Positions 1 to 64,000 of a stretch of 64,000 nt of DNA are shown here, piece by piece. Position numbers and translations under genes: made by a program. How positions within the stretch are numbered: the stretch's first letter is position 1; every line of letters begins with the position of its first letter. The DNA is taken from contig CM048850.1 in the NCBI GenBank assembly GCA_026545225.1, positions 29,255,797-29,319,796 on the forward strand. The letters are read 5' to 3'. A model generated the notes under the pieces. It was not told where the DNA came from. It was given only the letters and a program-made list of their open reading frames with translations, and searched no databases. The stretch is from Cornus controversa (lineage: Eukaryota > Streptophyta > Magnoliopsida > Cornales > Cornaceae).

Positions 1-165
1 ACAAAAGCAAATCCAGAATTAAGGTGGTGTGGGTGCTGAATGAGGTGTTGGTGTTAGGGCTGACTTTGATGTTGTTGGTGTTGATTGGGGCTGCTGAGCG
101 AATTGGAATCATGGTGGTGGATGCTGATACTACCACCATGGTGGCCGCTGGGGATACCTTGAAAG
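1..165. repeat. Truncated second copy of the CACTA-interior segment found at 1271-1445
   Basis: This stretch is a diverged copy of 1271-1445: both run from an ACAAAAG start through a GGTGTTGGTGTT-rich part to GCTGGGGATACCTTG. Read on the minus strand it is Pro/Gln-rich (short runs such as SAPTPP and QQPQSTP) but carries stops. It continues off the left edge of the window. At about 165 it joins the Athila LTR. The same internal position at about 1445 joins the xylanase fragment, so the two copies share a breakpoint. The Pro/Gln-rich composition would fit a CACTA-encoded protein tail, but that is inference. Confidence 0.6.
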
Positions 166-435
166 CCCTCTTTGAAACTTTCTCTCTCTAGAACTTCACT
201 TTTTCTTTCTAGAATTTGTTATATGCTCTTTATTACAAGAATTGTGATATATCTATCTATTACACATTTTCTAGCTATATATCTGATTTGAGGCTCAAAA
301 GATCCCTGAATTTTCGTCCAAGGCATCTTTTAGAAGGACTTAGACAAGTGGCCAAATGGAGAAAATATCTTCAAACTACATCTTCAACACGAATTTACGA
401 TACATCGAAGTTGTCACTTCGATCCATCAAAGTTC
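166..435 (-). mobile_element. Athila-type 3' LTR, distal piece left of the CACTA insertion
   Basis: This matches 37738-38030 of the LTR at 36919-38302 closely, for example the shared stretch CTCTAGAACTTCACTTTTTC and the following TTGTTATATGCTC. It continues at 24798 after the CACTA element. About 800 bp of LTR corresponding to 36919-37737 is missing at its left edge, so the LTR is truncated at about 165. The last bases before 436 are TTC, the target duplication of the CACTA insertion. Confidence 0.8.
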
Positions 436-449
436 CACTACAAGAAATA
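436..449 (+). repeat. CACTA left terminal inverted repeat
   Basis: CACTACAAGAAATA directly follows TTC. Its reverse complement differs at one position from the right end at 24784-24797. CACTACAAGAAA is the classic end of plant CACTA elements. Confidence 0.9.
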
Positions 450-469
450 AGGGCTTTAGAGACAGTCAA

Positions 470-940
470 ATCCGTCACTAAAAGTCCAAAAACTGCCGCT
501 AATGCTCAAATCGGACCGTCACTAAAAGTGGCGTCGTGAAAGGTCATTAGTGACGGTTAAGCTTTACCGTCACAAAAAAATGGTGTATTAGTGACGGTTT
601 TAACCATCACTAATAACTGGACTATTAGTGATGGTGAGGGACTGTCACTAATACGCTTGCGTATTAGTGACGGTTTTGACTGTCACTAATAACTAGACTA
701 TTAGTGATGGTCATGAACTATCACTAATACGCTGGTGTATTAGAAAATGGTTTAACCGTCACTAATAACTGGACTATTAGTGACGGTCATGAACTGTCAC
801 TAATACGCTGGTGTATTAGCAACGGGTTGACCGTCACTAATAACTGGACTATTAGTGACGGTCAAGAACTGTTCCTAATACGCATGAGTATTAAGGACGG
901 TTTGTCCTGTCCCTAATACCTACATTTAGACTGTCCCTAA
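470..940. repeat. CACTA left subterminal array, ~76-bp units with inverted motifs
   Basis: ATTAGTGACGGT and its complement ACCGTCACTAAT alternate throughout. The phrase ACTATTAG recurs at 621, 697, 773 and 848, giving a 75-76 bp period. Each unit is an imperfect palindrome that can fold into a stem. In CACTA elements subterminal repeats bind the element's TNPA-type protein. That family role is known; binding here is inferred. Confidence 0.85.
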
Positions 941-1270
941 TACTATAAATAATTTTTTTAATTTATATATTTTGCTTAATTTTTGTTTTTATAATTTGCT
1001 TGATTTGTTAATTTACATTTCTTAAGCTAATAACAATATAAAAAATATATTAATATCAAAATTCAAAATAAATTATATATATGACAATATTAAATAAATA
1101 TTGCATAAATTACGTAACAATACCTAATTAGGACTTTTTTATAAAAAAAAACCAATAAGTTAATACAAGCTAGTTCATAATCCAAGATAACAAAACAAAA
1201 CATAAATTAAACAAATTTGTCTTGAAATAAAACAAGCATGCATTGAACAATATAGATCCAAGATAGAACC
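941..1270. other. AT-rich CACTA interior, no feature seen
   Basis: Low-complexity AT-rich sequence between the subterminal array and the Pro/Gln-rich segment. No coding potential or repeat end was recognised. Confidence 0.5.
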
Positions 1271-1445
1271 TACAAAAGAAAATCCAAAATTAAGGTGGTG
1301 TTGGTGCTGAATGGGGTGTTGGTGTTGGGGCTGACTCTAATGTCGTTTGTATTGGTGTTGATTGGGGCTGCTGAGAAAACTGGAACCATGGTGGTGGATG
1401 ATGTGGATGCTAATACTACCACCATGGTAGCGGCTGGGGATACCT
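1271..1445 (-). repeat. Pro/Gln-rich CACTA-interior segment, full partner of 1-165
   Basis: The minus strand has a mostly readable Pro/Gln-rich frame ending SAPTPP before a stop. It meets the captured xylanase reading frame at about 1445, where the xylanase GFLGEY runs into GIPSRYHGG. It may be the remnant of a CACTA-encoded protein, or simply the acceptor sequence into which the gene fragment was joined. Confidence 0.5.
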
Positions 1446-2224
1446 TGGTATTCTCCTAAAAACCCATAAAAACTATACGAACCATAGTCATCCATCTGAC
1501 CCTCCACCACTCTGGTTTGCCATTCTTTCAGGAGCTTGTCCACGACATCACCGGCTGGGAGGTTATGAAAATCATCATCTGTGAGGCACATTCTGTAGCA
1601 CCCATGTGGGTGGTAGTGCAGTCCAAAGCATTATTCCATTGATAGAAAGGTGTGAGAAGCCTTCTCTCAGCACTACTTCTAGATATGAAGCCTACAAAAA
1701 CTAGTAAAAAGAAGGGAAAAAACCATAATTTGTGGGGGATTGCATTGAAATGTTCACACCAAATACTTATTCAATCTTATAATTGCATATATACCTGTGT
1801 TTCCTAATCAAGTGTATTGCTGATATCAACCTCTGTAAGCCAAATAGGAAGCTCTATTGTGGCCAACTTGTCTAGGACAGCTCTGATAAGAGAAGGGTTT
1901 GGCACTGTAAAGTGGCTTTTTAGGCCAATTCTATCCCTTAACACAGCACTGCTTTTGAGTTCTCTTAGCCTTGAATTAATGTAGTTGTCAACAGTGGAAC
2001 TAACATCGTCACAAGTCTCCACCACATTAAATTCATTCATAAACAAGGATTTTTGCAGAAAATATTATGGCCTCTAGCCATAATTTGGTTAGCTCTAACA
2101 AATTCTAACATTTGATTTGGTATAGTGTAGTTCACTTTCCGTGGTTGGGGTTCTGTAGAGTACCACTTGAGTTCATATTCAAAAACAACAGTGTTGAATC
2201 TCTCAACAAACCAATTCTGAAACA

Positions 2225-2248
2225 AATATATATATATATATATATATT
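2225..2248. repeat. (TA)n microsatellite in xylanase intron
   Basis: About 12 AT dinucleotides immediately upstream of the exon ending at 2216. Confidence 0.9.
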
Positions 2249-2734
2249 TGTTATTTTAGTTATAAACATCAGTTTTTCCATTGCTCATTAGAATTCAATG
2301 TAGGATATAGACTGTACCAACCTGATAAGTCAAATTTCCAAGAATGGTCTTTGCTATAGCAGACCCCAATGAGAAATCTCTTGAAACTTGCTCTACTATA
2401 ATCTGTGCTCCTTGTAGCCTATCTCCATGTACATCTGATACATGAATTGTGACTGCGCGTTTTCTTTCCTACACCAAGAAAATTAAAAATGGGTAAAAGA
2501 AATAAGAAATTTCATATTTCTTGACTATTTGAAAAAAGAAAAAGGATGTTAGAACAATTTCAATTTTTCATTTTGTCTCCTTAGTCTTCTTGATCATAAA
2601 TCTAATAAAGTCATGAACCAAAAAATATCTAGTAGTTACAGTGTTGATTTTGTGTTGTTCGTCCTCCTTTCTTTTTCTGCTTTCCTTTGTGTGTGTGTGT
2701 GTTTTTATATATATTCACACTTTAGCAAAGTTGT

Positions 2735-4102
2735 TGATGTGGCCAAATATGTCTTTATTTTTGTAGCTTACTATTGCCTATCAAAATATAATTTAAACCA
2801 CTCGCAAGAGAACGAATCTTTGTAGATACGGTTCTTTATAGAGGGTATCGATCCCACAAGGAGTTTGGTTGAATTACACTATTAAGAGATAATTTCTAAT
2901 TTAATCCTAAAAACATAATTTTGGTTTGAATTTAACACTACTTTGTAGAATGTAAAAGCATTAAATTTTAAAATAATTTGTAAAGTTGAAAGAGAGAGAA
3001 CTAGGGGTGGTTTCCACCTCTAGCCACTTGACATGTTCATTTATGTAGCTAATGGGATCTTCTACAAGTATATGTAACACAATGTCATTAGACTTGTGAC
3101 CTATAATGACATATCAAAAGATAAATGGAATTTTTAACTAAACATAGCCCATCTTTAACAAGCATAGTCCTTCAACCTATCTACTTATCATACATTCTAA
3201 ATGTACCTACGTGTGTCCGAACTACCCTATCTTGGCATGGGCTATATAAGCAAGAAATATCACATTCCATTAAACACCATTACAAAGCCATCATTTACAT
3301 TTTTTTTGTGAAAGTTGTAAATGTTGAGCATTCAAAATAAAGCATTTCTACTCTAAGACAAGATGAAGAAATAAAATCAAATGAATATATTGAAGAAGTT
3401 CACAAGTATTATACAAAACACTAGGCTAAGTAATCAACATATACAAATAGATCCCAAAATAGCTACAAAATGCACAAGTTACATGGCTAGGGGTTTCAAC
3501 CACACCCTAGATGGAAAGTTAGTTGATCATTGGAGACTTGTAATCCTCCATGGCCAGAGATATGAAGCTCCAAAGGTCTGGTTTTAGCTCCCTTCTTTCC
3601 TCTCGAAAGTTGTTGTCTTCTCTTTCCCAAAAACATGCATATATGTCCATCCACTTGTGTCCTTGGATCCCACCTTGCATATATATATCTATATAGTTCA
3701 CCTACTATATATATATTCCCTTCACATGGATTTTTTAAGTCAGAAAATTCTCAAAAAGGACGTGCAAAGGTCATTCTTGGAAGCAAGTAGCAAGACAAGT
3801 GGGCAAGTGGACAAGTGGGCAACTTGCAGTCTACAGAAGTTCGATTGTACGAAATTGAGGTTTCGCACAATCGAGATTTCGATTGTGCGAAATTATCATC
3901 TTGATTGTGCGAAATACCTTGACGAATTTTTCTTGATTTCTTCACTCCCTCAGCACTTGATCGGAAACATCGCCCTTCTTTGGGAAAAACCTAATATATA
4001 ACATAAACACAAAAATAGCATAAAAATACCAAGGTAAACATAAATACGGAATCAACATATGCAATTAAGAAGGCATAAATGTGTAACATTTAACGCTTAT
4101 CA
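2735..4102 (-). mobile_element. Solo LTR, Athila-type, inside the xylanase intron
   Basis: On the plus strand it runs from TGATGTGG to CGCTTATCA; on the minus strand it begins TGATAAGCG and ends CCACATCA. It is flanked by GTTGT (2730-2734) and ATTGT (4103-4107), a 4-of-5 target duplication. It is the same subfamily as the LTR at 56059-57468: both share CTCGCAAGAG, CGAATCTTTGTAGATACGGT and GAACTAGGGGTGGTTTCCAC. It contains a hairpin array at 3838-3915 built on TTTCGATTGTGCGAAA. No internal region remains, so it is a product of LTR-LTR recombination. Confidence 0.85.
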
Positions 4103-4313
4103 ATTGTGAATGCATAACAATGTATTGAAAGTAAGAATACCTGAAAATATAGGAAAGAGAGAGATGAGGGTGAATCAAGAACAAATCCACCTATGAGAAA
4201 TGGCCAGCAACCGCGCCTAGCGATAACAGTCCCTACGCACTGGAATGTAGTATTATCCATTGTTAGGCTTGCCTTTACTAGAGCTGAATTTGCACCCTTT
4301 ATTTTTCCCCAAC

Positions 4314-4614
4314 CTGTTGATTAAAATTAGCCAACATTATTCAATAAATATGTGTTATAACTGAAAAATATAAAACTTAGATTTTTATCACTTCTTTTGC
4401 ATTTTTTTATTGTTACTATTGTCAGGACAATATGATACACCAAGCATATTAAGATCACAATACTAAATGTATAGAAACTTAAGTAATCTCCATTCATTAA
4501 AAGATCATAGCAATCGATTTTGAAGCAACTTTAAGAAATAATAAGTTCCAGTTAAAGTTCATTATAAAAATAGATCATACACCTATAAATACAAATTCAA
4601 TTTGTATTAGTATA
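4314..4614. other. CACTA interior, no gene recognised
   Basis: AT-rich sequence between the xylanase CBM22 exon and the next solo LTR. The acceptor upstream of the exon (CAACAG) lies at its left edge, so this is probably remaining xylanase intron. Confidence 0.4.
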
Positions 4615-5720
4615 TGTAATGCCCCGATCCCCCGACTCCCGGGAAACCGGAGGTTAAGCTCCGTGAGATCACCCTCACGCTATAACCACCACCTAATCAT
4701 ACAATCTCAATTTCCTATTATTTTCATGAAATTGGGCATGACCCATTCTAATAAATCAGATCCTGGTATGTTATTCCTACTTTAAATTCAAATGGACACT
4801 TATGGGCACGTGTCCCCCCCAGCATTCACATCTAAAAATCCAAATGGACACTTCTGGGCATGTGTCCCCCCAGCATTCTTACAACATACATATTGCAATT
4901 GAAATAATAACTCAGTCCCTGAATGTCCGTCTCATATACATACATCAAATGAATAAAATACAACTGGAATAAAATACCCAACATAAAAATCTAATACATT
5001 TAATCCCAATGTAAATAAAATCTATCCAACATCCTGGACATACATCAGATTCTAAGGAATCTAGACACTACCTCTGCAACTAGTGCTGTCAGTCCCCTAA
5101 CTAACTCCGCAATCAACAATACCTGCAAAACCTGGGAGGGGGTGAGCTCAAAGGCCCAACAAGGTATGTCAAACCATACTATCACCGCTGCAGCAGATCG
5201 ATCCTCACATATTCTCAAAAATATACATGCACTTAAATATATCACAATATTTAAAACTGTGCTCCTCCTAGCATGCGTGAACCAACAATGTAAACGGCTA
5301 CTCTAGCACATATGAACATAAAACATCTACTACACATGATTTTCGAAATCATTTTCAACATGCTCATAGGCGATAACATCCAATATCAATATGTACAGAA
5401 AACATATATGGATTGAAGCTTTTACATAGACAATGTAAATCAAATACCACATCACCTACTCAACAAGTAGCAATCTCAAATGCAATGAAGATGCATTTAA
5501 ACTGTACAACATGCTCAAAAGCAATAACCTCCAACATATATCGTGTTCATTCACAAGCAATGCATATATAAGAATGCATTAAACACATAACATGCTTCTC
5601 AATTTAAAAATGAAAGCAATATCATCCTCTTGTCTCCCTCTCGAACTCAACCCGATATTCTAGCATGATTCTTAACCAACCATGCTACCTAAGACGCCTC
5701 TCACACAATCTCAACACCGC

Positions 5721-6020
5721 CACCGAGTAAGTCACATACTCTGAGGTGGTTAAGTGGCTTCGGGATTCCTCACCGAGTAAATCACATACTCCAAGGCGAT
5801 TGAATAGTCCCGGCATACATCACCGAGTAAGTCACATACTCCAAGGTGGTTAGATAGTTTCAGAATACATCACCGAGTAAATTACATACTCCAAGGTGGT
5901 TAAATGGCTTTGGGATTCCTCACCGAGTAAATCACATACTCAAAGGCGATTGGATGGTCCCGAAATACATCACCGAGTAAGTCATATACTCCAAGGTGGT
6001 TAGATTACTCTCCATTTTCC
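5721..6020. repeat. Six 50-bp tandem units with 150-bp higher-order structure
   Basis: Each unit starts CACCGAGTAA, at 5721, 5771, 5821, 5871, 5921 and 5971, exactly 50 bp apart. Unit 1 resembles 4 (both end GGGATTCCT), 2 resembles 5 (AAGGCGATTG), and 3 resembles 6 (AAGGTGGTTAGAT). The array is thus a duplicated 150-bp trimer. It lies inside the solo LTR. Confidence 0.92.
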
Positions 6021-6607
6021 CCAGTTCTCCTCACAACGGTCCTATACATGCATTTCAATTTCATGCTTCACAATGCACAAGCTAGTTATAAAAGCACATG
6101 GCATGCATTTCACCTCCACAAACCTCATGTATAATTACCTATACATGTAAACCTTAGAATAAGTCGCATATGTTCACAAAATTCGCTTAAGCACATTTTA
6201 GTCATGCTTCACCAATGCACCTATTTTCTATATATAGACAGTATGCATTTAACTCACATAAACCCACATGTAATTTACATATGCATATATACTAGCATAA
6301 ATATCATCATGCTACACTCGAGACATACATTTACTACAAGTAACTAGTATGCTTTTCATCCACAATATATATAACCACATATATATTCAAATCCATGCAT
6401 AAAACCCACTTATGCATACACAATAACACATAGCTAAACATAAATAATTTAGCATGTTTGACATGGCTCAATCTACACATATACATATCACAAGGTACAC
6501 AAGCATTTAAATCTAGCATGCTTTTATCTCCCAAATATATATATATATACACACCTATATATATCTATTCCCTCACATCCTACGTATATGCACACATGCA
6601 CCATGAC

Positions 6608-6609
<2 letters not shown>

Positions 6610-6650
<41 letters not shown>

Positions 6651-6667
6651 TCCTATATATATATATA
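6610..6667. repeat. (TA)n microsatellite
   Basis: About 19 uninterrupted AT repeats at 6610-6648, then a second shorter run to about 6667, within the solo LTR. Confidence 0.95.
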
Positions 6668-8398
6668 AATACCACATATGAATAATTAAAGAACATATGT
6701 AAAATTAATGACGTAATTAAAATAGATACGTAGGAGATAGAGGCAAGAATCAACTTACCTTAGGTCCCATTTTTATTGTGCCCGTGCCTGCAAAGCGATC
6801 TATTTTCATGCCCGGTCCAGTCCCATGTCCAAGTCCACACGAACAATCCAATGGACCACTTCATCTCCTTTTTAGTTTCCATGTTTGACCCAATTTAATT
6901 AGGCAAGCCCAAATACACTTCTTCGCAGTCCACACCGTAAGGCCTACTTTCCAAAGCCCAATCTAATCAAATTGAGGCCCATTTCACATCAACCAAACTC
7001 AATATAGCAGCCAATGCAATCCATCCCAATTATAGTTTAGTGGCAGACCATTTCAAGCCCAATCTCATGTGAATCCACAAGTAAACAACCAACATGAACC
7101 CGACTCACCATGGCAGCCACTATATAAACATAAACTAACCTCCAATGGCCACCAACCCAAACTAGCCGAATCATGCAACACTCACCATGGACCTCAATCA
7201 ACCAAGCTCAACCAACCAACATTGAACCCGAGCAGTCCACACCACATGAACCACTATGTTACACCACCTCGTTACAGCCACGGGAAACCATAGACCCGCT
7301 ATAACCGAACCCACAGCAAGTACCCACAAACTAGCCACCACAGTTGTCCAAGAGAAGCAAGCTATCAAGAAAACCCAGCTAGAGTCCCTTCTGAACACAA
7401 CCTACCAGGTATTAATATTGTGAAAGCACAACTCGACACCGTCGGTCGGCTGAAGAATTTCTTCAGTTTACTGAAATGGTAGTTTCTGTTGACCAGAGCA
7501 ATCTGTCGGTCGTTCGAAACCTGCGACACCCACCGGCCACCCAAAACCACCAATAGCCGAGCCAAACGAAATCCACAGCCATGGCTGTCACCATGTCCGA
7601 CCATACTGTGATTAACGGTGAACCAAACAGCTCCTAACAGAGCCTATGGAAGACCCACCTTCAGTTGTACCTTCACCAAGCTCAACCATGGCAGCCATGG
7701 CTGCCCACCGTTCAACCACCACTGAACCCATTGCCCCTTTGCTGGAGCACCACCTCGGGCCGTCGAAATCACCGGCCACCACCGCAGAACCCACCTGCTA
7801 AAACCACTACCTGTCGCTTCAGCCACACGACCACTCAACCGAGTCTCCACCTTTCTCTCTCTCGGTCCCTTCTTTCTCTCTCTATCAGTTTCTCTCTCTC
7901 CATTCTCTCGACTGAACTCTCTCTCTCTAGCCATCTCGGCTCTCTCTCTCTTTCCCAATTTCTCTTCTTATTCTTCCTTTCTTTTTCTTTTCTTTTTCTT
8001 CTCCTTTTTCTCTCTCTTTTCTCCTCCCCAGCCGACCACTCATTGGTCTTCTCTTTTTTTTTCTTTTTGAATTCTTTTCCCCTTTTATTTTGGTCCACTC
8101 ATTTCATCATCCAACCTCCTCCACAAGTTAAAACATATACATATATACTTATATACATACACATAATACCCACATGTGCATAAATACATTTCTCTCTATA
8201 CATGCATAATTACATACATGTATTTCCATATATTTATAATTAAATATAAATATATGTACTATATATACATATATACATACACCTTCCACTTATATGGAAA
8301 CATATATACCCACACCCTTTCGATTTAATTAATTCAAAAAAAAATTAATCTAGTCCAAAATCATCCGGGACCGGTCAAAATTAATCCAGGTCGTTACA

Positions 8399-10266
8399 GT
8401 ATATATAGATATATGCACAAATTGGCAGATCTTGTTAAACTCTTCGAATATCTCGCATATGAGACAAACCTACCAGCTTACTTCAAGTGGAAATAGAGAA
8501 CACAATCGGAGATGAGAAGCTAAAATTGATCAGAGATAAGCGATTATATTTCAAATTTAAAAACAATTCATAGTCGTTCTTACAAATTTTCTAAAGGAAA
8601 ACACTTCCCTATAAAAACCTTAGATTCTTTTTTGCTAAGGTACCTACTAAGAAATAACAATAGTGAAATAGTCTGAAACATACACTCAAAAGATTTTGAG
8701 TTTTTTTCCCCTTATTGGTGGAACCACAGTGTATTTCTAAGCAATCCAAAATTCTAAAAGAACATATGCTCTGTAAACATCTATAAACAAAAACTAAATT
8801 TTCATTTTTCTTAGAAGAAAACAACTTTACCAAGAGAAAGGAAAAATTATTGCCGTAGTATATAGTCATTTGATTAAACCAAAGGACTAATGCTAGGTCG
8901 TGCGTTACACAAAAAGAGGCCACTGCCCAGTTTTGATCCCATTGGCGGAGGGTGCTAGCATGATTACTGAATATTCATTTGTTTAACAATCAAACTTAGT
9001 TTGATTATCCAAACCAAAAGAAGCCAAACTCAATCTCAATTCATTTTTATCCTTTTTTGTAACAATCAACCTTTATTATTAGACTCTTCCAAACTCCCTG
9101 GTAAGTTACAACATTCTAAACAAGACAATACTAACCTGTATAGTAACCGAATATGACCTCATTTCTGCAAAAATAAAAAATAAAAAAAAATAGAGAGAGG
9201 GAGGGAGGGAGAATAAATTCTAAAAAAATCTAATGTTAAGGGTATGTTAAAAGAAAAATCTTACTCACATTTGTTTAACGATCTAATAAATTATTATATA
9301 GCACATAAGGTTTCACCGGTATTATTACTTTAGAAATAAACTTATACTATTAGTAAATCAATAGTGAAAAATTCCATAAAAAGCAAAAAATATTCAGGTC
9401 ACCACAAGAAATTTTAGAATTTTCTGCAGATGACTAAAGAAACCAAACAATGTGGGCAAAAATATTGTAATTGTAAAGGGAAATTTGGCAAGAAGACAAA
9501 ATTTAATAAATCAAGGTCACTACACCAAAATATAAGCAACTTCCAGGATTACACTAGGTGTTAGTCTAATTGCAAAGGTGCTGCAATTCTAGGTGCTATT
9601 TCAATAGCATCTTCACTGCCTGCCACTTGGTTGAGAGACACTAGAAGGTGGCAGAACCCAGTGCTTACAACTACTTAACAAGTTAATAGTGACTCCTCAG
9701 AGTCATGCGTGTGCATTTAAATTCCTATACAAAAGCTTTTTAATAGATCTGGAAAGCCATAAGGGAGCCCAAAGCCACGATTACCTTGTGGCTGCCAGTC
9801 TCTAGAAAAAAAATAAAAACTTCTACAAAGCATATCATACACCTGCCACACATTTAGTCTTGGGAAGGAAATAAGCTATAATACAGGCCTATTTTAAACA
9901 ATCTCCTTTTCACCCGAAAAACATAATAATCACTAGGTTGCAAAAGCTTCTTATAAACAATCTTAATAGTATCCCAGCAAGAGCCACCCCACCATTTGCC
10001 AGTAGCTCAACAATGTAACAATGAACTAGCCGATAATATGTTAATATTGCCCTTCTATATTGACCCAACACATTGAATGTCACAAATCTCAAATATATCC
10101 ACCCATCGACAAGAAACCAAAAGCTATAATAGAACTGATCAACAATTGGAAATGTTGTATATAATGATTTGGAAAGTATCTCCTAACTCGAATGTTCATG
10201 AAAATGAATGATTTTGACCTAGTTTTGTGTGTGTCTATACATAACATACATGTATTCTTATGATAG
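8399..10266. other. CACTA interior, unassigned
   Basis: No gene family recognised on either strand. At 9516-9530 CACTACACCAAAATA resembles a CACTA-type terminus but has no partner end. A short hairpin (CTGCCACTT ... AAGGTGGCAG) lies near 9618-9655. Minus-strand open frames near 8609-8923 and 9910-10092 have no family resemblance that I can see. Confidence 0.35.
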
Positions 10267-10751
10267 GTTGGATGTAACCAGTCCAGCTCTCAACTTGTAG
10301 AGCCAAGTTTGTGTCTTCAGCCACAAAAGTAGCCTCAAGTTCATTCTAATAGAATTTTCTCCTTCACTTGCAATTCTGTTTCATCAAAGGCTACAATTCC
10401 AAGTAAGACACGGATCAGGTGGACTCAAGAACTTCATGAGCGATTTGTTGAATTTGTAAATTACCTTGGGGGTGCTGAAAGTAAGTGACGAGGATAATAA
10501 TCTCAATGTGAAAGTAGATACATATAGAGTGATAATTAATCATATATTGGCTGTGTGCAGAGGCAACTCCAAAGGGAATCCTAAAACTGATGAACTCTGA
10601 TGGATTGACCATCTTTCATATTAAAAGTCACTTGCAGGTTCCCAAGCTATGCTATATACTCAAATTTGTATGCATCTGAATCAATTTTACCTTTATTTTT
10701 TCTTTTTCCATAAATATCGTACTGCCAAGTATATAACAAAATCTGCAGAAG
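10267..10751 (+). pseudogene. Captured fragment of a PHR1-like MYB-CC (GARP) transcription factor
   Basis: Three plus-strand exons in correct phase: 10267-10480, ending KTRIRWTQELHERFVEFVN and YLGGAE; 10561-10637, [14 protein letters not shown] then [11 protein letters not shown]; 10712-10751, KYRTAKYITKSAE. Together they rebuild the GARP MYB DNA-binding domain, including the SHLQKYR motif split across an exon junction. In plants PHR1/PHL proteins bind P1BS sites and control phosphate-starvation genes. The first donor is GTAAGT, the acceptor before exon 2 is TGCAG, and the acceptor before exon 3 has AT where AG is expected. A TAG at 10330-10332 interrupts the upstream part. The MYB-CC coiled coil is absent. 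It is followed directly by a LINE fragment. Other GARP subfamilies are possible, but the KTRIRWTQ and GILKLMxSxGLTIFH pattern favours PHR1/PHL. Confidence 0.88.
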
Positions 10752-10799
10752 GTAAATTAAATTTGCTAGTGGTCATATTCAATACCTGTTATATATATA

Positions 10800-11560
10800 T
10801 ATCAATTAGTGCAGAATATCAATGGAAGCCAATGGTCTATACTGATTACTGTTGTTTCGGGCACTCAAATCAGTCTTGTGTGAAAAATCAGAAGGTGGAG
10901 GTTCCTAAGCATGATTTTTTTGAACCAAATTTTTTATCAAGCTGGCCAAATTTGGAGAGTTGTTTCTAATGATATTATTGATAGAAGAAGGTTATGGACT
11001 GATATAAAGGAGTTATCTAATATTCACAAAAATGAACCCTGGTTTTAGCTGGGGATTTTAATGCTATTAGATATAGGCATGAGAAAGTGGGGGTTCTACA
11101 GATTGGAATGAAAGCTCTAAAGAATTTGGCTACTATATTGAAGTTGCTGAATTATCTGACTTGAGACACATTGGTTTGAAATTTACTTGGTCTAATAGCA
11201 CTTTCTTTAGGAAGTTGGATAAAGTACTTGTTAATGACAGTTGGTTGGGCAAGTATGTTGTATCTGAGGCAGTGTTTGAGGCTCCAGGAATTTCAGATCA
11301 TTCCTTCATCCTGCTGAAGTTGAATGCTGTTGCTAAATCAAACAAGAAAAAACCATTTCGATTCAATAATTCCTCCTTGATCATCCTGATTGCTTTGATT
11401 TGGTAGCCAGAGTTTGGAATTGTAAGGTTGCTGCTACACCTATGTATATAGTCACTCAAAAACTTAAAAGGGTGAAAGCTGAATTGAAGAAAGGGATTGC
11501 TTACAAAGTTTTCAACACTTGGCAAAAGCTGAAGAATCTTATCACAATTTAGTGTACCGA
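10800..11560 (+). mobile_element. L1-type LINE fragment (ORF1 knuckle joined to endonuclease)
   Basis: Read in several frames: a degenerate zinc knuckle around 10820-10900 (FGHSNQSC, with the first Cys replaced by Tyr), then endonuclease motifs at about 11040-11330 (VLAGDFNAI, LKFTWSN, KLDKVLVNDSW, SDHSFILLKLN), then the post-endonuclease linker to about 11560. Plant LINE-1 endonuclease nicks target DNA for target-primed reverse transcription. The knuckle and endonuclease are joined by an internal deletion, frames shift repeatedly, and there is no RT here. Confidence 0.85.
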
Positions 11561-11949
11561 ATACACAAAACCAACAAATTCTAAAAAAGCAAAGCCAGAA
11601 CAAGAGAAGTGCCGAGCAATGAGAAATCTGTCTGAGAGCAAGCTTGCTAGATTGAACTAATACCAAATGATGAATCAGATACAAATTACAATGTACACAC
11701 ATGACAATTTCCCAGTAATTTTAGTTTGGAACTTTAGTTCAAACTCATACTTAATTATCCTTAAAAACCTCTGGATTAAATTTCAAGACACATGAAAGAT
11801 GGACTTATTAAGTAATATCATTTTCATAATACCCAAAAGTTAACAGTAAAGAAAACATGCAATAAACTATTAGTAACTTGCATGAATTCTAAGCAACTGC
11901 CTGAAATACACACCACTAATTGAAATAGGGAAGGGGGCTACATGCATAC
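11561..11949. other. CACTA interior, unassigned
   Basis: AT-rich, no family recognised. It is probably intron adjoining the CIPK-like exon, since that exon's donor (GTATGC) points into it on the minus strand. Confidence 0.35.
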
Positions 11950-12012
11950 CTGATGTAATCTAATGACGTTTGGATGCTTGAGGATCTTCAAAGTGCCAAT
12001 CTCTATCTTAAT
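11950..12012 (-). pseudogene. Single captured exon of a CIPK1-like (SnRK3) protein kinase
   Basis: A 63-bp minus-strand exon lies between an acceptor (GGTTGCAG) and a donor (GTATGC). It encodes 21 residues in phase 0, including IGTLKILKHPNVIRLH. This is the alpha-C helix and following turn of CBL-interacting protein kinases. The alpha-C Glu is kept, while the usual Lys-Arg-Glu is Lys-Ile-Glu. The IGTLK wording is closest to CIPK1 as I recall the family. CIPKs act with calcineurin-B-like calcium sensors in ion and stress signalling. No ATP-binding, catalytic-loop or NAF exon is visible nearby, so this is one exon with intron flanks. Confidence 0.78.
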
Positions 12013-12297
12013 CTGCAACCACCATTCAAATTCCACTTTTAATTTCTAAGTATAAGGTAATACGATAGGAATAAGAGATAACTAAACATGCAAGCAAAGG
12101 GTAGCAAACATAGGCAGAAAGCTCATGAACAAACAACTAGCTAGAACCCTGTAGTAAGCAACAAAAATGCAGTCCAGCAAAGCACTCGACAAAGCTGGCA
12201 AACCATGACCACTAAATGGGAACGAGACAAGAAGATAAATAACCAAACTGTGACGTGGATTTAGCATTGGAATTACAAAGAAAGCCATGGATGGAGT

Positions 12298-12399
12298 GTC
12301 AAGAATTGAAAGCTTACTCTTTAGTGCCATCCAAAGCACAAAACTATGCTTGGGGATGCACTTCTTGAACCAAACAAGATTAGACCAAGCAAATTCCAT
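12298..12399 (-). mobile_element. LINE zf-RVT fragment
   Basis: The minus strand reads WSNLVWFKKCIPKHSFVLWM then ALKSKLSILD, the typical start of the zinc-binding zf-RVT segment after LINE reverse transcriptase. Only about 34 residues remain; what follows is not recognisable. Confidence 0.7.
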
Positions 12400-12527
12400 C
12401 TCAGTTTCAACTTACATGATTTGCATTGTAACAAATTCCATCTCAATTTAATAATATACTAAACTGGTAATAAAGGCAACACTTTGCCTAACAAAGAAAG
12501 AACAGAACACTACCCACTGCCATATTT

Positions 12528-12640
12528 GAAATGGATTGGCATAAGAGAAGAAGGCTAACGTTGAAATGGATTGCCATCTTTGAAATGAGCAGAAGGCTAA
12601 CTTTCAAATGGATTGCCATCTTTGAAATGAATAGAAGGCT
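12528..12640. repeat. Short direct repeats
   Basis: GAAATGGATTG followed by GAGAAGAAGGCTAAC or close variants recurs about three times. A second small repeat (AAACTCCAACCAATCTAA) lies at about 12995-13085. Confidence 0.7.
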
Positions 12641-13203
12641 AAGGATCAAAGGAATGGAACAAGTTATTTACAGATGGATGCAAGTGGCACGAGTGATTTA
12701 AGTGTCACTTGAGATTGGTTTTATCTTTTCCAAAAAGCCACTTGCTCTGATTTTTGTGAGTGCTCTCCTAGTCATGCTGTTGATGGCTTTGCCCATAACA
12801 GCAACCTCCTTTCCTGATATTCAATCTATGAAGCATGGATACCTATAGAAAGAGCCTTATTTGTGTTGGACAAAAGAATTTCTCGAACAATTTTGGACAT
12901 GCATCTCACACATGCAACCTCCAATGTCATAGGTGGTAATATACCATTGGCACCCCAAAATTTTGCAAAATATAGGACCCATTAATATCAAAACAAAACT
13001 CCAACAAATCTAAAAACACATATTAAACTCCAACCAATCTAAAAATTAGGAACCATTAATATCGAAACTCCAACCAATCTAATATAGTTGCTGTGAAAAA
13101 AAGAAAGAAAAATTATCTCTAATATAGCAGGTGGATATACCAGCTTCCAAACAATTTCTTTAGGTAACCAACAAGTAGATGAGAACCTAATCTTCAGTTT
13201 CTC
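12641..13203. other. CACTA interior, unassigned
   Basis: No family recognised on either strand. It ends at the TTCTC target site of the next solo LTR. Confidence 0.35.
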
Positions 13204-16084
13204 TGTCACGTCCCGAATCTCAAAGACCCGAGTTACGACTAAAAGAAAATATAAGAAAGGAATAGAAAATGATCCGAACCCCGGACCCCGAGCCGACATC
13301 AAAGTCGTCACTGCAGAAGCGATAAACAACTTAACTATAATTAGCATACACTAAACATGCTCAATAGAAAAGATAAATTACAAAACTTTTGATTATGACA
13401 TGTCATGCAAGTACAGAAGTACTAAGCCAACAAACTGGCCCCGAATAACGTAACATACATGTTATCCTAGTTGTACCTACTACATGCAAGTATAACTACA
13501 AAACACCAAAAAAAGAAAAATGCTACGTCAAGCTTTCTGGAGCTCAAGCAACATCTTTTCCGTCCCTATTTCCTGAAAAATGTGGTACATCTGTAGGGTG
13601 AGCAACGACGGCTCAGTAGAAATGACTCAACTGTCCCCCCCTAAACATTTCAGACTGAAGTAAGAATTCCTAAGGGAACATGCACGTAATGTTGTTCTTT
13701 CTAATATGTTCCTATTTCCCTTTCCACATGCTTCACAAGTATTCACTAAAATACATTTACACATAAGCATGAAATATAACCTGCCCATAAACAATGAAGC
13801 CATAACTCGTCCATAATAATGGAATAATAAACCTATTTATAATGATTTGGAAAGCGTAAAACTTGAAATAAACAGTTTGCTTATTTAGATGTAGTGCATA
13901 TGACACACACACACACACACCACATGTAACTCAAATAGTTGTGACACACGCATCAACAGAGCAGTCCTCAAACAGTCCTTCTGTACATTTTGTCATTTCG
14001 GATTACTAGTCCGCAGGTCGACGTGAAACCACTGGCCAGTCAGGTGGACTTATCAACCACTAGGCATCTTTGTGCCTCTATTTTCAATTCCGACTATTTA
14101 AAACTTCTCGAAAATCATAACTCACACATGATATGAACAAAATGATCAATATGAACAATGTAATAACAATGTCCATAATAATTATCCTCATAGCATTGGT
14201 TCTACATCTATGTGCACCAAGCTTTCAATGAGTCATTCCTTAAGCAAAATTTCCACTTAAATAAATGTCTCTTTTCAAAAAGGCTTTAAACCTTCAAATC
14301 CTTTTTAATAGGGCTTTAAACCTTTAATTTCAATGCTTGCATATATATAGTATCAAAACATAACCAAATTCATAATTTAACCAAAGTAGTACATCTAGGC
14401 AATTTATATGCTACCTAGCAAGCATACTTGAACTTTCAAATCAAATATATTAAATTAACACCAAATCATTCTCTAGTACATTCAAAGCATAATTTAAAGC
14501 ATTTAGACAATTCCAGTTCCATGCCAAAAGCCATGTTGCACCGTGGAGCCCTAGCTCCAAACATTAAAGTATGGTCAAAATTCCAAAATTTCTCCTAAGT
14601 GTTACCTATCATGCTCAACATGTTCAAAAGGCGTATACAAACACTGAGGCACTTTAAATAACCACCTGGCATGCATTCTCAACTAATGTACACATGAATG
14701 ACCAAAATACCCCTAGTGGTCTATAAGTTGTCAAATGAATTCAAATGAAACCAAATTCATCCATTAGCATTCCTACACACTAATTAAGTAAAATGTAGGA
14801 TGCTTGAACACACATTAGCAAACAAAGCATACATGTCACTACTTTTTCTCAAAATACTCTTCTTGAACAAAAGTTAAGCTTTTTATTCCAAGACACTAAT
14901 GGATGACCCAAGACTTCCATAATTTACAATCATTAACACAATTACTATAAAAGTAATGTAGAACTCCAAGCTCTTACACAACACTAGAGTTATCATGCAA
15001 TAAAGTGTACTTTAATTTCAAATTAAGAGCACAAGTGATCCAATGGCATACATGTCTCAATGGTAAACCTCCCTAAAAATGCTAATAGGCATAATCTAAG
15101 GTCCAAACACATTTAGCATGCTCAAAACACAAAAGCCCCAATTTTTCATGAAATAAAGTAAACTTTAATTTACACATTTTGCAATTCATGTTAGAATCTC
15201 AACCTAACACTTCCTAAAGTCTCAAAACATTAGGAAAGGAAGTTAAATTCATTCCTACCTTAAATCCAAGAAGGATTGAAGAAACCCCCAAATTGAATTT
15301 TGAAATTCAATTTGAAACCCTAACTTTTCTTCAAAAGCTTTAATGGAGAAATCAATGGAAAGGAATGGAAGTCTTCAAGTCCCAAAGCTTCCAATACTAC
15401 AAACCATACACCACACTCATTCTTCAAACTTCAATAATTGAAAAAGAAGATGAAGAGAGGAAGTAGAAGAAAAAGATGGACAAAAGTGGTGGAAAGAAAC
15501 ACTTACATGCCACTAGCACCAACACTAACCACCACTAATAACCTTGGACTAAGCCTACCCTTCAAGCACCTTCAATGGAGGAAGAAAGAGAGCAAAATGA
15601 GAGATGGAGATGAAAAAGAAAGGGCTAACAGAACTTATGGGGAAGAGAGCAAGACAATTTTGACTTTTATAGCTCAAAACCTATAGATATACATCTATAT
15701 CTCCCACCCCTACTAGAAGCTTCTAGACTCCCCCAAGTGAAAATTCTCTTTTATAGCTCAAAACCTATAGATATACATCTATGCCATTCTTTTTCAAAGA
15801 ATTTTCGATGGTGTCATCCATAATACAAAATTACTAAAATACCCTTCACTTTAAAAGAAATGTCGAAATCGTCCCAAATCTTTTTGGAAAAGACTAACAT
15901 ATCCTCATGTCCCACCATCCCATAGAACTATTCTTTAACTTTGAAAATGCCTGGGATCAAACCAATACTTGAAATTGGAAACCCGAACATCCAAACAGAT
16001 TATAAACTTAGAAATGAAATAATAAAAATAAAACATTTTAATAAAATAAAACATTTAATTAAAAAAAAAATTCAGGATCTCACA
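13204..16084 (-). mobile_element. 2.9 kb solo LTR of a gypsy element
   Basis: It runs from TGTCACGTCCCGAATCTC to CAGGATCTCACA and is flanked by a perfect 5-bp duplication TTCTC (13199-13203, 16085-16089). Minus orientation is inferred from its end CGGGACGTGACA, which resembles the 3' ends of the other Tekay-like LTRs. No PBS or internal sequence adjoins it. The open frames inside are not genes. Confidence 0.87.
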
Positions 16085-16549
16085 TTCTCCTTCCCATTCA
16101 TTTGTTATTCCTTTCCCCTGTTCTCTTTCTCTCTCTAAAATCTAGACATAAAACAATTTACTCAAATCATTAAACCTCTTCCAATTCTTGTTCAAGAATT
16201 GACAGATTAAATACATATACTATATATAATTACAAGTTACTATATTCTCATCCATAGTACATCAATTTAACTCAAAGATCTATCATCCCAGCTACTAATT
16301 GGAGTCAACTACAAAGAATATTTTGTCCCCATATGATACTTTTAAAGCCATATCTAGGTTGAATCTAACACAATCACGTCATTTCGCAGTTCTTTTTCCC
16401 TTTTGACACCTGTTCTATAAATTGGGATGAGAATTGGATTTGGGGCTCTTAGTTTCTACCTTGTAATTATATAAAAAAAATGAGGTTAGTTCTTGTTTAG
16501 AATCAAATCCTGTAGACCCCCTTTTCACCGAAAATAAATAAAATCAACA

Positions 16550-16595
<46 letters not shown>

Positions 16596-16989
16596 CTGTG
16601 TGGTGATCAACGAACTACAAAAGGATAGGACAGTTTTACAGATTTGGCAGGCAACCTTGGGAGGGAAGCCAAAATTTAGAAACTCCTCGTTTGGAGAAAT
16701 GTTATGTCACAATTTTCTTTTGCTTTATAAGTTACCTTTAATCATCTTTTGTCTCCTAAGGACCATAGAAAAATGAGCAGAAGAGACAACAAAATTGTTG
16801 GAGTTGACTATCTTATATTTGCAAATGATACCGGACTTAAAGAAGAGAGCCCAAGGCACTCCATTTCTTTAATACATATCATATCACTTAAGAAGTGCAA
16901 GTCATCATACTTCATATCAGACCTATGGATTGACAGCCAACTCCAAGAGGACCAGTAGTTATATTTATAACTAACACCAGTGTCCTTTG

Positions 16990-17032
<43 letters not shown>

Positions 17033-18465
17033 CTATCCGAAGAGAGAGACCATGAATGATCCATTTAGAACCTTCAACCCTGATGCTTCTCTAAATGCAG
17101 ACACACGACCAAAGAAGCATTGCCATTTCAAATCTATGCATTTGTTTCATTTTAACAGAAATTGAACCTAATACATAGAATAACATGTTAGGGTGATAAA
17201 AAGTGAGAAAAGAAGAAAGAAAGATATTACCTGGACTACCACTGACCCATTATCCTAGCTGATTAATTCGAAAGATTAGCTTCCTCTCTGTCAAAATTAG
17301 AACTCTCTCTTTTTCTCTGTAGACACACACACACATAATCATAGTAATTGTAATAAAAAGTATAAAATCCTAATTGAAACAAAATTTTAGTACACATCAT
17401 ATCCCAAGTGAGACATTTTAGTTGATCTTGATCCTTTTCATCACCAATATGGTAGTAAAAAATTGCAAGCAATTTGGAGAATAACTTGAAGAGTAGCAGA
17501 ACCACACAGAAAATGGAAGTAAAAATGGATGAATTAGAAATAAAAAATAAAATAAAATAAAATAGGGGAGAAAGTACAAAAAGTCCTATTTATAAAAATA
17601 TAAGACCACCAAATCCTATTAATGAATAGCAGAACCAAAAGAGTTATCTACAAAAAGATCATAGTTTAATAGAATTCTTTGCAAAATAGCCTTTAGATTT
17701 TATTTAGTTTAATCTCGTTAAGCCATCATCAATTAAAGTATGCATGCATATCACTTCATAAGCGTATAATATGGGTTCTGAACTTGTACACAATGATTCA
17801 ATTTCCTAATCACAATGGCTAAATGGCTTTCTTCTCCAAGAATCCATGAGTTTACATCTATCTCTATTTTAATGATCTAAGGACTAATTCCAACCCAACC
17901 CAAGGTCCAATGCCCCCAAATTTGATCTCAACAACTTGTAAGAACCAACGAAATGGAGACAAATTATTGAATTCACCAACTTGCAGATTTAGATTAGTCA
18001 GTATATGACGGCATAAACAAAGAGGAGGAAATATACAATTACACTTCTGAGATTCTTACTATGCAAGTGTCAATAGCTTTGGATTTAGTGGAAAGACATG
18101 GGATAGGCTATAGTATATTTAACTCTTGATTGCCTTTGGCGAGCTTTTGACTCCATTAGCAGTAGCAGTAGTAGCAGCTCATCCTGCAAACTGCCCTAAT
18201 TTGGAGAGATTTGGATTAGGGTTGAACAAGGTAATAGAGAGTGGTTGAAACCTACAGGGAAAGCATTCAGTGTGTGCTCCCTTGTGCTTTACCCTTGGCT
18301 ATCAAAAATACATTTGGATTGTGCAGACACAAAGGTTATACCTACCACCATACCCATCCAGGCAGATGGGTATCGCCTTTATGGGATTGGAAATTTGAAT
18401 CTCAATGAACTTGAATATTGGCCTCTATCAGTTAGTTAGATTTATTATCCAGAGGAAGCTCTCAC
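16085..18465. other. CACTA interior, unassigned
   Basis: Contains (TA)n tracts at 16554-16591 and 16992-17029 and several short open frames that I cannot place. Some stretches at about 16610-16960 and 18040-18440 are less AT-rich and could be further captured gene pieces, but no motif is convincing. Confidence 0.35.
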
Positions 18466-18557
18466 CTGAAGCTGCTTGGTTGCTTGCAGCATGCATAATG
18501 CTGAGAAACCTTTTCATTCGTGGGACATCCCTCATAAACGTTGCATGACATTCCTTC
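18466..18557 (-). other. Exon-like segment, unidentified
   Basis: On the minus strand a 92-bp segment lies between a fitting acceptor (GTCTAG) and donor (GTGAGA) and is open in two frames. One reads ATFMRDVPRMKRFLSIMHAA, the other CPTNEKVSQHYACC. I do not recognise a family. Its position between other captured exons makes a further gene fragment plausible. Confidence 0.3.
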
Positions 18558-18840
18558 CTAGACTTAATATGACATACCAAGACTTAGTGGTAAAAAGTTA
18601 TATTATGTAAGTGACTGATTTCTAAAAACCAAAAAACCTCCCCTAAACAGGAAAAAATCCATATATATATATATATATAATAGAACAGTTATGCAACAAT
18701 TTATCAAAACTTGTGCAGGAGCTAAAAGCTGTAGCATACTAAATAGACTGCAAAAGAAAAACTAATTACTACTTGTTAGCTCAGTATTAGACATTACAAA
18801 ACTAAAAAAACCAATTAAAGCACTTAACTACTGAGTCTTG

Positions 18841-18876
<36 letters not shown>

Positions 18877-19635
18877 GACACACACAAATGCACACATTTT
18901 GTGCCTTTAGTCTTCTAGAAATAAGCTAAAAATATTTTCCAAACCTGTATGTGCTTACATAATGAGCCAAGAAAAAAAATGGAACATTTGGCTCCATATA
19001 TGAGAATGTCAGCCTAACATATTGATTGATGTTCCAAAAATCATGGTTATAATAGATAAAAGATAAAAAAAATGTTCTTACTACCTTACCAATTACCATA
19101 CTAAATAGTCGATGATGCCACCTCCCCCCACCCCAAACACACAAAAAAACATCCACCAAACAGGGAAAATAAAACCCAAAACAAATATATATATTTGATA
19201 GAAAAATTATGAATTATGCAATATATTTTCAAAACTTGTACAACGAAAGGTTGAAGCAAAATAAATAGAATGTGAAAGAGAAACTGAATTGCAATTTTTT
19301 AGCTCAGTACTAGACATTGCAAAACTAAAATAATCAATTCAAGCACTTTACTAGTGAGTCATGTCATATATATATATATATACATATATATGTGTGCACA
19401 CATACAAATGCACAAGTATTATGAATTTAGTCTTCTAGCAAAAAGAACACAATATATTTCAAACATGTGTATGCATACATATTACTCTACATACTTTTCC
19501 ACCTCTATTACATTAACTTCAACCAAAAACAAAGTATTCAACTACAACTAAAATCATATTACAAAGTTAAATACTAATAAGAAATTCTCAGTTATAGTAC
19601 AACATATGAGTATAAATTTTCAGGAGGTTTCTTAC
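18558..19635. other. CACTA interior, unassigned
   Basis: AT-rich with (TA)n tracts at 18660-18679 and 18842-18873. A diverged local duplication is visible: about 18690-18920 and 19205-19440 share GCACTT, GACATT(A/G)CAAAACTAAAA and CTTTAGTCTTCTAG-like stretches. This region would be intron downstream of the RPL3 exon. Confidence 0.4.
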
Positions 19636-19741
19636 TTGATCCAGGTTTTTCAACCTCCCTGACAATATGGGTCATTTCGGCCTTATAACCCAAAACAGCA
19701 GTAAGGTTACAAGGCTTGTTTGGATCATCCTTAGGGAAAGC
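19636..19741 (-). pseudogene. Single captured exon of 60S ribosomal protein L3 (uL3)
   Basis: A 106-bp minus-strand exon has an AG acceptor and a GTAAGA donor and an open frame. It encodes [11 protein letters not shown] then [20 protein letters not shown] and PGS, matching the N-terminal region of eukaryotic L3, normally FPKDD..P..LTAFLGYKAGMTHI. L3 is a core protein of the large ribosomal subunit near the peptidyl-transferase centre. The Gly before Met is Glu here. No start exon or downstream L3 exon is visible in the neighbouring sequence. Confidence 0.88.
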
Positions 19742-20123
19742 CTTCAGTGCATGAATACAAGATACCAACAAAAATTATGTTAGAGAAGTTTCACATACTG
19801 TCATGCTTGCAATTCATAGGACATACTGTCATGAAGTACCAGCCGATGGAGCAAATAGAAAGAAAAACTAATAAATTCCATAATCATATAATTAAGTTGA
19901 ACTAATCAAAACCAACAAGCTTATGTTCATTAAAGGGTAGAAGCCCTAATTAGCAAAATTCCCGAATTGAGTGAACTCTAAACCTAAGTAGAACAAACCC
20001 GTAATCCGTAATTGACAAAATCCCAAAATTTATGGAACCCCAAACCCTAATTGGACATAATTAGACCTAATTGGACTGAAACCCATATTAATTGAAATCA
20101 GAAGCCCTAATTGGCAACTTACC
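19742..20123. other. Sequence upstream of the RPL3 exon, probable captured intron or leader
   Basis: Contains several variants of AAACCCTAATTGG / GAAGCCCTAATTGG, continuing at 23760 beyond the solo LTR insertion. On the minus strand these are repeated imperfect copies. No exon was identified. Confidence 0.4.
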
Positions 20124-23100
20124 TGAAATACCCCCCAGAAAATTCCGCGCATGAGGTGGCCAGTCTCATACACAAAACCTGAGAGATACTAACAATTGAT
20201 AGCAAACAAGCATAGAATACAATGACTAAAGAAAAAGAATTATAAATACTGAAAGGAAAGTCTAACTGAAATAAATAATCATGTTAAATAACATTGTATT
20301 ATTCTGATTGATACAACTTGGAAGTCCGGTAATCCACGGACCCCTTAACCAAATAAAAACATCAAAGTAAAACTCTATGAACCGATTTAAGTCCCTACAC
20401 TAAAGTATGGTAAGGAATGGATGATTGTCAAGCTCTACGAACTCCACACGCAAATCTTCAGATAGAAACTGTCTGGAACCTGAAATATCAACAAAGTGGG
20501 TTAAACCCACGAGCAAATTCTCTCTACTACAACCCAATCAGAGAACCGGTAAACATACCCTCTATATGAGGACAGTAAAGACATATAGATATAATTATAC
20601 CGTTTAGTTATTAAATCTCCTATCTTAGAAGTAACTAGAACTATGTTCTGAACTAACCCATCCATTATCACAATACAGATAAAACAAATTTCTAAGTTCA
20701 GACCATAGACAATCCTAACATGCCTTCTTCCATATATTCTACAAATGCCTTACAAGGTATTAGGCAAACCTATCCTGCCTTCACCAATAATCCTTTTCCA
20801 AGACAACAAATTTATGTTTATATACAATTAAAGATAATCCACCAGCTCATAAATATATATACCCAATTAACCCTATGACCCAAAAATAGAGCCGGCCCAC
20901 ACCCTACACTAACACATCAGTTATTTTAATGCAAGTGCAGACTAATTTTAAGTTTACACAAGAAATAATCGTAATATGCTCGAATATATAACGAGAAACG
21001 TTCTTACTAGATATTAGGCAATCCTGACATGCTCCAAATAAAATATAAAGATATCATATTAGGTGTTTGGCGATCCCGACATGCCTTGGCAATCCCAACA
21101 TGCCAAATATAATGCATAGATACCTTATTAAGTATTAGGCGATCCCGACACGCCTTGGCAATCCCAACATGCCAAATATAATGCATATATACCTTATTAG
21201 GTATTAGGCGATCCTGACACGCCTTGGCAATCCCAACATGCCAAATATAATGCATAGATACCTTATTAGGTATGGGCGATCCTGACACGCCTGGCAATCC
21301 TTACATGCCAACATAAAATGCATAAATACCTTATTAGGTATGGGCGATCCTGACACGCCGGGCAATCCTTACATGCCAAAATAAAATGCATAGATACCTT
21401 ATTAGGTATGGGCGATCCTGACACGCCGGGCAATCCTTACATGCCAAAATAAAATGCATAGATACCTTATTAGGTATGGGCGATCCTGACACGCCGGGCA
21501 ATCCTTACATGCCAAAATAAAATGCATAGATACCTTATTAGGTATGGGCGATCCTGACACGCCGGGCAATCCTTACATGCCAAAATAAAATGCATAGATA
21601 CATTCCCAATATGAAACATAAAATAAACAAGGTGCATTATGATCTTAATTTGCACAAACAAAGTAATTCAAATTATCCGATAGGAAATTATCACCATAAG
21701 ACAAATCGTTCACAAGTAAGCTATAATCAAGTATTTAATGGGCATTTATATCCTTAAAAGCAAATACATTCAAGTAAATCAAATAACACAATTTAACCAT
21801 TTTAGAAGCAAACACCCAATCCAACCCCCAATGCACTCAAATTTATGAGGGAGTCTAAACCAAACTGTTATCTAGGTTTCTGGGCCTATTCTACTTCTAA
21901 TAACCCTATTAAATCAGTCTGGAATTTTTTTAAATTAAAAAAATATTTTCAACAAATAAAAGAAGGTGAAAACCCAACTTTTAGACACTTTAAAAATTCA
22001 TTGAACACTAAGGGAAGCTCCTTTCAAGATGAAAATTTAAACCCAAGTTTATTTAACCTCCAGAAAGTTACCACAAAAATTTGGGAATTTTTGGAATTAC
22101 AAAAGTATTTTCTAAAATTACAGAAATTGAAAAACCCAACTTTTGGACACTTTAAAAATCATTTGAACAACAAGGGAAGATCATTTTGAGTTGAAAATTT
22201 AAACCCAAGTTTATTTAGCCTCCATAAAGTTACAGTAAAAATTTCGGAATTTTTGGAAATTTCTAAATATTTTCTAAAATTAAAGAAGCTGAAAAACTCA
22301 ATTTTTAGACACTTTAAAAATTAATTTAAAGACAATGGTAAATCATTTCAACATGAAATTTAAACTCCAAGCTCCTTAAGCTCCCAGAAAGTTGACATAA
22401 AAATTTGGGAATTTTTAGAATTCTAAAAGTATTTTTAAAAAAATGATTTCCCTAATTTTCAAGTTTTTTCAAAAATTTTAAAAATTCAAAACAAATAATA
22501 AAATAATTCGGAATGGGCCCATATCGGACCCAGAGGTGGGCCCCCGAGAGTGGGCCCCAAAAATACTTTTCCGGCCACCGTCTCCGGCGTCACGCGCCCC
22601 CACGCGCCGGCGGCGGGTGGCCCCCTTTTCTTTTTCTTTTTTTTTTTTTTTCTTTTTCTTTTTTTTTTCTTTCCTTCTTCTTCCCCACCTGAAGCTTCAC
22701 GCTCCCAACAATGGTGGAAAACTTTCCGATCACTTTCCGATCACTTCCGGGCACCGAATCGCGTATATAAATATATCATTGAACTCGTATCGATCTAAGC
22801 TACGCATTGGTACCAAAATTATCACCTCTTGCGGCCTAAATTAAAAACGCCCAATTTCAAGTTTCAAAAATCTAAAATTTCAAACTCAATTTCCCGTCAA
22901 TCTACCCAACGGTTCACAACCAAACTTTCAAGGATTGTTCTAGAAAGTAAGATCTACCTTTTAATCAGAACAAAAACGTTCAAAAATGATGAATACAGTA
23001 AACCCAATTTCATGTATATATATATATACATACACGCCTATACAGTCATATATACATGTATATATATATGCAAAAATACCCTAAAACAGTACCAAAACTC

Positions 23101-23759
23101 CAAAATCTTCATGTTTAATTTACAGAAATTCTTAACATGAAAAATCATTTAATTTCATAATTAATTGCATACAATTTCTAGCAACATGTCTATACAATTA
23201 ATATATATATTACATATATATTTCAGCAACATGTATATACAAAAATATATATGTATACAGATTCAAAGGGGAAGAGAAGAGTTCGAACTTGCCTTGTGAT
23301 GTTAAGCAAAAATCACTTCTTTTCTCTTTTCCGGGCGTCTACCGTTTTCTCCCTATCTGTTCGTAGGAATCCTCTCTACGTAGAAACTACTGAACCCTAA
23401 TTCCTTTTCTCTTATTTAACATTCTTAAATAATGAAACTAATAAATATAAAATATTTAGCCCAACTATATATATATATATATAGCCCAGCCCAGCTGCCT
23501 AGCCCAACATAATAATAATAATAATAAAACAAGAATAAAGAAAATGCAGCCCAAACCAACATATTTTTATTTAACAGAAAAACACTATATTTAAAACAAA
23601 TATTTAACACACAATCAACACTTAGTAACAATTCAAACATCCACATTAAACATAAAAAAAAAGGCATTGACAAAATTAATTAAAGTATTTAAATAATTAA
23701 AAACTCCATCAACTAAATAAAAACCCAATTTAAATATCCTCAAATTACGGGGTATTACA
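20124..23759 (-). mobile_element. 3.6 kb solo LTR of a gypsy element
   Basis: It runs from TGAAATACCCCCCAG to ACGGGGTATTACA and is flanked by a perfect duplication TTACC (20119-20123, 23760-23764). On the minus strand it starts TGTAATACCCCG, a typical Tekay-like LTR start. It contains an eight-unit tandem array and a poly-pyrimidine tract at about 22626-22685. Short open frames inside come from the tandem array and low-complexity DNA. Confidence 0.88.
21050..21602. repeat. Eight ~68-bp tandem units in the LTR
   Basis: Units begin at about 21050, 21119, 21189, 21257, 21325, 21393, 21461 and 21529 with GATACCTTATTAGGTA-type starts and contain GGCGATCCTGACACGCC. The last four are nearly identical and the first ones more diverged, suggesting recent local expansion at the right side. 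Confidence 0.93.
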
Positions 23760-24469
23760 TTACCCAAATTGATTGACCACCAAACCCTACTTAGACCTAA
23801 TTATAACCCCAATGCCTAATTAGATGTAATATAAAATAAAAAAATATGATACCAAATATCAAATTAATGATCTGTATTGCAAAAAAAACCTTAAACCGCA
23901 ATTATTGTACCTTTAGCTTGTGGATTTGACGAATAAATCTAGTATTGAACGAGCTGGTGGATTCGGAGAAAGAAGCTAACAGATTAATTCGGTGAACAGA
24001 ATAAATCTACCATTAAAGGAGTGTAGCATGAGATTGATTCGTGGTTAGGCTTGTGGATCGACTTGCTTTACCTTCGGAAGGGCTTGTGGATCGACTTGCT
24101 TCGCCTATGGATACATTCAAAGCAAGGATGACTTCGAAGCACATGCAACTTTAAGAAGTAACAAGAACAAGTGTTGTAGATAATCGACTTGCTTCGACCT
24201 TGTGGATTTGGGGAAGAGAAACAAGTGTTGAATGAAAGAGGCTAAACGTCTAGATCTGATGAGCGATGATGGAAATGAGAGACAGAAGGTGATGAAGTAA
24301 TGATACTATGTGTGTGATTATAGATCGATAGAGAGTCTTAAAAATAGTCAAAATGGCGTAGTATATGTGTTTTGGCAAAATAAATTTATTGTTTGCAATC
24401 CCGCCAAACTATTAAACAAGGCGCTATAATTTTTGGGACTTTTTAGGACGGTCCAAAATTATCATCTCC
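23760..24469. other. CACTA right interior
   Basis: Holds three variants of GGCTTGTGGATCGACTTGCT between about 24040 and 24220, then non-coding sequence up to the subterminal array. No gene recognised. Confidence 0.45.
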
Positions 24470-24783
24470 AATAATTAGAGTCATTAGTGACGATTTTTAG
24501 AGCCTTTTGGGATGATCCAAAACAAATGTGCCCAAAAATTAGTCATTAGTTACGGTCCAAGTGTACCATGACTAAAAATAGGAGTATTAGCGATGATTTT
24601 TTGGGCTATCCCTAAAGGACTGTCCATTAGTGACGGTTCAAGTGCACCGTGCCTAAAAAATAGGGGTATTAGCGACGATTTTTGGACTGTCCTTAAAGGA
24701 CTGTCCATTAGTGACGGTCCAATTGCACCTTGCCTAAAAATATGAGTATTAGCGATGGTTTTTTAAATTGTCCCTAAAAAGCA
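24470..24783. repeat. CACTA right subterminal array, ~81-bp units
   Basis: Repeats of CCATTAGTGACGGTCCAA(G/T)TG and GTATTAGCGACGATTTTT occur with about 81-bp spacing (for example at 24622 and 24702). It shares the TTAGTGACGGT core with the left array. Confidence 0.85.
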
Positions 24784-24797
24784 TATTTCTTATAGTG
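24784..24797 (-). repeat. CACTA right terminal inverted repeat
   Basis: TATTTCTTATAGTG is followed by TTC. Its complement matches the left end at 13 of 14 positions. Confidence 0.9.
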
Positions 24798-25040
24798 TTC
24801 CTAGTTCTGCAGTCCTTCAAATCTTCAGCTTTTCGACTCCGATCTTGACATGCCATTCATTATTCTTTGATGTATCTCTTCAGTGAAGTATGATAGAATA
24901 TATGAATGCATTCTTAACTTGATAAACAAGTCAAATTACGTAAAAAATAGACTTTGAACCTGAAATTATCAAAAACCTAAAAACAGGTAAAAACTATACA
25001 ATATGTAGGCGCGAAAATGTATAACATTCAACGCTTATCA
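24798..25040 (-). mobile_element. Athila-type 3' LTR, proximal piece right of the CACTA insertion
   Basis: It starts with the duplicated TTC and continues CTAGTTCTGCAGTCC, matching 38031-38302 of the 5' LTR. Its minus-strand start TGATAAGCG directly follows a polypurine tract, which identifies it as a 3' LTR. Confidence 0.88.
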
Positions 25041-25053
25041 CACCCCCAAACTT
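25041..25053 (-). other. Polypurine tract of the Athila-type element
   Basis: The minus strand reads AAGTTTGGGGGTG immediately before the LTR start TGATAAGCG. The polypurine tract primes plus-strand DNA synthesis in LTR elements. The same arrangement recurs at 48254. Confidence 0.8.
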
Positions 25054-27050
25054 AGATATTGCTAGTCCCTTAGTAATCCAAAAAGAAATAAAATAAAGTA
25101 ACTACTCTACATGAGAAACACAGATGCATTTAGCGAATGCAATAAACCTTTTAAACCCCTAGACACGTCTAGTGGAAGAGTGAAGTTTCATTAGGTTTAA
25201 CACGCTTGTTAAACTCACAAAAATATACAAAAATGGTGGTTTGCTTAGTCATCAACTAGAAAAGAGTGATACCCCAATTGATGTTCAAAATGGCAAATGC
25301 AACAAATATTATGGAGCTATATGGACATCAATAGATATAAACTATCAAAGATCAGAATTAGGCAACAATCCCCACATAATGGTCAGTCCGATACACATAC
25401 AAATGCAAACCTTAAAATCCTCTTTGAAAGATGAACATACATTCTAATGCGTAGTTTATTGTCGTTTATGGAGAACAAATAGAACATCTGTCTTTAAAAG
25501 AAATAACAAACTTTTCAAACAAAAATTTCAACAACAATCATTAATTTGCAAACTATTTACAAACATAAATGTACAAGTGGTTGTGCAATGTCTAAGTCCT
25601 TTGAGATTTCTAGTAAGCCCATGTAACAGCGTTGGGTAAATGACTCCCAAATCAGACAATTTTAGGGCATTAGGTGAGAAGACACCCCTCAGACTTAATA
25701 ACCGAGCGTATTAGGCTTCAACTTAAACGAACCCATTTTTCTTTATTGCTCAACCTTGCAAACTTTTTAGACGTGAACACACCATCCTTCCTAAGGCACA
25801 AAGGCCCGATTTATTGAGTGAGAAGGCTTATTCCAAGTTTTTTTTTTTTTTTTGTAGCTTATAATGCTAAGGAATTTTGTTCTTCAAGCTGTTCAACTAA
25901 AAACAAACATTTTTAAAATTCTCCACACGACGTATACCCCACAATTCAATGTATGTGTGCGTGTTTTGTGCCATTAAGGAAAAATTTGGGGGACCCTTAC
26001 AATATTCAAAGATTGAACAAAAATGAGGACCGTTCTATCCTAATACATAATTTTCAACAGTTTGAGTATTTTTTGGATATCAAATCTCCTAATTACAAGA
26101 TGCATTTATCAATGACATTCTAGGTATTACGTCCTCAAAAGAAAGGCATCATGGCAAACATGAAATAAAGATGCAATATGTGCAAAAATTTAAAAAGAAA
26201 ATAGTGTAAGAAGCAAACAGTGTATATAAGTGTACCATACCCCCAAACTTAAACTAAATCTTGTCCACAATGTTTGAACTAAGTAGAGTTAGAACAATGT
26301 TACCGGTAGGTTGATGGGTATCAAAAAGTCAAAACATCAACCGTATAAGGGTAGTGGGTACACGGATACATATCGAACACGTGAGGCATCAAAGCCTGCA
26401 CAAGTACAGACTACATATCGGCATGACATACACGAATTGGAAAAGACAATAAAAGAGCTAAAAGGAAAGTACAACAAAAAAATAAATATACACCAATAAG
26501 GAAAAGAAAGTGCAATATTCCACTAATTCAACCCATTGTCAATATATACAAGCGATGGAATTTATGGAATACGCCAAAAATATGTTTTAAAGCAACAAAA
26601 GAGTGCCCACATGGCACTGTATAGTTCAATCACTGAAAAACAAAAGAAAATACATGACTAAAATAAAATAAAATAGAAAAGTAACAAAATAGGAAAATGG
26701 AACTAAAGCTGAGGCGACGGCGGCGGTGCAAAAGTAGAAGCAAAATCACCCCTAGAACTAAGGACAACACCAAGCATCCTCTCGATGCAATGCTGACCCT
26801 CGATCAATGTGTCAAACCTCTGATCAGTCCGGAGGCGGTACTCAAGTGTATCCTGACAGTGTGTGTCAAACTCTGTCTGAAGACATGCCAAATCGATAGT
26901 CAAATAGGCGAGACCGTCAGCTAAAAAATCATAATCGTTGGCGCTCATGCACGACATATCAGCCTCAGGCTCCTCCTCCTCAGGGATATCCATCTCCATA
27001 GCCTCCCTGGGCTCCTCCTCATCAGTCTCACCAGCCACCATCTTGAATGT
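25054..27050 (-). mobile_element. 3' internal region of the Athila-type element
   Basis: Mostly non-coding sequence between the last ORF and the polypurine tract. It is homologous to 48254-51060: both share GGTTGTGCAATGTCTTAGTCC-like wording, the lists of ACACCCC and AGGCACAAAGGCCC-like stretches, and CCCCCAAACTT motifs. It holds the acidic ORF at 26703-27041. Confidence 0.7.
26703..27041 (-). CDS. Athila-type element ORF, C-terminal remnant (acidic protein)
   Basis: A 112-residue open frame. The N-terminal third is very acidic (DEEEP, PEEEEPEAD). The middle is Leu-rich and may form a coiled coil (LACLQTEFDTHCQDTLEY). The tail is Pro-rich (APPPSPQL). In Athila-like elements an extra ORF lies between pol and the 3' LTR, and this remnant has that position and strand. 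The corresponding spot in the second element ends TPPPPSHGY at about 50925. It has no conserved enzymatic motif, and the start Met may be internal to a longer original ORF. Confidence 0.5.
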   Translation of the reverse strand: MVAGETDEEEPREAMEMDIPEEEEPEADMSCMSANDYDFLADGLAYLTIDLACLQTEFDTHCQDTLEYRLRTDQRFDTLIEGQHCIERMLGVVLSSRGDFASTFAPPPSPQL

Positions 27051-30000
27051 CCCTTTATTAACGAAAATTTGTGCCCCCCGTTAATAAAATATAATTTTTT
27101 TTAAATAAAAGCACCCTGAAATTCTACCTAATCATCCACACATGACCTGTATTTCAAACAATTACAACTAAACATAACAAAGCCAACAAACCAAGGAAAG
27201 CACACACCACTTAATGTCAATAACTAAACCAATACATTAAATACACCATTAACATATCAAAAGACTAAATACGTATATTTTCATAATCCATCTTTGTGCC
27301 AAAATCAAAAAAGGAAATCCATTTGTCAAAAACACTTTCAATTTCCTAGCACTACTATTAAACAATTGATTAATGTGCAATTATCATTCAATTCAAAAAC
27401 CTAGCAGTACTCCTATACATTGATCCACACATGATCTTCACATTATTCATTTCCTGGCAAAAGTTGACTTTCAATTTTTGATCTTGACACTTTTCCCCAA
27501 AATCCAAACAAATACCTGCATCACACCATAAAATCCAAGCAAAGAGCTATATCACACAAGTCTCAATTCCAGTATTCTAATAATGCTAAGAACAAATGAC
27601 CAAATAGAACTAATTCAAATGGAGAAAGACATGAAGTTGTAGATATAAATTAAGTCATAGATAGAATAAAGCAACTAACAAAGCACTTAAAAAGATCATT
27701 ATTTAGATCAGTAAGCTTCATATAAATACAACAATTATACACCTCATACAATATAAATACTAGAAATGGAGCTCCATTGAAATTTGAAAGCACTCCCTCC
27801 GTTTAGAAATCATTTTCCTATTTGATATATAAGAGTAAAGAATAGTTTCAATAACTAAGCCAACAACCCAGCAAAGCACATTGTTTGTAATTCAAAATTG
27901 GTGAATCATAAATGCAATTTAAAAAGGGTTCAAGTAGCCAACCATGAGGTGCAGGCACAAAAGATCCATTCTGGTAAGATTGATGATTTGATAGCTTATA
28001 TGAGTTCCCGCCAAATCTAGTCACACAATGCCTTGGTTAAAGCTACCACTATCATAAGATATAGCTTACATGGTGGCAAAAATTTTCAAGATTGCCTTTG
28101 ACACCTCCTAGAGTAAAATCTATGAGGGAAAAAAAATCCAATGTATTTTTCGTCTATACAGGATGCTAGCCTTCAGTGGTATTCTAGGATATACCTGTCA
28201 CCATACAAGTATATCACAAAACATAAATAATTAGAAGAAATCATTTGGCCTAATTGATTCTGTTAATGGTGTGGCCATATTTTGGTGTCCAAGACAAAAG
28301 ATAAAACTCAAAGTTTACATTAAAATTCAATTACATACTTAAATCTCATCTAAAATCACCTATTTCAGCATGATTAAGTCATTATGCTAATTCACACATT
28401 AAGTCACTACACTACCTATCCTTATTATTTTGTTATAGCAGTCAAGCATTTGTAATTAGAATATAACTATAACAATTAAATAACTTAAGATATTATTAAC
28501 AACCAATATCTTAGCCTGTTTAAGAGATTATGCATTTCACATATTTACAAAGGAGATTTTTGTGTTTATTTAATAACCAATGTATTTTCTCTAAGAAGAC
28601 CAAAGGCTATATAGCCTTATAGTACTTTCTCACATTCCAAAGTAGAAGGTCTTGGTTCAAGTTCCAGTAGAGGAAAAGTAAGGGTATGGGTTTCGGCCAA
28701 AGTTAAAGATTATATTTCAAGAAGTAGCTTGTGTTGATAATTAAAGTTTGCCCGCTTGGATATTCCTATTTGTATTAAAGTTTGCTAGATTGCTAGTGAA
28801 GAACATAGTATACTGAGTTTGGCATTCTGATCCAAGACTGCAAGAGGGAGCTAATTGATCCATTTGCAAGAAGGTTAGGAATGTGACCTACCAAAGTCAA
28901 AGTATACCTACCAACTATAGTAGATTCAAAATCAGTGAGATTCATATTTCTTTTTTGGATTATAAGCCCTTCATTCCTTCATGAATTGAACCAATTTTGG
29001 GTTGGATAGTGTCATGCGTAATCACTTCCATTATGATATTTCATTTTCACTTATTAGATAGGCTAAAAAGTTGTTAGCAGTTTCTCATTCATAGATATGG
29101 ATACAATGACTCAGGAGTAAGTTAGGACCAGAATAATAAATTTTTTCATCAAAAACTCAAAACACATCACACATAAATTCACACAGAAGCATCCAACTAG
29201 TACACCAATAGCTATTATCTTTCAATAACAATTGAAACACATTAGAAGGAACATTTGAATCATTATAATGAGATGTTAATCAAATCTATTATTGATTATC
29301 AGTTCTGGGTGCTTGGTCCAAGCCTATGGATAAGAATAAGTAGTTGCCACATGATCAGAAAAATAACAACAAACTAATGCTTGGGGGATAAATATGGTAC
29401 CTTAGCTCGAGAGTCAAGATGTCATTCTGCTCCTAATGATCTGGTGGATATTGTCAGAAAAATATTTGCAAGTTAAATCAATTGATTATGTTCAATATTA
29501 AATTGTCATAGTATTTTACCATATAAAATCTACAGTAAGGAAAATAAAAACTATATCAATTTTCTGATCAATTACCTCTAGAATTTTCACAATTTGCTAC
29601 GTCATACAATAGTACGTGGTTGTGTGAACATCATGAAGATAAAACTTTCCATTTGGGGTTGCTCGGTAACAAGGAGACTACCTAATTAACTCAACACAAG
29701 AGAGATCCAAAGCCAAACAACCAATTGATAATTAAAAAAAATCAATTGATTCAAATAAAGAGAGTGCATGATGCATTACAAATGCCAACTTGAAGGCCAA
29801 ACCTGATTTAGTTGAGATAATTTTAATTTTTGATCCATATATGGTTCAATAGATCAATGAGTCTACTCTCTAACTAAACAAATGGTGCACACTTTTGAGC
29901 TTCCTAGAGTGAGTTATGACTAATCTACCAAAGTGGAATTGAGCTGACTGCATATATAATAAGTTACTAACCACTTAATAACCATTCAAAACCTAGTAAA

Positions 30001-30664
30001 AACACCAAAAATGATAAGGACAACACACTCATGAGCTTCTCAAACACAAAAGAATGATTACTTGATTAACTCAGCATAGGCGAATCCAAAGCCAAACGAC
30101 CAAAATGGGAAAGTGGGATTGAGCTGACTGAATATATAATAATACAAATTTTGAATTAGTAATACAGTGGTGTCAAAAAGAAAAAGAAAAAAAAATCACT
30201 TTGTCTAAGTAGCAAAGAGAGGTAAACAATTCAAAGAAATATTGTTAACAAGATCAATATAATTTTAATGAAACATTACCAACCATGATGATACTTATCA
30301 TCATCATCCTTCATTGGTCTCAATCAAAACATATGGTCCATATCATCACATTTCCAAACCACTATTAAAACAAAACTTAGCACCCAAAAGAATCAAATTA
30401 GTTGCAATAGCAATGCTCTCTCAAGTTCTTAAAATAGTTTAACAGTATTATGTCTCAACAAGATATGTTTCTTCAAAGTTAGCCAAGTAACCATTTCACC
30501 AATCAAAAATAATTCTAAGTAGAATAAGGTCGTATTTACATTAAACAATGGCATACAAATTTGTCACAAACACATGAAATTTTACTCACACCATAGTGCA
30601 CCTCCTAAAAACAAGCCACTTAAACATACAAGAGAACACATTATACAGAAGTGGTTGTTAATCC
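27051..30664. other. Unassigned AT-rich block inside the Athila-type element
   Basis: No gene recognised. At 27791 CTCCCTCCGTTTAGAAATCA resembles one end of a Stowaway/mariner MITE, without a partner. Local duplications: 29690-29960 resembles 30060-30150 (CCAAAGCCAAAC(A/G)ACCAA, GAGCTGACTG(C/A)ATATATAATAA). A minus-strand exon-like piece (AAGGCAATCTTGAAAATT before GTAAGC) lies near 28080-28115. Confidence 0.4.
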
Positions 30665-31560
30665 TTTTACAGTTCCTTTATAATTATTGGTGCATCGAAT
30701 ATTAGATGTTTTAGCTAATCATGAGAAGTTTTTGCCTATTGTTCAAATATGTTGGAATCAAAAACTAAGGGGTTCTTCTCTTTGGTTTGATTATTGGATG
30801 CCTACTGGGACTATAAATTTGAAATGGGGAGATAGAGTAATCATTGACTTTGGATTGAGCAGGGATGCTCGTGTGGCTGCCATTGTGCATAATGATCTGT
30901 TAAATTGGCCTAGTACCAATACTATTGATCTTATGGATATTAAAAAAAATATGACTATGAATTACTCTTCAAAATTGTTATTAAAGATCAGTTGCTCTGG
31001 ATTCCTACAAATGGGATTTTCTCAATAAATTAGTATGGGAGATGCTTAGGCCAAAGAAGGAAGCTGTACTTTGGCATGATAATATCTTGTTCCGAGGAAA
31101 CATAGTGAAACACTCTTTTATAATGCGGCTGACCATGTTGGACATATTATGGACTTAGAATAAATTATTGAAAAAGGGTATGAAAACTGATATCAAATGT
31201 GTTTTCTGCAGGGAGGTTATTGAGAGCAGAGAACATCTATTTTTTTACTGTGCTTTTACTTCTAGAATATGGCATTACGTTGCAGCTAAAACATGTATGC
31301 AATGGCTTTAGAATTGGCAACTGACTATGAGTTGGGCAATGTTGGTGTTAAAGTGCAAAAGCTTAGTGACTGTTATAAATATGCTTATGTTTGCTACCAT
31401 TGTATATTTTATCTGGATTGAAAGAAATCAGAGGCTTTTCTCTGATGAATATACTGATGCTCCTACTATTCAAAAATAGATCTATGAAATAGTCAGGTTA
31501 AGGGTTTGTTCTTTGAGGAAATTCTCATCTACCATTCAGAACAAATCAAGTATATACTTC
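30665..31560 (+). mobile_element. L1-type LINE 3' region (post-RT to zf-RVT)
   Basis: Plus-strand frames read LRGSSLWFDYWMPTG, DVLANHEK and LLNWPSTN, then after a frameshift zf-RVT with CVFCREVIESREHLFFYC and the terminal IWIERNQRLFSDE motif. These are the segments that follow reverse transcriptase in plant LINEs. The first open frame (30687-31028) holds the post-RT part. Stops and a frameshift near 30980-31030 make it non-functional. The RT and endonuclease are not attached. Confidence 0.87.
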
Positions 31561-33466
31561 TTGTGTGCATATTCTTCATATGTGAGTGCCATTATCTTTC
31601 AATAACAACTAAAACACATTAGAATGCCCTTTTGAATAATTATAATGAGATATTTAGTGTGTTAATCAAATCTATTACTGATTATGAATCCTGGTTTGAG
31701 TGGGATAGTAGTACTAATAATACCAATGATTAGGTTTTAGTAGTCCAAAAGGACTTAAAACTATAAATATTAAGTAGTGCCTTTTCCACATTACCCGAGT
31801 TTAGATGGGCAGAAAAGCATTACTAGGCTTGGTGAAAGTCCATAGAGATGATGTTTATGGCTATCATTATAGATGTACAATATTTTATGTTTCCTAGAAA
31901 TTAAAAAAAAAATTATGAGTAGATTCATGCCTATTCAGTCAATTAAACTCCTTAGTTTGCATCTCCTCAATAAAACAGATTATAAAGATCCCTATAGTAA
32001 GTAGTTGATCAGAGATTACACTTTAGAAGGTATTGATGTAATTCTGCCTACATTTGTATTGAAACTGTGTCGAAACACACATTATTAATGTAACTAGATT
32101 AGGGATTTTACTATCTTTGCTTAAGTAACAACCATTGTGAAACCTGTACGTCATTCCACAAGTATCATCTTCCAGCATCTAAGCAACTTCAGGTTCTAAA
32201 CCTTGAATTATTTACATACTAATTTTTATTAACCCTAAATAAATCAAGAGAATGCATCTTTATGCACAAACATGAAAGCTAAGTGATCCACATCATTGAC
32301 AAGACTATTCCATGCCTAGTTTCAAAAGCGAGAAATCATTGTTATAATGTAAGCTAATGATATTAACCAAATCTATCAAGCTAAGAAGTGTTGTTAGTAG
32401 CACGATAAGTTTCACCATTATAAAATGGTATCAAGCAATTTACATCGTGCCATTTAAAGCAAGGTTGTCAAGATAAGGATTCTATTTAGGATTGATAAAG
32501 GGGTACATAGGATCGAGATTATGGATCCTACGATTCTATAAAACTATGAGGAAAATAACTTTCTAAATCAAATATCTTTGATATAAATAGAGAATAAGGC
32601 TAAACAACCAACATGACCAATATTCTAGCAAAATCAAATAATATTAAAAGATACTTAGACACATGGCAAACACTTAAAGTAAAGCTTAAACAAATAGAAA
32701 AAGAGAACAGAGAGAGAAAAGTTCAATTTAGTTGCCTAAGTGTCTAAGCAATTTAGTTGAAAAAATTGCTTTTTGGTTCAGAAAAAGAACAAAATAGAGA
32801 AAGAACAGCGGAAAAAAATGAAGTCTCTCTTTGTTTTTGTTTTCGAATGGACAAAGAATAAAAGCACATTATATAATGAACAAAGCCTCCTAATAATCTT
32901 CTTAAATGAATATAACTGATAGAATGTAGAGTATATATGCAAAAGAATATGATCAGAAAATCGGATAAAGCAAATTCCTCAACACTACCACTTGCATTTA
33001 ACTTGCATTACTCCTCATTACCAAGTTTATATATAGAAGCACATCATTTAATTCAGATTAATTAAGAAGAATTATATTTCCATTTTCACTTACCGAGCAG
33101 TCATCACTAATTAAAATCATTTCTAGGACAATAGTCAGCAACAAGATAATTAGTGGAAACAATCAACAAATAAAATGAACTAAATAAAATCTTTATTAGT
33201 TTATCAAGGTAAGCAAAACTTGTAATTAATTGGATTCAAACAAGAGCCCTTCTTAATGGTTATCATTCTTATAGTAGGCAAAATACATTCTATCCAAAAT
33301 TTGTTTAAACACTTAACTATTACAAGTTCAACATTTAATGTAGGTAATTAATCAAAATCTTATGCCTTCATTCTACTTGAAATTCATATTAAACTTCATT
33401 AACCAAGACAATTTAACTAGAATACCCAAATGAATTGACAAAATATATCCAAATGGGTTTAGTAGA
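31561..33466. other. Unassigned AT-rich block
   Basis: It begins with about 100 bp (31580-31690) nearly repeating 29210-29310 (CATTATCTTTCAATAACAA, TTATAATGAGAT, GTTAATCAAATCTATTA). The two copies flank the LINE fragment. No gene recognised further on. Confidence 0.4.
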
Positions 33467-33625
33467 CAAACACAGAAAGTAAATCAAGTTTTGAGGAATT
33501 TCTTATGGAGTGTTCCTGACTTGGCAGTTACTACAACTAAGGTGGTTTGGTTCACATTGTGCAAGCCTAGAATATATAGTGGTCTGGGATTGTGGACGAT
33601 AAGAATGGAACAAAATCAATTAACA
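33467..33625 (+). mobile_element. LINE reverse-transcriptase C-terminal fragment
   Basis: The plus strand reads KVNQVLRNFLWSVPD, then TTTKVVWFTLCKPR and SGLGLWTI, the region following the catalytic RT core in plant LINEs (normally FLWSG ... KVAWxxVCxPKxxGGLG). Only about 53 residues remain. Confidence 0.78.
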
Positions 33626-34897
33626 AAATGAAAATGCAAGGAAATAAAAGATGCAAGACTCGATCAAAGGTTTGTTGTTTAAATTAGTTAACCATGATTA
33701 AAGATCTCTTTAAGATTATGGAATTAATAAGATAATAAAAGAGTCCTAGTCAATGATGGTTCCACTTAGTAGTGGCATGGTTAGACTCAAATAAACATTA
33801 ATATCTAATATAATTTGCACATACTACATAGTGATTATTCTAAGATCTTAACAAGAATGCCACTGTTTTTTTTTCTCTTCAAAAAGTTTAAGAAATAAAT
33901 AATATGCAAATTAAATTAAAAAATCAATAATATATTATTTGCATTTAAATAATAGCATATTGTGAACAACAAATATACCTAAAATAAAAGTTCCACAAAA
34001 TTATGGACATCACTCTTAATTAATGCCTAAAGTGTTTTCCAGTAATTTACTTTAAAAACTGCTCTGTGATCTCTTTTAAATGTGAGCCCATTCAAAATTA
34101 TATCATAAATTATATGCCAACATTTCAGAGCACATGTGTCAACCAAATGTGATTTAGAGAGAAACAAATGAAATAAGGTGTGTTTGTCTATTCAGATTTA
34201 TTAAATGCATTTGATGAGTGACCTATAATTCATTTGTGATGGACAGATCAATCAATTGTCCTTTAACATGTATTTGTTGGGTGGTCAAATGTCTATGCCT
34301 TGCTATTGACGATATGTTCTCAAAATTAAATTCCACATTAAAGAAATCATAATAATAAACCAATTGAAAGCACTTGACTATCTTTTTCTTGAATAATATC
34401 CAATTTTCATTAATATTTATCTATGTTCACATGCATATCAATGTATACATATGTGCATGTATAGATAATGGATTTTGTTTGAATGAACAGAAGCAACTTA
34501 TGGTACTTAACTATCTTTGTGACAATCTATTATTAAAATGAGGTGATATTCCAAGTAGCCAAATCATTAACTATTTAACTGTAAATCTCAGGGTTTTGGT
34601 AGCATCATCCAATTTTTTGTATACTTTCTCAGGTATCTAGAAACATACCATTAAATAATAAGTCATAAAATGTTGTATCATACAAACAATAATATTGATA
34701 GAGGAATTTTCAAGAAACTAATAACGAAAAAGGATAGATTGACAAATGGATAGGTAAAGGGTTAAACAGAGGTACGAACGTGAAAACAAGCATTACCATG
34801 GTTCTGATGAAGAGTTTTATGGCTGATTTCTCCTGTAGTGTTTATCCATAGTATACCTTTAAAATCATATCTCAATAAACTAAAAAAAATAGCACAA

Positions 34898-34934
<37 letters not shown>

Positions 34935-35072
34935 TTCTAATATAAGAGAGAGAGAAGATAAATAGACAATATGAGAGAGATATTTATGAAATAGAGAAAA
35001 AGATAGAGAGATATACAGTATGAAATCAAATAATTGCAGTTGCGAATGAGTGTTATCGTCTTCAATTGGTGG
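33626..35072. other. Unassigned AT-rich block
   Basis: Contains a (TA)n tract at 34900-34931 and a GAGA-rich run at 34945-35015. A short minus-strand exon-like stretch (EKSAIKLFIRTM before GTAATG) lies at about 34785-34825. No family recognised. Confidence 0.35.
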
Positions 35073-35272
35073 TTTTCGGTTCATATTGCGGCTACTTCTT
35101 GGCTTGCTGCAACTAGGGTATGAGAGACAAAGTGTGGGTTTCATCAGCCATCAGGACAATGTGATTAGGGCTAAGGTATTCAATCGCTGATTTCTGGTTC
35201 GTATTGCGGCTGATTCTTAGCTTGATGCGGCTGGGGTATGAGAGATAGAGTGTTTGTTTCATCAGCCATTAG
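35073..35272 (-). repeat. 118-bp tandem duplication containing a start-codon-like leader
   Basis: Two copies, about 35073-35155 and 35187-35272, are offset by 118 bp. On the minus strand both begin ATGGCTGATGAAAC and read MADETNTLSLIPQPHQAK or a diverged version with stops. The upstream sequence (35273-35440) is AG-rich and could be a promoter or leader. It looks like the captured 5' end of a host gene, but I do not recognise the protein. Confidence 0.45.
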
Positions 35273-35677
35273 GGATTTGGTAAATGAGCATGATAGAGGG
35301 TAAGTTTGGGAGAGTTTTAGTGGAGAGAGAAATTTTTAATAAATGGGCTTTCGTGGAAAGAGAAGGGAGGGATTGTGGTTTTGGTTGAGTGGGTTTAGCG
35401 GGAGTGGAAAATTTGGAGCGGTAGGGGAAAATTTGAAGCGAAAAATTTTATTTATTATTCACGAAGGATTAGGAACTCCATGGAAGTGTAATTTTTAGTA
35501 TTTATTCACAAGGAGCCACGAATTTTGTTAAAGTTTAATAAATATGTCGTTAATATATGCAAATATTAATGGAGTTTTTAGCACGCCGTGAAAACTTTAG
35601 TTTTACTAGGATTTGGATTGAACTTTGTGAAAACTTGAATTTTTATAAATCAATGACGAGAGGCTTCTTGTGAACAC

Positions 35678-35697
35678 CGTAGAAAGTACTTTCTACG
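35678..35697. repeat. 20-bp perfect palindrome
   Basis: CGTAGAAAGTACTTTCTACG is its own reverse complement. It lies 44 bp inside the CACTA-like terminus at 35756, where subterminal protein-binding repeats would be expected. Confidence 0.9.
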
Positions 35698-35740
35698 ACG
35701 TAAAACGTAAAAATTCCGTAAATGTTATGTCGTAAAAACT

Positions 35741-35756
35741 CATTTTTCTTGTAGTG
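35741..35756 (-). mobile_element. Right terminus of a second CACTA-type element
   Basis: CATTTTTCTTGTAGTG is the mirror of CACTACAAGAAAAATG, the standard CACTA end, and interrupts the Athila gag frame at 35757. I could not find its left partner between 25040 and 35700, so its extent is unknown. It may have been lost by deletion. The left part of gag is also missing on its other side. Confidence 0.65.
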
Positions 35757-36690
35757 GAGTTTTGATAAGAACCTTGACCCGGCCTAGAATAAAGTGCATT
35801 TGCCTACTCTTGCTCCTTACGTATTTCAAAAAGAATTTCAGCTTGGGCATTAAGAGGAGCAACTACCTTATTCTTCTTTTCATTAGAAGAATAATGAGAT
35901 GAATTTTCAGTTCAGTTCTCAAAGAGAATCCACACTTCATTGAGACTTTTTAGAAATAATGTATCCCCACAACTAGCATCTACCATTTGTTTATGGGGGT
36001 CTCGTAAACCATCGTAAAATTCTTACACCAATTACCATTTAAGAATAGCATGGTGTGGGCATGATCTCAAAAGATCCTTCATTTTTTCCCATATTTCATG
36101 AAAATTTCTCCTTCCCTTTGAGAGAAATCGATGATGGCTCTATGCGGATCATTAGTCTTTAGAAACTCTCGTTACATTTTTGCCCAGGAGTTAATTTAAT
36201 TTGGCTCTAAGGAATTAAACCATTGTTTGGCTTTATCCTTGAGTGAGAAGGGGAAAAGACAAAGTCTTAAATTATCTTCCGCTTGTGCATTCAACTGTAA
36301 AGTCGAAAACACTTCTAAGAATTCATCTATATGCTTGTAAGGATCTTAGTTAGGAAGCCCGTGAAAACAATTTAGAAGATTAATTGTTAAGGATTTGATT
36401 TCAAAATTATTCCTCCCCGCATTCGGAAAACGAATACAAGAAGGAGATACATAGGTAGATGGAACATAAAATCTCAAAAAATCTCACCACCCGATAGGGT
36501 GGTAAAATAAGATTTTGTTGAACATTTGGGTTATCATTATTTGCCATGGTTTCTCTCTTATGTTCTCTAAACAATATAGGGTCCCTATAAATGCTAATAT
36601 GTTGTCTAAGAGTTCTTTCGAGTTCAAGATCACACGGCAACAAAGGTAATGACAACAATCTCCTATCATGCATATAAATAAAACAAAATC
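35757..36690 (-). pseudogene. Athila-type gag, 5' part, broken
   Basis: On the minus strand the start region (about 36673) gives a short leader and MANNDNPNVQQNLILPPY. The capsid (Retrotrans_gag) region at 36250-35900 reads, across stops, the typical Athila wording: phrases for LKDKAKQWF, then an FLKTNDPHRAIIDFSQREGE-like part and YDGLRDPHKQMVDASCG-like part. Gag forms the virus-like particle of the element. Several stops and frame changes are present. It is cut off at 35757 by the CACTA-type terminus, so its C-terminal knuckle is not adjacent. Confidence 0.8.
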
Positions 36691-36918
36691 TAAGTTATAT
36701 ATAAAAACAAAAATTTCAACACTTAAGTGCAAGAAAATTGCATACTATACTCACAAAGGATCGAAGCTTAAGTCCTGACGCTTTGATTGTATAAGTACCT
36801 AAAAAAAACACTTAACAAATAAGAAAGATAATTAAAAATTAAGAATATAAAGAATGAGTTAAGTTAAGATTCAAACTAGACTCAATCCTCTACTTTTAAA
36901 TATTAAACTATAGTCCGG
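36691..36918 (-). other. Athila-type leader with damaged primer-binding site
   Basis: An untranslated leader between LTR and gag. At 36911-36918 TAGTCCGG is what is left of the tRNA-Asp PBS block that is complete at 56032-56052. A deletion has removed the rest of the PBS and the last bases of the LTR. Confidence 0.6.
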
Positions 36919-38302
36919 CTTGTTTACAATTTATATTTACCACTCGCAATAGAACGAATCCTTGAAGGATAGGGCTCTAAGTTGAGGGTGTCGATCCCAC
37001 AGAGACTACATAGGAATAATGTGCTAAAAGTCAAAGGTTGATTTTCATTTAAATCACAACCAAGTGTTGGGTTGTTTGTTTACTTTACTTTAAAAGCATA
37101 AATGTTAACTAAAATGTGGAGTTTGAGAGAAGAGTAAAAGACTAGGGTTGAGACTTCACCACTAGCCTCGTAGTATGTCACACTTATAATAAATTAGGGG
37201 AATTCTTACAATTGTGTACTAAGTGGTGCAAATGGCTTGTGGCCTATAACACTACCGTCAAGAGGATATATGCATCTTAAAATACTATAATCCATCTTCA
37301 ATACATGTAAATTCCCTGCCTACCTACTTACCTAAGTACCTAATTAACTACGTGTAGGTAATTTACCATCTCTTAGCATGGACTATGCAAATCTAGCTAT
37401 GCATGTTAAAATAAAAACTAGTACCAAGCCATCATGTGTAGTCCTTGTGGAACTACAAGTGTTTGAAGATCATGTGAGGAAAATAAGTATTCTAAGATAA
37501 GAAAGATAAATTACACACATAAACATAAGAAATTTGAACTTATATTACTCATAAGGCTAAAGGCAAGGTACATATACAGAAAAATTACATAAAAATCCCA
37601 ATTCACTAAAGTTAGAACATATTTACAAGAATAGGGTTAGTCAAAACCCTAGAGAACGATTAGTTGATCATAGTGGGCTAGAAGCACTCCATAGACAGAG
37701 GTGAATCCATGTTTAAAATGGTCTTCAAGGCCTTACAAATCCCTCTTTGAAGCTTTCCCTCTCTAGAACTTCACTTTTTCTCTGTAGAATTTGTTATATG
37801 CTCTCTATTACAAGAATTATGATATATCTATCTATTACATATTTCCTAGCTATATATTTGATTTGAGGCTCAAAAGATCACTGAATTTTTGTCCAAGGCA
37901 TCTTCTAGAAGGAATTAGACAAGTGGCCAAGTGGAGCAAATATCTTCAAAATAATATCTTCTGTAGGAATTTGCGATGCATCAAAGTGGAAACTTCAATG
38001 CATCGAAGCTGTCACTTCGATCCATCAAAGTTCTTAGTTCTACAGTCCTTCAAATCTTCAGCTTTTTGACTCCAGTCTTGACACACCATTCGCTATTCTT
38101 TGATGTATCTCTTTAGTGAAGTATGATAAAATATATGAATGCATTCTTAACCTCATAAAGGAGTTGAATTATGTCTAAAACAGACTTTGAACCTGAAATC
38201 ATCAAAAACATAAAAACACGTAAAAACTATACAATATATGCATCTATAGGATTAAAATACATAAGTAAAGGTTCGAGAATGTATAACATTCAAAGCTTAT
38301 TA
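36919..38302 (-). mobile_element. Athila-type 5' LTR carrying the CACTA empty site
   Basis: Minus-strand LTR of about 1.38 kb. Its start (plus-strand right edge CTTATTA) has mutated from the TGATAAG consensus. It matches both halves of the split LTR at 166-435 and 24798-25040. The sequence AAAG-TTC-TTAGTTCT at 38027-38041 is the uninterrupted version of the CACTA target. A CTTCGATGCATCGAAG-type palindromic module lies at about 37978-38030. Confidence 0.87.
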
Positions 38303-38339
38303 ATCCACAGGAAATGTAGTCGAGTCCTCTACTCCTGTT

Positions 38340-39120
38340 AAAGAGGTGTTTATTCTCCCATTGAGACTTCCTTCATGCTCTTTGTTCTTCTGTTATTTTC
38401 TCACAGTGTCTTCTGCTTTTAGAAACATGTCTAGTCTTTCTCTTCACAACCTACTGGTGGATCATTTTCTACCATCAAGAATTATCTCCAATCTTTGGTC
38501 ACCTCGGTTTCAGAGGACAGTTCTTTGACTAGTACTAGTCCCCCCATTACTCTGACTCCTTCTACTCAAACATTTGCAAAAGCAAAAGAGGCCCTCCAAA
38601 AAATATTTGACAGGTATCTTTCTATCTTCCAACCATGGCAAATAAGATCTCGACCTTGTTAGCCACCATCAACCTACACAGGGACCTCTTCTTAGTCATG
38701 CAGGTTGCAATGGCTTCTTTCGAAGTATAGTTGTCTGCAATCATTAACTCCATCTCTGAGGCTACAAATGCAGTTTCTCAGTTTGAAGAAAAATATGAAG
38801 CTGAGAAGATACTGGGGGCCAAAATCGTAGAGATCGCGGCTGGATTTGGCAAGCTTGATTGAAAAAATGATGAACTTGGAAAGGACGGGCAAAGGCTTTA
38901 AGAACAGCTTATCCGAGTTCACTCTTGTAAGGCTGGTGTTACTTCCAGGATTAATACCTTGTTAGAGAAAACTAATCAGCTTGCCCCTCAGCATACCGCC
39001 CTAAAGGCCGCACTTCTAGAGCTATAAAAGAACAAGGTTTTGGCTGAACTCACCCTGTAACAAAATAAACTCTTCTAGGACAACATAAGGTCAAAATTTG
39101 ATGCATTGTGAAGATTAATT
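38340..39120 (+). pseudogene. Antisense additional ORF (aORF) tail of a Tat-like element
   Basis: The plus strand, against the pol orientation, reads a coiled-coil-rich frame broken by stops: AKAKEALQKIFDRYL, then STLLATINLHRDLFLVMQVA, NSISEATNAVSQFEEKYEAE, and SRINTLLEKTNQLAPQHTAL. Tat-lineage gypsy elements often carry an antisense ORF between pol and the 3' LTR, frequently with a plant mobile domain followed by coiled coils. The position just 3' of pol fits. The mobile domain itself is not visible; the Athila LTR at 38302 cuts the region off. The assignment is by position and composition. Confidence 0.5.
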
Positions 39121-39339
39121 GGACTATTCTCCAGGAAAAATTTGTAATCTTATGAACTGTGGGCTTTAACTGATGACCTTTTAACATGGTACATTTTGTT
39201 ATCTTACAAAAAGTACTCATTATCAAGCACAAAAGCGCCACAAAAATAAACTTCAAACTAAAAAGAGAAAAAAAATTAAAACATAAAAATAGTAAACCTA
39301 TACTACTCTCAAAAATTTCATTGCTTACTACTCCCAAAT

Positions 39340-42300
39340 AGATCAAGTGGCCTAGCTAGACTCTTTTTCTAGCCGCTCAAATATAGTCGGTCGATATTCC
39401 TTTAGATAAATGCCATTGATTGGCCTAGGATGAACTTCACCATTCAAGTCTTTCAATTTGTATGCACCTTGATTCACAAATTGATTAACCAAGTAAGGGC
39501 ATCCTAATTTGGGGACCATATACCATAAGCTCTGTCATGTTTCCCAATTCGCAATACCACTTTCCATACTATGTCATCATCAGCAAATGACTTTGGTCTA
39601 ACTCTTTTGTAGTAGGCCTTCATCACTTTTCGCTTATGGGCTCTGATGTGATCCAAAGCATCTAAGTCCTCTAACTCGATTAGCATGGCGGGATTGTAGT
39701 CAGCCAGTTGTAATTTTTACTGCAATACTACCCTGGTCGATCGGACATTCAATTCCATAGGAGGAATGGGATTATGATCATCAGTCAATAAGTATGGAGT
39801 GGCGCTTGTATTTGTCCTTTTGAAATTCCTGTAAGCTCAAAGAGCTTCTGATAGTGACTCATATGACAACTTTGGCCTTTCATCTATCATCTTCTTAATG
39901 ATCCTAATGGGCACTTTGTTAGGCCGATTAGGATTTTTTAGAAAATCAATCAAAGGGTGTCTCCAGTCATTTTTTTTCAGTGAATCGACATCTACTGCAA
40001 ATGTATTGGTCATGGTTGCATTCCTTGCCTCTGCCGAAGGAAGGCTTCTTCGTGATACTCTGATTAGTCTTTTGGCTAACCCTTTTAGGACCCTTACCCC
40101 TGAGGCTATCTGGGCTAGATCATTTGCCTCTTTGTTGAATTCCCTTGGTCAATACTCTAGTTTGATCGATGAATGAAACGGTCTCAACTACCAAGCTAGG
40201 CATCAAAAATCTTCAAATATTTGGCTAAGAACCAAATTTGAATCTCCTGTGATATGTACATCTTTAACTGACATTTCTAACAGGATTTCTAACCCAATAA
40301 TCACAGCCTCATATTTTGCTTAGTTATTAGAGCACTTAAAATCTAAGAAGAAGGAAAATGTTATCATTTTCCTATTTGGAGAGATGATCATTATTCCTGC
40401 TCCAGACCATCGCATGTACTAGAGCCATCAAACATCAATGTCCATGGCGTCATGAATAAGGCTACCAATTCTAGTTAATTTGAAATGTATAGGTCAATGT
40501 CGGTCATGGGTGGTCAGCAAGGAACTCGGCCAATGCCCTACCATTGACTAACTTTTACAAGACATAAATAAAATTGAATTCCATCAAGGCCAATGACCAC
40601 TTGCCTATTTAGCCCATGATCTAAGGCCTCGAGAGCATGTATCTAATAAGTTTAGTTTGGGAGATCACATAAACTATTACCAAAAATATGTACACTCTTA
40701 GCTTTATAGCGGGAAAGTACAAGGCCAAACATAATTTCTCAATCGACGTGTACTGACACTCCACTCGGGAAACGACCTTGCTCAGATTGTAGATAGATTG
40801 CTCATTTCCCAACTTGTTATCCTAGGCCAACATGCCTCTGATTGACTCCTCAGTTGCTGATAAATAAAGCTTTATCAACCACTTCTTCCTTGGAGGCATA
40901 ATAACTAGTGGATTAACCAGATGTTCCTTTATTCTTTGAATGCCTGTTGGTGTTCGTCGTCCCACATGAACTCCTCCTGAGTCTTCAGTTTCAATAGAGG
41001 GGAAAAAGTGTGGATCTACCTAGCACAATTTGAGATGAATCAGCTTAGAAAGTTTATTTAGTCGATAAACCTTTGGAGCTATTTCTTGTTACTGGGCGCC
41101 ATGGCGTTCATGATTGTTTTGTCCTTGTTTTGATCGGCGTCTATACCATGTTAATGCACCAAAAATCCCAAGAAATTTCTAGTCAATACTCCAAAAGCAC
41201 ATTTAATAGGATTCATCTTTAACTTATGGGCCTGCATTCTCTCGAAGGCAGCCCTAAGATGTATCAAATATTGCCTTTTAGTTGATGAATTTATCACCAC
41301 ACCATCTATATAGACTTCCATGAACTGGCTGATCATCACCCTCTAGTAAGTTCTGATTGAGCCTGGACACCTAAATGCCATTTTTGTGATATCTGCTTTC
41401 GTTATGTACATCTAGTTATAACCTGAATGCTCCTCCATAAAAGACATAATCTCATTTTTGGTAGCAGAGTCTATCAACTGATCGACCATCGGCATGGGAT
41501 ACTCATCTTTTGGGGTAGCCAAGTTCAAAATTTTGAAGTTGATACACACCTTAAGCTTCCTATTTTCTTGATCATAGGTACCACATTGGATATCCACTCC
41601 ACATACTTGGCTGTCTAGATAAAACTGACTTTAGAAGTCTCTCTATCTCTTCTTTAACCATAGATACTACCTCCTGAGACATTCTTCTAGGTGGCTGCTT
41701 ATATGGCCTATACCATTCACGGATTAGCAGTTTGGGTTCCACTAGCTCTTTTGATAAACCTAGCATTTCTTTGTAATTCCAAGCAAAATAATCCTTAAAT
41801 TGCTTCAATAACTCGATTATCTCGGCCTGGAATTTAGGTTCCAAGAGAGCACTAATGTATGTGGGTCAAAGATCATCAATCGTCCCCAAATTCACATCTA
41901 GAAAAGGATCATGAGCCTCCGCCTTGAGATCATCCAATTTTGCAGGGGCTGGCTCTAAATCTGCCAGTTGTGTTACATCTAGTTTTTCATTATCAGCCTC
42001 AATCACCTCAGCCATGTTGGCCAATAGTTCAAGATAGAATTGCTCCAGTTTGGTAAATCTCTTTTCAACTAAATATTATTTTAAGCGAGCACAGGCGGCC
42101 CTGAAGGCTTTCCTTCCCTCCTCCACTTTACTAGGTTTGACTGTTATTATTAACTATCTTTTCTGAATCAGACCTAGGATGATTGAGCTCTAGCATCGAG
42201 CGATGCACTTCATTTAGCAATTCCATTAACTCTAAGGCCACCAACCCCTTCCTCATTATACCTAAAGTAGGTTGACCCATCTTGTCCACGCCATTAAACT

Positions 42301-42920
42301 TGGTCAGAACACAAGCCTTATCATATAGTGCGGCCTCAGCACCATATACTTTGGTAACAAAAGGCTTATTATCAGCCTCTATTATTTTAACTTCATTTCC
42401 ATCCCATAGGATGAGTATCTGATGCAATGATGATGGGATACACATATTGGGATTAATCCAATCGCGGCCTAGAAGCAAGTTATAGGTTGTTGTTAATTCA
42501 GGGATAAAGAAAGCAGTGAATGAAGATTGACCACCAATAGTGACTTTTAGAGGGAGTATTCCTTTGGTGTTTATGGAACCACCATTAAATCCTCTGATCG
42601 CAACGTCTGTAGGAATTGCATCTTCAGTGTTTTTTCCCAAAGCCTTCATGGTAGTTGACGGAATGACGTTAACCACTGACCCATTATCAATTAGTACTCA
42701 GTTGACTGGCTGGCCTTCTATCCAAGCTTTGACATATAATGGCCTCAGTTGTTGGGTTATGGTCAATGGCGGCCTTTTGACACTTGCGGCTTATTAATAG
42801 ATGTTGTCTCTGGTGTGGCTCGCTGTAACACTTGGTTGATCTCAGAAACTGTAGGATCGGTCACTGCACATAACTTGTCAGGTTTTGCTTGAAAAATGGC
42901 TGGCAAAATGAATGCCATAA
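39340..42920 (-). pseudogene. Tat-like Ty3/gypsy pol (PR-RT-RH, integrase mostly deleted)
   Basis: On the minus strand: protease near 42560-42740 (LIDNGSVVNVIP, then YNLLLGRDWI), RT at about 41150-41850 (DYFAWNYKEMLGLS, KVCINFKILNLATPKDEYPM, FMEVYIDGVV), RNase H at about 40400-40850 (LGNEQSIYNLSKVVSRVECQ, SIEKLCLALYF), a spacer, then the integrase end and chromatin-proximal tail at 39490-39860 (LWAYRNFKRTNTSATPYLL, ELEDLDALDHIRAHKRK). The HHCC and most DDE integrase core are missing, joined out near 39900. The RT YIDD box is YIDG and the protease triad reads DNG. Many stops are present. It encoded replication and integration enzymes but is dead. Confidence 0.88.
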
Positions 42921-42984
42921 TATATATATATATATATGTATTGGTTTGGTTTTAACTAAGAGTGGGATTTGGGTGGGCCTAACC
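42921..42984. other. Junction between Tat-like pol and Tekay-like LTR
   Basis: A short (TA)n tract at 42922-42936 and about 45 bp of unassigned DNA before the LTR start. Confidence 0.5.
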
Positions 42985-45900
42985 TGTAGAGACCGTGACC
43001 AATTTTGGCCCGTTTACTAATTTTTTATTATTTTCACTATAAATGTGTTTCGAATGATGCTATGGATGTTTTGAGAGTGGGAAACATGTTTAGAAGGTTA
43101 ATTTGAGGTTTATGAAATTTTTTGAGACATTTGGAGAAGTTTGACTTTTTGATCAAACCGGGACCCGGGATGCAACTTAAGTGGGCCAGGAATCTAAAAA
43201 TTTTTTGAAAATATTTATTTTTGAAAATGGCTTCGATGAAATTTTTAGAGAGTAGAGGAAGTGATTTCGAGACCGTAGGAGTTTTCAGAATCAAAAACTG
43301 AGTCCGGGAAGGTGCGTTGAGTGACCCGGGGGTATTTTGGTCTTTTTGTTGCCTAGGGACTTTAAATATCAGATGTGGCAGAGATATTTCATATCTCTAA
43401 TGCTCCAATAGCCGGCCATGGCTCCTTTCTCTCTCTTCTTTCTTCCTCTTCCTTCTCTCTAAGTTTTGAAGGCCCTCGGGTATGATTCGTGATCCGCTGA
43501 AGGAGGGAGATACGTAGGGGACGGCTAGGGATTCGGTTTGAACCAAACAAAGTCGCGTTTTGGCAAGGTTGACATTGCTAGGATTTTGAGAAGTTCTTGG
43601 AAAGCCTTCATTTTCGAGGTATGGGTTCTTCTTCTCTTCTAAAAGAGGGGGTCTGTTGAATTTCAAGTATTCATGTTCTGTCGATTCTAGGGTTTCGAGT
43701 GAAGAAGAGAGGTGTAGGTTATGTTTCACATGCTTTAGGATGGTGAGAGGTGTGAAAAGTTATGTTTTCTCCTTCTCTAGAGTCCTATCTTTTCACAATT
43801 GTGTCCATTGTGTTGGTGGTAGCATATGGGTTTGAAGTGTGTGAGTGTAAGAAATTGATACATAGGCATTATGTGCTCAATTTGGTGTATATGTGAAAAA
43901 TGTGTACCAAGTGTCATAATTGTGATTAGATGTGAGAATGTGGTTGTTGAATGCATGTTAGTTCTATGTGCTAAAATTATGCATTGGGTGTAGCATGAGT
44001 AAAATATGCTAATTTTGAGGTTGTATGCATGTGAGATGATATATGCATGTGTTATACATATATGTGCTATATGTGGTGTGTGGTGATAGGAAATATGCTT
44101 GTTACTTCTTTTTAGTATCAATGAGCATGAGTTGAGTATGAAAATAAAATATCATGTGTTTATGCATTCATATTGCATATGTGGGAAGTTGCGGAAAAAA
44201 TGACGCAAATGAGGTACACGGGGCTTCGGAGTGGTCCAACCGTGTTGTGAAATGTGGTAAAATTATCCACTATGTATGGCCCTCAGAGTGGACCCGCCAT
44301 ACTAGGGCTTAATGCCTAGGATCGGAGTATGTCCAATACTAATGACCCCTCGAAGTTGTCCTAGTCATAGGATGGTTATCGGAGAATGTCCAAGATTTGT
44401 GAGCCTCGGAGTTCTCCCCTCACTCTATGGTAATCCTATATATTGCTATTGTAGAATGACCTTTCGGAGTTGTCCCGATCATTGGATGGTTCTCAGAGGT
44501 GTCCAAGGTTACATGATCCTCGGAGCTGACCAATCATGTAGGGAATCGGATGAGGACCGAGAGAGAGAGCATTTACCTTCCTTAATGTTTTTCTGTTTGA
44601 ACATGTTATACATGATTCATGAAATATGCAATCCTCTTTAATTGCATTTGTTGATTGTTTTGTGAGATTGTGGATGTGGCATGTAGTGTATTCATATGCA
44701 TTCCATGTATGTCGGTGTCGAGTCGGCACTTAGGAGGGTTGGGGTATCTTTACTGAGACGCAGTGGTGCTCACCCCACTCCCCCAAACATTTTTTACAGG
44801 TAAGACAATTATGGATGGACGAAAAAGGACTTGCTTGGTCACTTGGAACAAATTGGAGCAATTCGGTGTATTTTGAAGTTTTGAGGGTGAAATATCTTTT
44901 TGGCAACCCATGCGGGCATGTGGCATGTGGATTATGTTGAGTTATAGTTACATTCACGTTATATGTAACTTGTATGTTCATTTGGACCTTGTATATATAA
45001 CAAATGATGTTGGTGTATGGATATTGTGAATGTATGCAATGATATGTGCATTTTGATAGAAATGTATGAGGATGGTGAGATTATAATATCCAAATGTATG
45101 ATTTGGAGTTTGTGTGTGATGATATATTATGTATAGATGATCTTAATGTTGAGGGAATAGTCCTAGGTGGTTAGGATGAGATTTGGACCCAAAATGGACA
45201 AAATGTGAAGTTACAGGAAATCCTGCAGAGTGCAATTTCGATTGTGCGAAATGGCAATTTCGCACAATCAAAATTTCCTGTTGTACCCAAACTTCAAACG
45301 GGCATAACTCCTTCGTTTTAGATCGAAATTGAGTGTGGTTTTTTTTAAATTGAGTATTTTTGAATTCTCTATCCAATGGTGTTGGTTTCAGATTCAAATT
45401 CCAGTCATACTAGGAATTGAGTCCCAGAATTGAGTGATTCCCATGTGGAAGGTTGGTAACCCTTGAGAAATATACTAATGTAAGCACTTGGACTTCATGA
45501 AAGATGTTATGGCATTTCTTTGATATTTGAGAGGTTGTATGGATGTATGTGGATGATTCTAGATGACTAGAGTGGGAGTTGGGATCAAAAAGACCAAGTT
45601 GTGAAATACCAAAAATTCTCAACAGAGAGAATTTCGATCGTGCGAAATGACCATTTCGCATGATCAAAGTTTCGATTGTGCGAAATGGCTATTTCGCACA
45701 ATATAGATAATGTAGTTCTTGGTAGTGGACAAAAGTCCCGAGAGATGAAGAATTTTGATACTACTTCGCAAGCACTTCGATTGTGCGAAGCACTTCGATT
45801 GTGCAAAATTCAAGTTTCGCACAATCGAAATTTTGATTGTGCGAAAGGAACTTTTTGATTGATCGAGAAGTTGCAGGTCTGGATTGTGAGCAACATGCAG

Positions 45901-46068
45901 ATGTGGCTTGATGTGGGGCCCATTGAGGTTGGTTGATGTTAAGTTGTGTGCATTCATATGCAAGAATTGAGTTAAGCTTCTGCGATCAATGAGGGTAATG
46001 AGGGTCTGTTGGGCTAAATAGACAAGTTAACCTCCAATTCTCTGGGACTCAGAAATCGGGGCATTATA
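42985..46068 (+). mobile_element. Tekay-like gypsy 5' LTR
   Basis: It begins TGTAGAGACCGTGACC and ends AATCGGGGCATTATA, three bases before an iMet primer-binding site, which makes it a plus-strand 5' LTR of 3.1 kb. Inside, 44215-44545 holds imperfect repeats of about 110 bp with TCGGAGT(T/G)GTCC wording. At 45228-45860 it has palindromic modules of TTTCGATTGTGCGAAA and complement. Most open frames in it are shadows. Confidence 0.85.
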
Positions 46069-46071
46069 GCA

Positions 46072-46083
46072 TGGTATCAAAAC
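46072..46083 (+). other. tRNA-iMet primer-binding site
   Basis: TGGTATCAAAAC follows the LTR; the consensus is TGGTATCAGAGC. Complementary to the 3' end of initiator tRNA-Met. Confidence 0.75.
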
Positions 46084-46200
46084 TCGATACTATCGCATGA
46101 GTGTGATTGAGATCGTTCACGAGGTTGAGTGAACGGGTTCGCAACCTAGGATTCGGGTCGGTCCGAGGGAGTCCTGGCAGTCTGGGTTTTGGGGCGTGAC
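46084..46200 (+). other. Tekay-like leader, truncated
   Basis: Leader wording (GAGATCGTTCACGAGGTTGA, CCTAGGATTCGGGTCGG) stops at about 46200 without gag; the rest of the element is gone. Confidence 0.5.
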
Positions 46201-46794
46201 ATAACCCGAGCAACCGGATTCCTGCCCGAAGACTTTACGGGTGTGGGCAAGTTACTAGAGACAATGGGATTGGGACTGGGTTTAAACTTTAGAGTCCGAA
46301 GTTATACTAACCTCAAGAACCCAAAATACAAGAAAATTTTATATTTTTTATATTAAAATTAGATGATTCATAGTATCATAGGTAAACCTGACTTTGACAT
46401 TCTTGCTTTTAAAATTTGAAGAAATTTTTTTAAAAAAATGAATTTTAGTTAAACAAACAAAATAATATAGATTATACAATTTTACATTCTTTCCAAATTC
46501 TAATTGAATGGAATATTATTAAGTCCAAAAGTTTTAATCACCCAAAGTCTAAAAAACAAATCCAACTTGTGAATAGTTCTATTTCATGTCAAGTGTATAG
46601 AGTCACGTACTTTAACATTTTATTTTTTTGTAATGCATATTTATAAGTACGTTATGAAAATTATGGGTGACCCGATAAACTCGAAAAACCCATAAAACCT
46701 GTGTGGGATGGAGCGGGTTGAGATGCCTTGGGTTCCTCGAAACTTGGGTTTGATGCGAGCTGAAGTTTTACACCTTGGGTTAAGCATGGGCTAA
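46201..46794. other. Unassigned sequence
   Basis: AT-rich centre bounded by patches of ACCCGA and related words (ACCCGAGCAACC at 46204, GACCCGATAAACTCG at 46670). It may be a small non-autonomous DNA element, but no terminal repeats or duplication were established. Confidence 0.35.
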
Positions 46795-48253
46795 TGATCC
46801 TGGCTAAGTGTATCAATTAAATTATACCACTTCGCAATAGAACGAATTCTTTGAAGATTAGGGCTATTGAAAGGGGTGTCAAACCTCAGGGACTGTGGTC
46901 TGACTGTGTTGGATATGTGAAATTAATTATAATTAAGTTTAAGAGAGAAGAGTGCTAAGTTTAATATTCTAAATTAACTAATGAAAGAAAATAAACAAAA
47001 GTAAAAGAAACTAATGAGTGTAGAAAGTAAGAGATAAATTTAGGGTTATTGACTTCACCACTAACTTCACAATCAATGGTCAATTGCACTAATTATGGGG
47101 AATCATACCATGCATAAATGGTGTCGGTGGATACAAGCTCACCTCTAACCATCAAGAGGATAATATATAATTAAGGCTAAGTCATGGACTATCTTCGATT
47201 GGCATGAACCATCTGCCTCACTACTCTACTCTAGGCTGCAGTATGGCCCATCTTCTCTAGGCATATTCTATCAAAGTTTTTAATAATATATTTAATAATT
47301 AGTATTGTACAATAATCACTCTCATAATCACAGAAAACAAGAGAGATTGAGTTCAATAAAAATAATTAAGTATCTTAGACAAGATAAGAAATTATTGAAA
47401 CTAAATATATAGGACTTTCATTGCTAAATTCTATGAGAAGAATCCTCTAAATTACACAATCTATGCATGAATACAAAAATTTCCAATAATTAGAACAATC
47501 AAACCATCGATGTTTAGTTAGGATAACATCAAAACCCTAGTGAATGATAGAAGAGACTACTTCAACTGTTGAGGAAGAATGTGTCATCTTCATGGAATAC
47601 GCACAAGATCTTGTTCTCCAATGGTTCTCCAATCCAAAAGCTCTTCAAAGCTGTTGCCAAGCCCCCTCAATATAGTCCTAATTCATCACTTTTAATGGCC
47701 AAGAGAATATGAAGTGTCCCCACCTAATTAGGAGACAATTAAGGTTTTCTCGCAGGTCCTAATCAGGTGGGTTTTTCTGTTGACTTTTGGCCCAACGTTT
47801 GACAGTCCAGAAGTCCAATTCACTAACTTTATGTGAAATACAAAAATGCTAATAATCAAATTTTGTTCAACTTGCACAAGAATTAGGCCATTTTGATGCT
47901 CGAAAATAAGAGTTATTGGTTGTCTTTCAAAACGAGATTAAAACTGTATTACATGCAGAATTGGATTTCAGCCCAAAATATACTTAAGCAATTATATTTC
48001 TCTTGGGCCACTTCCTTGGGCTGTTTTGAGTTTAAAATATGAAGTTAAATTGATCCACATGATGTAGGCTTCATATAACCCTCTTGAATGTCATCTTTAA
48101 AAGCTCAAAATTCACGATTTTAACTGAAATAATCATTAATGCCCTAAAAATACAGAAAACACAAAAATAAAATAAAATCACAAATAATCTACTACTAAGA
48201 GAATAAAATATGTAAATTAAGAGCCTAGAATACATAACATTCAACACCGATCA
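46795..48253 (-). mobile_element. Athila-type 3' LTR, third subfamily
   Basis: It begins (minus) TGATCGGTGTTGAATG right after the polypurine tract CAAACTTAC-GGGGGTG at 48254-48268, and ends CCAGGATCA. It aligns in outline with the other Athila LTRs (CACTTCGCAATAGAACGAATT; GACTTCACCACTA) but is clearly diverged from both. In the spot where the others carry palindromic modules it has CCACCTAATTAGGA paired with TCCTAATCAGGTGG (about 47728-47770). Confidence 0.82.
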
Positions 48254-48335
48254 CACCCCCAAACTTACATATTGCTAGTCTCTTAGTAATAGAATAAAAC
48301 AAATCTAAAACAAAAGAAACTAACTAAACACTAAC

Positions 48336-49459
48336 TATGTGAGCTATGCGGTGCAGAAACGGTTCAGTTAATTTAGAGTGAGATGCTAATCCTTAGACCA
48401 AAGGGTGTGAATAGGTCTTATTGCCCAATTTTTATAATTGATTAATTATCCACAATTATTACCAATTAAGCATCCATACCAATCACAAAATAAATAGAGC
48501 AAGTAAGGAAAAGTTAGAGATGACACCAGGAATTTTACGTGGAAACCCTAGGAAGGGAAAAATCATAAGGGTGAGGCAGAACCAATCCACTATCTCGAAT
48601 TAAAGTACATCAGACTCTGTTCTAGACCCACACCCACTCTACTCTTCAGATAAATTCTTGTAGTTTCAAGGAACCACCTCTGCTGCTCTTGATCAACTAT
48701 GTAGACTGATGATGTCTTAAAGATTACATTGATCAGATGAAGAAGCACATCACAACTTAAACACTCCGTGTGTCTGTGCTCTCAAAAATAAAAATCAATG
48801 AAGATTTTCTCTCATAAATCTCTCTTTTAGCTCCTAAATTTTTTTTTTTCTCTAACAATTAAATCAATGAGTCTCTCTTTTTCCCCTTAGATTGAAGCAT
48901 AAAGTGGTATTTATAAGGCTTAGAGCCCTTAGTCTACTTGGAAAACAAATTTAAAATATCTAAGGAAAGTTTTAGAGAAGTTTAGGTTGACTAGGAAAGC
49001 AATTCAGATCAAAAAGGAAATTTATGTGCGCATCAACTAAGTCAGACCGATCCTGAAAATTAGGGACTGATGGGACTTATACAAAGTCATATAATTTCCA
49101 ATATTTTGAGAAAAGTCGGGCTGGTCCTAAATTTTGGGAACCAGTGGGACTTTTCAAACATGCAGACTTTCAAAAGTCCCGAGAGAAGTTAGATCGCTCC
49201 TAATATCTAGGGACTGGTGGGACTTTGAGGAAATTCAGTTTTTACAATTAAAGCATATTTTCTAAGTCCTAAGCCCACCAAATTCCAAAACATAGTATCC
49301 TCACTTACATATCTGTTTTAAGTGATGTCCTCATCAAATCCACGGTATCGAGACACTTTCCATTCAACTCCAAAGACTGAGACACAAGATCAAACAAAAA
49401 TTACAACTCGATCAACAAGTTTTGACATCGAAATTTGCCAATTACAATTATATATCTCA
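48336..49459 (-). mobile_element. Solo SIRE-like LTR
   Basis: It is the reverse complement of the LTR family at 54527-55749: shared wording includes ACAACTCGATCA, GAAATTTGCCAATTACAA, CATAGTATCCTCAC, TTTACGTGGAAACCC and CAGACTCTGT. Ends are approximate. The flanks CTAAC (48331) and ATAAC (49460) could be a 4-of-5 target duplication. Its GGACCGGT-type motifs have decayed to GGGACTGGTGGGAC forms. Confidence 0.78.
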
Positions 49460-51299
49460 ATAACTAAAATACCTAACTCCTCTTTCATGGGAGAAACGAT
49501 TGCATTTAGCATATACAACAAGTCTTTGAGCCACTAGGTTACCCCTAGTGGACGAGTTATAGTCTAGTTAGGGTTTTCAGAAATGTTACCCACAAACATT
49601 CAAAAGTCTTGTTTAAACATTATTCAAAAAGAATATTACAATATATAGTTAAAGACTTGCACTCAAAAATAATTTCAAACTTTTAAATTCCATAATTCAA
49701 AGCAATGACCCCTATGCATAATTCACATCAACACATCTCAAAGAAACCAACCCTAATTCCCTCGTGAAAACTGAACTAACAATTATCTCATGTGGCATAA
49801 CCCAACTCTAAATATATTAAGTCACATACCCCTTCAACTCACTATCTCCCCTTATTGAACTCATACATCGAAAACATGAATACATGACTTTTTCTCTTTT
49901 CTTTTCATTTCTCTTGTTATTGGTTGTGCAATGTCTTAGTCCATTAAGCTCTTTAGAAGATCTATGTAGCAAGTAAGGCACTAGGTGTTAAGACACCCCA
50001 AAGAACCTATTAACTCTAATTAGTCAGGCTACAAACCAAGACAACCAATGCTAATCTTTTCTCACCCCTCACTTTTTAACACGAACACTCAATGCTTACT
50101 TAGGCAAAAGGCCCAGTTACTTCGTAAAAAGGATCAAATTGATATGTTATTCATCACATATATATATTGTTCCTTCTTCTTTTTTTCATTAAAGTCAAGT
50201 AAAATACATCATCGGTACTCATTCTCAAGGGATACCAATTACTATCAAGCATATATAATTCAATAACTCAGAGCCAAAGTTTTATATGAGGAAACTAAAA
50301 CCAATCACTCCAAGGCATGTCAATGCAAACAGTGATTAAAACCACTAAATTCAAACCACAGTCTCCAAAAATTTAAAACATACTCAAGAATTGCAAGTCA
50401 AGCACCTACATAAAGTATTAATCCCTTGAATAATGTAAAAACATCATATCTCAAAATAAAAAAAAATAAACTAAAAAGTAAAGTAGGAAAATAAAATAAC
50501 CAAAAAGTCCTAAAACAAGAAGAATTTGATAAAAAAATTCCCCCTTTGCAATAAAGCGCATAACTCACCCTCAAACTTAAACTATACATTATCCTCAATG
50601 TACACGAAATAAAAACACAAATGAAGGTTAGAACGATATTACCATGAACCCGGAGTAGTGGCAATAAAATAGCAAACCCGTAACAAGAAGGCAATGCAAG
50701 CACTCCCCCAAACTTGGATGCGACAACCTAGTAAACAAACCACTATACTCCAATGACTAAGTGAACTAACATAGGTGAAAATAATCATAAAACAGGAAAG
50801 AAAAACGAAAACAAAAGTTTTTTTTTTGTTTTTGAAACTGAAAACTAAAAAATAAAATAAAATAACATACAGAAAATAAAAATAAAAATAAAAGTACAAA
50901 AGAGAAGGACTCCGTCAATATCCGTGAGAAGGTGGCGGCGGAGTATCTAGGTTGAGTCCAAAATAGAGCATCAAAATCAACCAAATAGTTCATAATCAAT
51001 GTGCAATGTCCTCCCCCAAACTTGTAGAATAAAACCCCTCAAAGAAATCACCCTACCTCCATACTTAATTCACACCTCTTGTGAAAAAGGAAATATGAAA
51101 ATGTTAAAACTTTAATGATAATAAAGAAGATGAAGTTGTATTTGATGATCTTGATAATGATTGATGATGATCATTATCAATAGAAAAATGAAAGTAGAAG
51201 ATTTGTATTGTGTGTTGATGTAGGAGAGTTCACAAGAGACATTGAAGCTTAAATTTTGAGTGGGAGCAAGCAATGCATGAGAGAGGGCCTTTAAATAGA

Positions 51300-51530
51300 C
51301 AAAACGGATCAGATTGAGCTTCCATGGGCTGGGCGATCGATCCCCCTTGGGCTTGGTGATCGATCGCCCAGCAGTTGTTGTGCACATTTAAAAATCCAAT
51401 GGGGGTGATCAATCCCCCTTAAAAAAGGGCAATCAATAGCTCGAGTTGATGCTCCATGGGCGTCTATTGCCCAAGGTCGACTGAGAAGGGTATTTTTGAG
51501 GTGTCTATCACCCAAGGTCGACCAAGACCT
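51300..51530. repeat. Palindromic module array around GGGCGATCGATCGCCC
   Basis: Repeated words GGGCGATCGATCCCCC, GTGATCGATCGCCCAG, GTGATCAATCCCCC and CTATTGCCCAAGGTCGAC occur about 40-60 bp apart in both orientations. It lies in the Athila-type interior upstream (minus sense) of a TATTTAAA box-like sequence at about 51290. Confidence 0.75.
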
Positions 51531-52910
51531 CTCTTTTTCACCTATTTTGAGTCCGAACACCCCTGTCCACCTCCCAGAATCCCCTGGAAGTAACCAAGAC
51601 ATCCAAAACTCAAGAAAGCAAAATAAAGAAAAAAAAATGAAAGCAAAATTGAAAGAGGATGAAAGAAAGAAAAATACAGGAAAGCAAAGATCAAATATAC
51701 AAAATACACTACAATTACCAAGTTTAACGTCTAGGCCAGATGAAAATTGACTTCAATTCAAGGTTCATCCAATGCCACATCTTTTGAGGAGATTTAATAT
51801 CGTCCCCCCTATAGGATAGTCACTTCCTTGTGCCGAATTCAAATTAACTGAAAGGGTCTCATTGGCTTCTAAAAATACATCTCTTAGCCTTGATGGAAGA
51901 TGATTCAATTGTAATCATGGAGGAGACTCCAATGATGGTATCGAAGGAGTGCTAAAGAAGAGCCAATGGCTCAATCGGAATCCTCCAAGGTGGTTTCTCT
52001 TTTATGGCCACTACATCAATCACAGCATTCACCCCTCAATGAACTTTCCAAATATTTGCTTATTATCCAATATGTTTTAGATGATGAATCAAAGGAATTT
52101 GATTAATTTTTGATGAAGTTGGATTGCACGCACACACATGGATTTATTAGATGAATTTCTAAATTTTTATAAATATTTGTGTGTTGGAAGTTGTGTCATG
52201 ATCATGAATTTGAGAATGAATTTTAAAGACAATCTATGGGTTTTAAAATTCTGCATTTATAAATATTTGAAATTGTTCAGAAATTTTAGAACTCATGTTA
52301 TTCTCTGAAAAATGTGTTTTGATTATTCTCATGAGATTATTCATGTTTTAGTGTTATTTTTTTTTCTTGAAAAATTTCAAAAGATTCAAAAATATGTTTA
52401 TTTTGATTTTGTGTTTATTTTTCACTCTTTATGTGCTAAATTGCTAAATCAGATTAAAAATCTGTGTTTTTGGTGAATTAAAGGTCCAAAGTGTAATTTT
52501 TTATAATTCACAAAGTTGGACCGGTCCCCATTATTAAGCACCGGTCGCACTTCTACAGGTTCTGAGGAACAGAAAGAAGTTGGACCGGTCCCCAAATATG
52601 AGGACCGGTCGCACTTAGCGAATGCCCAGAATGTTGATTCTGCGCGCGCGCGTTTTGGCTTAAAACCCCTCACTTATTCTCACTCACATACACTTATATC
52701 TCTAACTCTCAAACTCTCTTAAAAACACTCCAACTCACACACATTTCTCTTCATCTAAATTTCTTTGTGATTGATTGATATTGGAGGTTGGGATTGAACT
52801 TTTGGAGTTTGGGTTGATTGAGTATTGATTTGGGAGAAATTGTGCAAATAAATTGTTTTGAAAATTGAGGTTTAAAGACTTGCACACAAAGTGTTCGACA
52901 AAAAGTCTCA

Positions 52911-54008
52911 ATGGAACTCTTGACTATATTTTTGATCCCATTCATTGTGGTGTTAATGGCACGCAAACGGGGACAAAATGATGCGTCCACAAGTGCAGAT
53001 AATCGAATTGTGTTTACTAGAAACATGTTTGAAGATGATTTTAACTATAACACTTTCATAAACATCATTGGATGTCGGGCTATGAGGATAGAAAGGAAAG
53101 TGAATCTTGTGGCGATTAAACAAGAATGGGAATTGGATTTTGTGCAATATTTTGAGGATAATGGTTGGGAGTCTCTATATGATCTTTGGGAGATTGTCAA
53201 GCCGGACATGGTTCGATATTTCTATGGTAATATCATTACATCGAGCCTGGATGACCTAACTTTTGTGACCAAATGTTATGGTGTTCGGGTTGAGGTTACC
53301 AAGGATATAATTGCCAATATATTGGGAGTCCCAGAGATTGAAAATGGCTTAGTTTTGCCATATCAAATTGAGGATCCAAACCGACCAACCATGGATGACA
53401 TGATTAGGGAGTTATGCATACCCAATGCCCCTAGACTTGTTGATAGGTTGCCTTCACTTTATATCACACACAATGTGTCGGCATTAAATTTGGTGGTCTC
53501 CTACAACCTTGATCCTCATGATCATAAAGGTAATTTGATCAAGAGTCGAGCCGAGCTACTATATCATATTGTTCGAGAGGATCCCATCAATCTTCCTGCA
53601 ACAATCATGCGTACCATGATTCTAGCTACTTGACACTCTAGGTCATAATCAGCCTTACCCTTCCCACAGATTATCATGGCTATTCTGAGAGGTGCAAGGG
53701 TTCCTATTCCTGATGGAGCAGATGTTGAAAGACCGAAAGGGATAATTGATGCTACCTCAATTACTCGTTCAGTCAACAAGAAATAGAAGGATAGGAAAGC
53801 TTATGAGCTCAGTCAAGGAGCTGGTCAGACTGTGTCTGGGGGTCGGGGAGTTTTCCAATTTCCTGCGACTGACACACCAGTGACGGCAAATCAAATGAAC
53901 CAAGTTCTCAGGTTCATTCAGCAAGGGTTTGATCGTTTACATGCTAGGATAGACAAGCTGGACCCTGCTGTATCTGATGAGGCTGCTGATGATGCAGAGG
54001 ATGATTAG
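52911..54008 (+). pseudogene. 'Putative plant transposon protein' ORF with in-frame stops
   Basis: The open part (240 residues to 53633) contains KRGQNDASTSADNRIVFTR, FDYNTF-like NMFEDDFNYNTFIN, QEWELDFVQYFEDNGWESLY, MVRYFYGNIITSSLDDLTF, VRVEVTKDIIANILGVP. This is the pattern of the plant transposon-protein domain found in Athila and other non-autonomous plant LTR elements (PF20167 as I recall). The more likely start is Met at 52956 (MARKRGQND). The frame continues after TGA 53631 through TAA and TAG stops to a Gln-rich coiled tail (MNQVLRFIQQGFDRLHARID) and acidic end (DEAADDAEDD). The function of this family is unknown. The protein is intact for its core domain, so its decay is recent or mild. 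Confidence 0.78.
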
Positions 54009-54207
54009 ACTTTAGGTCTTGCTATATTTTTGTTCTAGACTATTGTTGATTTCTTTATCTTTGATGTCTAGATTATTTATTTTGGTTTATTCCATCAATT
54101 GATATGTTTTGGATATTTATTTGATCAATGATGATGATTATGTTTGTCTTAATGTGCTTCATGATTTATCTATATCTTTTTGCTAGTTCTTTGACAATTT
54201 GTTCCAA

Positions 54208-54526
54208 AAAGGGGGAGATAATATTGTTATATGCATATGATATGATATGAGATTATTTGACAAAGGGGGATAAATATTTATCAGATTAAGGGGGAGATAT
54301 TGATATATGATTATCTTTCTTTATTAAGCTTTTCACAGGTTGTGTTGTTTAAGAGATGTGCAGGTACAACAGGTTTTTACTAGCCGTCTTGAACACACAA
54401 GTAAAGCTTCTGATGATCAGTTCTATATTTCTGTGTATTTGGGCAAATTTGTAATCTAATTTTTCCAATGGGTTAGGTTATTGATTGTCTAAGTGGTTTT
54501 GTCACGAAATTGCCAAAGGGGGAGAT
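54208..54526 (+). other. Repeated polypurine tracts
   Basis: AAAAAGGGGGAGAT at about 54207, AAAGGGGGAT at 54262, AAGGGGGAGAT at 54288 and CAAAGGGGGAGAT at 54514, the last touching the LTR. Multiple polypurine tracts before the 3' LTR are a known trait of SIRE-type copia elements. Confidence 0.75.
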
Positions 54527-55749
54527 TGTGACATATAAATTTGTAATTGGCATATTTCGGTGATCAAAACCTGAATGATCGAGTTGTAAGTTTCATGTTA
54601 TTTTATGTAACCGATCATCGACAACTTCGAACTGACACTCAAGTGCATGGAAGCCGATAAATCAGTTAGAACACCATAGTACAGGTAAGTATGGTGAGGA
54701 TACTCTGTACTTTTTAGTTCCGAGCCTATTTTGAAAAACTAGGATTTAAATGAAAAGTTTAGGGTTTTTCAAAGTAGGACCGGTCCCCAATATTTAGGAC
54801 CGGTCCAAATTTTCTCGGTAAGATGGTTTCTGCAGATTTTCAAAAAGTCCCACCGGTCCTGATTATTTGGCACCGGTCCAACTTAGCCTGTTCCAAATAG
54901 GAAATAAATTTTGACGGAAATTCTGATTCCTATTGGGTTTGAAACTTCTAGGAAAGTTCTATTTTGGTATTTAACTTCTTTTTCAAGTAGACTTAGAACT
55001 TCCTTGTCTATATATATGTATTCATATTTTCTCTATAAAGGTAAGCAAGGAATATATGCCTGAAACATATTTTTAGAGAGAGAAAATATATACAGTATAA
55101 TTAGGGCTTTATATTTTTAAGAACACACATCCATACTTCACGAGTGATATTTAGGATGGTGTTCTACTTCTGATTAGCTGCTCAGAGACTGCATCAAATC
55201 TATTTGCTGATCAGAATATTAGATTGAAGGTTCTTCGCTTGCTTGTTTGCTGAGGAAGAAAGGTAACCAGAGTGCACTACGAAGGGAACAAAATACTTGC
55301 TGAGTATTTTGGTTCTTCCAGCAACCTTTCTGTAAGGGTGGTGACGTTAGCCGGAAGTCTGCAGCAGTTGGACGTGTTGTCGCAATCATAAGCCTGAGGT
55401 GTTCCGCATCAGATCCTTGACAAAGTGAAGAGGGGTGTGAGACTGAGACAGAGTCTGTTGTACTTTGCTTCATCATAGTGAATTGGTTCCCTGAGGCGTG
55501 CCGCCTCCCTCCGTGGTTTTTCCCGCCTTGGGTTTCCACGTATATCTGGTGCATTCTTTTCTTTACTTGCACTTTACTTATTTGCTTGCTTTAATTGTTT
55601 GATTAATTGGATTAAAATTGAATTAATTAAAAATTAAGCAAACGAGCAAGTGATCCTATTCACCCCCCCTCTAGATTCTAAAATACTTTTCGCAACCGCT
55701 TCCTCACCGCGTAACTCACAAAAATTACACGGAAGCAACGGAAGTGACA
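54527..55749 (+). mobile_element. SIRE-like 3' LTR
   Basis: It begins TGTGACATATAAATTTG after the polypurine tract and ends CGGAAGTGACA. It carries two pairs of palindromic GGACCGGTCC / CCACCGGTCC motifs at about 54778-54885, a TATA-like stretch near 55010, and is related to 48336-49459 (reverse) and 63025-63630. Its right end abuts the Athila leader at 55750. Confidence 0.82.
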
Positions 55750-56034
55750 AGGACCATCTACCTAGCATGCATTAATAGTAGAACAACACCTCAATACGCA
55801 AAATAAACAATAATATATACAAAAAAAATGAATGAACTCAAACCCATAATTTTAGACTTTATACTCACAAAGGGTTCCAACTTTAATCCTTTTAGATGCC
55901 CGCTATGTGGTATACCTAAAATCAAGAAATTTGAGAAATAAGAACAAGATATATACAAAGAAAAAGAATGAAAGAATTTCTAGCCTAAGGATTAAACCAG
56001 ATTTAATCTTCCAATGGCGATAATTAAACCGTAG
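55750..56034 (-). other. Athila-type leader fragment
   Basis: An untranslated leader adjoining the PBS. It resembles 36691-36918 (GAAAGGGTTCC/AAAGGATCGAAGC, then ATACCTAAAA). The element continues no further; the SIRE-like LTR lies at its left edge. Confidence 0.6.
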
Positions 56035-56052
56035 TCCCCGGCAACGGCGCCA
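56035..56052 (-). other. tRNA-Asp primer-binding site
   Basis: The minus strand reads TGGCGCCGTTGCCGGGGA, complementary over 18 bases to the 3' end of plant tRNA-Asp. This primer is typical of Athila/Calypso-type elements. It lies 6 bp from the LTR end. Confidence 0.9.
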
Positions 56053-56058
56053 AAATTT

Positions 56059-57468
56059 TGATGTGGTTGAAACTTAAATTATATTGTAAGCTTATTTTTG
56101 CCCCTTTTATCAAAATATAATTTAACCACTCGCAAGAGCACGAATCTTTGTAGATACGGTTCTATATAGAGGGTATCGATCCCACGAGGACTAGTCGTAA
56201 TTGTCTTAACGAAAGATTACTTCCACTTTAATCCTAAAAACAAGGTTTTGAGTGTTGTTTATAAAACTATTGCATGAATGTAATAACAATAAATTTAAAG
56301 AGTAAAAGTTTGGAGAGAGAGAACTAGGGGTGGTTTCCACCACTAGCCATTCACATGTTCATAAGTGTAGCAAGCTTGGGATTCATAAATTAAATACCTA
56401 ACAATGTCATTAGGCTTGTGACCTCAATGACATATCAAAAGATTAATGTGAGCACCAACCTATCATAATCCATCTTCAACAAGCATAGTTCTTCAACCTA
56501 ACTAATTACCCTACTTTCTAAGTGAACCTACATGCATCCAAACTACCTTATCTTGGCATGGTTTATACAAGCAAACACACCACATACATTTAAAGTACCA
56601 TTACTTAGCCATCATTTGCCCTTCTTGTGGAAGAAACAAATGTTGTGCATTCACAAGATAGATTCTACTCTAAGACAAGAATAAAATCAAAATCAAATGA
56701 ATATATAAAAGAGATGTATTAGTGTACATGGTCACTAGGCTAAATAATCAACATTTAAGAAAAAATCCCAAAATGCTACAACAATGAACAAGTTTACATG
56801 GCTAGGGGCTTCAACAACACCCTAGTATAGAAGTTAGTTGCTCATGGTTGCCTTGCACTCTTCCATTGATGAAGAAAATGGAGCTTCAAGGTCTGGTTCA
56901 ACTCCTTCTTCTCCTCTCCCGAATGTCTCTCCTTGTGTAATCTGATGTGTGTGAGAGATATGTGAGAATGACTTCTTTTTGTGCTTTATGGCTACCTTTT
57001 CAACTTTGGGGCCCACCATAAATATATATATATCAATATATATACCAACTTTATCAAGAAGGTCCCCAAAGGTCTTGTTCAAGTCAGACAATCCCTCTAA
57101 GTCGTGTAAAAAGGGGGATTTTGTTGCAAGTGGGAGAGCAGGTGAGCAAGTGGGCAAGTGGCTCTGCAGAATCTCGATCAATCGAGATTGGATCTCGATT
57201 GATCGAGATTTCGATCAATCGAAGTAAGATCTCGATCAATCGAGATCTCGATTGATCGAGATCAACATCTCGATTGATCGAGATGCCTTGACTGCAATTC
57301 TAACTTTTCTCTTCAGCTGCAAAAAGTCTCAAACTTTGCTCCTTTTACTACAAGACCTGCAATACATCAAAAACACAAAAATACTGTAAACATATCTAGG
57401 TAAACGTAGAAACGGGACTAACATATGCAATAAAGAGGGTTCAAATGCATAGAATTGAACACTTATCA
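56059..57468 (-). mobile_element. Athila-type 5' LTR inserted in Tekay-like RNase H
   Basis: A 1410-bp LTR: minus start TGATAAGTGTTC at 57468, end CCACATCA at 56059, next to a complete PBS. It carries a palindromic array CTCGATTGATCGAG at 57172-57290. It was inserted right after the codons TACATGGATGCATCC (YMDAS) of the RNase H of the element at 57469-62657. The 5-bp flank is GGATG (57469). The matching duplication on the other side was not found. Confidence 0.88.
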
Positions 57469-60006
57469 GGATGCATCCATGTAAATAACAAATCCCACAT
57501 CACTGACTAGAATGGTAAGAACTGGTATTGAGGTCAATCTAGTCTTCAACTCTTTGAAAGCCTACTCACACAGGTTGTGCCAAACAAACTTCACATCTTT
57601 CTGAGTTAATCAGGTTAAAGGTGCAACAATCTTAGAGAATCCCTCAATGAAGCATCTATAGTAACTTGCCAAGCCCAAGAAACTATGAATCTCCATAATT
57701 GTAGTAGGTCGTTTCCAATTCAACACTGCCTCCACTTTGGCAAAATCTACCGAGACTCTATCCTTAGAGATCATATACCCCCAAAACTTAATATGTTCGT
57801 GTCAAAACTCACACTTCTCAAATTTAGTGTAGAGCTGATTCTCGCAAAGTCTAAAGTGCAATGCTCAAGTGCTGCTCATGTTCCTCCTTACTTTTGAAAT
57901 ATATCAGAATGTCATCTACAAAAATTATGACAAACTGATCCAAGTAAAGTCTAAACACTCGATTCATCATATCTATAAAAGTTAATGGCACATTAGTCAA
58001 CCCAAAAGGCAAAACTATGAATTCGTAAAGGCCATAACGAGTCCTGAAGGAAGTCTTAGGAAAATCCCCCTCCCTAATTCTCAACTGATGATACCTATAG
58101 CTCAGATCAATCCTAGAGAACAACTGTGCCCCTTTGTGTTGATCAAACAAATCATCGATGCGTGGCGAAGGGTAATTGTTCTTGATCGTCACCCTATTCA
58201 ACTTATGATAGTCAATACACAAATAAAGTGACCCATCTTTCTTCTTGACAAACAGAACATGTGCTCCCCATGGAGACGTACTGGGTTGAACAAACCCACG
58301 ATCTTGCAACCCTTAAATCTACTTCTTTAGTTCCTTCAATTCACCTAGTGCCATCCTATAGGGTGCCCTGGAGATAGGTGAAATGCCCAGGAAAAAATCA
58401 ATGCAAAAGTCTACTACCCTCCTAGGAGGCAAACCTGAAATGTCCTGGAATATATCACCATATTCTGATATAATTGGTAGTTGTTCTACCTTCACACACC
58501 GCTCAACTACTTCAATGTGAGCAAGAAATCCTATGGTCATGGTACCCTCGAACTCACCACACCTAAATTGAGAAAGTAATTGTCCCAGAATTGAGAAAAC
58601 AATGATCTTCTTGTGACAATCCAACTGGGCATGATATCTCACTAACCAATTCATACCTAATATTGTATCAAACTCCCTCATTTGTAATATTATCAAGTCA
58701 ACCGAAAGTTCCATCTCACCAATACTAATAGGACAAGCACGACACACCCTATCAAGTGTCATTGAGTGGTCTAAGGGGAGTTGCAATAGATAGAGTACCA
58801 TTCATACTTTTAGGTCCCAATCCAAGTGTATTTACTAACGATAGTGAAATAAAATAATATGAAAAACCTGAACCAAACAACACTCTAGTTATACTGCCAT
58901 AAATAGTAAGTGTACCTTCCACTGCAGGTGGTGCAACATCCTGCCCAACATCTGGTAAGACAGCATAAACCCTCGTTCCTCCATGTTACTGTGGTGCCTG
59001 ACCCCTCTATCGACCCTCCTTGTGTGATTTGGTGCAATAGCGAGTCATATGTCCATTTTTTTGACAATTATAGCACTGTTTATGGAATTAGTGAGGCTAA
59101 ATGTCTTAAGGTGCCGCTGGTACCAAAGTTATGGACTGCTCACCTCCACCAACTCTTTGTCATTTTGTTACTTGCCAATTATGACTACCTTTTTGCCCCG
59201 ATTGACTATGCATATCCTTTGGAGGTTGTTGCTACTGTTGCCTCTTCAGATTTTGCTGCGAGTTAAAGTTAGTTTTTTCCCTTTTCCTTATCTACGGCCT
59301 TGTGCTCCTTCTTTTGTTGACATTTAAGGTTATCATGTTCGATCCTCATCACACGCTCTACAACCTTTGCGTAGCTTCTTAATCCCTGACTAATCACCAA
59401 CTTCCTAATGTTAGGAGCTAATCCCTCTACAAATCTTCTAGCCTGGATCTCCTCATCTGTAACTATATAAGGAGAAAATCGAGAGAGTTCTGCAAACTTA
59501 GCCTCATATTGACTCACCGTCAATGCCATAGTTTCTTGCTCTAAGTGTATAAACTCAACTACCATCCCATCCCTCACTGCATGTGAAAAATGTTTCTCAT
59601 AAAACCAGTTTTTAAACTCATCCCAATTTATGTGTGTGACATTCTTGACACTTCTATTCACAAAATACCACCACTGACGGGCATCGCCAGATAAGCAAAA
59701 AACTGCTATCCTTCTTTTCTACACCTCAGTGCAGTCCATAATATCAAAGTATTTCTTCATGTCCTCTATCCACTTCTCTGCATCTAGTGGATCAGTAGCA
59801 TTGGTAAAGTCAGCCTCTTCCAATTTCTTTATTTGTTGGACCAAGGTAATGATTGAACCCTGTCCCACATCTGGGTTCGGCATTTAAACATCTGAGTTCA
59901 GCATTTGAACTGGCTCATCCATCTGTTCCACTCCACGGTGGCCTCTTCCATGACCAGCGTCACCATGTCCACCTTGTCTACCATGTCTTCTTCCAACTCC
60001 AGACAT
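57469..60006 (-). pseudogene. Tekay-like (chromovirus) Ty3/gypsy gag-pol, truncated
   Basis: The minus strand starts MSGVGRRHGRQGGHGDAG at 60006. The capsid domain spans 59270-59800 (EKWIEDMKKYFDIMDC, INWDEFKNWFYEKHF, FVEGLAPNIRKLVIS), the zinc knuckle is near 59040-59090 (CYNCQKNGHMTRYC), the protease near 58860-58900, and its tail 58620-58800 (FDTILGMNWLVRYHAQLDCH). RT is at 57851-58310 ([47 protein letters not shown]), and RNase H starts down to 57469 (FLGLASYYRCFIEGF, VIYMDAS). The protease DSGAS box reads GSGFS, so its catalytic Asp is lost. Stops and frameshifts separate the open pieces. Integrase and chromodomain are missing beyond the Athila insertion. Confidence 0.9.
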
Positions 60007-60160
60007 CTTATTTTTCATTATATGATAATGATATCATTAGTCTAATAATTAATCATACCTAAACCCAGAGCATGGTAAGGAAGTAGATAAGATAATCAAT
60101 ACAAATCATTAATCTCCTATCCTAAATATCACTTCCCCTGGCCAAGTAACTCGTAACCTA

Positions 60161-60174
60161 GGCTCTGATACCAA
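60161..60174 (-). other. tRNA-iMet primer-binding site
   Basis: The minus strand reads TTGGTATCAGAGCC, two bases downstream of the LTR, the perfect initiator-Met primer site of chromoviruses. Confidence 0.88.
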
Positions 60175-60176
60175 TA

Positions 60177-62018
60177 TATCACACCCCTAAATTTAAATAC
60201 CAGAAACTCTCGTCCAGTATTTGAATTTGGTGTGAGACTTGAAAGCACAACATCCACCATAACATTTAATACTTTCAAGTTTTACATTACTATAACAAAA
60301 GATAATCATCTAGATCATCGATCTATACAAAAATATTTCATCAAAGCATCATTCCACATCATGGGTACCAACTATATACAACAAAAATAATACAAGCTAC
60401 AAGGGTATACATGTAAATGGTCTCCATCGTTCTATACCGTGCATTCATCACTGAGTACCTGAAAATAAAATGGGGTGAGCTCACAAGCTTAGCAAGAAAA
60501 ATCGCTAAACACTATCATTACTCAGCAAATTGACCTTATCTAATCTTCCTATATATATAAGAACTCGAATAACAATCTTTTTATTTAGATTCACAATTTC
60601 TTATGATAATTAAACTCTAGTTAATCATCATATCCACAATCTCTTTATGAAGGAACCATATTCTTAAAATAATTCCTTATTAAGATAATCGTCTAGATTA
60701 ACTTAAACATTATTAATCTCACATGAGCCCTGAGCTCCCCTCAATAAATGACTTGCTTAGCCAACAAGTGGTGTGCATCGCATAGTCGTGGACTATTGAA
60801 TGGTCCCAGACAATGTCCACACAATAAGGGCACACTCCACCCAATGGCCATATCAAATAGGTAGTGCACTTCCAATAGGTATGTCCCTGACAATACCAAC
60901 AAAATCCTCTATAGAGTTAGTCCCAGACTACCTCTCTAATTAAGACCAAGCTTATCAATTTTTATAATTCATCTCATTCCCATCAACCATTTAATAAATC
61001 AGATCATCCATTAATGTAATCAATATTCATATTAATTTTTCAATTCAGGATTCACCACTTAGATCTCTTCTAAACTTAATTATTTTGGCATAATTAAGTT
61101 TATTATGCTGAAATATGTTACTCTAATATTTCTTATAATTTTCGGAGCATTAAACATTTTTTTTTCTAATTTTTTTCTCCAATTTCAAAACAATGAAAAG
61201 TGGGGTTTCTTCCTCACCCTTGCTTGAACAGTATCTACTTAGAAATTGAAAATTTTATACTTCTAGGCTAGAAAACTATCATTCCCAACTACAAATCAAT
61301 CTCAAAGCATATGACATTGTTCACACACTTTTCACTATATCAAACATTAAACAATAACATCAAAACCCAATCATAAATTTCATAGCCTGCTACTTTTTCT
61401 TATGCATCTAATTTCCTATTTTGCATGTTGTTAGATATATAAATGGTCCATGTTCACGAATCTCTTGGCATGTGCAATAATCAACATCAAGTCTATCAAT
61501 ACAATGAAACATGACCAATTAGCTAACATATGCAATCTATACGTGGATTTCAAAAGATTTATCACTACTGATGTGATTATTAATAAATAAAAGATACAAG
61601 AGCATGTGATCTAAATGAACTATGTTAAACATCATATAAACATAAGCTTAGTCAAAATCAGTGAACATGTGTAGATACATATATACTAATAGAACCTATA
61701 TATGTTTGCATATAAAATGCCTACACTTTCTCAGCCAACCAAACACAAAATATGCACTATTTCTTAAAGACCCACAACTAAGTTCATATGAAATCAATAT
61801 ACTCCTACAAACAACTACCTACAAGGGTTAAACCATGTATCATACATGTTATTTCTTATTCCTGCATATATATATATATATAGATGCATGTAGGCACATA
61901 TCACTGGGTAAGCCTATTTGGAATCAGATTTCGTAATTAATTAAAGGAAACAAAAGATTCAAGTATACACACACATCTTGCTAAGCTTCTACTTAATATT
62001 TGAACCAATTAAACCTAA

Positions 62019-62049
<31 letters not shown>

Positions 62050-62657
62050 AGAAAATTGGGCAAGAATCAACTTGCCTTCTAAGATGAATCTTTTTTATTT
62101 TTTTTCTCTTCCTCCTCTTTTTTCCTCTTCTTCTTCTTCTTCTTTTTCTTTTTCTTTTCTCTCTCTTCTTTCTCTGTTCTGCCGAACTGTACTTTAGCTA
62201 GTCTCTCTTTTTTGCATATTTTGTTTCCTTACTTTAAACTATGCATCAGAATGTGGGTCAACAAGTCTAGAATTGATTTGAGACTTTTGGACACATGTCA
62301 CCCATGCACACACCTCTGCCACTTACTTTCTAATTCCAAGATTTTATTTTTTTTCTCCATACATCCATAATTGCTTTGCTAACCTCACAAAATTCTAAAA
62401 TTACATTTAGATCCTAAAAAAAAATTAAGATAAGATCTAAATAAATTCATAATATTACAAAATTTCTCATTCCCAAACACAAATTTGATTTCTGGGTGGC
62501 CATCCAATCCAAGTTCTCAACCCTAGACAGGAAAAATGTACATGGCATACCTTCACTTTCAAAACATTTTCTCTCTTTGTTGACCCAACCTTGAATCAAC
62601 CTCTCACCTCTTCTACTCTTGCCAATATACAACCCCGATTTGAAAAATTATGTGACA
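60177..62657 (-). mobile_element. Tekay-like 5' LTR
   Basis: A 2.5-kb minus-strand LTR starting TGTCACATAATTTTTC at 62657 and ending AGGGGTGTGATA next to the iMet PBS. It contains TTCTT-rich pyrimidine tracts (62095-62180), a (TA)n tract (62023-62049) and repeated GGTCCCAGAC(A/T)-type words at about 60800-60940. The 61-residue open frame at 62447-62632 lies in the LTR and is probably chance. Confidence 0.82.
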
Positions 62658-62900
62658 AAAATGCCAATTTCATGTTAGCCCCAAAAATTGGAATAAGTTA
62701 ATTGTATGGGCTTCTCATCACTAGAAGTTAAAATCTTTCAAATATGCAGTATCAACAATGGCTCTTGCCACATGTATCTACCACATTTGGCGCAAATAGA
62801 ACTCCAGACTAAACAAGAATGCCTCTTCTTCGAAGAGTGTTGTCTTGAACTTAATCTCGGCAATGATTAGGGAAAATTTGCTTTCGCCCCCATGTAATAT
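62658..62900 (+). mobile_element. LINE zf-RVT terminal fragment
   Basis: The plus strand reads MALATCIYHIWRK, a stop, then NSRLNKNASSSKSVVLNLIS and AMIREN, the end of a plant LINE RT protein (IWxERNxRxF motif, then a helical tail). It is adjacent to the Tekay-like LTR, which probably inserted into it. Confidence 0.65.
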
Positions 62901-63024
62901 AAATTTGAAGCTCACAAGTGCTTATCTGAGTGGCTTTTGCTTCCTTGCAACCGTTTACCTCCGAGACCGTGTGATTCACCATAATCAGAGCTAATAGTAG
63001 CTCCACCTTCACCAATTATGGTAG
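62901..63024. other. Unassigned short spacer
   Basis: No family recognised between the LINE tail and the SIRE-like LTR. Confidence 0.4.
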
Positions 63025-63630
63025 ACAAACACAACACCTATATTCATGAGTGATTCTTAAGATTGTGTTCTCTATCTAATCGACTATTCAGAGACTATTT
63101 CAGATTATTTCGTTCAATCATAATATTAGCCTTTTGGTTTCCTTTCAACTACTTGTTTATGAGAATGGTGAATCACATCGTACTATAAAATAGATAGAAT
63201 ATTCGCAGAGTGTTTGCATTTTTTCAACAACCCTTTTGCAAGGATTGATGAGTAAGTCTAGAGTTTGCAACAACTAGACGAGGAGTCATAGGAGTCAGTC
63301 TGGGATGTCCAGTAACTAGTTCTTGGCAGAGGGGAGTGGGTGTGAGACTGAGACATTATCTGTTGTACTTTACTTTGAGATATTGGATTTGTTTCTTCGG
63401 AGCTACATCCTCACCTATGATTTTTTTTCAAAAGTATTTTCACATATATCTGGTGTCATATCTTACTATACTTTATTTATCGCTTTGTGTGTGACTTTTT
63501 TTAATTTAATGGGGCTAAAATTAAAATAATTTGAATAATTAAGCGAACGAATTCATACACTTACTCATCCCCCTCTAGGTGTGTTTTTTTATCAAACTTC
63601 TATAGCCACTTCCGCACAGTGCAACTTACA
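63025..63630 (+). mobile_element. SIRE-like LTR, right half only
   Basis: It matches 55130-55680 in order: TTCATGAGTGAT, GATTGTGTTCT, CTATTCAGAGACT, GTGTGAGACTGAGAC, TGTTGTACTTTACTT, ATATATCTGGTGTC, and CCCCCTCTAG. The left half and an intact right end are missing. Confidence 0.75.
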
Positions 63631-63649
63631 GTCCATTAATCATCTATTT

Positions 63650-64000
63650 TTCTCTTGTACATACTCCTCCATGACTTGGAATCACATTCAACACCTTACT
63701 GGCTTTCATATCCTTCCCAATTGTTGGAATGACCTAGTCAATTAGTGGTCTACTCATTGGAAAACTTCAAGAAAATCTAATACTTTTATTGTTCATAAAT
63801 TGATTCTCACTTCTCCAGTTTACTTCATTTAGATATAGAGGAATGTCAGGGTATTCAAAGGTAGGTCTTATCCTTCATAAGTAACCATAAATCTTATTAA
63901 CAATGCTATAAGGTGCAGCCTTGCTTCAATCAAGTTAATTGACAAGTTCCCTAATAAGTAGAATTGGCAAAGTTTGAGACATTCAAGACCTCTCTTTACT
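63650..64000 (+). mobile_element. LINE zf-RVT tail, running off the window
   Basis: The plus strand reads LTGFHILPNCWNDLVN, then HKLILTSPVYFI, RNVRVFKGRSYPS, VTINLINNAIRCSLASIKLI. The RNxRVFxG motif and following helix mark the end of a plant LINE RT protein. Stops interrupt it. A different LINE copy from the one at 62658. Confidence 0.75.

Follow-up and report, generated by a model that had tools for sequence, protein, structure and literature searches.

CACTA elements that collect pieces of host genes raise the question of how such collections are put together, which is hard to infer from the end products. We met this question in the window, i.e. the whole stretch of 64,000 nucleotides that was analysed (G000:C6:29255797-29319796 of a 771.7-Mb plant assembly), where one pair of CACTA ends encloses pieces of several unrelated host genes. 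Positions 436-24797 are likely a non-autonomous multi-locus Pack-CACTA of about 12.7 kb that was swollen to 24.4 kb by four solo-LTR-like insertions and received its cargo stepwise. The features are collected in Table 1.

Table 1. Positions of the element, its arms, its cargo and the nested insertions (window coordinates unless a contig is given)
Feature	Position	Strand	Details
Whole CACTA insertion	436-24797	+	TIRs 436-447, 24786-24797; TTC duplication 433-435, 24798-24800
Left-arm core	436-1447	+	76-bp subterminal tandem repeats; common to GH10-less relatives up to ~1449
GH10 xylanase fragment	1448-4320	-	several exons; interrupted by solo-LTR-like 2735-4102
Solo-LTR-like 1	2735-4102		TG..CA; duplication GTTGT/ATTGT; copies A and B without insertion here
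Solo-LTR-like 2	4615-8398	+	TG..CA; duplication GTATA; copy A empty, single GTATA
MYB segment, piece 1	8404-8584		outside match C1:119797902-119798081, 95%
MYB segment, piece 2	8582-9239		outside match C9:54412000-54412658, 96%
MYB segment, piece 3	9232-9974		outside match C1:105979619-105980368, 93%
MYB segment, piece 4	10021-10190		outside match C8:62096134-62096303, 92%
MYB segment, piece 5, PHR-like MYB fragment	10195-10758	+	exon ending 10480, exon 10561-10637
LINE-like stretch	10830-11534	+	read by eye; first part shared with copy e24
Probable CIPK-like kinase exon	11950-12012	-	63 bp; flanked by an AG acceptor and a GT donor
Solo-LTR-like 3	13204-16084	+	TG..CA; duplication TTCTC; empty site not observed
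RPL3 fragment	19559-19883	-	exon ~19636-19746; GT donor kept, AG acceptor lost
Right-arm core	19878-20123 and 23760-24797	+	split by solo-LTR-like 20124-23759
Solo-LTR-like 4	20124-23759		TG..CA; duplication TTACC
81-bp subterminal repeats	24544-24778		within right-arm core
Other places with the MYB segment, whole or much of it	C7:3919311; C2:29276085; C1:24183200; C4:71953606; C4:21308461

Ends, family and net size of the insertion

Positions 436-24797 combine CACTA-type short inverted ends, a 3-bp target duplication and subterminal repeats. The 12-bp inverted ends read CACTACAAGAAA on the left and TTTCTTATAGTG on the right, with a TTC beside each. Since 12-mers like these are near chance when taken alone (26 seen with up to two mismatches vs 21.3 expected), the pairing of the ends is established by a related empty site that lies elsewhere in the window. 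There, 37737-38008 and 38030-38237 resemble the flanks 162-432 and 24797-25004 at 88% each. The joined flanks align through the insertion point with one TTC at this point and a gap of about 22 bases roughly 36 bases to its left. The element is a single CACTA insertion, in agreement with the paired ends and TTC duplication described in the initial annotation. Its target site was judged by eye to be an LTR-like part. The empty site, together with the pairing of left and right arms, ruled out that the two ends belong to different elements. No Pfam match to a transposase was obtained among the element ORFs submitted.

Both arms belong to a family. A query with the left end (400-1000) gave at least 85 matches in the assembly (best 40 of 210 candidates scored), grouped by hand into at least 40 places, and at 29 of the 39 other places the match started at the first base of the element, plus or minus one. 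With the right arm (23900-24830) at least 79 matches were found (best 40 of 122 candidates scored), grouped by hand into at least 41 loci. For 15 of the 40 listed left-end places, the window's included, a right arm on the same strand and in the correct order lay within 70 kb. This gave 16 pairs vs 0.07 expected by chance and none on the wrong strand. The left and right arms are thus a family pair. Spans between them ranged from 8 to 63 kb, and some may contain nested insertions or join neighbours rather than the ends of one element. About 3.5 kb were compared for each of three further left-end loci (L005, L007, L008), which match the window up to ~1449 or less.

Just upstream of the element and in the same orientation, window -674 to 161 holds another left end of this CACTA family in degenerate form (~80%; L019). 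Its tip is degenerate, and it is cut off at 161 where the LTR-like target sequence starts. Elsewhere in the window an exact CACTACAAGAAA terminus is found on the minus strand at 35745-35756; an exact-match partner for it was found nowhere in the window beyond the two ends of 436-24797. In addition, an ORF at 52869-53630 contains a Transposase_32 domain (E 2.6e-16), and minus-strand ORFs at 57854-59718 encode retrotransposon gag, protease and reverse transcriptase.

The element is interrupted by four nested segments, all with TG..CA ends and with a 5-bp duplication that is perfect in three and has a single mismatch in one. Empty sites were directly seen for two of them and deduced from match spacing for another: at C2:35172669 only 134 bases separate the RPL3-segment and right-arm matches, so this copy lacks the fourth insertion. 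The status of the third is given by its TTCTC duplication. The four insertions with one duplication each add up to 11,689 bp and leave 12,673 bp. About 11.7 kb are later solo-LTR-like insertions, so that the 24-kb capture platform of the initial annotation shrinks to an element proper of about 12.7 kb. Elements with gene fragments can look too large when nested retrotransposon remnants are counted in.

Host-gene fragments and their recurrence in other copies

Four host genes had been claimed for the element. GH10, MYB and RPL3 were clearly identified; the fourth, a CIPK-like exon, is probable with a weaker match (CIPK23 at E 5.9e-4 over 24 aligned residues; nothing in Pfam). Two further exon-like bits had been suspected as well, for which we found no gene identity. 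Pfam scans of chosen ORFs from the element and from copy e24 revealed no additional host genes. Two ORFs inside the LINE-like stretch had no Pfam match, and 12085-12411 matched the LINE-type zf-RVT domain just below the curated cut-off (E 8.9e-6). The splice signals were intact only in part: several are kept, e.g. the AG/GT of the CIPK-like exon and the GT-AG of the MYB intron, but the RPL3 acceptor is lost.

The GH10 fragment gave Pfam E-values of 2.8e-7 and 1.8e-6. A Cornus florida xylanase aligns to it over residues 117-552 of 581 in exon-sized blocks, with a stop and gaps, and the window's fragment has decayed through deletions, a break in the reading frame and a stop codon. A minus-strand reading of 1340-1630 as a transposon ORF was rejected, because it is the last GH10 exon. 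GH10 is oriented head to head with the MYB fragment. When the GH10 reading put together from copy B, whose left end lies near C6:21848475, served as the query, 602 proteins were found at E <= 0.001; among the best 120 of these 602 that were listed, the closest relative was a Cornus florida protein with 75%.

The joint between the left arm and GH10 is the same in four copies: the window element, copy A (left end C2:29273167), copy B and copy e24 (C1:24181840-24191839, with the element at 52-8769 of L024). Relatives at C7:3806138 and C8:25777604 read straight through this point. A GH10 deletion of about 200 bp is common to the window and copy A and not present in B; a stretch of about 120 bp including an exon is found in A and B and missing from the window. 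In a left-arm tree with 14 rows the four GH10 copies formed one side of a branch (support 72/82), and the window grouped with copy A (80/71). The tree backs a single origin of the four copies only moderately. Such an origin is favoured rather than proven, for which the shared junction is a stronger argument than the tree.

The MYB fragment was recognised from its two exons, which are open and in frame across the GT-AG intron. Joined, they match Myb_DNA-binding with E 3.8e-7; the first alone reached only 0.011, below the curated cut-off, and the second alone had no Pfam match. The surrounding segment (query 8404-10660) yielded 22 matches in the assembly (all 19 candidates scored). It recurs whole or largely at five other places with 94-96%. 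Matches to one piece only covered query bases 1-181, 179-836, 829-1571, 1618-1787 and 1792-2257, each at a different one of five loci. Where pieces were compared together with 72-200 bases of the outside flank (pieces 2, 3 and 5), the homology ended at both edges. In the alignments, piece 1 runs 3 bases into piece 2, and piece 2 runs 8 bases into piece 3 with one mismatch inside the overlap. Pieces 3 and 4 stand 46 bases apart, pieces 4 and 5 only 4 bases. At most joints the pieces come within a few bases of each other. By these alignments the 2.26-kb segment is a mosaic in which at least five pieces can be told apart, with matches at five loci. Short extra matches were obtained for query bases 102-181 at three places and for 754-810 at three, therefore some of the pieces contain low-copy repeats.

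The outside match of the fifth piece, C9:50850341-50850805, amounts to 96% over 10195-10660 and to 91% over 10195-10758 with gaps counted. This makes the locus at C9:50.85 Mb a candidate source of the MYB fragment, with transfer presumably from the locus into the element. The open exons do not decide the direction, because they are open at the C9 locus as well as in the element. A MYB-like paralogue pair also matches, with 73% at C8:60415309 and 83% at C4:73867610.

RPL3 was identified by Pfam (E 1.5e-12) and by solved uL3 chains (best E 1e-16). Its outside match, C10:32778465-32778790, reached 76% and has AG at the acceptor where the element has AC; the exon alone is also matched by C4:56906698 with 77%. 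At this similarity the C10 match is either older or paralogous to the true donor. From a query with 19480-20122 we obtained 48 matches in the assembly (all 25 candidates scored). The whole RPL3 segment was found in two copies on C2 (95% and 90%), in both directly before right arms. Because the nearest family left ends on the correct strand lie 52 and 46 kb upstream, these two copies could be of great length or else nested. Matches at right-arm loci commonly begin no earlier than query base 399, which places the start of the right arm at 19878, 6 bp inside the end of the RPL3 match.

The cargo is thus shared with other copies: three have the GH10 junction, five have all or part of the MYB segment and two have the RPL3 segment. 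Copy e24 is complete, with CAT at either side; its cargo includes the 3' end of GH10 and the MYB segment, and the nested LTRs are absent. Of the sequence that separates GH10 from MYB it keeps 37 bp, which indicates an internal deletion in e24. Besides the window element, at least A and e24 combine GH10 with MYB. About 38.8 kb were examined for the right end of copy A, and of three loose candidates none was convincing. Copy B holds GH10 without the MYB segment and adds fragments of a D-mannose lectin (B_lectin, L014:4509-5061, E 1.3e-16); its flanks, ATG and GCG, do not match as a duplication. Among 15 left-end places compared as 10-kb pieces, one (e24) carried GH10 or MYB cargo. The left ends at C7:3916840 and C4:21311365 adjoin MYB-segment matches. 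L025:7416-9952 is a 2.5-kb family element with GTT on both sides; it shares 93% of the 2.1-kb right part of e24.

The assembly search with 19480-20122 gave no RPL3 match at the five MYB-segment places. Likewise, no MYB-segment match was found at the two C2 RPL3 places except 40 bases at C2:34928255. Within the searches made, RPL3 and the MYB patchwork stand together only in the window copy. The initial annotation had suggested to look for other copies with the same ends, which did turn up with shared cargo, and had seen the window copy as the capture platform for at least four loci. At least several source loci hold, and from the alignments they outnumber the genes carried. The window copy itself was not the captor of GH10, MYB and RPL3, because each of these pieces is common to other copies.

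Assembly of the cargo

The fragments lie in mixed orientation and keep introns, which bears out the proposed capture at the DNA level; a retrocopy origin was ruled out by the introns. For the stepwise history that we consider likely, cargo would have been added in ancestral copies. Patchwork filler may have been laid down during break repair inside the element by template switching at homologies of a few bases, which would fit the short pieces from many loci and their few-base overlaps. The copies would then have multiplied by transposase supplied in trans. The similarity to the outside match is 76% for RPL3 and 92-96% for the pieces of the MYB segment, which suggests separate captures. Taken together with the presence of GH10 in copy B, which has no MYB segment, this is most simply read as several captures spread over time.

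In the window copy, a left half with GH10 and the MYB patchwork would finally have been joined to a right half with RPL3, the two being otherwise found in different copies. Tentatively, the element can be read as a fusion of two Pack-CACTA lineages, one contributing the left arm, GH10 and the five-locus MYB patchwork, the other RPL3 and the right arm. If this is true, modules arise by fine gap-filling patchwork and are shuffled when copies fuse.

A different origin would be tandem insertion followed by re-mobilisation, in which two nearby family members move by their outer ends as one, with the host DNA in between. This model is published for Pack-CACTAs (in the part of the literature available to us, section 9 of PMC8903248, and PMC13317346), and the second left end directly upstream (~80%, same orientation, -674 to 161) provides such a neighbour. 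However, the tip of that end is degenerate and it is cut off at 161. Furthermore, the model predicts long contiguous host DNA, whereas the MYB segment comprises, within 2.26 kb, five pieces of ~170-750 bp with matches on three contigs. We regard tandem insertion as rather unlikely for the element as a whole; it could account for joins on a larger scale, for example that of GH10 or the one between the two halves.

The element could also have been kept as a selected chimeric gene or as a source of small RNAs directed at the parent genes. Several splice signals survive and the MYB exons are open, but the broken frame, stop and deletions in GH10, the lost RPL3 acceptor and the large LTRs inside make this very unlikely. 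The fragments are decayed, and a protein function is most likely absent.

Capture of natural neighbour genes in one event, which the initial annotation had named as the case against its own reading, could draw on the head-to-head arrangement of GH10 and MYB and on their joint occurrence in at least A and e24. Pieces matching four further loci sit between these two genes, though, and in copy B GH10 is found with no MYB segment. For MYB and RPL3, neighbourhood is excluded by outside matches on different contigs (C9:50.85 Mb and C10:32.78 Mb) and by the five-locus mosaic, such that we consider a single event highly improbable overall. An assembly artefact joining separate contigs, for which nothing speaks beyond the unusual make-up, is hardly credible, since the related empty site spans the element ends and the internal joints recur in copies on other contigs (11703-19479 being compared with the fetched copies only).

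Comparison with known systems

Pack-MULEs and Helitrons capture gene fragments too, with ends and transposition that differ from those of CACTA elements. Both are named alongside in the available part of a report on Tgm-Express1 (PMC1947982), a soybean CACTA element in the wp allele. According to the same part, Tgm-Express1 carries exonic and intronic pieces from five unrelated host genes, measures 5.7 kb, lies inside a gene and was shown to give chimeric transcripts. The Cornus element resembles it as a CACTA element with pieces of several unrelated host genes. In contrast to what is described there, it is larger (~12.7 kb net), contains nested LTRs, has sibling copies with partly shared cargo and is known here from sequence alone.

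A second likeness exists to the Pack-CACTAs of maize, which as far as the available text of PMC8903248 describes them hold several loci per element: in both cases genic DNA from several loci is bounded by TIRs. Unlike in the published capture model for Pack-CACTAs as given there, i.e. fusion of neighbouring insertions, part of the Cornus cargo is a fine mosaic. Multi-gene Pack-CACTAs are already known from soybean and maize, and the value of the present one lies in an unusually readable assembly history. One genome with copies resembling different stages, shared junctions and candidate donors allows the competing capture models, fusion of tandem insertions and patchwork repair, to be compared joint by joint.
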